Source of the DNA: Bolinopsis microptera
Lineage: Eukaryota > Ctenophora > Tentaculata > Lobata > Bolinopsidae
Direction: 5' to 3'
DNA length: 60,000 bases
NCBI RefSeq assembly: GCF_026151205.1
Contig: NC_087077.1
Coordinates: forward strand, 6,288,483 to 6,348,482
Position numbers and translations under genes: made by a program. Within the stretch, counting starts at the first letter, position 1. Every line of letters starts with the position of its first letter. A model generated the notes under the pieces. It was not told where the DNA came from. It was given only the letters and a program-made list of their open reading frames with translations, and searched no databases. Positions 1 through 60,000 of this stretch are shown here, piece by piece.

Positions 1-137
1 GGAACTATTATATATTCTCTTATCAGGTTCTCCCAGACCAGTACCACTGATCTCTATTATATCTCTTATCAGGTTCTCCCAGACCAGTACCACTGATCTC
101 TCATCTATATATCTCTTATCAGGTTCTCCCAGACCAG
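1..137 (+). repeat. Three-copy tandem repeat covering a 3' splice site
   Basis: Three copies of a unit of about 48 bp containing CTCTTATCAGGTTCTCCCAG and ending in AGACCAG. The third AGACCAG is the apparent acceptor of the exon that starts at 138, so the acceptor end has been copied upstream twice. Seen directly; whether the upstream copies are used in splicing is unknown. Confidence 0.7.
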
Positions 138-719
138 CCAGAGACAGAATGGGAGAGATGGATTCTGAGGAAAGCTAAGGAGCTGTCTTTCTCTCAGGAG
201 CGTGAAAAAGAGAATAGAAAAGAGGAGCGAAGAAAAAGAAGGGAACTTAAACGTGCAAACCGTGATAAGTTGAAGATGCAGGAGAAAGTTATAGAAGATT
301 GGAAGGCTAAGAAATTGGAAGAACACAAGGAAAGAGTAGTGGCAGAACTTGAGAAACAGAGAGAAGACAAAGAAAAGAAGGCTTTTGAGAAAGAGGAAAT
401 ACTGGAGAAATCAGTTTTAGCTCGAAAGGAATGGAAACAGATAAAAACCGAAAAATTAAAGTATTGTGAAGCTAAAAAAATTGCCGAGGAAGAAAAATTA
501 GCTCGTTTGAAGGAAGAACGGAGGATAAAAGCGAAACAGAAATACGAAGATTGGTTAAAAAACCACCAACCAGTACCCTCCAATAAACCAGCTAACAGGC
601 CTAAGACTTTGTCAGATGTGTACAGCAGTCCAACAAGTAGACCAAACACAGCGCCTTGGGTCAATGGGACTGATATTTCTTATGAGAAGGTTAAAGTTCT
701 GTACACGCCCTTTTTATAA
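138..719 (+). CDS. Terminal exon of a coiled-coil protein, CCDC34-like
   Basis: An open frame runs from an AG acceptor at 137 to a TAA at 717-719, encoding 193 residues without needing an internal Met. The first about 140 residues are a nearly uninterrupted charged helix, rich in E, K and R with regular Leu and Ile spacing, predicted to form a long coiled coil. It ends in a YEDWLKNHQPVPSNKP-type segment and a Pro/Ser/Thr tail (SRPNTAPW). A Lys/Glu helix followed by a Trp-Leu-Lys and Pro-rich tail resembles the C-terminus of CCDC34, a ciliary or sperm coiled-coil protein in vertebrates. Upstream exons lie outside the window. The family name rests on that tail pattern only; any KE-rich coiled-coil protein is an alternative. 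The next gene on the same strand starts 1.2 kb downstream. Confidence 0.6.
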   Translation, partial: PETEWERWILRKAKELSFSQEREKENRKEERRKRRELKRANRDKLKMQEKVIEDWKAKKLEEHKERVVAELEKQREDKEKKAFEKEEILEKSVLARKEWKQIKTEKLKYCEAKKIAEEEKLARLKEERRIKAKQKYEDWLKNHQPVPSNKPANRPKTLSDVYSSPTSRPNTAPWVNGTDISYEKVKVLYTPFL

Positions 720-1912
720 GGGTGATATCCAGGACTATTAAAAAATCACACTGTACATAATATATATAACATAATATTATATAATATACTCAAATGTGTT
801 ACCTGTTTTGCAAAGTGTTAAAACTAGGAGCTATTCATAAAGCAGTTCAAAGTAAACGATCAACGTAATCGCCCAACTTTAAGTTTCATGTGTAACAATC
901 ATCAGGGACATAAATACAATCGAAATAACAAAAATTATAATGATATTATTATTTATATTATTTTTGTAATAATAATATTATAATGTAAATAATAATATTA
1001 CTGTTACACATGAAACTTAAAGTTGGACGATTACGTTGATCGTACCGCTTTATTTACAATATACTCTGTATATTAAAAGAGTGGGTTAGTTAGTTAGGGT
1101 ATATTCAAAAAGAGTGGGGTAGTTAGAGTGGGGTAAAGAGTTGGATCTGGTTTATAATATTATGGTAAAACACTGAATGTATCGCATTTCCCTAGTTACT
1201 AATTTCCCTAATTACTACTGAAACATTTCTTTAACGCTGAACTGAGGCTGCAAGCATTGATATTTCAAACTAATGGAATCGAACGTTATAACACTAATAC
1301 ATTTAACAGTTTTGGAATATCCAATATACTACAGATTAAAGATAATTTCATATTCTATCGTAACAAAATCTAAAATTGTTTGATTTTTAGAGTGGGGCGG
1401 TTATGACTTAATTAATGTTCTTTGTGTGTCCACTGTATATATGTATAATGTGAAGAGTACTATCTAACCATAGTAGAGGTTATATGAACCGAACATAGTA
1501 CTACACTATGTAATATATACTAGCTCAAGTACAATTCTTGTTATTTTATTAACCCAGATTACACATCATGTAAATTTATATTGAAAACTTATCAGATATT
1601 TTGATTTTAACACGCATTTGTGATATATCACATGCAATGACAAGAACATTTCCAGCAAGTATTATTTGTTAGGAGAGCCAGATGACACTTTACTATAAAG
1701 AATAAACATGTTTGTTGTTTTATGCTGCATTGTAAATAACTTTTTCTCACAAATACGCTCCGTTTTTTGTGTCTATTAAGTAAAATCAACATAATGCGAG
1801 ATTGATTTGTCATATTCGTCTGTTCTTTCAAAACTTAATTCTTGAAATTACTTCAATTTACAATCTAATTTGTGACACCTAGCTAACTTAACAAAGTTTA
1901 GCGTTAGTTAAA
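720..1912. other. Intergenic interval with one MITE
   Basis: AT-rich spacer between the coiled-coil gene and the VWA gene. Apart from the inverted-repeat element at 839-1050 I see no exon-like frame. The start codon of the next gene is preceded by an in-frame TAA at 1889-1891. Confidence 0.6.
839..1050. mobile_element. MITE with about 42-bp terminal inverted repeats
   Basis: The arm at 856-897 (starting ACGATCAACGTAATCG) is repeated in reverse complement at 1002-1043 with one mismatch. Both arms continue outward to a shared ATAAAGCRGT end, with a short insertion on the left. The 100-bp centre is nearly pure A/T. No coding capacity. Superfamily unknown, because no clear target duplication is visible. 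Confidence 0.7.
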
Positions 1913-2164
1913 ATGACAGTTATCGGGGAAACACACCCCTTTGTCTCAGTGGGAGCTCAGCCGGAACAAGCCTTCAAATCAGAGATATCACCTGATAACA
2001 CCTGGCAAACCATATCGAAAGAGAAAGCAGAAAGTGAAACTCTGCTTGGTGGTGAATATAAAGATGTGTTTGGTGTGTTACAAGGGAGGAACATGGTGTT
2101 TTGTGTAGACTGTAGTGGTAGTATGTACGAGCATCTGCCCATCATCATACACCAGTTATACGAG
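1913..2164 (+). CDS. VWA gene exon 1 (start, MIDAS strand)
   Basis: 84 codons from ATG at 1913, chosen because an in-frame TAA lies 22 bases upstream. It ends in phase 0 at TACGAG|GTGGGC. It encodes the first VWA beta strand and MIDAS loop VFCVDCSGSMYEHL. The frame happens to stay open through the 60-bp intronic repeat that follows, but joining to exon 2 makes the better VWA domain. Confidence 0.8.
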
Positions 2165-5100
2165 GTGGGCACAATGAGTATTATTATTAGTAACAGTTTA
2201 ATAGAGTCAATCTCTTCAAGACTCCTCCTGAAAATGAATATTATTATTAGTAACAGTTTAATAGAGTCAATCTCTTCAAGACTCCTCCTGAAAATGAATA
2301 TTATTATTAGTAACAGTTTAATAGAGTCAATCTCTTCAAGACTCCTCCTGAAAATGAGTATTATTATTAGTAATAGTTTAATAGTCAATCTCTTCAAGAC
2401 TCCTCCTGAAAATGAGTATTATTATTAGTGATACTTTAATAGAGTCAATCTCTTATGACAAACTATGACAATATACGACAAGATTTGACAACATATGACA
2501 ATATACGACAATACATGACAATATACGACAAGATTTGACAATATACGACAATATATGACAGTATACGACAAGATTGACAATATGTGACAAACCGTGGGAA
2601 AATGGGCACTCTCGGACCTCGGTCCCTGTCCCTCCTGGAGCCTCCCCCCTCCTGGAGCCCCCCCCCTCCTGGAGCCCCCCTCCGGGCGCCTCGCCTCCTG
2701 GAGCCTTCCCTCCTGGAGCCTCCCCTCCTGGAGGCTCCCCTCCTGGAGCCCCCTCCTGGAGCCCCCCTCCTGGAGCCTCGCCTCCTGGAGCCTCCCCTCC
2801 TCGAGCCTCCCCTCCTGGAGCCCCCCCTCCTGGAGCCCCCCTCCTGGAGCCTCCCCTCCTGGAGCCCCTCCCTCCTGGAGCCCCCCTCCTGGAGCCTCCC
2901 CTCCTGGAGCCCTTCTCCTGGAGCCCCCCCTCCTGGAGCCCCCCTCCTGGAGCCCCCTTCCTGGATATATTGACTGTTCTCTAAACATAATGTTACAGGT
3001 ATTAAAAGAGCGCCTAATGCAAGACATGGTAACGAAGTGTTCCACACAGTTCAATATAATAGCATTCAGTACTCTGGGGAGGAGGTACAGCGAGGAACCT
3101 GTCACTCTCAGTCAGCAGTCTCTTCAGAGTGCCTACACTTGGCTCAGGTTAGTAGTTCGTACTAGCGCACTTGGGTAATTTCATTCTCCTGATAATTTTA
3201 TAAAGTTATAAGGAAAACAAAATGATGTTTCACCCTTGGTTGATGAAATAATTAAATTATATGGTTGCGGGGATACACTCATTGTGAGCCCAGGTAAGGC
3301 ATGTTACAGGTGATCAGGTTTGTAGATGTTACAGGTGACCAGGTTTGTAGATGTTACAGGTGACCAGGTTTGTAGATGTTACAGGTGACCAGGTTTGTAG
3401 ATGTTACAGGTGACCAGGTTTATAGATGTTTCTGATAATTGTAACTACAGGAACCTAGAAACTGAGACTAGCAGTAACACACTAGACGCACTGTTACAAG
3501 CCTTCTCTGACTGCACAGTGGACACAGTGTACCTGGTTACAGATGGACTCCCTGACCAGCGGCCTGCCCTGGTGGTCGAGTGCGTGTTACGCAACAACAG
3601 GGGGAGACCCATAGTATCAGTCAGTATTGGAGCTGGCAGTAACGGTAACGCTGACTTGCTGCTGACTGACCTGGCATCAGTTACAGGTCAGTTCACTGTT
3701 TCTCTATACTTATGCGTGTGTACATAGTGTAAGCTTACATTCAGTTTCTGATGCAGATTGAACTTCCGTATGCTTTCTTACTGCCTCAGTAAGCAAGAGA
3801 ATTATTATTATCTGGTAGTTTCTCTGTATTCTAGGTTCTAAGTGGTAACTATATAAATAAATTAGAAACATTTTGAAATCTTTAAAAAATATGTAGCATT
3901 TAGGCTTAAATAGTGTAATTTGGTTTAGCTAAGAGTTGTTTGCAAGCAAACTCGTATAATGCATGCTTGCGTGTTTTTAGAAGCGTGCAGAACTTGAACT
4001 TACAATGAACACAGCAAAACAGAGCAGAGGCCTCTGCCATACAGAATGAGTAAAGAGCAAATTAGGGTAATTTATGTCGACCAAGTTGATGAAGGTCACA
4101 TTTTGATAAATTCAGTAATTGTGGAAGTTTCTCCACTATACTTACTTAATTCTGCTTTACCTCAATCTGCAACAATCGGGGGCTATTTCTTACTTACTTG
4201 TACTTGAAAAGGTCTCCTCCTAGTCGTTGGAGTGGCCTGCACCACATAGTAACTCCTTTCTCCGGTGTATTAGACCTCTCCAGTGAACCCTGTCTGTAGC
4301 TTGTTGTTCTGCATCTTCTATCGTGATGTTATCGACACCTGTGAAGATTGCTGCATCCTCCCGGACACATGACAACCAGTTTTTCCGAGGTCTACCTCTC
4401 GACCTTTTACCATGCTTTGGGATCCAGTGCAGAAGATAGTTGGGTATTCTTTCTTCTGGCATCCTCACCACATGGCCAAACCATCGGAGTCTAGCTGCTC
4501 GTACGAAAGTATCAACAGGGGCGATGTTAGCCCGCTTAAGTACATCAGCATTAGATACATGATAAAACCATTTGATTTTCAGGATTCTCCTCAGACATCT
4601 ATGATGGAACACTTCAAATCTTTTCATCTGCGTCTGTGTGGTATTCCATACCTCACTTCCATAAAGCAGTATAGTGAGAACAGCCGCTTTGTAAATCCTG
4701 ATTTTAGTTGGAGTCTTAATGCTGCGACTGTACCATATACTGCTGAGCTGATAGAATGCCCCAGAGGCCTTTTGAATTCGAGCTGACAGTTCTTTGTCAA
4801 TTGTTCCATTCGCACTGATGATTGCACCCAAGTAAGTGAAATTGCTGACCTGCTGTATTGGGAGATGATATTTCACGTCTTTGTAATGTGTTATCTATAT
4901 AATATAATTAAAGTCATTATTGTAACGGTATATTAGAACCAGACATTCACCGAGTTCGCCAAGGATGGGCACATAGTTCACTCCACAAGATGCTCTGTCA
5001 AATTTTGCTTATATACCAAGCATCTACAGGAAAAATTCCTTGTAAAAATCTTTTTCCAGTTTTCACATAATATTTGATCAGACTTGCTGGAGACGAACGA

Positions 5101-8100
5101 GAAGGAAAAAAAAACAGACCGAAATTTGACCTTATGTTTTTGAGGCCAAATATTGAGGTTAACCTGTAATTACATGTTAAACTTAACTTAAACTTAAAAA
5201 GGTAAACCTCCTTTCGGGAAAAGACTGGCCACAACCAGGAGCTGAAACTTTAAGGACAAAGGCAAAAATCAAAATTCGCGATATCTCATAAACACAAGCT
5301 CAGATTTGTGCAGTGGCATAACGTTGCGCCCCCACCGAAAAAGTGCCCCCTTGTTGGCGCCTTTTTGCGCCCTCCCTAAAATTTAACAAATTAGGAGATT
5401 AGGTAATTTTAGAGGATACACTGTTAAAAAGTGTGTTTCTAGAGTGTTTAGCTAGTACCTCAGTTAAGTTTTTCGAAATTGTCCCACATTTAAACGACGA
5501 TTTGGCGTCCCCTTAAGATGGCGCCCTCCTGCAGAGCGGGGTCAGCGGGGCCCTTCGTTACACCACTGGCACTAAGAATTAAATTGCGTTATGTTTGGAT
5601 TGAGCGAGTTACTTTCGCACCGGTTTAACTACGAAAATGTAATAATGCGTGTTTTCGAATACTATAATAGGCATTAGGCGGGTTTATACTTTTGCATTTC
5701 AACTGCGATAGTGAAGTCCCGGCCGAAGGCACGGGTTACACTAGTTCTTCTATAATTTTTAGGATTTAGATTTACTATTTTACCATTATTCAGTTCATGT
5801 GTAATCCCATGATTATTCTTTTACTTAACTTACCAGGAACACAGTCGTTATTTCGCAGAAATGCTGAAATATTTTCGTTTTTGTAGCGCGCGAAAACGTT
5901 TTACTGAATCATCAAACATTCTAATGCGCGCGCGCTCGAAAATATTAAGTAGAAATCAGTAAGAAATCTTTTGAGGTAGTTCCGGATGTCCTAGCTCGCG
6001 TGGCAACCATGCCCATAATAGCTTCATTTTTCTTCACCCAATAATCCCAAATCGCCTTAACATGTCAAAAACCAAGCTGAGTGTTTCACTTGTAGCTAGT
6101 GGTCTTCTTCCATGAAATTTAATTCCAGATTGAATTCGCAACCTCATTTACTAACTTTCATTGTAACATGGTTATCACTGCTATTAGCTATACTGAATCT
6201 ATTCAGGAAAAAGAAACATTGAGCTACTTTCTAACTCCCTTTCACCCACACGTCATTCTTTCAGAAAGTGCTGATTTTGGCTTGTTTTGTTTACCAAGAA
6301 TCATTTTAATCATTTTAAAATACTGTAGAATTTGACAATTCCAGTATTGTTATAATATAATTATAGTACAGTAAAACATCTATACTGGGTCTCTCGCGCG
6401 GGGGAAATAAAACTTGCAAGATATACAATACAGTATGGAGAAGGTCACCTCATCCCAATCTGTACATACGTCATACATACATGCTACACTGTTTGCTTAT
6501 CCCAATCTTTTGCCTCACAAATAAATTATCAATGTATTATAGAGAAAAAAGAAGCCCGGTATATCGAGGTACCCGGCATAGAGACTAGAGAGGTTCGACT
6601 GTACATATTTTCTCAGGTCAATTTATCGACTCAATTGAAAAGCGTTTTGTTCTGATTAAAATAAGTTATTACTAAAATTTTTATTACTAAAATGTGAACA
6701 TTAAATCATGTTTTTCTGTTAAATTGCTCAGTTTTGTGCCCAATAATCGTAACAAATTCTCACTGTTGAATATAACAGATTTTTGCAAAAATGGACATAA
6801 TCTCTGGAAAGCAAACCAACCATCAAAGGTCCTGTGCTCAATAGTCAGTTACGCCACTGAGTCACCAAGTCTCTTAACCTCTTCTCCTCATCTACAAGAG
6901 CCTTCTCATGGCTCTGTCGTTGTGTTTCCTCATCTTGTCCAGCACCTCCTGTTCTGATACCTGTTTCGTTATCTTGAACTGATACTCCAGCTTGTTGTCT
7001 AACTTCATCGCTAAACTGTTCCCACATCTCCCGCAGTTTGCTTTGTCAGCTCTGAAAATAGTATTGGTAACTTTTATCTGAGAATACCATATTAAGCATT
7101 ATAATATATATTAAGCATTATAATATAATTAAATTAGAACCCAGTTGTATTGACTATTGTGTATTGGTATTACTAATACTAGCAGGAACCCGTATAACCC
7201 TAAAATGGTGTCAAGACTCAAGAGACTAAAATAATTATACCTATTTAATTTGCGTTTTTGACACCACTTGGGGGTCCAAATTTTGGGCTCTAAAACTCCT
7301 ATTCCTTGGCCAATTTTTTATTTTTTCATGCTGATTTGGAGGCCATTAAAGCATTTGACCCAGTCAAAAAAAGTTTCAGTTGTATATCTTTTACGGTTTT
7401 TGCGGAAAGTCGCGTTAAAGTTGATGCCGTGGTGTCAGTAAAATGGTACGGATAAACACATCCATATATATCGTCTCGCTTTATATATAGTAAGATTGGT
7501 TACTAATTTAGTAACCTGTGTCTGTAAATAGAACCCAGCTGCCCGCAGATCAGGCACTCCACCTCCAGTATGTGGACAGCTGGTGACTTGTTCTTTGTAA
7601 GGCACTCTCTGTAGGGCAGTCTAAAATCGTGCTCCTTTTTCACCGGTACTACCTGTAGACATCCCAAATATATAGACATCCCAAATATATACCGGTACTA
7701 CCTGTAGACATCCCAAATATATACAGGTACTACCTGTAGACATCCCAAATATATACAGGTACTGCCTGTAGACATCCCAAATATATACAGGTACTACCTG
7801 TAGACATCCCAAATACATATAGAATTTTGATGAAGACCCCCCCGGCCCCCTTAACTGCAACAATAACCCCACCAGATTAGAAGTATCATTAACTGCAACA
7901 ATAACCCCACCAGATTAGAAGTATCATTAACTGCAACAATAACCCCACCAGATTAGAAGTATCATTAACTGCAACAATAACCCCACCAGATTAGAAGTAT
8001 CATTAACTGCAACAGCCTCCTCCTCCTCATATCTCTTCCTAAAGTTAACGGGACTCAGTCTCAAGTCCAGTTCTCCCGGATCCTGTTTGGCAGGTGCTGA

Positions 8101-11100
8101 GGTACAGAGATAGTTTCTATCGTGCCTAGGGAGAGAGTATAGCGTTACCATGGTTACATGTTACTACATAATAATGTGACATTGTACCTGTTAAATTGTC
8201 GGGTGGCTGGTTGTGACATTGTACCTGTTAAATTGTCGGGTGGCTGGTTGTGACATTGTACCTCTTAAATTGTCGGGTGGCTGGTTGTGACATTGTACCT
8301 CTTAAATTGTCGGGTGGCTGGTTGTGACATTGTACCTGTTAAATTGTCGGGTGGCTGGTTGTGACATTGTACCTGTTAAATTGTCGGGTGGCTGGTTGTG
8401 ACATTGTACCTCTTAAATTGTCGGGTGGCTAGTTGTGACATTGTACCTTTTAAATTGTCGGGTGGCTGGTTGTGACATGCTCTTCAAGTAGCTTCCTTGT
8501 GTCAGAGACTTGCCGAATATCTTAGTAGTCCCTGTCAGGAGTAAGGGACCTCTGTTTGCAGCGCGTGTCTGGTTGGAGATATCCTTACTGCTCTGCAAAT
8601 TGTGGCTTTTAAGAAATAGCAACCTAGCGAAGGTAATAAAGAAAACAATGACCCAAATAAAAGCTTATCTATAGAGGTTATGATTTAGTCATGCAGACGT
8701 ATTAAAAGAAAATTTGAAGTATCTCTAGACACTGGTGTGCATGTCAACAGCGAGATAAAACAAAGTCGACCATTGATTTACTTGGTAAACCTAGACTACA
8801 AGGTGTAGTGTGTGACTATACTACTACAGGGTGTACTGTACTGTACAACCTTTTAAACGATAATTTGAAGTAGGGTGTTAAAACTCCGATCTAAAATTGT
8901 TGTAGGGTGTGTACCTGTGTAAGTAGGGTGTGTACCTGTGTAAGAAGGTTTGCATCTGTGTAAGTAGGGTGTGTACCTGTGTGAGTAGGGTGTGTACCTG
9001 TGTGAGTAGGGTGTGTACCTGTGTGAGTAGGGTGTGTACCTGTGTGAGTAGGGTGTGTACCTGTGTAAGTAGGGTGTGTACCTGTGTAAGTAGGGTGTGT
9101 ACCTGTGTGAGTAGGGTGTGTACCTGTGTGAGTAGGGTGTGTACCTGTGTGAGTAGGGTGTGTACCTGTGTGAGTAGGGTGTGTACCTGTGTGAGTAGGG
9201 TGTGTACCTGTGTGAGTAGGGTGTGTACCTGTGTAAGTAGGGTGTGTACTGTGTAAGTAGGGTGTGTACCTGTGTAAGTAGGGTGTGTACCTGTGTAAGT
9301 AGGGTGTGTAGTGTGTAAGTAGGGTGTGTACCTGTGTAAGTAGGGTGTGTAGTGTGTAAGTAGGGTGTGTACCTGTGTAAGTAGGGTGTGTACCTGTGTA
9401 AGTAGGGTGTGTACCTGTGTAAGTAGGGTGTGTACCTGTGTAAGTAGGGTGTGTACCTGTGTAAGTAGGGTGTGTAGTGTGTAAGTAGGGTGTGTACCTG
9501 TGTAAGACTGGCAATGGTTCTCCGTATCTCATTAGACATGCTCACACACACTAACGAATCAGTCAGCTGCGAGGAATGGTACTTTATCTGGTGTTTAGGG
9601 TTGTCTTTAGTCCATATCTCGTGAGTCTGAACAAACCTAGTGGAACAATAACTAGCAATATGTTCTCTTAAGTGTTATAAGGGGCCGGGGGAGGGGGGGG
9701 GGGGTTTAGCGTTATATAATTATCAGATTCATAAGATTTGTATATTTTAAAACCCTTGCTACTACTACTACTAGGTAACCCTTGCTCGCATCTTAATATT
9801 ATGTGAATAACTTGAAAGGCGGTTATCTTATTTCCGGCGTTACTTACCCTTTCTGAGTTGCATGGTCATGTATATGAAAGCGGACGCTTAGTTTCGCCAT
9901 GAAAACTCTCACAGATGGAACTAGGAGCAAGTAGCAATTATACTTTAAACAAAACTACGAACTTGTGTATTAATCGAAATCTAAGAACTTGTGTATTAAT
10001 ATAAATCTAATATCACGACGACCTTATTATACTAGTACGAACGAAATACAGATTGCAGTCGAAATACAGATTGCAGTCAAAGTGATAGCTGCTTAGTGCT
10101 TATCGGCTCAATAATATTTAGTATTTATATAATATTTAATATTTATATAATATTTAATATTTGTATAGTATTTAATATTTATATGATATTTAATATTTAT
10201 ATAATATTTAATATTTATATAATATTTAATATTTATAAAACCACACATAATATTATGTTACTATTAAATACAATACGATCGATGTAAAATCGATTGTTTT
10301 AAACTGTTTATCAAACTGTTTATAAACTCTCTACAGTGCAAGTGGTCAGTGTTAACTGTTAATATATCTTATACGGACCATTTATAGCAAGAAATTAAAT
10401 AATGAGGCTTAACTATTCAGCATTTTAGCATAATTACAGAGAAGAGCCAATTATTTAAACAGTTTTATTTTAAACTGTCATAACTCCGGTTATCCGAGCT
10501 ACTATTATATGTACGCGGGGGAGTTGGTTAGGTCATCAGCAAAATAAACAATAACAACACTATGATTTTTAATTCAATATTATGTCATTAAAATTCTTTT
10601 TTTAAATGTTCAGTCCTAATAAGGGCATCATGTAAGGTGATATAACCACACAATACCTATAACATTGTATAGAGAAATTTCTAGACCTTTCAAAATCCCT
10701 CCCTCCCTCCCTCCCTCCCTCCCTCCCTCCCTCCCTAAATCCCTCCCTCCCTCCCTCCCTCCCTCCCTCCCTCCCTCCCTCCCTCCCTCCCTCCCTCCCT
10801 CCCTCCCTCCCTCCCTCCCTCCCTCCCTCCCTCCCTCCCTCCCTCCCTCCCTCCCTCCCTCCCTCCCTCCCTCCTTCCCGTATCGAAGATCCACCCTTGC
10901 CGTACTTATACCTGTTATGAGCAGAGGGTATAGGAGGTAGTTCTATCCCGTGAGAGTTGTAGATATTCCTAATAAGGGCATCACGTGAAGTGACGTCACC
11001 GTACATCTGACTAGGTGGGAGGTGTTGGTACTGCAGGGATATTATGCTCATTCTGTGCGGTAAATTACATGTATTTACTTATAGTTGTGGAAACTATACA

Positions 11101-14100
11101 ATTGTAATATTGTATGTTGTTAAAACAAGCAGATTAGGGATCGATTGTCAGTAATGGATCACTATGTAAAAACAATTTTTAACAGTTTAATTCTCCTGCT
11201 TATTAAATCATTTGAATCATATTCCAGAAGGACTACTGAACAACAGTTCTAAAATAGTTCAAAAATCTACAAGTCAATCAAAGATATTATAAGAAGAAGA
11301 TCAAACAATAAACATGTGTTACTGGTTGTATTTTACTGTTGTAATTTAGAAAGATGCTTTTTAAAATAGCCCCGACAAGCAAAAAGTCAAAAACGACTAG
11401 ATAACTGTTTGATTGATTGATGAAGAGGCTGTCACGTGCTATAAGATATACACAATATATAACAACATAGTGCGCTGCATGATATGTGTCTCAACAAAGG
11501 AATATTAACTGCTCCTCAAACTACATGGTTGCTTTGGGTTGAGTACTAATAGTGATCTCTGAAAGCAAATTAAACAACCTTTTCACACGTAACACAGATG
11601 CGTGCCTTCCCAGACCTGTTAGTCACGTGACCAACTTGTTATCGTGCATTATTAGATCCCTCCACACACTCGTCATGCTCAAACTCAGTCACTTTCTTGT
11701 CCAGTAAACATTGTGAGCACAGGGCGTATTACTTGTCATCCTGATAATGGTGGGTAACACACTGAGTTTGAATCTTGAAACTCTGTTTAAATATTTTATC
11801 AAATCGAGAACATTTCCTATTTAAATTTTGTATGAGCATATGAAGGAGTAAAAGCAAGCAAACAGTATCTAGTCGTACAGTACGCTGCATGTTGTAAATC
11901 TAAAATTCCCATCGAAATGATTGGGGAGCATGTTAAACCATACTAAATGGTCAGAGATAGATTGTGTTCTCAGATCAATGGACGAGGGAACAACCACAGC
12001 GAGGGAACAACCACAGCGAGGGAACAACCACAACGAGGGAACAACCACAACGAGGGAACAACCACAACGAGTGTTAGGCACGAGTGTGCCTAATAATAAG
12101 TGTGCCTAATAATAAGTGTGCCTAATAATAAGTGTGCCTAATAATAAGTGTGCCTAATAATAAGTGTGCCTAATAATAAGTGTGCCTAATAATAAGTGTG
12201 CCTAATAATAAGTGTGCCTAATAATAAGTGTGCTTAATAATAAGTGTGCCCAATAATAAGTGTGCCTAATAATAAGTGTGCCTAATAATAAGTGTGCCTA
12301 ATAATAAGTGTGCCTAATAATAAGTGTGCCTAATAATAAGTGTGCCTAATAATAAGTGTGCCTAATAATAAGTGTGCCTAATAATAAGTGTGCCTAATAA
12401 TAAGTGTGCCTGATAATAAGTGTGCCTAATAATAAGTGTGCCTAATAATAAGTGTGCCTAATAATAAGTGTGCCTAGTTATAAGTGTGCCTAATAATAAG
12501 TGTGCCTAGTAATAAGTGTGCCTAATAATAAGTGTGCCTAATAATAAGAGTGCCTTATAGTAAGAGTGCCTAATAGTAAGTGTGCCTAATAATAAGTGTG
12601 CCTAATAATAAGTGTGCCTAATAATAAGTGTGCCTAATAATAAGTGTGCCTAATAATAAGTGTGCCTAATAATAAGTGTGCCTAATAATAAGTGTGCCTA
12701 ATAATAAGTGTGCCTAATAATAAGTGTGCCTAATAATAAGTGTGCCCAATAATAAGTGTGCCCAATAATAAGTGTGCCTAATAATAAGTGTGCCTAATAA
12801 TAAGTGTGCCTAATAATAAGTGTGCCTAATAATAAGTGTGCCTAATAATAAGTGTGCCTAATAATAAGTGTGCCTAATAATAAGTGTGCCTAATAATAAA
12901 TGACTCATCTTATTTCCTAACACGCTGATGTGAGATCATCGGCTCGAACTCAAGCAATTTAGAAATCTAAATTTAGATACAAATTTATTTAATGGTCTGG
13001 AATTGCATGAATTTAATTGTTAGAATCTTTTTATACTGCTAAGCAAACACAAAATATAAGTTGTGCACTTCTTTGGATTTGTAGGTCCCTCTGCACAGAA
13101 AAGGGAAATATAACGAACTGACGGTAACTCCTCCCGTTAAACTTACTATTTACCCTATATAATTAAAAGATCGTCACATAAAAACAAGGACCTAAACTAA
13201 TAATAAATAAGCAGAATCTCTCAACCGTTACTACAATTAGAATACTCGTAATGTTTACAATTTATAGATACTGGACCACTATTGTCTCAGGTGGCTCCTT
13301 CAGACCGGTAACCTTGCCTCTAAAACTACCTGGTCCTGACGAACTGTCCGCACTACCTAAAGGAGCTGTAGTCCTGCTACATGGCGGAGTAACGGACAGG
13401 AACCTGGATACCTCCTATCTCAAACAGGAGAGCACTGATTTGAGGTGGTCCGGGGACATCCCATCTGCTTACCCTACAGGTGAGAGAACTGATTTGAGGT
13501 GGTATAGGGTATTTGCTGGTTTAGATGATAATTATTATTCCTTGTACTTTCACCCAATTAGTTACAAACCATTAGTAACCTGCATTATTAACAGTAAGAG
13601 AGCCGCCTCCCCCTGAGAAGGTAGTAAAGTTCCCGCTGACAGCTGCTGGCAGGTTGATGATGAGGAAGGTTGTGTTGGCAAGGAGCCCTCGGAGAGGCGA
13701 CTATAACACTGCAGTTATCATAGACCAGGTAACCATAGTAACAGTGTTATAATAGATCAGGTAACCATAGTAACAGTGTTATCATAGATCAGGTAACCAT
13801 AGTAACAGTGTTATCATAGATCAGGTAACCATAGTAACAGTGTTATCATAGACCAGGTAACCATGGTAACAGTGTTATCATAGATCAGGTAACCATAGTA
13901 ACATTGTTATCATAGACCAGGTAACCATAGTAACTGTATTATCATAGACCAGGTAACCATGGTAACAGTGTTATCATAGATCAGGTAACCATGGTAACAG
14001 TGTTATCATAGATCAGGTAACCATAGTAACAGTGTTATCATAGATCAGGTAACCATAGTAACAGTGTTATCATAGACCAGGTAACCATAGTAACAGTGTT

Positions 14101-17100
14101 ATCATAGATCAGGTAACCATAGTAACAGTGTTATCATAGACCAGGTAACCATGGTAACAGTGTTATCATAGATCAGGTAACCATAGTAACATTGTTATCA
14201 TAGACCAGGTAACCATAGTAACAGTGTTATCATAGATCAGGTAACCATAGTAACAGTGTTATCATAGACCAGGTAACCATAGTAACTGTATTATCATAGA
14301 CCAGGTAACCATGGTAACAGTGTTATCATAGATCAGGTAACCATGGTAACAGTGTTATCATAGACCAGGTAACCATAGTAACTGTATTATCATAGACCAT
14401 GTAACCATAGTAACAGTGTTATCATAGATCAGGTAACCATAGTAACTGTATTATCATAGACCAGGTAACCATAGTAACAGTGTTATCATAGATCAGGTAA
14501 CCATAGTAACTGTATTATCATAGATCAGGTAACCATAGTAACTGTATTATCATAGACCAGGTAACCATAGTAACAGTGTTATAATAGATCAGGTAACCAT
14601 AGTAACTGTATTATCATAGACCAGGTAACCATAGTAACAGTGTTATCATAGATCAGGTAACCATAGTAACTGTATTATCATGGACCAGGTAACCATAGTA
14701 ACAGTGTTATCATAGACCAGGTAACCATGGTAACTGTATTATCATAGATCAGGTAACCATAGTAACAGTGTTATCATAGATCAGGTAACCATAGTAACTG
14801 TATTATCATAGACCAGGTAACCATAGTAACAGTGTTATCATAGATCAGGTAACCATAGTAACTGTATTATCATAGATCAGGTAACCATAGTAACAGTGTT
14901 ATCATAGATCAGGTAACCATAGTAACTGTATTATCATAGACCAGGTAACCATAGTAACTGTATTATCATGGACCAGGTAACCATAGTAACAGTGTTATCA
15001 TAGACCAGGTAACCATGGTAACTGTATTATCATAGATCAGGTAACCATAGTAACAGTGTTATCATAGATCAGGTAACCATAGTAACTGTATTATCATAGA
15101 CCAGGTAACCATATTAACAGTGTTATCATAGATCAGGTAACCATAGTAACTGTATTATCATGGACCAGGTAACCATAGTAACAGTGTTATCATAGACCAG
15201 GTAACCATGGTAACTGTATTATCATAGATCAGGTAACCATAGTAACAGTGTTATCATAGATCAGGTAACCATAGTAACTGTATTATCATAGACCAGGTAA
15301 CCATAGTAACAGTGTTATCATAGATCAGGTAACCATAGTAACTGTATTATCATGGACCAGGTAACCATAGTAACAGTGTTATCATAGACCAGGTAACCAT
15401 GGTAACTGTATTATCATAGATCAGGTAACCATAGTAACAGTGTTATCATAGATCAGGTAACCATAGTAACTGTATTATCATAGACCAGGTAACCATAGTA
15501 ACAGTGTTATCATAGATCAGGTAACCATAGTAACTGTATTATCATAGATCAGGTAACCATAGTAACAGTGTTATCATAGATCAGGTAACCATAGTAACTG
15601 TATTATCATAGACCAGGTAACCATAGTAACAGTGTTATCATAGATCAGGTAACCATAGTAACTGTATTATCATGGACCAGGTAACCATAGTAACAGTGTT
15701 ATCATAGACCAGGTAACCATGGTAACTGTATTATCATAGATCAGGTAACCATAGTAACAGTGTTATCATAGATCAGGTAACTATAGTAACTGTATTATCA
15801 TAGACCAGGTAACCATAGTAACAGTGTTATCATAGATCATGTAACCATAGTAACTGTATTATCATAGACCAGGTAACCATAGTAACAGTATTATCATAGA
15901 TCAGGTAACCATAGTAACAGTGTTATCATAGATCAGGTAACCATAGTAACAGTATTATCATAGACCAGGTAACCATGGTAACATTGTTATAATAGATCAG
16001 GTAACCATAGTAACTGTATTATCATAGATCAGGTAACCATAGTAACAGTGTTATCATAGACCAGGTAACCATAGTAACAGTATTATCATAGACCAGGTAA
16101 CCATGGTAACAGTGTTATCATAGATCAGGTAACCATAGTAACTGTATTATCATAGATCAGGTAACCATAGTAACAGTATTATCATAGACCAGGTAACCAT
16201 GGTAACAGTGTTATCATAGACCAGGTAACCATAGTAACAATGTTATAATAGACCAGGTAACTATAGTAACAGTGTTATAATAGACCAGGTAACCATAGTA
16301 ACAGTATTATCATAGACCAGGTAACTATAGTAACAGTGTTATCATAGATCAGGTAACCATAGTAACAATGTTATAATAGATCAGGTAACCATAGTAACAG
16401 TATTATCATAGACCAGTTAACCATGGTAACAGTATTATCATAGACCAGTTAACCATAGTAACAGTGTTATCATAGATCAGGTAACCATAGTAACTGTATT
16501 ATCATAGACCAGGTAACCATGGTAACAGTATTATCATAGACCAGTTAACCATAGTAACAGTGTTATCATAGACCAGGTAACCATAGTAACAGTATTATCA
16601 TAGACCAGGTAACTATAGTAACAGTGTTATCATAGATCAGGTAACCATAGTAACAATGTTATAATAGATCAGGTAACCATAGTAACAGTATTATCATAGA
16701 CCAGTTAACCATGGTAACAGTATTATCATAGACCAGTTAACCATAGTAACAGTGTTATCATAGATCATGTAACCATAGTAACTGTATTATCATAGACCAG
16801 GTAACCATAGTAACAGTATTATCATAGATCAGGTAACCATAGTAACAGTGTTATCATAGATCAGGTAACCATAGTAACAGTATTATCATAGACCAGGTAA
16901 CCATGGTAACATTGTTATAATAGATCAGGTAACCATAGTAACTGTATTATCATAGATCAGGTAACCATAGTAACAGTGTTATCATAGACCAGGTAACCAT
17001 AGTAACAGTATTATCATAGACCAGGTAACCATGGTAACAGTGTTATCATAGATCAGGTAACCATAGTAACTGTATTATCATAGATCAGGTAACCATAGTA

Positions 17101-20100
17101 ACAGTATTATCATAGACCAGGTAACCATGGTAACAGTGTTATCATAGACCAGGTAACCATAGTAACAATGTTATAATAGACCAGGTAACTATAGTAACAG
17201 TGTTATAATAGACCAGGTAACCATAGTAACAGTATTATCATAGACCAGGTAACTATAGTAACAGTGTTATCATAGATCAGGTAACCATAGTAACAATGTT
17301 ATAATAGATCAGGTAACCATAGTAACAGTATTATCATAGACCAGTTAACCATGGTAACAGTATTATCATAGACCAGTTAACCATAGTAACAGTGTTATCA
17401 TAGATCAGGTAACCATAGTAACTGTATTATCATAGACCAGGTAACCATGGTAACAGTATTATCATAGACCAGTTAACCATAGTAACAGTGTTATCATAGA
17501 CCAGGTAACCATAGTAACAGTATTATCATAGACCAGGTAACCATAGTAACAGTATTATCATAGACCAGGTAACCATGGTAACAGTATTATCATAGACCAG
17601 GTAACCATAGTAACAGTGTTATCATAGACCAGGTAACCATAGTAACAGTATTATCATAGACCAGGTAACCATAGTAACAGTGTTATCATAGACCAGGTGC
17701 TTTCTCAATTCTACATCTTGTGTTGTTGTTGATTACCAATTATTATATTATACTATATATATAATATATATTATACCCAGTGTAGTGAACCCACTCGTCT
17801 AAGTGATGTAATCGATATTCATTGAACAAGTGTTAATTGAACAAACTTGTTATTTGAACAAACTTGTTAATTGAACAAGTGTTAATTGAACAAGTTTTAA
17901 TTGAACAAGTGTTAATTGAACAAGTGTTAATTGAACAAGTGTTAATTGAACAAGACGTGTTAATTGAACAAGTGTTAATTGAACAAGACGTGTTAATTGA
18001 ACAAGTGTTAATTGAACAAGTGTTAATTGAACAAGACGTGTTAATTGAACAAAATTGTTAATTGAACAAGTGTTAATTGAACAAACTTGTTAATTGAACA
18101 AACTTGTTAATTGAACAAACTTGTTAATTGAACAAGTGTTAATTGAACAAGACGTGTTAATTGAACAAAATTGTTAATTGAACAAGTGTTAATTGAACAA
18201 ACTTGTTAATTGAACAAACTTGTTAATTGAACAAGTGTTAATTGAACAAGTGTTTATTGAACAAGTGTTAATTGAACAAGTGTTAATTGAACAAGTGTTA
18301 ATTGAACAAGTGTTAATACAACAAGTGTTAATTGAACAAGTGTTAATTGAACAAGTGTTAATTGAACAAGTGTTAATTGAACAAGTGTTAATTGAACAAG
18401 TGTTAATTGAACAAGTGTTAATTGAACAAGTGTTACTTGAATAAACTTGTTAATTGAATAAACTTGTTAATTGAACAAGTGTTACTTGAATAAACTTGTT
18501 AATTGAATAAACTTGTTAATTGAATAAACTTGTTAATTGAATAAACTTGTTAATTGAATAAACTTGTCAATTGAACAAGTGTTAATTGAACAAGTGTTAA
18601 TTGAACAACTGTTAATTGAACAAGTGTTAATTGAACAAACTTGTTAATTGAACAAACTTGTTAATTGAATATGTGGTTATCGAACAAGTGTGTTAATTAA
18701 TTTAAATTTCAGCACAGTCCCACGTGTTTTGAAGTTGAGTTTAAGAAGAACCAGCAGAAGGAGAGATGTGAGCTTTGTCACATATTCGCACTACAAGATG
18801 CTCTCATGCACCCAGTCTTGAAAGGTAAGTCCTCCCTGCACTACAAGATGCTCTCATGCACCCAGTATTGAAAGGTAAGTCCTCCCCGCACTACAAGATG
18901 CTCTCATGCACCCAGTCTTGAAAGGTAAGTCCTCCCCGCACTACAAGATGCTCTCATGCACCCAGTCTTTAAAGGTAAGTCCTCCCCGCACTACAAGATG
19001 CTCTCATGCACCCAGCCTTGAAAGGTAAGTCCTCCCCTCGCTACAAGATGCTCTCATGCACCCAGTCTTGAAAGGTAAGTCCTCCCATCACTACAAGATA
19101 CTCTCATGCACCCAGTCTTGAAAGGTAAGTCCTCCCCTCACTACAAGATGCTCTCATGCACCCAGCCTTGAAAGGTAAGTCCTTCCCTCACTACAAGATG
19201 CTCTCATGCACCCAGCCTTGAAAGGTAAGTCCTCCCCTCACTACAAGATGCTCTCATGCACCCAGCCTTGAAAGGTAAGTCCTCCCCTCACTACAAGATG
19301 CTCTCATGCACCCAGACTTGAAAGGTAAGTCCTCCCCTCACTACAAGATGCTCTCATGCACCCAGTCTTGAAAGGTAAGTCCTCCCCTCACTACAAGATG
19401 CTCTCATGCACCCAGTCTTGAAAGGTAAGTCCTCCCCGCACTACAAGATGCTCTCATGCACCCAGCCTTGAAAGGTAAGTCCTCCCCTCGCTACAAGATG
19501 CTCTCATGCACCCAGTCTTGAAAGGTAAGTCCTCCCATCACTACAAGATACTCTCATGCACCCAGTCTTGAAAGGTAAGTCCTCCCCTCACTACAAGATG
19601 CTCTCATGCACCCAGCCTTGAAAGGTAAGTCCTTCCCTCACTACAAGATGCTCTCATGCACCCAGCCTTGAAAGGTAAGTCCTCCCCTCACTACAAGATG
19701 CTCTCATGCACCCAGCCTTGAAAGGTAAGTCCTCCCCTCTTAGGTCCCGTTCTTAGGTTTTACTGTACCAAATATTTATGTAATTAAATATTCTGTGAAT
19801 TTTGCAGTGTACCAGATATTAAGATTAATTGTAGTTATTTATTTAAACAATTTGTTCTATTTATCAAGTAAGGAAAAACTAGGTTGAAGCATTAAATCAG
19901 ATTCAAATATACAGAATACAAAGTAACAAAAACTAGAACCCCACCTGAGGGCGGGTCTCAAACAATGTTCAGCTTATAACCATGGTAAGAGTGTTCAGCT
20001 TGTATCTCCAGTCACTATAAAACGAACTGTCTCCTCTGTAACCATGGTAACAGTTTTCTACCAAGTTTGGTCCTCCTCCTCGGAGAGACCATGACTAAAC

Positions 20101-23100
20101 CCTGCACGTGATCTGACGTTAGAGAGACGGGAGGAGGGGTAACCAATCAGAAGTCCCTCTTCACTGCTCTCTTCTATTCCCTCTACACTGTCCTCCTGAC
20201 AAATGCAGTGTTACTAACATAACAGCATTTATACCAATAATTATTCATGTAAATTATTTACATACAATTACCGACTTATTTATCGAGACACCTGCTATAT
20301 CGGGTAATATATCATAGGACTCAGAGATTGTTTCGAAATACGGGTATATTCGTAATTAGATGACTGTAAGTAATTACTAATGGAACTGTAACCAGGACAA
20401 GAAATAGTGGAGGCACTAACAATTTTAACCAAAGCAGTAGGCACTAACAATGGTTTTTCTACTATACCTCGTCCACAATAGAAGCGTTGATAAGAACAGT
20501 GGACAGGGCCAGGGTGAGTAGCAGGAGTCTGAACATGTTGTAGGGTCAGTAGAGTAGAATGTCTGGAAGCTGGGTGAATGGTAGTGCTCACCAACTCCAC
20601 CAATGTCCTTTTATATCTACTCAATCGGACTATTTTTAATAAATTTGTCATTTTCCAGGAGATATTAGTTTCCATGCCGTTTAATATTGGACAAATTAAT
20701 CCAAGGACCGTAATGAGAACGAGGCAGAGGATTGGAGGACTATACCACGTGTTCAGTATGATCCCCTCTCCCACCCTGGACAGGGGGTAAAGTGAAGTTT
20801 GGGAGGACCCTCACGTCCCCCTCCCACCCTCGACACCTACCTGACACTTTTAGGGGGCTACCTGACACTTTTAGGGGGCTACCACTGAAAATATTACCCC
20901 ACGCACTAGACTGTTAGATTTTACAGGTCAGGTAGAAATTTAATTTTAGTAGATTGGAATATTGGTTTGCCGCTTTTAAAACATTTTATAATGTAGGGTG
21001 TTGCTCTAGGCAGTTCGCTCTGGCGAGTGTTGTAACTTTATTACCACGGTGGAGACAACTGATTTGTCTTACTTTCATAAAACTTGCAGTATGAGAGTTA
21101 TATGTATTATAATCTAAACGAGTCTATAAAAAATAAAAGCATGCAATTTAGGCTGTGTGTAATTCATTACTTACCGGAATACTTAGGGAAAGTGGGAGTC
21201 TGAATAGAAACCATCATTTATACTGCTAGTTACTTCCTTACATCAATAACTAACAACATTACATTGCTGCTAGTTACTTCCTTACATCAATAACTAACAA
21301 CATTACATTGCTGCTAGTTACTTCCTTACATCAATAACTAACAACATTACATTGCTGCTAGTTACTTCCTTACATCAATAACTAACAACATTACATTACT
21401 GCTAGTTACTTCCTTACATCAATAACTAACAACATTACATTACTGCTAGTTACTTCCTTACATCAATAACTAACAACATTACATTGCTGCTAGTTACTTC
21501 CTTACATCAATAACTAACAACATTACATTACTGCTAGTTACTTCCTTACATCAATAACTAACAACATTACATTGCTGCTAGTTACTTCCTTACATCAATA
21601 ACTAACAACATTACATTGCTGCTAGTTACTTCCTTACATCAATAACTAACAACATTACATTGCTGCTAGTTACTTCCTTACATCAATAACTAACAACATT
21701 ACATTGCTGCAAGTTACTTCCTTACATCAATAACTAACAACATTACATTGCTGCTAGTTACTTCCTTACATCAATAACTAACAACATTACATTGCTGCTA
21801 GTTACTTCCTTACATCAATAACTAACAACATTACATTGCTGCTAGTTACTTCCTTACATCAATAACTAACAACATTACATTGCTGCAAGTTACTTCCTTA
21901 CATCAATAACTAACAACATTACATTGCTGCTAGTTACTTCCTTACATCAATAACTAACAACATTACATTACTGCTAGTTACTTCCTTACATCAATAACTA
22001 ACAACATTACATTGCTGCTAGTTACTTCCTTACATCAATAACTAACAACATTACATTGCTGCTAGTTACTTCCTTACATCAATAACTAACAACATTACAT
22101 TACTGCTAGTTACTTCCTTACATCAATAACTAACAACATTACATTGCTGCTAGTTACTTCCTTACATCAATAACTAACAACATTACATTACTGCTAGTTA
22201 CTTCCTTACATCAATAACTAACAACATTACATTGCTGCTAGTTACTTCCTTACATCAATAACTAACAACATTACATTGCTGCAAGTTACTTCCTTACATC
22301 AATAACTAACAACATTACATTGCTGCTAGTTACTTCCTTACATCAATAACTAACAACATTACATTGCTGCTAGTTACTTCCTTACATCAATAACTAACAA
22401 CATTACATTACTGCTAGTTACTTCCTTACATCAATAACTAACAACATTACATTGCTGCTAGTTACTTCCTTACATCAATAACTAACAACATTACATTACT
22501 GCTAGTTACTTCCTTACATCAATAACTAACAACATTACATTGCTGCTAGTTACTTCCTTACATCAATAACTAACAACATTACATTGCTGCAAGTTACTTC
22601 CTTACATCAATAACTAACAACATTACATTGCTGCTAGTTACTTCCTTACATCAATAACTAACAACATTACATTACTGCTAGTTACTTCCTTACATCAATA
22701 ACTAACAACATTACATTGCTGCTAGTTACTTCCTTACATCAATAACTAACAACATTACATTACTGCTAGTTACTTCCTTACATCAATAACTAACAACATT
22801 ACATTGCTGCTAGTTACTTCCTTACATCAATAACTAACAACATTACATTGCTGCTAGTTACTTCCTTACATCAATAACTAACAACATTACATTGCTGCTA
22901 GTTACTTCCTTACATCAACAACTAACAACATTACATTACTGCTAGTTACTTCCTTACATCAATAACTAACAACATTACATTGCTGCAAGTTACTTCCTTA
23001 CATCAATAACTAACAACATTACATTGCTGCTAGTTACTTCCTTACATTGCTGCTAGTTACTTCCTTACATCAATAACTAACAACATTACATTACTGCTAG

Positions 23101-26100
23101 TTACTTCCTTACATCAATAACTAACAACATTACATTGCTGCTAGTTACTTCCTTACATCAATAACTAACAACATTACATTACTGCTAGTTACTTCCTTAC
23201 ATCAATAACTAACAACATTACATTGCTGCTAGTTACTTCCTTACATCAATAACTAACAACATTACATTGCTGCTAGTTACTTCCTTACATCAATAACTAA
23301 CAACATTACATTGCTGCAAGTTACTTCCTTACATCAATAACTAACAACATTACATTGCTGCTAGTTACTTCCTTACATCAATAACTAACAACATTACATT
23401 GCTGCTAGTTACTTCCTTACATCAATAACTAACAACATTACATTGCTGCTAGTTACTTCCTTACATCAATAACTAACAACATTACATTGCTGCAAGTTAC
23501 TTCCTTACATCAATAACTAACAACATTACATTGCTGCTAGTTACTTCCTTACATCAATAACTAACAACATTACATTACTGCTAGTTACTTCCTTACATCA
23601 ATAACTAACAACATTACATTGCTGCTAGTTACTTCCTTACATCAATAACTAACAACATTACATTGCTGCTAGTTACTTCCTTACATCAATAACTAACAAC
23701 ATTACATTACTGCTAGTTACTTCCTTACATCAATAACTAACAACATTACATTGCTGCTAGTTACTTCCTTACATCAATAACTAACAACATTACATTACTG
23801 CTAGTTACTTCCTTACATCAATAACTAACAACATTACATTGCTGCTAGTTACTTCCTTACATCAATAACTAACAACATTACATTGCTGCAAGTTACTTCC
23901 TTACATCAATAACTAACAACATTACATTGCTGCTAGTTACTTCCTTACATCAATAACTAACAACATTACATTGCTGCTAGTTACTTCCTTACATCAATAA
24001 CTAACAACATTACATTACTGCTAGTTACTTCCTTACATCAATAACTAACAACATTACATTGCTGCTAGTTACTTCCTTACATCAATAACTAACAACATTA
24101 CATTACTGCTAGTTACTTCCTTACATCAATAACTAACAACATTACATTGCTGCTAGTTACTTCCTTACATCAATAACTAACAACATTTCATTGCTGCTAG
24201 TTACTTCCTTACATCAATAACTAACAACATTACATTGCTGCTAGTTACTTCCTTACATCAACAACTAACAACATTACATTACTGCTAGTTACTTCCTTAC
24301 ATCAATAACTAACAACATTACATTGCTGCAAGTTACTTCCTTACATCAATAACTAACAACATTACATTGCTGCTAGTTACTTCCTTACATTGCTGCTAGT
24401 TACTTCCTTACATCAATAACTAACAACATTACATTACTGCTAGTTACTTCCTTACGTCAATGACTAACAACATTTCTTCTAGTAACGATATTATTGGAGT
24501 ATATAAATATATATGTAATGTATGTTAATAATCTTAATGTTTATTGAGATTTTTAATATAGATGTAAAGTGAGTAGAAATACGTAAGATTCCTGGCGATA
24601 CAGTTCGTATTTTACAGAGCACAAAATTACAAATTATTATTAGAATTTCAGCCACTAAGATTTTTTATGGATTTTCAAAAAGTTGTCTCATAAATTAAAA
24701 AATGATTTCCAGCATCCGTAAAGTACGTAATGGTGATAATATGGCTGATCATCAGATCATGTGACTTCTATAACACAGTCTATAACACAGTCTATAACAC
24801 AGTCTATAACACAGTCTATAACACAGTCTATAACACAGTCTATAACACAGTATATAACACAGTCTATAACACAGTCTATAGCACAGTCTATATCACAGTC
24901 TATATCATAGTCTATAACACAGTCTATAACACAGTCTATAACACAGTCTATAGCACAGTCTATAACACAGTCTATAACACAGTCTATAACACAGTATATA
25001 ACACAGTCTATAACACAGTATATAACACAGTCTATAACACAGTCTATAGCACAGTCTATATCACAGTCTATAACACAGTCTATAACACAGTCTATAACAC
25101 AGTATATATAACACAGTCTATAACACAGTCTATAACACAGTCTATAACACAGTCTATAACACAGTCTATAACACAGTCTATAACACAGTCTATAGCACAG
25201 TCTATAACACAGTCTATAAGTTCACAGATTTCAAACAAAGCTGAGAATGTTTTTAATAATTTATTTACCTACCCAATTCTGGAGGATATGAAATAATAAT
25301 AATAAAAGGAGGAGTCCTGATCCGGGGGGCAATAAAAGGAGGAGCCCTGATCCTGGGGGGGGGGGGGGGGCAATAAAAGGAGGAGCCCTGATCCTGGGGG
25401 GGGGGGGGGGGCAATAAAAGGAGGAGTAATGATCCTGGGGGGGGGGGGCAATAAAAGGAGGAGCCATAATCCTGCCCCTGGGGGGGGGGGGTAATAAAAG
25501 GAGGAGTAATGATCCTGGGGGGGGGGGGGAAATAAAAGGAGGAGCCCTGATCCTTGGTTGGTGGGGGGCAATAAAAGGAGGAGCCCTGATCCTGGGGGGG
25601 GGGGGCAATAAAAGGAGGAGCCCTGATCCTTGGTTGGTGGGGGGCAATAAAAGGAGGAGCCCTGATCCTGGGGGGGGGGGGGGGCAATAAAAGGAGGAGC
25701 CCTGATCCTGGGGGGGGGGGGCAATAAAAGGAGGAGTAATGATCCTGGGGGGGGGGGGGGGCAATAAAAGGAGGAGCCATAATCCTGGGGGGGGGGGGTA
25801 ATAAAAGGAGGAGTAATGATCCTGGGGGGGGGGGGGCAATAAAAGGAGGAGCCCTGATCCTTGGTTGGGGGGGGGGGGGGCAATAAGGAGGAGTCATGAT
25901 CCTCCTCGCGTCCTAAAGTCGCGTTCTCTTGAATCTAATACGGTAAAACGCAGCTCACAAGAGTTCCATCAGATTCCACTTGCTCCTTCACAAATAAACT
26001 CCCTCTATCTGGACCGTATGAACCTGGTAATGTAGTATATCTGCTTGTGATCACGTGCTAGCTCCTGTTAAGAAAGGAGGACCGTATGAACCTGGTAATG

Positions 26101-29100
26101 TAGTATATCTGCAGGTGATCACGTGCTAGCCCCTGTTAAGAAAGGAGGACCGTATGAACCTGGTAACGTAGTGCGAGGAGAGGACTCCCTCCGAGGGACC
26201 AACTACCACGGCACTGCTGGTTAGTCTCTTTTTCATGATTCCTCTCAACTTTATTGTTAGTTTTTACAATGAAATAGAAAGAATTTTTTCAAAACCGAGT
26301 ATTGACTTTTAAGGTTGGAGCATATGGGCACCTGGATAAACATTTTTCTAGAAAGTTTTCTCCATCAGTTCAGTCTGACAACCTTTTGGGGTGTTTCTTG
26401 GGACTATAGACATTCCTGAAGAGAAACCTTGGCTACGATTTATTACAGCTTTGAGCTTATCCACTTCCCTAACATAGGCTAAGCATTACATGGATGTAGT
26501 TGCAACGTTGTTTGTCTGCGCTTGTGATGCTTTATATCTGACCTGATACTGCCCTGAATACTGCTCCTGAATACTGCATGAATAACTGCTGAAGCTGAAT
26601 ACCTGTCTGAATACCTGCCCAGGAATACCTGTCGTGTGTGTGTGTGTATAATAAAAGTTGTTACTTACATGATCTAATGGTGGTATGCAGTGGCAACTAC
26701 AGCATAGTGCAGAGCGCTCAGCTAATGGATTCTAACCTTTTACACAGATGGTTACGAACTTCGAATAGTCCTTCTACGTGGTTGGGACTTCTTAGAATCC
26801 ATATTTTTAGATAGTTTTAAACATTAGCAACATTAATTCCTTATCGGAGTTATGGGCGTGATGGTAATAAAAGGGTAGTAATGATACCTGGGCCCGTTGA
26901 TTTGAGGCAAATGGGGGCAATAAAACTCGCACGCGAGCCTGCTCGCTTAGTTGTGTGGGCAATCAAAGAGGCGATCCTGAATCTGAGGTACGGGGCGCGG
27001 CAATAAAGAAAGGTGAGGAGCCCTAGATCCTTGGTTGGTGGGGGGCATAAAAGGAAAGGGGCCTGATCCGGGGGGGGGGGGGGGAATAAAAAGGGGGAGC
27101 CCCGATCCTGGGGGGGGGCAAAAAAAAAAGGGGAGTAATGTCCTGGGGGGGGGGGGAATAAAAAGGGGGAGCCTAATCGGGGGGGGGGGTAAAAAAAGGG
27201 GAGTAATACCCGGGGGGGGGGCTAAAAGGAGGAGCCCCGGTCCTTGGTTGGGGGGGGGGGGGGGCAATAAGGGGGAGTCATGATCTCCCGCGTCCTAAAG
27301 TCGCGTTCTCTTGAATTAATACGGTAAAAAGAGCTCACAAGAGTTTCCATCAGATTCCCCTTGTCCTTCACAAATAAACTCCCTCATCGGACCGTAGAAC
27401 CTTTGGGAAGTGTAATTGTTGTGATCACGTGCTAGCTCCTGTTAAGAAAGGAGGACCGTATGAACCTGGTAATGTAGTATATCTGCAGGTGATCACGTGC
27501 TAGCCCCTGTTAAGAAAGGAGGACCGTATGAACCTGGTAACGTAGTGCGAGGAGAGGACTCCCTCCGAGGGACCAACTACCACGGCACTGCTGGTTAGTC
27601 TCTTTTTCATGATTCCTCTCAACTTTATTGTTAGTTTTTACAATGAAATAGAAAGAATTTTTTCCAAAACCGAGTATTGACTTTTAAGGTTGGAGCGTAT
27701 GGGCACCTGGATAAACATTTTTCTAGAAAGTTTTCTCCATCAGTTCAGTCTGACAACCTTTTGGGGTGTTTCTTGGGACTATAGACATTCCTGAAGAGAA
27801 ACCTTGGCTACGAATTTATTCCCAGCTTTTGAGCTTATCCCATTCTTGCCCTAACTATAGGCTATAGCTTTTATCATGGCATGTGTTGCAGCGTTGTTTC
27901 GTCTGCGCTTGCTGACTGCTTTATATACCTGCTCCTGAATACCTGCTCCTGAATACCTGCTCCTGAATACCTGCTCCTGAATAACTGCTCCTGAAGCTGA
28001 ATACCTGCTCCTGAATACCTGCTCCTGAATACCTGGTCGTGTGTGTGTGTGTGTATAATAACAGTTGTTACTTACAGGTGATCTAATGGTGGTACTGTAC
28101 AGTGGAACTACAGTCATGTGCAGAGCCGGCTCAGCTATCTGGATTCCTAAACCTGTTTACAACAGAATGGTTACTGAACTTCGAATAGTCCCTTCTACGT
28201 GAGTTGAGACTTCTTTAGAATCCTATATTTTTAGATAGTTTTAAACTAATTACAACACTCTATTCCATTTATCGAGTATTATGTATCGTGATGGAAATAT
28301 TTTAAGGGGGTAGTTTTATAACATGAAGGCCTCGTTTTGATTTGTATATAAAAAGCACTAATAGAGGATTTGGGTTTAACCCATAAAACTCCGCACGGTC
28401 GTTATCGCTGCTCGATTAGTTGCTATGCTAATTCGCAAAGTTATTTTTGTGCGATATTCTGGAATCTGGATGGAGTTACTGTTGGTGCGCGGCGCTAAAC
28501 TAGTAAAGCAAATTTCCAATTTGTACCATGCACGGGTCCCCCTAGCCTCCCTCCCCTAGCCTCCCTCCCTTAAATTATACCTATAATATTTATCTTGATA
28601 ACTAGTTTATTTCTCCCCAGCAAGTCGTCAGTGGAAGCTGTAGAAGCTCTGAAGGTCTCGGAGCACAACCCCACTTCTCCCCATGATCTACAGGACTACA
28701 TCCTCAGCAAGAATAACGGACCCAGGGAGACAGGTAGTGTTACCGAACTAACTTATAGTGTATATAATATATAATACTATATTAGTACAGGGTGGGCCAA
28801 AAGTCACTGGACATACGTTGGCCTTAATAGCTGTCACTGAGTGACCAATTGAAATAATTCTTTCTGGTACGACTTACTACCACCACTGGTTCGAGGAATT
28901 TGTCAAATCGAAAAATATTCGAGTTCATTTTTTTCAAATGAAGGTTCATTTTTGCATTTATTTGATAGTTTGGATAGTCGGATTGCGCTAAATTTTATTG
29001 AATTGTGTTTGGCCATTCGAATTACGTTTGTCCTGAAAAAATTAGAGCTGTAGCTTCTCAGATGGCCGAGATACGAAGCATAACGAGTTTATTCATTACG

Positions 29101-32100
29101 TGTGATCAGGTGATTGGGTTGATGCTAGATCCGCATTATGGGAATCGTGCAGAGAGCCCAATTACGGTGTCGTAATTGGGTAATCATTGATTACCCAATC
29201 AATTTTGATAATGAGATAAACAAATTGCTTGATAACTTCGTCATTTTAAATCCGTTTCGCACCATCTTTTCATATTATATTCCGGATTAAATGATCTATT
29301 GCAATATGTTACAACGGAGTCTCTAACATGTTCACAAACACCAGTATAAGCAATTCAATGTTGATTGGGTGTGGCCCCCAAAAATCGAATTTTCAAATTT
29401 TGGTGACGGAATCCTCGAACAAGTAGGTACAGTATTCCATCTGCAAACAACAACTTGTAATACTTTGTTATTGGTTCTCAAGATATAATACTTAACATTA
29501 TACAGCTCAATTTAGATAATAAAATGTCTCACTGTATTACAGATGTTTGTGGAGATGTCCCCAAGACAGTTGTTTGTGAAGTAGTGGACGTAACACCAGT
29601 AGTTCTGGAGGACTACCCTTGCGACACTACCGACCAGGACACTATACTAACCACTCTTAGTCAGCTGGAGATCAGGGAGGAAGAGCAGGGTGAGTGCCAT
29701 TCTGATTTATAATTTTACTTAAATCATTTCCACATTTTGACACAAGGGACACTTTTAATTTTGTAAAAATTCAGGAGAAATTCCAGGCTACATATCCGGA
29801 ATGTTGGCGGACGAGGGACACTTTGACGAGATTCTAGGGGTTCCCGACCATCCTCGATTCAAGGAGATGGAGGAGGAGGAGGAGGAGGAAGCAGCAAGCA
29901 AACCTGGTACAGCTGAAATGTTACATTTTTGAATGATTGACGGCTCGATGATTACTGATTTCTATAACAGCCCTATAATATAACTATTGCAGTGTGGAGG
30001 TATACTGGTAAAGCAGCTGAGGGAAATAAGAGTCCCACCTCTAAACCTATGAGACCAATGTCCGCCTCACTTCCTCGTGGTGAGGATCAACCATACTTAC
30101 TCTTTAGGAATATTGTTTAAACTATTCTTTAACGGTTGATCGGTAAAAATAAGGTTCCTGATCAGATCATACCATTACAGTTGTATAACTAATTGTCCAG
30201 GTAAAAGCACGTACAGGGAAGAGTACCACCTTCCAAGTAAGATAGACATGTCCTTCCCTGGAGTGGGGGCTCGTCCCGCCTCCTCCGCTGTCAGACCTCA
30301 CACAGCCCACTCTTCTACTCCTTCAGGTACCAGCTTTGTGGTTAACCAGTACACTTTTATTTGCATAGTTTATATATTATTACCTTATAATATGAGCCCT
30401 GCTAACAGTTGATGTGACCTATTAATATTATTACCTCAGTGAGTCAGCTGAAGGAGAGAGAGAGAGCTAAAAGGGACGCTCAGGCCCACAAGAAACAAGA
30501 TAGATTACTCCTAGCTAAGACACGCGTCACTCGTCAGCTCAAGTAAGTCGCACAGTTTTTCTAACGCAGTAGTAAGTTCATCAACAGAATTTAGTTCTTG
30601 TAAACGTCTTGAATTTCATGAATTTTCAATGATTGAGAAATAAGGTATAGTCGTGTTGAGAAATAAGGTATAGTCGTGTTGTGTCCGTATATAATGACTA
30701 CCTTAGTCGGTAATATTATGGGGGGTCTAATTTTGGTGTTCCTTTTGTTATATCATTCATAATATGCTTAACGTTTCTTTCATTCACGTTCAGAAGTATG
30801 CTTACGTAATGTTTGCTGAATTGAAGCTAGTTCTGGTTCAAAAAGTCCGATTTGTCTACTATCCCCCCATGCTTTCAATTTTAAGGGTTAACTAGGAAAA
30901 ATTTCAATCGGATATCTAATGAAAAAATATTAAATTTGTTGTGAAAGCGGCAATGTGGTGGGTCCGGGACTCTACGGCGTAAGATTTTTTTCACGAAAGG
31001 AAAGTCGCAGTTAAAATCGTGGGGGTCGAATTTGGTTCTTTTCGGACCAAAGAACCATATTTATAACAGTCCATATTTTTAACACCCATAATCCCCCCCC
31101 CCCCCCCCCCCCATAATATTACCGACTAAGGTAGTCCCTTTCAGAGAGCGGGACGCTATGAAGGAGCAGAGAGGGTTACAGGTTTCTAAAGATACTAAGT
31201 TCAGGGAGGGACCGACCGGGCAAGCTTTGTCTCGTTTTGCTGATAAAAAGAAGCTTAAAAATACTGGCTCCCACCAACAGGTAAGGAGATTGTTCGCACC
31301 AACAGGTAAGGAGATTGTTCGCACCAACAGGTAATGAAATTGTTCGCACCAACAGGTAAGGAGGGTAAGGAGATTGTTCGCACCAACAGGTAATGAAATT
31401 GTTCGCACCAACAGGTAAGGAGATTGTTCGCACCAACAGGTAAAGAGATTGTTTGCACCAACAGGTAAATAAATTGTTTGCAGCCACAGGTAAAGAAATT
31501 GTTTGCAGCAACAGGTAAAGAAATTGTTCGCACCAACAGGTAATGAAATTGTTCGCAATATTATTTTTGGATAATGTAAATCAGCGACTTATTGGTTTGG
31601 AAATTAAGTATGAAGTCCGGCTCAGGGAGCGCTGTCTGTTAACGACAGTCCTATCCCGGCCCGAACCACAGTGACGGTCCGGGACGACAAGACAGGACGC
31701 TTTTCCGGTTATCGGCTCTCAACTAAACTCTCTTCTGGGAAATTATCTCACAACATTCCGCCCACTTTCCAGGTTCCTTCTCTCACGTGTAGTGTACCCC
31801 CCCCCCCCCCCACCTACGTGTAGTGTACCCCCACGTGTAGTGTACCCCCCCACCACGTGTAGTGTACCCCCCACCCACGTGTAGTGTACCCCCCCCCCCC
31901 CCCCCACCCCCCCCCCCCCACCCACGTGTAGTGTACCCCCCCCCCCCCCACGTGTACCTTACAAGACATTTTTGTGGCGGACCAATTTGCGACGACCGAA
32001 ATTTTGGCGGTCCGAAAATATGGCGAAATTGAACAAAAACCGTCACATTTCGGACGTCACAGAAAATAAGGGAATTTTTCATCATTTTGTTTTCTGACAC

Positions 32101-33319
32101 AAAGGAAATTCAAAATTTTCTAAAAATCGGTAAAATCATGTTGAAACAAAATGAAACTTATAAATCGATTTCTTCATCTTCCTCTAAGGGGTCCGGCTCG
32201 ACTCTTTCAGTTTCACTTATTGAGTTTGGTATTAAATTGTTTATCTTGACTTATAAGTCTCTTATAAGACGTTTATGTTAGCACATAAATGTAATTTATT
32301 GTAAATTTAAAACGTATTACTTGACATCAAATTCATCATGGAATATTGTGTTTATTTGTCCCACCATCATATCACTAACTTTTCAAGAACAAAATGAATC
32401 GATGAAGCCACAATTATTGGAATAAGCTAAAAATAATGCGACGGATTCTATTACGACGACCGAAATTTTGGCGGTCCGAAAATATGGCGAAATTTCGGGA
32501 AAACCGTCGCATTTCGTACGTTATAAAAAAGTCTTGTAAGGTAGTGTACCCCCCTCCCCCCCCCCCCCCCACGTGTTACCTGTGCTGACTGTGCTACCTT
32601 TATCTCACGTGTTACCTGTTTACCTGTGCTAACTCTTTATCAATACAACGCCAATTTCAACCCTCATAGTTGAAATATATAGTACCTTAGTTTTATTTAT
32701 CTAGTACATAGTAGTATAGTGTACGTCCCAATTCCATTTTATATTTTCCATACTGATCTTATATAGCTAGAATGAAAGGTAAATATTAAAACTAATTAGA
32801 CCTAGCAATTAGAAACATCCCGGAGGAGTTTATAACACAAAACGCCGGCACGCTCAAGGTTATATTAAAATAACCCCTTGTGCTAAAGCACGTCGGCGTT
32901 ATTTTCATAATAATCCCTCGTGATTCGCACTCAAAAAATTGAAATATAATCCCTGTGCGTGCCGGCGTTACGAGTGCTATAGATTGTAAGTGTATTTCAT
33001 CTCTTGTGCCACATCTCTTGTATCATATATTTCTGGTTTCAGCACAATTTCATTTATTTTGTGTATTTAAGTTAATATAAGCACTGTTGCAAACTGACCT
33101 ATATTTACTGTAAACACACTGTATATTTACTGTAAACACACTGTATATTTACTGTAAAACACTGTATATTTACTGTAAACACACTGTATATTTACTGTAA
33201 AACTAACACACTGCTCCCCGTAGATAGGCTCTAGAGCAGCTGAAGCTAACGTTATCAGGGCAGTATCTCACGCTGTGCAGACCGATAACAAGTATTACGT
33301 CTCCAGACTTACTGCCTGA
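1913..33319 (+). CDS. VWA plus DUF4537/Tudor-like domain protein (VWA3B/C11orf16-like), 17 exons
   Basis: Hand-built model: exons 1913-2164, 2999-3147, 3451-3686, 13291-13479, 13595-13728, 18713-18824, 27489-27593 (duplicate at 26115-26219), 28078-28198, 28621-28733, 29543-29689, 29775-29906, 29993-30079, 30201-30326, 30440-30542, 31145-31280, 31626-31772, 33224-33319. All 16 junctions have GT and AG and compatible phases; the total is 2,385 bases, 794 residues plus stop. Residues 1-83 precede and enter a von Willebrand A domain with the MIDAS DCSGS motif, a conserved SSNTLDAL Thr segment and VTDG (exons 1-3). Exons 7-8 resemble DUF4537, a Tudor-like fold (GDHVLAPVKKGGPYEPGNVV, then a VLYSG strand and WIPKPVY). 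The rest is low complexity: an E-rich run (exon 11), a Pro/Ser stretch (exon 13) and a basic helix (exons 14-15). VWA plus DUF4537 occurs in the VWA3B/C11orf16 family, which is poorly characterised and probably ciliary. Introns carry two antisense genes and many repeats. Confidence 0.8.
2173..2445 (+). repeat. 60-bp tandem repeat in intron 1
   Basis: About 4.5 copies of a 60-bp unit beginning ATGAGTATTATTATTAGTAA, starting 9 bases after the exon 1 donor. Because 60 is divisible by 3, the exon 1 frame continues for 88 residues as a 20-residue hydrophobic repeat until 2428. Confidence 0.9.
2452..2590 (+). repeat. Degenerate about 11-bp repeat in intron 1
   Basis: Alternating TATGACAATA and TACGACAAGA units, about a dozen copies, diverged from each other. 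Non-coding. Confidence 0.8.
2622..2965 (+). repeat. 15-bp CCTCCTGGAGCCCCC tandem repeat in intron 1
   Basis: About 23 copies of a GC-rich 15-bp unit, with 14- and 16-bp variants, ending about 34 bases before the exon 2 acceptor. It opens long Pro/Leu/Ser frames on + and Gly/Arg/Glu frames on -. These are artefacts of the repeat. Confidence 0.9.
2999..3147 (+). CDS. VWA gene exon 2
   Basis: Acceptor TGTTACAG|GTATTA, donor GGCTCAG|GTTAGT, phase 0 in and phase 2 out. Encodes VLKERLMQDMVTKCSTQFNI, IAFST and about 25 more residues: a helix followed by the second VWA strand. Confidence 0.8.
3301..3428 (+). repeat. 25-bp tandem repeat in intron 2
   Basis: Five copies of a 25-bp unit, GTTTGTAGATGTTACAGGTG plus ACCAG, ending about 20 bases before exon 3. 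Each unit contains TTACAG|GTGACC, very like the donor at the end of exon 3 (TTACAG|GTCAGT), although the array itself lies upstream of that exon. Confidence 0.85.
3451..3686 (+). CDS. VWA gene exon 3 (C-terminal half of VWA domain)
   Basis: Acceptor AACTACAG|GAACCT, donor GTTACAG|GTCAGT, phase 2 in and phase 1 out. Encodes SSNTLDALLQAF (MIDAS Thr region), TVDTVYLVTDGLPDQ (second MIDAS Asp) and IVSVSIGAG, closing the domain. Its phase-1 end joins exactly to the exon at 13291, making intron 3 about 9.6 kb. Confidence 0.8.
4190..4880 (-). pseudogene. 5'-truncated RTE-like LINE, reverse transcriptase C-terminal part
   Basis: A - strand frame (4876-4220) of 218 residues with the post-catalytic pattern of RTE-type reverse transcriptases: FTYLGAIISANG, KIRIYKAAVLTILLYGSEVW, then HHRCLRRILKIKW, RLRWFGHVVRM and GRPRKNW. 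The catalytic YxDD core and endonuclease are absent, so this is a truncated, dead copy. A short AAGTAAGTAAG stretch after the stop may be the microsatellite tail usual for RTE elements. It lies in intron 3 of the VWA gene. Confidence 0.8.
5311..5568. mobile_element. hAT-like MITE, CAGTGGCGTAACG family, copy 1
   Basis: Ends CAGTGGCATAACG and, in reverse complement, CCAGTGGTGTAACG. The internal TTAGAGGATACAC, GTCCCACATT and GCGCCC-rich segments are shared with copies at 56155-56441 and 59576-59842. The most diverged of the three; no target duplication remains. Confidence 0.75.
5569..6891. other. No gene recognised (intron 3 of the VWA gene)
   Basis: AT-rich sequence with a few CGCG-containing patches near 5880-5950. 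I see no exon with matching splice sites on either strand and no clear repeat structure. Confidence 0.5.
6892..7051 (-). CDS. Nested gene C, exon 6 (terminal)
   Basis: Acceptor TTTTCAG|AGCTGAC; encodes ADKANCGRCGNSLAMKLDNK and a charged helix ending RAMRRLL before TAG. It supplies the second CxxC pair. Another - strand frame here (from ATG at 7027) also stays open, but does not match the phase of the preceding exon. Confidence 0.65.
6892..11051 (-). CDS. Uncharacterised six-exon protein with C-terminal zinc-ribbon-like motif, nested antisense in intron 3
   Basis: Hand-built - strand model: 11051-10912, 9636-9498, 8592-8447, 8125-8008, 7652-7516, 7051-6892. Phases agree at all five introns; 840 bases, 279 residues. 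The protein has no signal peptide or membrane segment. It begins MSIISLQYQHLPPSQMYG, has a basic middle (GTTKIFGKSLTQGSYLKS), an EEEE run, and ends with ECLICGQL...NCGRCGNSL, a CxxC-x13-CxxC arrangement that could bind one zinc ion, followed by a charged helix and TAG at 6892. I do not recognise the family. The first exon could instead begin at the acceptor CCCTGCAG before 11030, with earlier exons further upstream. Four of its introns contain repeats touching a splice site or close to it. The whole gene lies within intron 3 of the VWA gene on the other strand. Confidence 0.65.
7516..7652 (-). CDS. Nested gene C, exon 5
   Basis: Acceptor GTCTACAG|GTAGTACC, donor CACAG|GTTACT, phase 0 in and phase 2 out. 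Encodes VVPVKKEHDFRLPYRECLTK and VHILEVECLICGQLG, the first CxxC pair. Confidence 0.65.
7644..7816 (-). repeat. 32-bp repeat spanning the exon 5 acceptor of nested gene C
   Basis: About five copies of a 32-bp unit. On the - strand each reads GGGATGTCTACAG|GTAGTACC, the same sequence as the acceptor and first codons of exon 5. The 3' splice site therefore exists in five near-identical copies, the last belonging to the exon. Confidence 0.85.
7826..7852 (-). repeat. Solo end of the fold-back element family
   Basis: The GAAGACCCCCCCGGCCCCCT block, followed by TAA, matches the right end of the fold-back element at 34608. It is probably a remnant terminus of the same family. Confidence 0.45.
7855..8012 (-). 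repeat. 38-bp repeat starting at the exon 4 donor of nested gene C
   Basis: Four copies of a 38-bp unit. On the - strand each contains GTTGCA|GTTAATGATACTTC, and the first instance is the end of exon 4 with its donor. Confidence 0.85.
8008..8125 (-). CDS. Nested gene C, exon 4
   Basis: Acceptor CTCCCTAG|GCACGA, donor GTTGCA|GTTAAT (a weak donor), phase 2 in and phase 0 out. Encodes HDRNYLCTSAPAKQDPGELD through FRKRYEEEEAVA. Confidence 0.65.
8169..8475 (-). repeat. 37-bp repeat spanning the exon 3 donor of nested gene C
   Basis: About eight copies. On the - strand each unit carries the exon end CAACCAGCCACCCGACAATT and then TAAMAG|GTACAATG, so the last ten codons and the donor have been copied repeatedly into the intron. 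Copies differ mainly at CTGTTAA versus CTCTTAA on the + strand. Confidence 0.9.
8447..8592 (-). CDS. Nested gene C, exon 3
   Basis: Acceptor AATTTGCAG|AGCAGT, donor TTTAAAAG|GTACAA, phase 0 in and phase 2 out. Encodes SSKDISNQTRAANRGPLLLT through MSQPATRQFK. Its final codons are inside the adjacent tandem unit. Confidence 0.65.
8903..9505 (-). repeat. 21-bp repeat starting at the exon 2 donor of nested gene C
   Basis: About 28 copies. On the - strand the unit is CTTACACAG|GTACACACCCTA, so every copy has a CAG|GT donor. The first copy is the true end of exon 2 (ACCATTGCCAGTCTTACACAG). Variants have CTCACACAG or lack two bases. As the unit is 7 codons, the exon 2 frame stays open through the array as a TQVHTLL repeat. 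Confidence 0.92.
9498..9636 (-). CDS. Nested gene C, exon 2
   Basis: Acceptor TTCCACTAG|GTTTGT, donor CTTACACAG|GTACAC, phase 2 in and phase 0 out. Encodes FVQTHEIWTKDNPKHQIKYH through SNEIRRTIASLTQ. Confidence 0.65.
10112..10236 (+). repeat. 18-bp AT repeat
   Basis: About seven copies of ATAATATTTAATATTTAT. It lies in intron 1 of nested gene C and opens a spurious Ile/Phe/Tyr frame. Confidence 0.85.
10697..10875 (+). repeat. CCCT tetranucleotide microsatellite
   Basis: About 44 CCCT units with a single AAAT interruption at 10737. On the - strand it is a GGGA tract starting about 37 bases after the exon 1 donor of nested gene C. GGGA runs can bind splicing factors and may form G-quadruplexes. 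Confidence 0.95.
10912..11051 (-). CDS. Nested gene C, exon 1
   Basis: ATG at 11051, donor CATAACAG|GTATAAG, phase 2 out. Encodes MSIISLQYQHLPPSQMYG, then RDALIRNIYNSHGIELPPIP. An acceptor-like CCCTGCAG precedes 11030, so the exon may instead be internal and start there in phase 0. Confidence 0.6.
11052..11985. other. No gene recognised
   Basis: A - strand stretch near 11700 reads ALCSQCLLDKKVTEFEHDEC, with a CxxC, but a stop codon precedes it with no acceptor in between, so I do not call an exon. Confidence 0.4.
11989..12070 (+). repeat. 16-bp repeat CGAGGGAACAACCACA
   Basis: About five copies directly before the next array. Non-coding. Confidence 0.85.
12080..12899 (+). repeat. 16-bp repeat AGTGTGCCTAATAATA
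   Basis: About 51 nearly identical copies in intron 3 of the VWA gene, with sporadic single-base variants clustered around 12470-12570. No splice motif in the unit. Confidence 0.95.
13291..13479 (+). CDS. VWA gene exon 4
   Basis: Acceptor TTGTCTCAG|GTGGCT, donor CCCTACAG|GTGAGA, phase 1 on both sides. Encodes GSFRPVTLPLKLPGPDELSA through LRWSGDIPSAYP. The last 52 bases plus the donor start a two-copy 54-bp tandem duplication: GAGAGCACTGATTTGAGG at 13428 recurs as GAGAGAACTGATTTGAGG at 13482 inside the intron. Confidence 0.75.
13595..13728 (+). CDS. VWA gene exon 5
   Basis: Acceptor TTATTAACAG|TAAGAG, donor ATAGACCAG|GTAACC, phase 1 in and phase 0 out. Encodes REPPPPEKVVKFPLTAAGRL, MMRKVVLARSPRRG and DYNTAVIIDQ. 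The final 15 bases belong to the 32-bp satellite unit that follows. Confidence 0.75.
13714..17697 (+). repeat. 32-bp satellite copying the exon 5 donor about 124 times
   Basis: The array of GTAACCATAGTAACAGTGTT plus ATCATAGACCAG units begins inside exon 5: the exon end GTTATCATAGACCAG|GTAACC is the founding unit. It runs about 4.0 kb with variants (TGTATT for AGTGTT, GATCAG for GACCAG, ATGG for ATAG, CCAGTTAACC lacking GGT). Markers 928 bp apart (29 units) show that the last third is a block duplication. Nearly every unit has an intact CAG|GTAACC. Confidence 0.97.
17827..18690 (+). repeat. 15-bp repeat GTTAATTGAACAAGT
   Basis: About 55 copies with inserted ACT or GAC variants and a few GAATAAAC versions, ending just before the exon 6 polypyrimidine tract and acceptor. 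Frames reading LIEQV arise from the repeat. Confidence 0.95.
18713..18824 (+). CDS. VWA gene exon 6
   Basis: Acceptor AAATTTCAG|CACAGT, donor TTGAAAG|GTAAGT (consensus), phase 0 in and phase 1 out. Encodes HSPTCFEVEFKKNQQKERCE then LCHIFALQDALMHPVLK. Contains CxxC (CELC). Confidence 0.8.
18788..19738 (+). repeat. 50-bp repeat copying the end of exon 6 with its donor
   Basis: About 19 copies of a 50-bp unit: CACTACAAGATGCTCTCATG, the remaining exon codons, then AAAG|GTAAGTCCTCCCC. Thirty-seven bases of coding sequence and a consensus donor are present in every copy. Variant pairs 450 bp apart show block duplication. Only the first copy is continuous with the upstream exon frame. Confidence 0.97.
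20058..20536 (-). CDS. Small secreted protein, two exons, nested antisense in intron 6
   Basis: Exon 1 (20536-20468) encodes MFRLLLLTLALSTVLINASI then VDE, a clear signal peptide with probable cleavage after INA. The donor is GACGAG|GTATAG, the intron 272 bp, the acceptor TTTGTCAG|GAGGAC. Exon 2 (20195-20058) encodes EDSVEGIEESSEEGLLIGYP, then RLSNVRSRAGFSHG and SEEEDQTW, ending at TAG. Total 68 residues; the phase-0 junction agrees. The mature part (about 50 residues) has no Cys, is acidic at both ends with an Arg-rich centre (NVRSRAG), and could be a propeptide or a small extracellular factor. I do not recognise it. A TATA box lies 72 bases upstream of the ATG. It is antisense to the VWA gene. 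Confidence 0.6.
20608..20615 (-). promoter_or_regulatory. TATA box of the nested secreted-protein gene
   Basis: TATAAAAG on the - strand within GATATAAAAGGACATTGG. Start-site spacing of about 30 bases would put transcription near 20580, leaving a 5' leader of about 45 bases before the ATG at 20536. Confidence 0.6.
21224..24475 (+). repeat. 44-bp satellite in intron 6
   Basis: About 74 copies of CTGCTAGTTACTTCCTTACA plus TCAATAACTAACAACATTACATTG-type sequence, over 95 percent identical. A truncated unit and a CATCAACA variant each recur exactly 1,343 bp apart (23041 and 24384; 22913 and 24256), so the array contains a block duplication of 30.5 units. The unit has no AG|GT. Confidence 0.97.
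24770..25222 (+). repeat. 12-bp repeat TATAACACAGTC
   Basis: About 38 copies with TATAGCACAGTC and TATATCACAGTC variants. Opens a spurious YNTV frame. Confidence 0.95.
25296..25885 (+). repeat. G-run repeat, AATAAAAGGAGGAGCCCTGA units
   Basis: About 17 units of 32-36 bp: a GCAATAAAAGGAGGAG core, CCCTGATCCT or TAATGATCCT, then 8 to 15 G. Strong G-quadruplex potential. Some units carry CCTTGGTTGGTGGGGGG. The Pro-rich - strand frames are artefacts. Confidence 0.95.
25886..26935 (+). repeat. First copy of a duplicated segment carrying exons 7 and 8; 3' end degraded
   Basis: Matches 27270-28500 almost base for base up to about 26430, then accumulates deletions. Exon 7 at 26115-26219 is intact and identical to 27489-27593. 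Exon 8 (about 26660-26770) has many single-base deletions and is unreadable. Sequence at 26860-27003 is a mixture of the G-run repeat unit and the unique flank. Probably an assembly duplicate rather than a real one. Confidence 0.7.
26947..27268 (+). repeat. Degraded second copy of the G-run repeat
   Basis: Same unit as 25296-25885 but with missing bases in many units (GGGGGAGCC, AAAAAAAAAG). It ends in the same CCTTGGTTGG, G-run and GGAGTCATGATC junction as the first copy. Confidence 0.85.
27489..27593 (+). CDS. VWA gene exon 7 (DUF4537-like, first half)
   Basis: Acceptor ATCTGCAG|GTGATC, donor ACTGCTG|GTTAGT, phase 1 on both sides. Encodes DHVLAPVKKGGPYEPGNVVR through GTNYHGTA, typical of the start of a Tudor-like barrel. 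An identical exon sits at 26115-26219; I chose this copy because an intact exon 8 follows it. A 68-bp repeat unit covering the acceptor and first half of the exon lies immediately upstream in both copies. Confidence 0.75.
27928..28050 (+). repeat. 15-bp repeat CTCCTGAATACCTG plus GT microsatellite
   Basis: About eight copies followed by a (GT)n run, in intron 7 just upstream of exon 8. A degraded version is at 26550-26645. Confidence 0.85.
28078..28198 (+). CDS. VWA gene exon 8 (DUF4537-like, second half)
   Basis: Acceptor ACTTACAG|GTGATC, donor CTTCTAC|GTGAGT, phase 1 in and phase 2 out. Encodes DLMVVLYSGTTVMCRAGSAI, WIPKPVYNRM and ELRIVPS. Confidence 0.75.
28621..28733 (+). CDS. VWA gene exon 9
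   Basis: Acceptor TTCTCCCCAG|CAAGTC, donor GAGACAG|GTAGTG, phase 2 in and phase 1 out. Encodes KSSVEAVEALKVSEHNPTSP and DLQDYILSKNNGPRET. Confidence 0.78.
28798..29100. mobile_element. Mariner-type MITE, truncated copy
   Basis: Starts TA|CAGGGTGGGCCAAAAGTC and is colinear with the complete element at 56126-56792 for about 300 bp, then diverges without a right terminus. In intron 9 of the VWA gene. Confidence 0.8.
29543..29689 (+). CDS. VWA gene exon 10
   Basis: Acceptor GTATTACAG|ATGTTT, donor GAGCAG|GGTGAG read as CAGG|GTGAGT, phase 1 on both sides. Acidic: CGDVPKTVVCEVVDVTPVVL, then DTTDQDTILTTLSQLEIREE. Confidence 0.78.
29775..29906 (+). CDS. VWA gene exon 11
   Basis: Acceptor AAATTCAG|GAGAAA, donor AAACCTG|GTACAG, phase 1 on both sides. 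Encodes EIPGYISGMLADEGHFDEIL then a run of seven Glu from a GAG trinucleotide stretch. Confidence 0.78.
29993..30079 (+). CDS. VWA gene exon 12
   Basis: Acceptor ACTATTGCAG|TGTGGA, donor CCTCGTG|GTGAGG, phase 1 on both sides. Encodes WRYTGKAAEGNKSPTSKPMR and PMSASLPR. Confidence 0.75.
30201..30326 (+). CDS. VWA gene exon 13
   Basis: Acceptor ATTGTCCAG|GTAAAA, donor CCTTCAG|GTACCA, phase 1 on both sides. Encodes KSTYREEYHLPSKIDMSFPG then a Ser/Pro/Ala-rich stretch. Confidence 0.78.
30440..30542 (+). CDS. VWA gene exon 14
   Basis: Acceptor TTACCTCAG|TGAGTC, donor CAGCTCAA|GTAAGT, phase 1 in and phase 2 out. A basic helix: SQLKERERAKRDAQAHKKQD through LLLAKTRVTRQL. Confidence 0.78.
30701..31131. 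mobile_element. TA-flanked MITE next to the exon 15 acceptor
   Basis: 431 bp with TIRs beginning CCTTAGTCGGTAATATTATG followed by a G run, flanked by TA on both sides. The right end lies 13 bases before exon 15. The interior has no frame. The CCTTA ends and TA target suggest a mariner/Tc1-type non-autonomous element related to the one at 31957. Confidence 0.85.
31145..31280 (+). CDS. VWA gene exon 15
   Basis: Acceptor CCCTTTCAG|AGAGCG, donor CACCAACAG|GTAAGG, phase 2 in and phase 0 out. Continues the basic helix (ERDAMKEQRGLQVSKDTKFR), then ALSRFADKKKLKNTGSHQQ. The last bases are the first unit of the following repeat. Confidence 0.78.
31269..31555 (+). repeat. 25-bp repeat spanning the exon 15 donor
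   Basis: About 11 copies of GTAAGGAGATTGTTCGCACC plus AACAG. The exon end CACCAACAG|GTAAGG is the founding unit, so each copy has a CAG|GTAA donor. Variants GTAATGAAAT and GTAAAGAAAT alternate. Confidence 0.95.
31626..31772 (+). CDS. VWA gene exon 16
   Basis: Acceptor TCCGGCTCAG|GGAGCG, donor TTTCCAG|GTTCCT (weak), phase 0 on both sides. Encodes ALSVNDSPIPARTTVTVRDD then KTGRFSGYRLSTKLSSGK. Confidence 0.75.
31782..31954 (+). repeat. C-run repeat CACGTGTAGTGTACCCCCC
   Basis: About seven units of CACGTGTAGTGTAC plus a variable C run. The repeat continues at 32544 after the inserted element 31957-32541. Confidence 0.9.
31957..32541. mobile_element. TA-flanked TIR element inserted in a repeat unit
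   Basis: 585 bp. TIRs CCTTACAAGAC, flanked by TA. It interrupts the unit CACGTGTAGTGTACC: left CACGTG-TA, right TA-GTGTACC. Both halves contain the same subterminal block (GACCGAAATTTTGGCGGTCC at 32000 and 32460) in direct orientation. No transposase frame; the small + strand frame at 32087-32281 shows no recognisable domain. Confidence 0.9.
33107..33205 (+). repeat. 22-bp repeat in intron 16
   Basis: Four copies of TATATTTACTGTAAACACAC plus TG just before the last exon. Confidence 0.85.
33224..33319 (+). CDS. VWA gene exon 17 (terminal)
   Basis: Acceptor GCTCCCCGTAG|ATAGGC, phase 0. Encodes IGSRAAEANVIRAVSHAVQT and NKYYVSRLTA, then TGA at 33317. Confidence 0.78.
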   Translation: MGSRAAEANVIRAVSHAVQTDNKYYVSRLTA

Positions 33320-33322
33320 TCA

Positions 33323-33432
33323 ATGTTTCCTTATATGGTCAGGAGTCATCACGTGACAGATGTTTCCTTATATGGTCAGGAGTCATCATGTGACAGATGT
33401 TTCCTTATATGGTCAGGAGTCATCATGTGACA
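33323..33432 (+). repeat. 37-bp repeat just after the VWA stop codon
   Basis: Three copies of ATGTTTCCTTATATGGTCAG plus GAGTCATCACGTGACAG-type sequence starting 4 bases after the stop, in the presumed 3' UTR. No AATAAA is visible directly after it. Confidence 0.85.
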
Positions 33433-33490
33433 GAATCATTGTACCAGTACTTTATGCTAATTTTTGCTGAATACATTATAACTCTTTTAC

Positions 33491-33864
33491 GGCTCTTACT
33501 AAATCGCTCGCCCAAAAATTTCACGTGACTTTGGTTTTTTTGGTTTTGCAGCCGTAGAAAACGGTTTTACATAAACCCTAATCCCAACCTTAACCCTAAC
33601 CATAACCCCGAAGCTATCCATAATCTTAACCACAACCCTAACCCTAACCCGAGCCCTAAATAATCGAATTCACGTTTTACTAGCCTGTCACGTGACCAAA
33701 ACGGTTTTTTGCCCATAACTCTCCAGGGAAGCATTTTAACCCTACGTCATGGGGGGTGATTCGGAATCAGCGTCCAAAAATACACCGATCTAGATCACTT
33801 TCATGCCTAAAGGGCCTTTCACAAGAATTTTCTTAAAATTTGGGCGAGCGATTTAGTAGGAGCG
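33491..33864. mobile_element. MULE-type MITE with 9-bp target duplication and telomere-like interior
   Basis: 374 bp. Ends GGCTCTTACTAAATCGCTCG and, in reverse complement, CGCTCCTACTAAATCGCTCG. Flanked by a perfect 9-bp duplication CTCTTTTAC (33482-33490 and 33865-33873). The interior has degenerate CCCTAA/CCTAACC repeats at about 33573-33660. A 9-bp duplication is characteristic of Mutator-like elements. Confidence 0.88.
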
Positions 33865-33890
33865 CTCTTTTACATTAGTATTAGTCGGTT

Positions 33891-34608
33891 AAGGGGGCAG
33901 GGGGGGGGTCTTCATGGAAATTTTCTCAAAATCGACTTTTTAGTTGTTTCTAATAGAGGGCAGTGATATCTATTAGATGCTTTTAATCCCATGAAAAAAT
34001 ATTGTTCATAGCCGAAATTATTGCCGGTCAAGGGTCAGCGCGTGTATGTAATTGTATTGCGCAAGGGATTTTTGATCGCGCGTCCTGAAAATCGAGTCTA
34101 AAAATCTATCTTCTCCTACATTTTTTCAGCAATCACTCTGAAACTTTCAGGATATGTTCTAAGGATCATTTAGAATTTTGAGATAGGCCTTTAAAAAATT
34201 TTTATTCGATTTTGAAATTCTTGGACCTCGAAAAATCATCAAAAAACGAGGTCCAAGATTTTCAAAATCGAATAAAAAATTTTTAAAGGCCTATCTCAAA
34301 ACTCCATCCGGCTTATCTCTTCTAAATGGTCCCTAGAACATATCCTGAAAATTTCAGAGTGATTGCTCAAAAAATGTAGGAGAAGATTTTTTCAGGAGAA
34401 GATTTTTTCAGGACGCGCGATCAAAAATCCCTTGCGCAATACAATTACACACACGCGCTGACCTTTGACCGGCAATAATTTCGGCTAGAAACAATATTTT
34501 TCCATGGGACCAAAAGCAGCTGTTAGATATCACTCCCCTCTATTAGAAATAATTGAAAAGTCGATTTTGAGAAAATTTTCATAAAGACCCCCCCCCCCTG
34601 CCCCCTTA
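33891..34608. mobile_element. Fold-back element: two about 350-bp arms
   Basis: The left arm (33891-34240) is repeated inverted in the right arm (about 34248-34608) with few differences and a spacer of about 8 bases (an A run). Ends TAAGGGGGCAGGGGGGG and its complement. The right arm has a small internal duplication (GGAGAAGATTTTTTCA twice). A transcript would form a hairpin of roughly 350 base pairs. No coding capacity. Confidence 0.92.
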
Positions 34609-34929
34609 GGAATCGTAGCTCAAGTTCGGTTCCTATGGTGATGTATTTTTATGGTGATGTATTGGTAAACGAAATTAATATCTTTTCATAAAATTAGATT
34701 ACTGTGTAGACTACATTTATACAGTGGCTTCACTAGTTGGGCCACTAATTGAAGAAAATTATAAATTAATTCAGTAGCATCAATGAAAATATCCCCCATT
34801 CTATTAACCAATGTTTATAATCGTTTCAGTAGATTTTGTGATTCCTATATCATGTATGGTTTGAAGATTTAAATTATTGTATTTAACACCGTATTAATAT
34901 TCAATATTATCTTTATTGCTGGAAAAACA

Positions 34930-35271
34930 GCTCTTACTAATTCGCTCGCCCAAATATTATCTCGTAACTTTGGTTTTTATGGTTTTGCAGCCGAACAAAA
35001 CGGTTTTACATACACCATAACCCTAACCACAGCCCTAAGTCTTACCCTAACCAGAGCCTTAAACAATCGAATTCGTGCTGTACTAGCCTGTCACGTGACC
35101 AAAACAGTTTTTCGCCCATGACTCCCTAGGGAAGCATTTTTACCTTACGTCATGGGGGGTGGGGGGATTCGGAATCAGCGTCCAAAATACACCGAATTAG
35201 ATTACTTTCATACCTTCAGGGCCTTTGCACAAGAATTTTCTTAAAATTTTGGCGAGCGATTGAGTGGGAGC
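34930..35271. mobile_element. Second copy of the telomere-like MITE
   Basis: 342 bp and colinear with 33491-33864 (same TIRs and CCCTAACC interior). Flanked by GGAAAAACA and GGAAAAAAC, a near-match 9-bp duplication. The two copies lie on either side of the fold-back element in direct orientation. Confidence 0.85.
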
Positions 35272-35481
35272 GGAAAAAACGGAACTTCTGTTCCATTTCC
35301 AATTTAACCTAAGTTCACAATTTAGAATTTATCAATTCAGATTTTATTTTCAGAAGCAGATTATTACGAACACAGAGTAAATAGTTGTAAATAGGTTGTA
35401 TATATTATATTTGTATGATATAATGTTTATAGAAGTTTATTTTGATCACAAATATAAAACTTACTACATATATATAGTAAA

Positions 35482-35572
35482 GTTTAATCCGTTTAATCCG
35501 TTTAATCAGTAAAAATAAAATATATATATTTTATTTTTACTGATTAAACGGATTAAACGGATTAAACTTTAA
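35482..35572. repeat. Perfect about 90-bp palindrome
   Basis: AAGTTTAATCCGTTTAATCC and its extension to a central TATATATATA are mirrored exactly. A likely hairpin at the edge of the downstream LINE. Confidence 0.9.
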
Positions 35573-35673
35573 TTGGTCAAGAGAAGCCCTAACACTCCTG
35601 GCTTGACAATACAAGAATGAAATCATAACCTAGAAATCAGATACGAAAACCGTGAAGAAACAAATATCATAAT

Positions 35674-37762
35674 TTAAGCTAAGTCTCTCGGGAAACGAAG
35701 TGCGTCTATATTAACTAAGAATTTAGCAATCTCTTTTAAAAGCTTTGGTTGAGTGAATATGAGATCCATTCCCTCGAAGAGGTTGGTTTTAGCTTCAGGG
35801 CTAAGGCGGTCCCTGTTGTCTTGGTAGAGGGGGCAGGTTCTAAGCACATGAACCTCATCTTCAATTATGGGATCAAAGAAGGGTAACTCTGCCATGTACT
35901 CCAGAGTGTTCTTGTCCTTAGTGGAACATGTAGGACAGATAAGATTTAGGATGTTGTTTCTTCTGACTTGTCCATGGCGTCCCGTTTCAATATTTAGGCG
36001 GTGAGAGCTAGTCCTTATTTGGGCTAGTCTTTTTGACTGGTTATATGGAAGATAGAGAGAGAGGTATTTTTCACAACCAAAACTTGATTTAATCGAATTG
36101 TAAAATCCAAGTTTTCTGTTGAGCTGTCTCTCTTCATCCCATTGCGTTCTAAAGCAAGAACGGAGAACATCTCGTTTCTGAATGGGTGATAGTTGCCTTT
36201 CGTTCGTTTCTGCCAGAAATTGATTCATCGACGTAATGCCGGAGTACCATGATAGGCCCATTTTCTTTTGTTCTGTGAAAGCATGTCGAACAAGGGCGTC
36301 CGATCCGGAAGTTTCCATGCTTTCTAGTCTTCGAACATAGTTAAATACTTGGGGACTGGCCTCAATAGCAAGAGGGTATCGACCCGTATCGCCCCACACT
36401 CCTGCATTGGAGGTTCTTTTGCCGACGCTTATAGTCCACTTTAGGAAGGAGAGGTGAACTTTCTCGATCTGATCTTCGGCAATTTCCTTGAGTTGAGGGA
36501 ACTTGTTCCGGGAAGAGAATGCCGTCGTGAATTTGGTCTGGGGTAACCATATCTGACAACCGTAAGACTGTAAGAGGCGATAGGGAGAACTAAGGCGTCG
36601 AAAAGCTTAAATATCACAGTTTTCTTAATTGACTGTAGGTCAATCATACTTTTGAGTGAGAAGTAGCTTCTGATAGCTTTCTGCTTCAATTTCACTTGTG
36701 CTAGCTTCAGACTTCCAGTAAGAGTATATGTTATGCCGAGGTAGGTATATTCTCGGACAGAGGAGATGGATATTTGGCCGTAAGTGAAGTTTTTGCTTTC
36801 TTTTAGTATCCTCCCAGCACGGTTGAAAACCATGATAGCTGTTTTAGATATGTTAACTGACAAGCCCCACTCAAGGCAGTAGGATTCGAGAGTGTTGAGC
36901 ATTTTCTGGAGACTCATCGAGTTTAGGGCAAGCAGTATTAGATCATCAGCCCAGAGTAAGTGAGTTACTCGTGTCGAATTGATGATAGGCACTTCAACTT
37001 CTTCCAGCTCGTTAAGGTCTTCAGAGAGCTGATGGATAAATATCTTAAAGAGTTCAGGAGACATTGGGTGACCCTGTTCTGTGCCACAAAGAACATCAAT
37101 CCTTTCTGACAGTTTGTTCAAGAGTTTAATTTTCGCTGATGAGTTAGTATACATGTGTTTCAAACAGCTGAAGAATCGGCCTTGTATTCCTAAGTGCCAA
37201 ATCTTGTATAACAGAGCTTCTCTGCAAACTGTGTCGAAAGCTTTGGCATAGTCGACGAAGCACGCGTAGACTCGCTCTTTCTTCTTTGATATATACTTCT
37301 CTACACATGTTGAAAGGGTTAGCATATGGTCAGCAGTTTGTGCTCCTTTGCAGAACCCTAGTTGATTCGAGGTGTCAGGACAAGCAAGATTTCTGAAACT
37401 GATCAGGCGCTGTAGAAGTATACCAGAAAATAGCTTCCCGATATTACTAGCAACAGCAATTGCTCTGTAGTTGTTTGGGTCGTATATACTACCTTTTTTG
37501 TGCAGCGGGGTTAAGACTGAGGTGCTCCAGGGGTAGACACCAAAAGAGAGGCACTGATTGAACAAGTGTAAGATAGCGGTCTGCATGTTCATGTTCGAAG
37601 ATTTAAGAAATTCGTTCAGGACACAATCCTCGGAAACTGCTTTGCCTCTTGCCTGTGTTACCATTGTACGTACTTTGGATACTTTGGAGAGATTCGTAGA
37701 TTCCTCTACTGGGTCATCGAATAGTCCGACCGCCCTTGCAGCATCGCTGCTGCCTTATTCAT
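35674..37762 (-). pseudogene. LINE reverse transcriptase, decayed
   Basis: The - strand frame (about 37762 to 36441, then shifted frame 36399-35674) encodes a non-LTR reverse transcriptase: LTPLHKKGSIYDPNNYRAIA, QLGFCKGAQTADHM, VYACFVDYAKAFDTV (motif A), GTEQGHPMSPELFKIF (motif B), LLWADDLILLA (motif C, W in place of the usual Y or F), then AREYTYLGITY-like thumb. After a frameshift near 36560, the C-terminal part has CPTC...HVLRTCPLY, a zinc-knuckle-like motif found in some LINEs. A stop near 37762 and the loss of the endonuclease show it is dead. Confidence 0.85.
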
Positions 37763-38189
37763 ACTCCAGTCCAGAAAAGAATTTCCCTTTAAGGGCAGCT
37801 GTAATTGCTCACAGATGGGTACTGCTCTTGCTGAGACTTGGAATGGTAGTCTTGATGGAGTAGAGTAGAAAAATGGATCCCCAGGTCATTTGGGCAGCGT
37901 TGGTGCAAGATTTTCCACATGTGGATGTTAATATTATCGCTCTCTCCTCCTTTGCATCGACATTAAACTTAGTGCTTTGAGCCGCTGCCAATATTCAAGA
38001 TGTTAAACACCCCAAATCCTTGATGAGTTGATGTGAAAGTACGCTGTACTCCTTGAATCTGTTGGATGTCTGACATGAGATTTTACTGGTATTTCACAGA
38101 GGGCAGCAGTACTCTAAATGACTTCGGACAAGTGACTTGTAAAGTGTAAAGACACTATAACTCCAAGATCCTTAACTTTGTCTGTACGA

Positions 38190-38430
38190 TAGAGCATATT
38201 ACCATCTGACATCTTGTATGTTTGTGTTTGACATACAAAAAGGCAGCTCATATAGACTCTCATTAGGATTCCCCCGGTGAATTAGGAGCTCAGATTTATC
38301 CTCATGTAAAACCATGTTATTAAGTTTGGCCAAGCAATAACATGGTCGAGATCTTGCTGAAGAAGGACAACATCCTGTTCTGACTCTGTATGTGCTTGAC
38401 TCTGTATGTGCTTGTATCACGTTGCGACCC
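38190..38430 (-). pseudogene. Short RT fragment of another LINE
   Basis: The - strand frame contains LNNMVLHEDKSELLIHRGNP, a segment normally found after motif C of CR1/jockey-type RTs (an Asn/Met/Lys-Cys region). It is only about 70 residues and interrupted by stops. Confidence 0.5.
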
Positions 38431-38569
38431 CCACGGTCGTTTCACTATCGTCCTGACGATACAGGAGGAGCCGCGCACTTCGTGCGCGGCGGGTCATACA
38501 ACGTATGACAAGTATGACTATGTATTATAAAACAGGATCTTACCGACAAAAATGATTCTTAAAAATACC

Positions 38570-39420
38570 TTAATGCGGTAAACTGTACCCTTGAAAAAGA
38601 TTTTCCCAACATCTGTTGCATGCAGCTATATCTCTAATTTCGTTCAATTCATGCAAGTTGTCCATTTGCAAATTTCTACTACTTAAATCACTTCTTAAAA
38701 CCGATAACAAGTTCATTCTAGGTCTCCCCAATCTACCAATGAATAAATTATCTGATTCAATAGCAAAAGAGAGAGCCGTTTGGGCTGGGGTGTTCTCCAT
38801 ACTCCTGAGAATGTGTCCAAACATCTTCCACCGCTGGTGTTCAATACGCTTGGATGACTTTTCAACTTTGCACCTTTCATACAATGCTTTGTTGCTTATC
38901 ATACCTTTAGGCCATTTGATGTTTAAAATGGACCTGAGGTGTCTACGATGGAGTGTGTCCATTTTCTCCATGGTTGCTTTCTTAGGACTCCAACTATTTG
39001 AGTTGTAAATCAATACAGATACAACTTGAGCATCATATAACCTCAGCTTTCTTTCAAGGGAAATTTTCTTACCGGACAACCATACTTTTCCAAAGTTCTT
39101 AAAAGCAATCTCAGCTAGGATTCTCCTTCTTTGAATGTCCTTCTCAGTACAGAGTAAGGAACCTAGTGACTTGTTACTTCGCCATGGTTCGTTATTAGCT
39201 AATGGCTGACCGTTTGTGTCTTTATCAGATTTTTTCGCCAGGTAGAAGGTACTGAATTCAGTTTTACTTTCATTTACTTGGAGGTTCCAGTCTTTGAGAA
39301 TCTCCTTCACTGTAGGAAGGAAAATTCTCAGTTTCTCGATGTCCTCGTCAGCAAAGTCACAATCGTCTGAATATTCCCACTCAGTTGGAAAACCTAGTTC
39401 TGATACTGGTGGGTTTGACT
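38570..39420 (-). pseudogene. 5'-truncated LINE, RT C-terminal part
   Basis: The - strand frame starts within the catalytic region (EYSDDCDFADEDIEKL, upstream of the Met at 39310) and continues LQVNESKTEFSTFYLAKKSD, KLRLYDAQVVSVLIYNSNSW, then HRRHLRSILNIKWP, HQRWKMFGHILRS and GRPRMNLLSVL. It resembles RTE-like RTs but is distinct from the copy at 4220. A GC-rich hairpin (GCCGCGCACTTCGTGCGCGG) lies just past the 3' end at 38470. Confidence 0.75.
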
Positions 39421-39429
39421 CCCAGATAC

Positions 39430-40106
39430 AGCTCTGAGGTGGTGTAGTATAATACGGGTGTGCTTAATAAGTATAATACGGGTGTCATCAGCAAAGAATC
39501 TTACAATTGAACCATGTGATCCGACGTTCCGTCCAACCTTTTTGGAAAGTACCGTCCTCCGCCGGACTGTACACCGCCGCAGTGACTTCCGCCACTGAGT
39601 CCTATACCCAAAGCTTCGTTTCATTTATGAAGAGTATAAAAAAGGAGGGGTCCAAGAACAGTTCATTGGGGGACACCACTGATAACCAAGGCTGCGAAAG
39701 AAGACACTCCGTTCACTTTCAGAACAACATTGAACTTACCTGGGGACCCCAGGCTATTATGTTCATAAACATAATAAAGATTAGGCGGAATGACAGGCTG
39801 AGTGCCGCCCAGTAACATTGAACGTGTTGATGACGGTCCGACAGAAACGACTCCAGCCACTTAAGAATCCTTTCGTTGAATCCATACTTTTGCAATTTAT
39901 CAATGAGGAGACGATGGTCCCCCTTGTCGAAAGCCTTCGCCATTCGCAAAGTCTAGATATATTGCATCAGTATCTGACCCACTCAAAAGGCCTCTCATGA
40001 TGTCATCGAAGTGGCTAAAAAGCTGGCCACTGGATGGAACGTACACAGTGTAATTTCCTCCAGTCTGCGCCGCGCTCCTTTTAAAAAAATACACTGTAAG
40101 CTCCAA
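39430..40106 (-). pseudogene. CR1/jockey-type RT fragments with frameshifts and a MITE insertion
   Basis: Successive - strand frames contain SHFDDIMRGL...TDAIYLDFA (motif A start), AFDKGDHRLLIDKLQKYGF, SFLSDRHQHVQ, VSGVPQ-type motif B and RFFADDTRIILI (motif C). The frame changes at least three times. A segment of about 75 bp at 39740-39815, unrelated to RT, interrupts it and recurs at 40438-40515. Confidence 0.75.
39740..39815. mobile_element. Tiny about 75-bp insertion repeated at 40438-40515
   Basis: Starts CTGGGGACCCCAGGCTATTA and ends GGCGGAATGACAGGCTGAG plus a CCCAGTAAC flank. It is absent from the RT family consensus pattern, as judged from the protein it interrupts. Confidence 0.6.
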
Positions 40107-41340
40107 TAATTATTTCGTCACGTTTGTTGAACAGCATCAAGCATGCTAATTAATTAATGATTTATAACCCAACAAGGTCCAACTCGGCGCGCGTCTCAGT
40201 AGGTTATAAACCTACAAACTGTTCCAAATGAATCTACTTGTTATCAATTACAAGCACGTGATAGATGATAGGTGATAGGCAATATGAAATTCCAAATCTT
40301 ATTTTATCCCACGGACTTATCAATTAAAGGCTGGTGGTGGTGTCATCGTTTGTCGCACTCGAAACGTTTCGCATTTGCGATCAATGCTGGCCCATCGAAG
40401 AAAATCTTTTTACTTTGTTTCTTTAACCATTATATTACCTGAGGACCCCAGGCTATTATGTTCATTAACATAATAATAAAGATTTGGCGGAATGACAGGC
40501 TGAGCGCGGCCCAGTAACCATTACACATTATAAAGTATGATTAGTTGGATATAATATTGAGTTCAAACAGTTCCCGAAACGAAAAAGCAAACATTTGATT
40601 TTTGTTTCGGCGACTGAATCGTCGAAGGGCCGACAAATATTTGTTGTCGAGTAGTGTTAAATACTCATAACTACATGATTATATTGATTTAATCTAGGAA
40701 TTGTATATAGTTATCTTTTACCAAGTTTAATTGTCAATGAGAATGCGCCCCAGCACTTGGCGCGCGCGGCAGCTTTGATGTTAGCAGCTACAAGCTAGGC
40801 AGCTGCCGATAAGTCGATGCCGCGCGCGTTCAGCGTACGGCTTTTCGTTTTCGATTTTACAAAGCAACTTTTAATGAAATTATCGGATATTTATAATTCA
40901 ATATGTATTGATTCTTCTGTGGAAAATAAAAATTGTATTAAACAAAAAATAAAAATACTAGGAAGAAGGAGTTAGGAGTTATTCTGACGAATGTTACTCG
41001 TCTAAATTTCTTCGAAGTAGCGCGCGCCGCTTTCTTCTCGATGGCAAGTGCTACGAAGTAGCGCGCCGCGGGCCAGATCATTAACAATGGTCAAGGAGTT
41101 ATCAGGAAAATTGGAGCTTGAGAGTTCACTTAACATCTAAAGGTACCATAACCGTTATCTTGTCGCTAATTGCAAGCTCTAACGGGTTTCCTCAGGTGAC
41201 TCTCGGATTAACGGGTGATACTCGTAAAATATCTGTTCCATATATTGGACCGTCGACGAGTCCAACTCGGCGCGCGTCCTGGTAGGTTGTAAACCTACAA
41301 CTCTGGGATCAAAAGGGTGGACTCCTGGGGTGCCTGACAG
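40107..41340. other. Non-coding repeat-derived interval
   Basis: No ORF. Two direct copies of a 40-base motif beginning TCCAACTCGGCGCGCGTC (40180 and 41259) lie 1.08 kb apart, each followed by GTAGGTT and its complement AACCTAC, suggesting the edges of an unrecognised element. GCGCGC-rich spots between 40740 and 41060. Confidence 0.5.
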
Positions 41341-42365
41341 GAAACCGTATTGCGATTTTAGCCCCCGCGAAACGGTGTCAGGTTTGTAACTAGTGATTCT
41401 GATCTATGCTCCTGTGAGTTTGCTGCTGTATCTCAAGTTAAGATACAGCAGCAAACTCAGTTAAGATATTCAACTCGTTAAGTGAAACAAATTTTAGTGA
41501 AACAAATTTAAAATTTTATCCTTTATTTTACAATCATAATATAATAATATTTATAAGCCTCCGTTTTGAAAGTTTTTAAATTTTAATACATTCACATTTC
41601 TATTTAAAATTCAATTTTATGTACAAGTCAATAACTGGCCGCCAAAGCCGCGCATTCTTGAAAACAGAATTAACTTGATTATAGTTATACGACTATGTAA
41701 ATTAAAAACTATCCGTGGTTTTTTCTTTTAAATAAATAAATTATAATTTTACCTAAGTCCAAAGCCAGCTTTGAAAAATTTACTATTAAATCATAATATA
41801 TATCGTCAACTTTAAATATTTACAATGCAACAATTCATTAATCTGTAAACACGCGTACTCCAGCCCCTAAACGCATAAATTGTTATGCGGCGCGGCTCAA
41901 GCCGCGCACGCACGTATTATTTTATACTGTTTGCTTTCTAATAAATATCGTGCCAATGTGTACGTCTAAATTGTAAACGTTCATGTTTTGTGTAAAGTGA
42001 ATCCAATTGGGACTAGTGACAAGGATAAGGACCCAAGTGCCTGTACGGCTTTTTCGGGCCCCTGTGGACCACTACTAGTGTATGTACTAAGAGCATCAAC
42101 TTGCGGGTGAACATTTTATGTCTCAAAACCCAACATATTATACATCATTGGAAAGGTCTCATTGAGTAGAGTCATATGGTACCAAGTTTTGGGGAAATGG
42201 CTGCTCCTAGCGAAAGTTATAGCCCGTCAAAGTCCCAAAATTGTCACTTTAGACAACGGGGCGGGGCATCGTGTTCTTAAAGTTTTTGACGAATTTTTTT
42301 TACAACATATTGTTTATCACATTTTTTTACACAAGATTTGCTGTATGCCGTAATTTTTAATCCAT
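41340..42365 (+). repeat. Dispersed repeat with inverted partner segments at 52.9-53.9 kb
   Basis: 41350-41445 (CGAAACGGTGTCAGGTTTGT onward) matches the reverse complement of 52925-53010. 42090-42355 (CATCAACTTGCGGGTGAAC onward) matches the reverse complement of 53635-53905. A perfect hairpin at 41417-41461 repeats GAGTTTGCTGCTGTATCT. Order is not preserved between the copies. Confidence 0.75.
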
Positions 42366-42544
42366 TACTACAGTCACAATCAATTTATTTTGTCATCAGA
42401 GTTTGAATTACGTAAAGAGACGATTTGTATTCCGCATGGTTCCCGGCGCGCTAGTTTGTCTACAAATTATTAATTCGCGCGTTACAATACAGAAGATGAA
42501 TCCGAGATTGTGGAACCAGATGATACGGTTTTTGAGGCATTTTA

Positions 42545-43130
42545 ATACGGTCATTTTAGTCTGTTAAAGTAATTTCAGAGTGCTGGAAATGGTTTCACGG
42601 TGTAGGGGGATGTGTTTACTAACTATTTTGACGTCAAAATTATCGCCAGAGGCTCCCTGAGTCATGGAATGAACGGAATGAACAAAAATGAAATTTTTTC
42701 TAAAACTCATCGGATTGCCCCAAAACAGGTCGGAATCGTTTGGTATTGACCCTTATAGTGTTCCTACAAAGTTTGGTGGCCCTAGCACTCCCAGAACGCC
42801 CACTAGAGACTTGATTCCATTTCCGTATCAAAAAGCTGGTTCCTGAGTACCGTATCCGATATTGATACGGTCATTTCAGTCTGTTAAAGGGGCTGCAGAG
42901 TGCTGGAGATGATTGTACGGTGTAGGGGGATGTGTTTACTAACTATTTTGACGTCAAAATAGTCGCCCAAGATTCCCTGAGTCATGGAATGAACGAAATG
43001 AACAAAAATGAACATTTTTCTAAAACTCGTCGGATTGCCCCAAAACAGGTAGGAATCGTTTGGTATTGACCCTAATAGTGTTCCTACAAATTTTGGTGGC
43101 CCTAGCACTCCCAGAACACCCATTATACCC
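42545..43130 (+). repeat. Diverged 310-bp tandem duplication
   Basis: 42548-42810 and 42858-43125 share about 85 percent identity (TACGGTCATTTYAGTCTGTT, CTGAGTCATGGAATGAACG, GGATTGCCCCAAAACAGG). A third, shorter relative appears near 43200-43300. Non-coding. Confidence 0.8.
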
Positions 43131-43720
43131 TTGGCTGGATTCAAGAATTTAGAACCAGTTGAGCAGATAAAACGGATTTTGAGAAATTTTGTCTGCTTGT
43201 GTTGTTGCAGAGAGTTGAATTTGGTTCAACAGTATTCAAACAAGATGTGTTCCAACTTAGTTTTGTAGCCCTACTAGTTTCAGAACGTCCACTAGAATCC
43301 GGTTCCATTTTCTTCCAAGAAGCTGTAGACAAGGTTGTTTGAAATTTAAATTTAACCTCTCTGGTAATACAACTTTTTACTTGGATGGATTTCAATAATT
43401 AAAGAGAGCAGATTGTTACTTTGTTATTTTTGAGATTTGATTTTTTGATATCATATGTACAAATGTATAAATCAGTTTCTACAAATTGTAACAGCAATTG
43501 GCAGTAATAAAGCGGTAGTAATAGTTTTGCACAACATCAATCATAATATCATTCAATACTTCAATACCTTCAAAATAATTTAACTCGGTTATAATAATTT
43601 AAACGCAGATCTAAAAGAACTAAGCACAGTAGTAGGATGAAGTTCCAGGCAAGGTTGGAGGAAGGTAGAGGTGAAGCTGTGGGTAAGGATAGTAGGCTGG
43701 GAAGGATCCATTTCTGATCC

Positions 43721-43832
43721 CGCGAGAGCAAATCCAGTTCCAAGTGAGAGCAAATCCAGTTCCAAGTGAGAGCAAATCCAGTTCCAAGTGAGAGCAAATC
43801 CAGTTCCAAGTGAGAGCAAATCCAGTTCCAAG
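43721..43832 (+). repeat. 22-bp repeat GAGAGCAAATCCAGTTCCAA
   Basis: Five copies. Opens Leu-rich frames on the - strand that I do not consider coding. Confidence 0.9.
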
Positions 43833-44004
43833 TCTCGACAAGCTGCTTATCATTTTGTTCAGGAGGTATGGGAGCCCGGAGGAAGAATTAGGGTTGGTTT
43901 CTGAAGAGGTAGTGATACCAAGATAGGGGATTAGGGGATGTTAGGTAAGTGCTGATAAGTGCTCCCTAGCTAGTTATAACAAGCTATTTTGTCCCATTCG
44001 TAAA

Positions 44005-46191
44005 TGGACACGTTCATTTGAGTTTGAGGATATTGGTAAACAAAAATAATAGCGTTTTTGACGATAGTGGCTTAATTTTGACATCTATTAACCTAGCACG
44101 TTCAGAAGTTCTGAACATTAGCCACGTAACCCATACTCCCATGTGCACCGCTCAGAAAGAAAATCTATTGTTGTTAGGCACTATAATGTTTCAAAAGTCA
44201 CATTTTGTGTGACTTAGTTAACTGCAGTTGTCTAATTATCATTCCTTGGTCTGAAATATAGTAAATTAGGTCAATCTAACAATTATGATACAACATTGGT
44301 TAATGGGCACGGATCGAACGGTTACAAAATACAAGGTAATATTTGGGTAACTTTGTCACACTCATGATACCATACCTCTATTCTACTGTGAGGTGTCCTA
44401 AAAACCCTTTCAACTCATTATTTTATGGTTGCTCTACCAAACATAGCCCTAAAATATGTTATTTTTAATAGTTAACTAATACAGGCACTTGGTTATTGGG
44501 AAATGGGGTTAATTCTGTCACAATATATGAAATTTAAAATTTTGGGCGAATAATTTATATCTGATTTTGGTTTGAAAGGCGGGAAAATTTTATATGATGA
44601 CAATGTAGTTGATGCAAGTTAAGATCAGTTGATGTTTACATTGTCACAAATAATTATACGAAATCGTAAATAGATTAAAAACAATGATTATAGAATGAAA
44701 TAGTCTCTTATAATAACTCTTATAATAACTGATGTGACAAAGTAAACATGTCTTGCCCCTATTTTGAAGATCTATATTCTATACCTCTATTAGAATATTG
44801 TCCAGAACATCAGAGCTTAAGTTTAACAATTTTAGGTTAAATTTGTCAAAGTCACTAAAAATGTGACAAAATTAACTTTTCATGCCCCAACAATTTCAAG
44901 ATAGTGTGTAAAAATTAGCATAGGCTGCTTTATTACCTATATAAATCAATCCAAACTACAAAAAATATATGTTTATGTGATGATTACCTAACACTTATAA
45001 TAACTGATGTGACAAAGTAAACATGTCTTGCCCCTATTTTGAAGATCTATAACTCTATTAGAATTCAACATTCTTTCAGAAACGATTGGAAGAATATTGT
45101 CCAGAACATAAGAACTCAATTTTTAAAATTTAGATTAATTTGTCAAAGACATTGAAAATGTGACAAAATTAACTTTCCCTGCCCCAACAGTATCAAGATA
45201 GTGTGTTAAAATTGGCATAGGATTTATTACAGGTATATTAAAGTATTAATCGATCCAAACTACGAAAAATATCTTTTAATCTGATGACGATTACCTAACT
45301 CTTATAATAACTGATGTGACAAAGTAAACATGTCTTGCCCCTATTTTGAAGAACTATACCTCTATTAGAATACTATGTAACTTTATCATCAAAAAAATTT
45401 CGATAAACTAGTTATTTTGCCAGCAAGGAGCTAACAGAGTTATAATAATTTTTTGTGACGAAATTACCCTATTTTTGACCATGTAGCGGTAGTTTAATTG
45501 TGACACTGTTAACATATTACCACCTGATAATGATTTATGTGACTGGTGCATGGTACTAGCAGTGTTGTTTGATCCATAGTACGTATAATATAAGGGGTTT
45601 AAGCTGGTATATCATTATTTGTTCAATTTCACACATGTTCAGATATTATCAAGATTATGTGACAAAGTAAGCCTGGTTGTGCCTTCTGTGTTTTAATTCC
45701 TTACGACTATATGATATAATAACAATTCCCAGCACTTCCAGGCCATCAAATAAACTTACACTACTCAGCATTGCTTATCAGGGTGCCCTAAACATTCATA
45801 ACATATTTTCTTTAATGTGTGACAGAGTAAACCTGAATGCACCATCTAACGAAAAAAGTCGTCAAATATGTAGGTAATGGTCATATGTACCCATCCAATC
45901 AACTGGACACTCAAAAATTTGGTCAAAAACGGCAGCAAGGGGTCCATATTTACTCCGTCACATGTTTATAGTGTGACAATGTAACCATTTCCGTGCCGGC
46001 TGTATTTAAGCGATATCTTATCACCTGATTAAGATATCGTTATGTGACAAAGTTAGCCTAGAGGATGAGACGATTATCCTAACCATCAAGGGTTTGTGTA
46101 ATTTCATAGTGTGACAAAGTCAACTACACTGTGCCTTTTAATAGGGTCACTTATATTTACCAATATCCTCAAACTCAAATGAACGTGTCCA
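44005..46191. mobile_element. 2.19-kb TIR element packed with a GTGACAAAGT motif
   Basis: Perfect 36-bp TIRs: TGGACACGTTCATTTGAGTT... at 44005-44040, and its complement at 46156-46191. No frame beyond about 65 codons. TGTGACAAAGTNAAC or close variants recur about every 100-300 bp (44727, 45010, 45312, 45657, 46034, 46108), some within a longer shared block (TGATGTGACAAAGTAAACAT then GTCTTGCCCCTATTTTGAAG). In the first 500 bp the motif is inverted (AACTTTGTCACAC). A non-autonomous element of unknown superfamily. Confidence 0.8.
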
Positions 46192-46820
46192 AATATCTAA
46201 GCATTTGTTGATCTGAAACTCATTGTCTGGAACTGTTGTTATCAAATTCTGGAACTGTTGTAAGCTTTGTCTGGATTCAGCAGGAGAAGGGGGAAGAAGG
46301 AACTCTGTAGCAGGACAAGAAGGCGCAGTCTTCTTTCTTCACGACCAGTTGGCCGCACAAACAATCAGATCACATTCAAAATTACATCATATCTCTCATT
46401 GCCAGTAATAAATAATTTAAGTTTCACAGTTAACTCCATCCAGTAATTATTATGATAGTAGTTCAAAATACAAACCAATAGAGCAATGGTCTTTCAACGT
46501 TATCTATCTTTGCATCCTGAAGTGGGTTAGGTGAAAATTCGTCGACCGCACGTAATCGTAGATTCAGAGTGTAAACAAAATTTGTGATAATGGGGATCGT
46601 ACAGTTATTTTTCAAATCTGACAGTTGAGAAGTCAAGAAACGTTCTTTTATCAGGCTAAACGAAATATATCAAACTCGAAAAGCTGACATTTGCAAATTT
46701 ATCGAATGAAAAACATGATTCATCTTTAGGTGTATATTTTCATGATATCTAGGATGCAACTTGGAATACTATATATTATATATATACTACAATGTACTGC
46801 AATTCAGAAAATTCTAACGC

Positions 46821-47768
46821 CTAAGACTGATGAACGAAAGACTTAGACCTGAAATCAAGTTTAAAAGATCTCAATGTTACTTTATTGTGCATTCTAGGAG
46901 GCTTAGTGGTAGGAGGGACAAACCTATTCTCTATGAAGCTTTGCCTTACCTTAGAGCGGATCATTGGGCCTCTTAAGTGCTCGTACTGACGGGGATGATG
47001 TCCCTTAGATAATGCCCACAAGAAACCTAAAGCCAAAGGACCACAATCATAAGAATTACCCTGCACCTGCGTATCAATATACCTAACTAAAGTAGTGAGA
47101 GGTCTTAACTTAAGAATACAGTGAGTGATGGACTTATCTAAAACAGTACTGTTCTCTAAACTAGCTAAGGTTTTCATGGAATCAAAAATTTCTACAACAT
47201 GAGGTTCACTTATGAAAGTAAGGGCGTTAGATATACAGAACCAATGTAAATTACTAGGATTAATTATCTGGATAAACTTACTGTCAACTGGACTAAAACT
47301 ACTATAACTATAAGGACTGGATAAGCAAGTGTCTTGAAATGAAAATGAGTTGGAAAGATGAATTTTACACATGTTGCTATAACTATTAACTATAATATCA
47401 TCATACCATGTACTAGAACTTTGACAAATATCATATTGCTCCGAATACATACTAAGTCTTCCTGTGTCGGAGTGAGTGAGCCAGTTACTAGATACTGAAG
47501 TTGATTTTGATTCTGCACTAACCTTAATCTTCTTACGCTTAGCACCAGCTTGTGACGGCTGTGCTCTCTTAAAGCCTGAGGACGGTTCAAAATCAAATAT
47601 ATCAAGTACTGGGCGCTTACTTTTATCAACACTAGGTGCGGGCTTAGACTGATCAGAAACAGGGGTACTTAACTTAAAGATTACAAGACAGGCTGAACGT
47701 GAAAATTCTAGGAATGCATGTTTAGAGAGTAGATTAGACTTAGTGTTGGAAAACTCATAGCAATTTGT
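46821..47768 (-). CDS. Ulp1-like (C48) cysteine peptidase, probably transposon-encoded
   Basis: The - strand frame is open from about 47768 to a stop at 46821; its first Met is at 47450. The N-terminal part is basic and Ser-rich (KRAQPSQAGAKRKKIKVSAE). The C-terminal 200 residues have the C48 peptidase layout: FIQIINPSNLHWFCIS (catalytic His-Trp), VVEIFDSM (Asp), then VQGNSYDCGPLALGFLWAL (Gln and catalytic Cys). It ends with a basic tail. Full SUMO proteases have longer N-termini. Isolated copies of this type in animal genomes usually come from DNA transposons that carry a Ulp1 domain. No transposase is visible next to it, and it sits in a TE-dense region. Length and intact triad suggest recent activity, or part of a spliced gene. 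Confidence 0.7.
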   Translation of the reverse strand, partial: TNCYEFSNTKSNLLSKHAFLEFSRSACLVIFKLSTPVSDQSKPAPSVDKSKRPVLDIFDFEPSSGFKRAQPSQAGAKRKKIKVSAESKSTSVSSNWLTHSDTGRLSMYSEQYDICQSSSTWYDDIIVNSYSNMCKIHLSNSFSFQDTCLSSPYSYSSFSPVDSKFIQIINPSNLHWFCISNALTFISEPHVVEIFDSMKTLASLENSTVLDKSITHCILKLRPLTTLVRYIDTQVQGNSYDCGPLALGFLWALSKGHHPRQYEHLRGPMIRSKVRQSFIENRFVPPTTKPPRMHNKVTLRSFKLDFRSKSFVHQS

Positions 47769-49185
47769 TTATCTCGTTGAGATGATTCTAGCCATTGTAA
47801 TGACCAAGATGACCACTTATTTCCCATCAAAAGACCGAAGCTGAGATATCTTGTATGAAGTGTGTCAATCGATGCTCGTGAGAGTGTAAAAATGGGGTCT
47901 GAACTGAAAACACAACAACCCGAAGTCTGAAGACTCTAAAACCATGATCATTTAAAATTAAATACACAAGACGAAAGTTTAGCTCTTATCAGAAGCAGAG
48001 ATATCTTAAAACAAGTGAGATAAAGGGTGTGGTCATACATATAACTTTAGTCTAAGGGTCACGAAATCCTCTCCGAACCTCAGCGTGGTGTGGCCTGGTT
48101 GGCAGTTACGGGTGGTGTGCTCTCTTGTTGAGTACAAAGGTTGAGACTTGCCAACTCAAAGTTCCGATGTGGCCTGGTTGGCAGTAACGGGTGGTGTGCT
48201 CTCTTGTTGAGTACAAAGGTTGGGACTTGCCAACTCAAAGTTACCATAGGAACCAGGAAGTCGACACTAACAGCTACCAAGCATCAGGAAATTTCTCTTT
48301 CAGATATCAGGATACCAGATAGTACACGCACGAATGACGACACGTTAGACAAAGATACCTAGCTCTAAGAGCTATTAAATCAACAAGAAATTCTCCTTCG
48401 GCTTTTAGGTCCCAACGAAGTCACCCACCACAGAGCTACGGATTCCAATTCGCTCATTCTGACTACAAAGACACACTGATAATTAGTAGTCTTTGCACTC
48501 CCTCAAGTAACCACTATTCAGGTCTTTTTCAGTTAAGACAGGTAATGCATAAGGGCTGACACACGCTAGACACAGGCTCGTGATAAGACAGAGTTAGGGA
48601 TTTCAAATCTCTCACTCTGACTATGAGGAGTGAGGACACACTGATAGCGAGAATCCCTAGCACTTCTCCCTCCAGTGACCATATTCCAGGTCATCTCAGC
48701 TAGACAGCTAAGGGCTCATCTTGAGGCCATCACATTTAACCTAGGATTAGGGGACCGGGTTAGCTTTGCCATACTCTTCATTGAAGTGTGACAAAACGCT
48801 CTACAATCATCTAATAGCAGCAGAGTTCGACTGACACCATTACTGGTTCTAATCAGTTTATACAGCAGAAGTTCTTAACGTTCGAAAACAGTTCATCTTG
48901 GACATCCTCCAGAGATGCTCTATCATAGCCTGTCGCATTACACGGGGAACCCTTAGATCTACAGTACCCTGGTGGACAGCATAGCTCACTAAAGCATAAT
49001 CGGACCAGGAACAAACAACAATGCAATGCCTCAGGATGCAAATATTAGGACATCAAAATTTTAACGAATGCATTACTCAAACTTTGGATTCAATTTGTTA
49101 GCCCAACGTTAGATGGTAACAATACAGGACAGACAATCCTCCTTTACTTTCATTGAGAAAATAGTACCCACTATTTGCATTAGAC
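47769..49185. other. Repeat-derived interval without a clear gene
   Basis: Contains a 79-bp tandem duplication at 48091-48243 (TGTGGCCTGGTTGGCAG units) and a diverged 160-bp tandem duplication at 48440-48720 (CACACTGATA blocks). The - strand frame at 48853-49041 is Cys-rich (CCPPGYCRSKGSPC) but has no supporting context. Confidence 0.5.
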
Positions 49186-49790
49186 ATGGCAAGTATCTGG
49201 ACTAATGATAACTTAGGATCCCCATCAATCATTAATTCCTCTCAGATTCCCAGGCTGCATTTAAAGCGCCTAACAGCACCAGTTTTAACTCCAGGTTCGT
49301 TCAGGGACGTAGCCAGGATTTTTCTTTGGGGGGGGGGGGGGGGGGGCCTGTCGGCGAGCCAACGCGTCCATTCCAGCTGCGCAGCGAGCAAGCTGTGGTG
49401 GAGGTCGTGGGCCCAGGGCCCAGCGGGGCCCAAGGGCGGAGCCACTTGGCGGGAGCTAGGGTGGCGCAGGCCCCGGAAAATTTTGCAAAATAGATTTTGA
49501 CATTTCCTACGGTCTAGGGGACACTAGCCCCCCCCCCCTGTCTACGTGCCTGGGTTCGTTCTGAACATCTCAGACCAACTCAATTCAATAGGTATTCACA
49601 TCGAGTAGAACTTGGATGTTCCAGGGCATGAAGGAGTAACAGTAAAGAACTAGCGGACGAATTAGCAAGGGATGTTCAATCCAACAACATCCCCATAGGA
49701 CCAGAACCCTTTCTCCCAATTAGGCCAAACTCAGTGACAAAGGAAAATCTGCGGAGTGACTAAAATGCTATACAGCAAAAAAAACAGAAC
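49186..49790 (+). pseudogene. RNase H domain remnant of a LINE, split by a hAT-like MITE
   Basis: Before the insertion the frame reads PSIINSSQIPRLHL. After it comes VLNISDQLNSIGIHIE then, with damage, PGHEGV and ELADELARDVQSNNIPIGPE. The GHEGV...ELADELA pattern is the C-terminal signature of RNase H in LINEs that carry this domain. It contains at least two disruptions besides the MITE at 49302-49552. Confidence 0.7.
49302..49552. mobile_element. hAT-type MITE with 8-bp target duplication
   Basis: 251 bp. Ends CAGGGACGTAGCCAGG and CAGGCACGTAGACAGG (reverse complement), with perfect target duplication GGTTCGTT at 49294-49301 and 49553-49560. A run of 18 G near the left end. Inserted in the RNase H frame. 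Confidence 0.9.
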
Positions 49791-49911
49791 GCTCCAACCA
49801 AACACTCCACCTACTGATCCTAACCACCCTAACAACTCTCTAGCTCTCTCTCTTCAACCCTCATTCCCTCATTCCTCTTGGTGCACAAAACCATTCTAAC
49901 CTATGTATGTC

Positions 49912-52640
49912 GGGGGGGGGGGGGGGGGGGGGGGGGGGGGTGTCACGTCCGTCTATGTCCGCTTGTCTCATAGAATCCAAAAAGGACAGGACATAGACGG
50001 ACATAGGCGGACATAGGCGGACATAGGCGGACATAGGCGGACATAGGCGGACATAGACGGACATAGGCGGACATAGACGGACATAGGCGGACATTAATGG
50101 ACACCTAAATTGCTAAATAAAATGTTCAATTTTTGCTGTTATAGGGGGATCATGTTTTTTGTCCGTTCGGTACCCTATATTTTCAAAACGGACAAAAAAT
50201 AGAGCGGACAAAAACGGACAAAAATGGACAAAAACGGACAAAAATGGAAATAACATTTAGATGCTTCCTCCTCCTACTCTTCCTCCTCCTCCCCCTGGGT
50301 CTTTCTGATCTTCCTCAGTCCTCTTCCTCCTCCCCTCCTCAGTCCTCCTCCTACTCCTCCTCCTCGTCCTCAGTCCTCCTCATCAGTCCTCAACAGTCCT
50401 CCTCCTCCCCAGTCCTCCTCCTCCTCCTGAGTCCTCATCCTTCTCCTCAGTCCTCCATCCTCCTCCTCAGTCCTCCCCCAGTCCCCCTCCTCCTCCTCCT
50501 ATTCAGTCCTCCTCCTCCTCCTTCTCAGTCCTCCTCGGTCCTCCTCCTCCTCTTCCCTCTCAGTCATCCTCCTCAGCCATCCTCCTCAGTCCTCCTCAGT
50601 CCTCCTCAGTCCTCCTCAGTCCTCCTCCTCAGTCCTCCTCCTCAGTCCTCCTCCTCCTGGGTCCTCCTCCTCCTCTTCATCCTCCTCCTCTTCCTCCTCG
50701 GTCCTCAGTCCTCCTCCTCCTGGGTCCTCCTCCTCATCCTTCTCATCAGTCCTCCTCCTCCCCAGTCCTCTCCCAGTCCCCCTCCTTCTCCTCCTCCTAT
50801 TCAGTCCTCCTCCTCCTCCTTCTCCTCCTCCTCAGTTCTCCTCAGTCCTCCTTCTCATTTCTCCTAAGTCCTCCTCCTGAGTCCTCCTCCTGAGTCCTCC
50901 TCCTCTTCCTTCTGAGTCCTCCTCCTGAGTCCTCCTCCTCCCTCTCAGTCATCCTCCTCAGTCATCCTCCTCAGCCATCCTCCCCAGCCATCCTCCTCAG
51001 CCATCCTCCTCAGTACTCCTCAGTCCTCCTCCTTCTCAGTCATCGTCAGTCCTCCTCCACAGTCCTCCTCAGTCCTCCTCCTCCTCCTGGGTCCTCCTGG
51101 GTCTTCCTGATCTTCCCCAGTCCTCTTCCTCCTCCCCTCCTCAGTCCTCCTCCTACTCTTCCTCCTCGTCCTCAGTCCTCCTCATCAGTCCTCAACAGTT
51201 CTCCTCCTCCCCAGTCCTCCTCCTCCTCCTGGGGCCTTTTCCTGGGTCCTCCTCCTGGGTCCTCCTCAGTCCTCCTCCTTCTCAGTCCTCCTCGTGCCTC
51301 CTCCTGAGTCCTCCTCCTCTTCCTTCTGAGTCCTCCTCCTGAGTCCTCCTCCTCCCTCTCAGTCATCCTCCTGAGTCATCCTCCTCAGCCATCCTCCCCA
51401 GCAATCCTCCTCAGCCATCCTCCTCAGTACTCCTCAGTCCTCCTCCTTCTCAGTCATCGTCAGTCCTCCTCCACAGTCCTCCTCAGTCCTCCTCCTCCTC
51501 CTGGGTCCTCCTCCTCCTCCTCCTCCTGGGTCCTCCTGGGTCTTCCTGATCTTCCCCAGTCCTCTTCCTCCTCCCCTCCTCAGTCCTCCTCCTACTCTTC
51601 CTCCTCGTCCTCAGTCCTCCTCATCAGTCCTCAACAGTTCTCCTCCTCCCCAGTCCTCCTCCTCCTCCTGGGGCCTTTTCCTGGGTCCTCCTCCTGGGTC
51701 CTCCTCAGTCCTCCTCCTTCTCAGTCCTCCTCGTGCCTCCTCCTGAGTCCTCCTCCTCCTCAGTCATCCTCCTCAGTTCTCCTCCTCCTCCTCCTAGGTC
51801 CTCCTTCTGGGTCCTCCTCCTCCTCCTCCTGGGTCTTCCTGATCCTTCTCCTCCCTCTCAGTCATCCTCCTCAGTCATCCTCCTCAGTCATCCTCCTCAG
51901 CCATCCTCCTCAGCCATCCTTCTCAGCCATCCTCCCCAGTCCTCTTCCTCCTCCCCTCCTCAGTCCTCCTCCTACTCTTCCTCCCCGTCCTCAGTCCTCC
52001 TCATCAGTCCTCAACAGTTCTCCTCCTCCCCAGTCCTCCTCCTCCTGGGGCCTTTTCCTGGGTCCTCCTCCTGGGTCCTCCTCCTGGGTCCTCCTCCTCC
52101 TGGGTCCTCCTTCTCCTCCTCAGTCCTTCTCCTCCTCCTCCTCAGTCCTCTTCCTCCTCTTCCTCCTCCTCCTCCCTCTCAGTCATCCTCCTCAGCCATC
52201 CTCCTCCTCCTCAGTCATCCTCCTCAGTTCTCCTCCTCCTCCTCCTAGGTACTCCTTCTGGGTCCTCCTCCTCCTCCTCCTCCTGGGTCTTCCTGATCCT
52301 TCTCCTCCCTCTCAGTCATCCTCCTCAGTCATCCTCCTCAGTCATCCTCCTCAGCCATCCTCCTCAGCCATCCTTCTCAGCCATCCTCCTCAGTACTCTT
52401 CAGTACTCTTCAGTACTCTTCAGTCCTCAAAATGTTTGTCCGCTAATGTCCACCAATGTCCGCTAATGTCCACCAATGTCCATCCAAGTCCGCCAATGTC
52501 CGTCCAGGTCCGCCAATGTCCGTCCGAGTCCGCCAATGTCCGTCCGTGTCCGCCAATGTCCCAAAAAACACGTCCGTTGTCTCATAGAATCCAAAAAGGA
52601 CAGGACATAGGCGGACATAGACGGACATGACACCCCCCCC
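49912..52640. mobile_element. 2.7-kb G-run-capped inverted-repeat element filled with polypyrimidine satellite
   Basis: Left end: 29 G then TGTCACGTCCGTCTATGTCC. Right end, in reverse complement: 8 G then TGTCATGTCCGTCTATGTCC. Subterminal arrays of GCGGACATAG (49985-50090) and GTCCGCCAAT (52440-52560). GTCTCATAGAATCCAAAAAG is present in direct orientation near both ends. The interior is described separately. It separates two parts of a LINE-related repeat that are adjacent in the opposite-strand copy at 55915-56935. A flanking TATGTC on both sides may be a target duplication, but it resembles the repeat motif. Confidence 0.65.
50255..52420 (+). repeat. 2.2-kb CCT/CTC polypyrimidine array
   Basis: Almost every base of the + strand is C or T apart from the CAG in CCTCAGTCCTCCTC units. 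Longer blocks repeat, for example TCTTCCCCAGTCCTCTTCC at 51111 and 51550, 439 bp apart. Mirror-symmetric polypurine/polypyrimidine DNA of this kind can form triplexes. Ser/Pro/Leu frames are spurious. Confidence 0.95.
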
Positions 52641-53010
52641 TATGTCCCCCCTACGGGTTCCACAAGCCCAACGGTACATAGTTAGACGAAAAACAGAGAA
52701 GCCTTGATTGCCAGATCAAGGACTGCATCAGTAGCAGCGAAATACGGATATACCTTCTCCCTTACAGTCAGCGAGCTGACAACTATCTGACTGTGTCTTT
52801 TAGGCCTTGCCACACCACCTTCGCTATTGCATCCGTTCGCCCGTATTCACTGACACATGCCACACCTGGGTTTAGTATGAAGATGTACGCATATTCACCC
52901 AAGATGCGGAGATGCCTCAGTTTAGCGAGTTGAGATACAACAGCAAACTCACAGGAGCATGGATCAGAATCATCAGTTACCAACCTGACACCGTTTCGGG
53001 GCTTTAATCG
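52641..53010. repeat. LINE-related repeat segment, inverted partner of 55884-56113
   Basis: 52650-52912 matches the reverse complement of 55884-56113 plus 56795-56835 (GTTAGACGAAAAACAGAGAA, CTGACACATGCCACACCTG). On the - strand a frame at 53028-52783 includes DDSDPCSCEFAVVSQLAKLR. Function unknown. Confidence 0.7.
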
Positions 53011-53429
53011 CCTTTGCAACCACTGCAAACTTCTCTACCACACACTCATCAAACTTACTCCATCGACCATCATTGGACGCCGGCCACTTCACCTTGTCTC
53101 TTTTGCTAGCAGGTGGTTCGACTGAAATTCTCTTGTCAAGGAGAGCCCGGATATCTCTAGCACTGTGGCTGTTTTCCTGGCTAGATACCTCCGTCGAAGT
53201 TACAGGCATACTGCCAGCCGACGACTCCCCTTCCCAAATGCATTTCATTCGACCCCGATGGATATTCCTGCCTTTGACTGTGTCAAACCGACGTCCACAT
53301 ACACAGATGCAACTCTGTCCCTCTCCTGCTTCAACCGTCGAGGACTCTCGACTACCTAAATTTGTCCTTTTCCGGAGTACAGGACTAAGAATATTTGCAT
53401 TATACTTTCAAACCAATTTCACAGTGTGA
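52973..53429 (-). pseudogene. Fragment of a retroelement ORF (KWPASNDGRWSKFDE type)
   Basis: The - strand frame 53248-52973 includes DKVKWPASNDGRWSKFDECV and EKFAVVAKAIKAP. A Lys-Trp-Pro-x-Ser-Asn-Asp...Trp-x-x-Phe-Asp motif is common in the non-catalytic part of certain invertebrate LINE ORFs. Frames on both sides are broken. Confidence 0.45.
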
Positions 53430-53634
53430 TCATTTAAACTTCATGTTGTGGACGTCAGCTGAATTTGATGCAACCGAAAATGCGACATGAGCATGTAAAT
53501 TTGATATGAGAAAAAAAATTGCGCAACAAAAAATTTGGTTAAATCTCCTTATTGCGATTTCTAACTGCGCGGCGTAGCGCGTACTTTTAAATCCAAATAA
53601 AAATTATTTTTGATTAAAATATCAAAAAATAAAA

Positions 53635-53910
53635 TTACGGCATACAGCAAATCTTGTGTAAAAAAATGTGATAAACAATATGCTGTAAAAAAATTCGTCA
53701 AAAACTTTAAGAACACGATGCCCCGCCCCATTTTTTAAATGGTCATTTTTGGAACTTTGACGGGCTATAACTTTCGCTAGGAACAGCCATTTGCCCAAAA
53801 CTTGGTACCATATGACTCTACTCAATGAGACCTTTCCAATGATGTATAATATGTTGGGTTTTGAGACATAAAATGTTCACCCGCAAGTTGATGCTCTTAG
53901 TACATACACT
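53635..53910 (-). repeat. Inverted copy of 42090-42355
   Basis: About 90 percent identical, including GCCCGTCAAAGTYCCAAAA and the weakly conserved small frame MSRVIWYQVLGKW present in both. That two diverged copies keep this frame is worth noting, but no family is recognised. Confidence 0.8.
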
Positions 53911-54239
53911 ATACTCTTGAAATCACTCTACAACATTGAACATCTATATCTACTACGTCATTTGGCAATTATTGTCATTAATCTAACTTTCTAATTAATT
54001 GCCGAGGGGGAAAAGTAAACGCTTCACATTAAAATTCAATATACAAAATTCAAAACCATCAATACGGTATTAAATATTATGGACAAGTCTATAGATCTAT
54101 TTCGTAGTCATATATTCACATGATTTGCTTTATATTATATTATCTTAATACTGTAATGAAGTACAGTAGGATTTGTGTTTCGAGAAAGAAAGGTTGCGGT
54201 CAAATTATTAACAAAAGTAAACAAAAGTCCATCAGGGAC

Positions 54240-55884
54240 TCCGTGGAGTCGAAAAAGGTACACGGCTGCTGTCTGGTGCTGCTAGGCATTTATTGATCAA
54301 GATGTTTTATTGTATTGATTTATAATGATTCTATTGTTCGTGACTAATCAAGTGCGATTGCTCGGTACTAGTGTGTTTGTGTATATATATATATATATAT
54401 CATTTGTGGAGTATGGTGTAAGTAATGTTTTTGGTTGGAGTGCAGTGGTTATATGTAAGAGAAAAGATATATGGTCATTTTAGTAACTCACATAAATCAG
54501 AACTTGAGCTCATTTGTGGCAAAATTAAGCTCACACCAATCAAGTGTATCATGCTTGAATTGCAATTCTCGTAAGGCAATTTTCAATATATTCTTAAACC
54601 CGTTTGTCGGAGTATTAAAACTTATCTTACTTGATGTTTGTCGACAGCTGTTCCACATGTAGGATGATTGGTAGATGAATTGTGAGGATGGTTGTGATGT
54701 AATGAAATAATCCTCTCGTCGTGGTGACCTGTTAAATGATGAGTACAGTGATAATGGTTCCTCTAACTTATTAATTTTGAATAGTTCTAAGAGACAAGTG
54801 TACTTGTACAGATTGTGGATCGTCAACAACCTGTGGGTTTTAAACAAGGGCTTGGAGTGTTCTTTTTGGTAAAAGTCCACCCCCAGTCTTTGCTTATCAA
54901 CAGGTCGTGTTCGGGCACACGTTTTAAACTTCTCTAGGTAAGCTTCTCTATCCCCAAACAGAATTCTTATACACTTTTTCTGTGTTTTAAAGATAGGTTC
55001 AAGTCGGTTATTGCTAATACCACCCCACACAGATATTCCAAATCCTAAATGTGATTCAAATAGAGTATGATATAAATCCTTATAATACTGCTTTGGGACA
55101 ATGTGTCGTATTCTGCACAGCTTTCCTACTTCGCATTTAAGTTTTGAGTTAAGTGACTGCGTATGTGATTTCCAGTTAAGTTGGTCGTCAATAATAACGC
55201 CTAGAAATTTAGCTTCTTGAACTCTTTTAATAACTACATTATTTAAAGTTAGTATGTTCTCGTCATTTTCTACTTCCTCTTTGGCCCGTGAGGGTTTAAA
55301 ATGAATAAAACAACATTTCTTAATGTTAATATGTAATAAGTTTAGTTTCATATACTTGTACACAAATGATAGAACTTCATTTCCTTTTTCGTATAGTCTT
55401 TTGACACATGTGTCTTCTATAAATATGTTAGTGTCGTCGGCAAATAGTATAAACTTTCCTATAATTGATGAGTTACGGATGTCATTAATATAAATAATAA
55501 AAAGTAAGGGACCAAGACAGCTCCCCTGCGGCACTCCATAGACTACTGGAAGTTTCTCGGATTCTTCACCTAATACCGAGACATACTGGTATCTGTTCGA
55601 CAGGTAACTTGCTATAAGGTTATTTGCATTTCCACGGATTCCATAATTTTCTAACTTATGCAGTAACTTTTCATGTGATATTGTATCAAAGGCTTTACTA
55701 AGATCAATAAATATTCCAAGAACGTGTTGTTTTTTCTTGAGGCAAGATTCTACGTGGTTCACTGAGTAATTTAGGGCATAACTGGTCGAGTGATTTTTAC
55801 GGAATCCGTACTGGTTTTCATATAAGGAGTTCTGTGAATGAAAGAAGCTGTATAATCTATTGAATATAATCTGAGACATCCCGC
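54240..55884 (-). mobile_element. 5'-truncated CR1/jockey-type LINE with intact RT C-terminal ORF
   Basis: The - strand ORF (55879-54497) has 460 uninterrupted residues covering the RT domain: NQYGFRKNHSTSYALNYSVN, LGIFIDLSKAFDTISHEKLL (motif A), VVYGVPQGSCLGPLLFIIYI (motif B), GKFILFADDTNIFI (motif C), then AKFLGVIIDDQLNWKSH and a thumb ending LRELQFKHDTLDW. The endonuclease and the first RT motifs are missing. The 5' boundary falls at 55884, where the sequence joins the LINE-related repeat GCGGGATGTCTCAG. The 3' UTR extends to about 54240. Lack of stops suggests recent insertion. Confidence 0.85.
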
Positions 55885-56125
55885 ATCTTGGGTGAATGTG
55901 GGTTCATTTTCATACTAAACACAGGTGTGGCATGTGTCAGTGAATACCGGTGAGCAGATGCAAAAGCGAAGGTGGCCTGGTAATGCCTAAAAGACACAGT
56001 CACTAGTCAGGTTGTTGTCAGCTCGCTGACTGTAAGGGAGAAGGCATATCTGTATTTCGCTGCTACTGATGCAGTCCTTGGTCTGGCAATCAAGGCTTCT
56101 CTGTTTTTCGTCTAACTCATATCTA

Positions 56126-56792
56126 CAGGGTGGGCCAAAAGTCAGTGGGCAGACCAGTGGCGTAACGTTGCCTGTTGGCGCCCCCCTGCCGAAAAGGCGC
56201 CCCCCTGTTGGCGCCCCCTCCCCTTTTGGTGCCCCTCCCTAAATTGAACAAATTAGGTGATTTTAGAGGATACGCCGGTAAAATCTTTAAAAAAGTGTGT
56301 ATCTAGAGCAAAACGCGCAGTTTTGCTAGTACTTTAGTTAAGTTTTCGAAATTGTCCCACATTCAAACGACAATTTGGCGCCCCCCTAAGACGGCGCCCC
56401 CCTGCACAGCGGGGTCAGCAGGGCCCTTCGTTACGCCACTGGGGCAGACGTTGGCCTTAATAGTAGTCACTGAGCAACCAATTGAAATAGTTCTTTCTGG
56501 TACGACTTACTTACTACCACCACTGGTTCGAGGAATTTGTCAAATCGAAAAATATTCGAGTTCATTTTTTTGCAAATGAAGGTTCATTTTTGCATTTATT
56601 TGATAATTTGGATAGTCGGATCGAGCTAAAATTATTGAATTGTGTTTGGCCATTCGAATTACGTTTGTCCTGAAAATTAGAGTTGTAGCTTCTCAGATGG
56701 CCGAGATATGAACCATAATACAAAGCTCTCAAATATAAAACATGGCGAGCTATTAAGGCCAACGCATGCCCACTGACTTTTGGCCCACCCTG
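56126..56792. mobile_element. Mariner-type MITE, complete copy
   Basis: TIRs CAGGGTGGGCCAAAAGTCAG in inverted orientation, flanked by TA. 372 bp without the nested element. CAGGGTGgnCCAAAAGT ends with a TA target are typical of mariner-like elements. Related fragments at 28798 and 58707. Confidence 0.9.
56155..56441. mobile_element. hAT-type MITE nested in the mariner-type MITE
   Basis: 287 bp with CAGTGGCGTAACG TIRs and perfect 8-bp target duplication GGGCAGAC (56147-56154 and 56442-56449). Rich in GGCGCCCCCC. Third member of the family at 5311 and 59576. Confidence 0.93.
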
Positions 56793-56940
56793 TATAGTAC
56801 CTTTGGGCTTGTGGAATCCGGTGGGAGTGAGGGGAGGAGGGTTCAAGAGAGAGATAGGGAGTTGTTAGGGTGGTTAGGATCAGTAGGTAGAATGTTTGGT
56901 TGGAGCCTTTTGTTTTGCTTTATAGCATTTTAGTCCGCAG

Positions 56941-58706
56941 TTTATTAACTGTATCTGCAGTTTATTAACTGTGTTCAGAAGCATACCAAGAAACAGGTCC
57001 CCAACTATATAGACCCTATCACGTGTAGGACATGCAAACATTGTGATTTAGCTGACTCTTTGTTGATGTGGATGGGAAGTAAATTCTGTGGTTTCTTTCC
57101 TTATCATGACTGCAAACTCAGCAGTAAGAATGCCACATAGCCCAAAATTTTACTATTGTAATCAGAGTGACCAACATGCCCCTCTTTCGAGGAGTACCCC
57201 TCCATGCCCCCTGTTCAGCCTAATGCCCCTCTTTTGGAGGAGCATCATTATTTATCCCTCTGAAGCAAGTAAAACTGTTGAAATCAGATAATTTGAAACA
57301 AGAAATTTGAAACAAGAAATTTAATTTTAGCACATTTTACAGAATAAAAAGATGTAAAACAATTCATAAAATATAATGCCCATTTGGTGTATGACTTTTT
57401 GTCCTTGACTGCTAGTTTGGGTTTGGAAGGACAGGTGGGGCAAGGAATGCGCATGCCTGAAAGCTTTTGCACGCACCGAAACGCTAGTTCAGTTAGGTTT
57501 TTAGAGACAAGGCTCATATTAGGACTAGAAGAAATTTTTTAGTAGACAGGTTGCAGTCTTGTTGTGACAAAAAGTCTACACTAAAACACACTTTAGTTTA
57601 TATTGTGTAGTTCAAGGATATAAAATGCAGCTTCATGGTGGATATTGGAGAGCTAGCGAAAGATTATGGCCTTTGGTTATAATCCATTTCCCCAAACATT
57701 TTTGCCAGTGGCACTGGGATTATTTTAAAATCCAACCATTGGCACTGCTATTTTAGTTATCTAATTACATATTGAGTTATTATGGGTCACAGGGGTGTAG
57801 GAAGAGGGGGAGCTAATTATGCAGTGGTATACATGAAAGTAGCTGACTAAAAATGTAAATTCTATGACCCAAAGGGACAAAGCCGCCACAGACGAAGCTT
57901 CATTTAGGGCTAGAGGCCCTCAAAATGCCCTTCTTTTAGGTCAAAATGTATGCCCCTCCAAGTTATTTTTCTAATTCTAAATCTAATTCTAATTTTCTCT
58001 GTTGGTCAGTATGATTTTAATTTATTTAATTTATTACATTGTTTAGGGTGGACATTGACCATTGCTTGTTTGTTTACATTGTTTATTGTGCTCTGCCAAT
58101 TGCATCACTTGATTGGATTGAATGTATATATTGTTTGAATAACCTTTTTAAAATTCTTTGCTTATGGGTAAATATTATTTAACCCTGAACTCTCTAGAGA
58201 CAAAGCTGAGAGTGGACACACAGTTACAAAAATTAATTGAATATATATTTCACGACATTGATCATAATTATTGTGAAACGATTCTTTAGACTTTACCCTA
58301 TTATTATTCTCCTGATAGTCTATGAGAAATATGAACAACTTACTGTATTTATGTCATGCATTTATATTTTGATAAATTTCGTTAGCTATGGCTAAAGGTG
58401 AAAGTGGAGATTTATGCAACATCTTTCTTGGTCCAAAAAGCAGCTTTTGTGGCAGCTTTTACAATGAAGACTTTGACAAGTTGTCTCTGTTTGTAGACTT
58501 TCAAAAAGATATCACCAGAACATGCAGTCAAACACAGGTATAAATTTTTAGCCATTCCCAGGTTATTTAGGCAGATACATCTGTGCTGGACATATGTTTG
58601 TTTGGGGACCAGCTTTTGGTACACTGGTTAATGTTTACTATAATATTGAAGTATTCCGTTCAGGCCCTTCACACTTTGTTTCTGCCTAGTTCTCTCAGTG
58701 ACTGAG
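56941..58706. other. No gene recognised
   Basis: Includes a ATGCCCCTCTTTYGAGGAG-type direct repeat at 57176-57245. Frames are short and Leu/Phe-rich. I see no exon pairs. Confidence 0.5.
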
Positions 58707-58753
58707 CTATTAAGGCCAACGTATGGGTACTGACTTTTGCCCCCCCCCCTGTA
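58707..58753. mobile_element. Right-end remnant of the mariner-type MITE
   Basis: GAGCTATTAAGGCCAACGTA to CCCTGTA matches the right terminus of 56126-56792. The left part is missing. Confidence 0.75.
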
Positions 58754-58772
58754 TTAAACTCATGATTGACAG

Positions 58773-59514
58773 GGGGGTGATGCAACGTCAATTAATGTCA
58801 GTATTCCATAAAAACCCCAAACTGACATTGACATTAATTGACATTAATTGACATTAATTTGTCTTGAAATTTGAGATTATCATTATTCGATAAATATTCA
58901 AGATATTCACGTCTATGTAAGTTAGACCGGTTCAAAAAAACAAAATGTCCTTGAATAATTATGAGTATGTTCTTATCTGTTGATTCTTAGGTTCAAAGAC
59001 CACCAAAAAAAATTTCAGCTTCCAACTCTTCCATCTTCGGTCCCCACCGGCCACGCCCATATTTTATTGGTTTCTTATACAGGTAAAATATCTAGAATCG
59101 GCTTTTTTAGTATGAAGGAGTAATGTTAGCTGTTTAAGATTCGTTATTCAAATATAAATGTCATGAAGGCATTTCGTTTAATGTGGGTTTTAAGTTCTGA
59201 TGATGTTGAGAACCACGCCCTTGGATGGCCACGTCCATTTAAGAAAATTTAATTTCGGAAAACCGTATTATTTTAGTTTTATTATTTAATGATCTGAATT
59301 TTTTTCACATTTCACATTTCCATATGTGATAGTAGTGAATAAATTGATGATATAAACGTTCTAAAGTGCTAAAAATATGGTAGAACTACATAATCTCTGG
59401 TCGAAAAATATCGTGTCAATTAATGTCAGTATTCCAAAATTTTGCAAAACTGACATTGACATTAATTGACATTAATTGACATTAATTGACATTAATTGAC
59501 GTTGCATCACCCCC
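58773..59514. mobile_element. 742-bp TIR element with 8-bp target duplication
   Basis: Ends GGGGGTGATGCAACGTCAAT and its complement, flanked by a perfect ATTGACAG duplication (58765-58772 and 59515-59522). Subterminal ATTAATTGAC repeats on both sides (58820-58860, 59450-59500). The interior has no long frame. Eight-base duplications suggest the hAT superfamily, but the ends are not CAGGG-like. Confidence 0.9.
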
Positions 59515-59575
59515 ATTGACAGTAACATACTAGAAACCTTTATTAGTGTATAATATGAGACAAGAGAAACACCAG

Positions 59576-59842
59576 CAGTGGTGCAATGTTGCCTGTTGGC
59601 GCCCCCGCCGTAAAAGCGCCCCCCTGTTTTGCGCCCCCTCCCTCTTAGGGAAACGTAAAATTTCAAAAATTAGGTGATTTTAGAAGATACGCTGGTAAAA
59701 TCTCTGAGAAAGTGTGTTTCTATCAGCAAAACGCACAGTTTTGCTAGTTAAGTTTTTTTAAATTGTCCCACATTCAAACAACTATTTGGCGCCCCCCTAA
59801 GATGGCACCCCCCACACAGCGGGGTCCCTCGTTACGCCACTG
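59576..59842. mobile_element. hAT-like MITE, CAGTGGCGTAACG family, copy 3
   Basis: CAGTGGTGCAATG left, CGTTACGCCACTG right. Colinear with 56155-56441. No intact target duplication. Confidence 0.85.
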
Positions 59843-60000
59843 TCAAGGAGAGTTAGGACTCCTCAGACTACATCAATTCCTTCTGTAACAATAATTGTTG
59901 TTGTGGAAATAGCTCATTTAAACAGTTTGGATCACATTATGACTGTTATCCTGTATATTCTTGCAGTTAAATGAAGATAGTGTACTTTGGGATGGAAAAG

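Follow-up and report, generated by a model that had tools for sequence, protein, structure and literature searches.

The VWA3-like gene and the minus-strand gene nested in it

Two genes on opposite strands were modelled in the window (the whole stretch of 60,000 nucleotides of ctenophore DNA that was analysed), the shorter of them lying within an intron of the longer:

1913..31280, plus strand: VWA3-like gene; 15 exons modelled, joined into one open frame of 714 amino acids
13595..13728, plus strand: exon 5 of the VWA3-like gene, ending in ATAGACCAG directly followed by GTAACC; open in the joined frame, with the DUF4537 match starting here
18713..18824, plus strand: exon 6 of the VWA3-like gene; open in the joined frame and part of the DUF4537 match
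7593..11052, minus strand: gene of five exons nested in intron 3 of the plus-strand gene; open joined frame of 208 amino acids, the end of the last exon being arbitrary

The 714-amino-acid product was found to match the Pfam families VWA_3 (E 1.5e-7) and DUF4537 (E 1.6e-12, residues 301-425), with the latter match crossing the junctions 13728/18713 and 18824/27489. A PDB search with part of this protein gave no match, and no Pfam match was identified for the 208-amino-acid frame of the minus strand. The exon models of the window are supported by their open frames and by homology, the splice sites being predicted ones.

Tandem arrays spanning exon-intron boundaries

Eight exon-intron boundaries of these two genes, six donors and two acceptors, were found to carry tandem arrays in which the terminal unit is the edge of the exon. 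The arrays were taken from TRF, with the exception of those at 13479 and at the duplicate acceptor 27489, which were read by eye:

13714..17698, plus strand: donor-spanning array; 32-bp unit (TRF period 64/96), about 124 copies; final 15 nt of exon 13595-13728 with 17 nt of intron
18789..19739, plus strand: donor-spanning array; 50-bp unit, 19 copies; final 36 nt of exon 18713-18824 with 14 nt of intron
31272..31557, plus strand: donor-spanning array; 25-bp unit; final 9 nt of exon 31145-31280 with 16 nt of intron; a partial unit lies within the array
8902..9506, minus strand: donor-spanning array; 21-bp unit, 29 copies; final 9 nt of exon 9636-9498 with 12 nt of intron
8175..8478, minus strand: donor-spanning array; 37-bp unit, 8.2 copies; final 32 nt of exon 8592-8447 with 5 nt of intron
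7851..8014, minus strand: donor-spanning array; 38-bp unit, 4.3 copies; final 28 nt of exon 8125-7987 with 10 nt of intron
7652..7819, minus strand: acceptor-spanning array; 32-bp unit; exon start at 7652; array end set by eye, as TRF stops at 7673
26011..26172, plus strand: acceptor-spanning array; 68-bp unit, 2.4 copies; exon 26115-26219
27422..27560, plus strand: duplicate acceptor-spanning array ahead of the exon copy 27489-27593, the copy used in the joined frame; by eye, with no TRF row
13428..13503, plus strand: 22-nt exon segment repeated just past the donor at 13479, the donor itself being single; direct reading
9..137, plus strand: 46-bp unit, 2.7 copies, upstream of a CCDC34-like exon; two possible acceptor AGs, within the last unit or at its end

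An earlier note on this DNA had listed ten such boundaries, eight of which hold; the donor at 13479 proved to be single-copy, and the site at 137 offers two possible AGs. The donor that it had placed at 8008 does have a spanning array, with its true position at 7987. The dinucleotide GT was intact in 116 of the 124 copies of the array at 13728, the first base of GT being variable in eight copies, and in all 19 copies of that at 18824. Functional conservation of the donor copies was considered on the basis of per-position variation in six arrays of the window and was set aside, as most positions are invariant and no clear signal emerged.

Boundary overlap compared with chance

The frequency of such overlap was compared with a null model in which random tandem duplications are placed in introns, using TRF rows with a period of at least 20. 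For the genes of the window, 7 of 27 rows were boundary-spanning where 1.5 were expected (P=4.8e-4, uncorrected for selection), in a window that had been picked by its reader for this very feature. Five arrays are entered twice among these rows, once per gene, leaving 22 distinct arrays and making the test conservative. On the plus strand 17 exons were included, with exon 7 represented by its two copies and with the addition of a presumed exon at about 33.2 kb that lies outside the 15-exon model, through which the donor at 31280 was counted as internal. The array at 7652 was missed by the counting rule because its TRF end falls about 20 nt short.

Dynein and myosin genes, chosen regardless of arrays, showed no excess, with 3 of 17 arrays spanning a boundary against 2.1 expected (P=0.36). 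In the 29 dynein and myosin stretches examined, boundaries were not hit above intron positions. The statement of the earlier note that the overlap is far beyond expectation thus applies to the chosen window and to donor words genome-wide (see below), but not to every gene. Boundary-spanning arrays beyond the window were identified in two dynein genes (L058 and L065), in a myosin gene on C11 and in the SHMT gene. Arrays cover 30.1% of the window, compared with 0.4-29.4% of eight other 10-kb loci.

Donor words in tandem across the genome

Arrays comprising an exon end with its donor recur in this genome, and donor words are over-represented in tandem. The word AGGTTWGT formed 4843 tandem pairs against 404 for the reversed word (12-fold), with single occurrences of 28277 and 28058, while AGGTRAGT formed 3308 against 273 (12-fold), with single occurrences of 19232 and 15615 (9.8-fold per single word). 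Pair counts give much weight to long arrays, and two other control words, counted as pairs only, gave 1217 and 958, such that the true excess may be nearer 3-5-fold than 12-fold. Counted as places with at least two pair matches, the donor word was found at 10 in the 12.76 Mb listed and the reversed word at 6 in 80.6 Mb (P=8e-6). The excess lay in multi-copy places (10 for the donor word, 6 for the reversed word) and not in two-copy places (8 and 32, respectively; P=0.004).

Array units from loci that had not been selected by motif gave a weak signal, with AGGT in 16 of 67 units against 12.5 expected by shuffling, and in 10 of the 23 units with at least three copies against 6.0 expected. The control word GTGA, present in 21 of the 67 units with 12.5 expected, deviated as much as AGGT did.

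Coding exons beside the arrays and the choice of donor copy

An exon score of at least 14 ahead of the first donor copy was reached at 13 of 26 sampled donor-word places and at 2 of 19 control places (Fisher P=0.009), with no recognisable coding exon at the remaining half of the donor-word places. Control places were used for this comparison owing to the high background of AGGT in general, as a score of at least 14 was obtained at 22% of 505 AGGT in the eight 10-kb loci, probably due to real exons and read-through. One exon, that of L053 (score 14.1), overlaps the apparent antisense strand of another gene.

Ten peptides were run against Pfam. Three exceeded the curated cut-off, namely SHMT (E=1.1e-24), Sushi (2.2e-6) and a C2H2 finger (2e-6), and a further two fell below it with E<0.001 (Copine, 1.5e-4; dynein AAA_9, 5.6e-4). 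Weak matches were obtained for three (Sushi at 0.0025 and 0.023, EF-hand at 0.0095), and none for the last two. The clearest case was SHMT, in which splicing from the first donor copy would give a gapless join to the next exon.

The earlier note had suggested that the arrays could provide many equivalent donors per exon, an idea weakened by the finding that the nearest good copy would shift the frame or add a stop in 13 of the 16 arrays tested. The predicted reading frame thereby favours the exon-proximal copy in these 13 arrays.

Arrays at acceptors

Arrays at acceptors were identified at 7652 and 26115/27489 in the window, in the myosin gene on C11 and at a copine-like exon (L054), and hence both 5' and 3' boundaries are affected. 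The presence of arrays at acceptors, claimed for the window, is borne out there by two cases, but the genome-wide excess was less marked than for donors: tandem pairs of the acceptor word numbered 1496 against 468 for the word compared with it (3.2-fold), which with single occurrences of 81741 and 36164 amounts to only 1.4-fold per single word. Scored on the same scale as the donor arrays, two of the eight multi-copy acceptor-word arrays fetched reached the exon threshold, both via repeat translations (one a DHGNEAR repeat beside the array, the other inside the repeat), and a convincing exon followed none of the eight. A contrast between donors and acceptors at the exon level is accordingly not established.

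Origin of the arrays

The earlier note had likened the arrays to a proposed route by which introns are gained through tandem duplication of sequence containing AGGT. AG/GT is indeed present in many units, and the 334-nt intron of the minus-strand gene consists almost wholly of two arrays (7652..7819 and 7851-7987), but the two ends of this intron belong to different arrays. The introns following 13728 and 18824 on the plus strand and 9498 and 8447 on the minus strand, and that of SHMT, all five checked, end in acceptors that lie outside the donor array. Two dynein array introns could be tested against paralogues: the one in L058 (194.0) coincides in codon and phase with an intron of the paralogue L066 that has no array, while the position of the other (193.2) is not shared. 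With the shared position and the far intron ends lying beyond the donor arrays, intron gain was rejected as the main reading, and it is very improbable that the arrays represent new introns. In three Sushi exons that are paralogues of one another, the units measure 34, 54 and 79 bp and cover different parts of the intron, which suggests separate later events.

The structure of the arrays, their recurrence in the genome, the bias towards donor words and a frame that mostly admits only the exon-proximal copy are probably best explained by minisatellites of the 'mirage' type (described below), tandemly duplicated within introns that already existed and tolerated through the choice of the exon-proximal donor. 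A short segment, made up of the edge of an exon and the splice site beside it, would be duplicated in tandem and extended by slippage, with copies accumulating on the intron side, so that the exon forms the first unit at a donor and the last at an acceptor. Such arrays could persist if the exon-proximal donor is chosen by exon definition, leaving the mRNA unchanged. An acceptor copy lying ahead of the genuine site would tend to attract splicing and be selected against, a filter that would favour donors over acceptors. This filter would be insufficient on its own to account for the preference for donors over arbitrary intron words, and a bias in the growth or retention of donor-containing arrays would have to be added.

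Positional coincidence, in which minisatellites arise anywhere in short introns and some happen to cover a boundary, is the reading to which the dynein and myosin counts and the selection of an array-rich window (30%) lend themselves. It is nonetheless unlikely, as tandem donor words exceed reversed words 12-fold at equal single counts, their multi-copy places are concentrated in far less sequence (10 in the 12.76 Mb listed, 6 in 80.6 Mb), and a coding-exon score of at least 14 is reached beside them more often than at controls. A tenfold preference for donors is hard to square with the random level of boundary arrays seen in dynein and myosin genes, and the lack of an excess there also counts against a donor-linked mutational bias, whereby duplication or later array growth would be raised at the exon-intron border by transcription, R-loops or U1 binding. 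Such a bias would fit the donor-word excess and the Sushi paralogues, whose differing unit lengths and extents suggest separate events at homologous donors; the excess over reversed words is one of growth and not clearly one of first duplications, and we regard such a bias as possible but somewhat doubtful. Selection for arrays of 5' splice sites, for instance because they offer U1 further places to bind and thereby reinforce the choice of donor or suppress premature polyadenylation in long introns, appears improbable. It would be consistent with a word bias stronger for donors than for the acceptor word, with an excess confined to multi-copy places and with the intact GT of most copies, but this last is weak evidence given the invariance of most array positions and the eight copies varying at the first base of GT, and half of the donor-word places lack a coding exon.

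A bolder form of the mirage-type reading may be entertained tentatively: that arrays grow specifically on 5' splice sites, with donors seeding or sustaining minisatellites far above acceptors or other intron words and leaving hundreds of exons followed by piled-up decoy donors. The process behind this would be linked to transcription or to the recognition of donors, and would have originated separately in ctenophores and lancelets.

Relation to known systems

In amphioxus, minisatellite-like tandem duplications of exon-intron boundaries termed 'mirages' are described, in the accessible text of two reports, in the Adh, globin, troponin C and PGBD5 genes, with repeat units that measure 10-160 bp and occur at 5' as well as 3' boundaries, and with mRNA splicing reportedly undisturbed; a model of intron gain has been derived from them (PMC3087553, PMC3902484). 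As far as those texts go, the ctenophore arrays resemble mirages in that the units span the boundary and both donors and acceptors are affected, while they differ in reaching 124 copies, in being counted by word genome-wide and in their donor bias, and they are known here from DNA alone. Mirages were found for amphioxus only, in literature searches of which a single one used the name 'mirage' itself, and boundary minisatellites were not found for ctenophores, including in the accessible text of PMC11797021 and PMC8527503, which is not proof of their absence from print. Within these sources, boundary-spanning minisatellites were known from a handful of amphioxus genes, and they can now be added for a ctenophore in countable numbers and with a donor bias. 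It thereby becomes testable how the spliceosome selects a single donor where as many as 124 almost identical ones are present, and whether tandem duplication is promoted by splice donors or merely tolerated there.

Gain of introns by tandem duplication or repeat expansion is described for potato RdRp (PMC4974935) and Cryptococcus (PMC2395259), and the ctenophore arrays share with these, as far as the accessible portions of both reports extend, tandem AG/GT sequence beside introns. In those systems duplication creates new introns, whereas the ctenophore introns appear to be pre-existing and enlarged, with one end outside the donor array in the five checked. Tandem AG/GT arrays at introns should not by themselves be taken as evidence for intron gain. 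Compared with ordinary intronic minisatellites, the arrays are alike in unit length, in their head-to-tail copies and in the high identity between copies, but differ in that the terminal unit is coding and includes the predicted splice site in use.

Gene models and boundary-spanning arrays in the window

The assembly totals 264.65 Mb, with contigs C1 to C13 each spanning 15.2-26.2 Mb (C1 being 26,206,493 bases); Table 1 of PMC11797021 lists Bolinopsis microptera at 265 Mb in 13 chromosomes, the largest of 26.2 Mb. The modelled exons join open in both genes. Fifteen exons of the plus-strand VWA3-like gene (1913-31280) give a single 714-aa open frame matching Pfam VWA_3 and DUF4537, with the DUF4537 match (residues 301-425) crossing junctions 13728/18713 and 18824/27489, and these models are supported by homology. 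The minus-strand gene, nested in plus-gene intron 3 (7593-11052), has five exons (11052-7593) that join as a 208-aa open frame; a Pfam search of this product returned no match, and its models are supported by open, phase-consistent frames. For Hormiphora, PMC8527503 gives 2357 nested intronic genes. Two tandem copies of a block of approximately 1.4 kb, which covers exon 7 plus the beginning of exon 8, lie at 25980-28200, with the acceptor AG lost in the upstream exon 8 copy.

For six donors and two acceptors, the splice site falls within the terminal unit of a tandem array:

13728, plus strand, donor
18824, plus strand, donor
31280, plus strand, donor
9498, minus strand, donor
8447, minus strand, donor
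7987, minus strand, donor
7652, minus strand, acceptor
26115, plus strand, acceptor, with a duplicate at 27489

In the donor arrays, each unit combines 9-36 nt of exon with 5-17 nt of intron. Nearly all of the minus-strand intron 7986-7653 (334 nt) is array sequence, one array spanning its donor and the other its acceptor. Up to ten such boundaries had been proposed; at 13479, however, a short exon segment recurs once past the donor, while at position 137 two AGs are possible as acceptor. The donor array proposed at 8008 is present, but its donor was placed at 7987.

Comparison with chance

The number of these arrays had been described as far beyond expectation. A chance model duplicated a random unit-length segment and placed its copies in the intron; against its expectation of 1.5 spanning arrays, the window genes had 7 among 27 rows (period at least 20; 22 distinct arrays, five counted under both genes; P=4.8e-4), in a window picked by its reader for this feature. 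Seventeen plus-strand exons entered this test, including exon 7 in both its copies and a presumed one near 33.2 kb. Because the window was so chosen, a comparison sample was assembled regardless of arrays, comprising 29 stretches (214 boundaries) with exons modelled by spliced alignment: twelve dynein stretches selected for clustered exon matches, and 17 myosin stretches merged from 30 of 73 myosin-head matches. Here there was no excess, with 3 of 17 arrays spanning a boundary against 2.1 expected (P=0.36); two further arrays reaching a boundary by one exon nt were left out of the count. This sample warns that the donor effect may be smaller than the word counts suggest.

Boundary-spanning arrays in the dynein and myosin sample
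Gene family, boundary: unit and copies
Dynein, donor: 65 bp x12
Dynein, donor: 55 bp x2
Myosin, acceptor: 72 bp x3.1

Splice-site words in tandem across the genome

Tandem pairs (two copies of a word 20-50 bp apart) were counted genome-wide with the reversed word as control, and here there was an excess: donor word AGGTRAGT gave 3308 pairs against 273 reversed and AGGTTWGT 4843 against 404, although long arrays weigh heavily in such counts. Single words numbered 19232 against 15615 and 28277 against 28058, respectively. For one more control word and its reverse, pairs alone were counted, at 1217 and 958. The acceptor word TTTYCAGR (1496 pairs against 468) exceeds its reverse just 1.4x per single word, since its singles are 81741 against 36164.

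Counted by place, AGGTTWGT occurred at 18 places (two being one array) within the 12.76 Mb listed, with two or more pair matches at 10 of them; its reverse occurred at 38 places in 80.6 Mb, 6 of them with two or more (P=8e-6; small numbers, counted by eye). Multi-copy places (10 for the word, 6 for its reverse) carried more of the excess than two-copy places did (8 and 32; P=0.004, likewise small and by eye), which points to growth or retention of donor-containing arrays.

Upstream sides were fetched for the 18 AGGTTWGT places, for 8 C1 arrays of AGGTRAGT and for 19 of 20 control places, and scored for exons (codon usage plus acceptor, trained on dynein and myosin exons; threshold 14). The threshold was reached by 8/18, 5/8 and 2/19, or 13/26 donor-word places against 2/19 controls (Fisher P=0.009). 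Ten peptides, from nine donor exons and one copine-like acceptor exon on the opposite strand, were searched against Pfam; four over-threshold exons (L053, L075, L084, L088) lie outside this set. Matches to SHMT, to one Sushi and to a C2H2 finger passed the curated cut-off; those to Copine and dynein AAA_9 fell under it at E<0.001, two Sushi and an EF-hand matched weakly, and two of the ten had no Pfam match. SHMT was the cleanest case, its exon ending in DYDKLEDQ, followed by the array and the next exon VSYFRPRMLIAG, with the joined peptide aligning gaplessly to solved SHMT (1cj0) over 102 residues. On the same scale, 2 of all 8 multi-copy acceptor-word places among the matches listed reached 14, both through repeat translations, so a donor-acceptor contrast is shown for words but not for exon anchoring.

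At L054 (C1:2507400-2508400), the acceptor-spanning array of the minus-strand copine-like exon looks like a strong donor motif when the plus strand is read, and donor words can thus hide acceptor arrays. At L051 (C1:884400-885400), the dynein-like exon upstream of the donor array itself contains a longer exon segment duplicated in tandem.

Donor use and origin of the arrays

The earlier note envisaged many equivalent donors per exon. Of 16 donor arrays (two dynein arrays left out), 13 showed a frame shift or added stop when the nearest good copy took the place of the first, and thus, judged by reading frame, the exon-proximal donor is most likely the copy in use. The frame stayed open at three loci: L048, with its nearest good copy three units further on, L082, where just 3 exon nt are repeated, and L084. 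In amphioxus, RT-PCR is said to show exon-proximal donor use (PMC3087553).

Intron gain by tandem duplication had also been suggested. Dynein locus L058 has an array intron at codon 194 phase 0, where its paralogue L066 has a 158-bp intron without an array. The array intron of dynein L065 (193 phase 2) is not shared. Three Sushi exons on C1 have array units of 34, 54 and 79 bp that differ in length and intron part, their exon parts being alike because the exons are paralogous. This favours arrays having been added to introns already present, with parallel change possible.

These arrays have the same structure as amphioxus mirages; as far as literature searches show, the phylum, copy numbers and donor bias are new. 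Tandem duplication and slippage would place copies on the intron side, where exon-proximal donor choice would leave donor copies silent; acceptor copies upstream of the real acceptor would intercept splicing and be lost. Either mutational bias or selection might account for the prevalence of donor arrays over arbitrary words.

Other loci

Open frames of 3357 (C3:8954112), 3703 (C1:6100405) and 2539 aa (C4:10070770) occur in dynein heavy chain genes that exist beside intron-rich paralogues. EF-hand open frames were found in tandem arrays, spaced mostly about 940-1030 bp, at C13:11082760-11094295, C5:17013039-17026356, C1:21999721-22006881 and C3:3415799-3427318. The C13 array (L108) encodes a photoprotein, its best solved match being Mnemiopsin 1 (E=1.4e-125, 421 bits), then Berovin, both presumably ctenophore proteins. 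Within the window, degenerate telomere-like AACCCT repeats are chromosome-internal at 33574-33659, and an imperfect TCC/CCTCCTCAG array of two kb (50266-52398) overlaps a 440-aa open frame.
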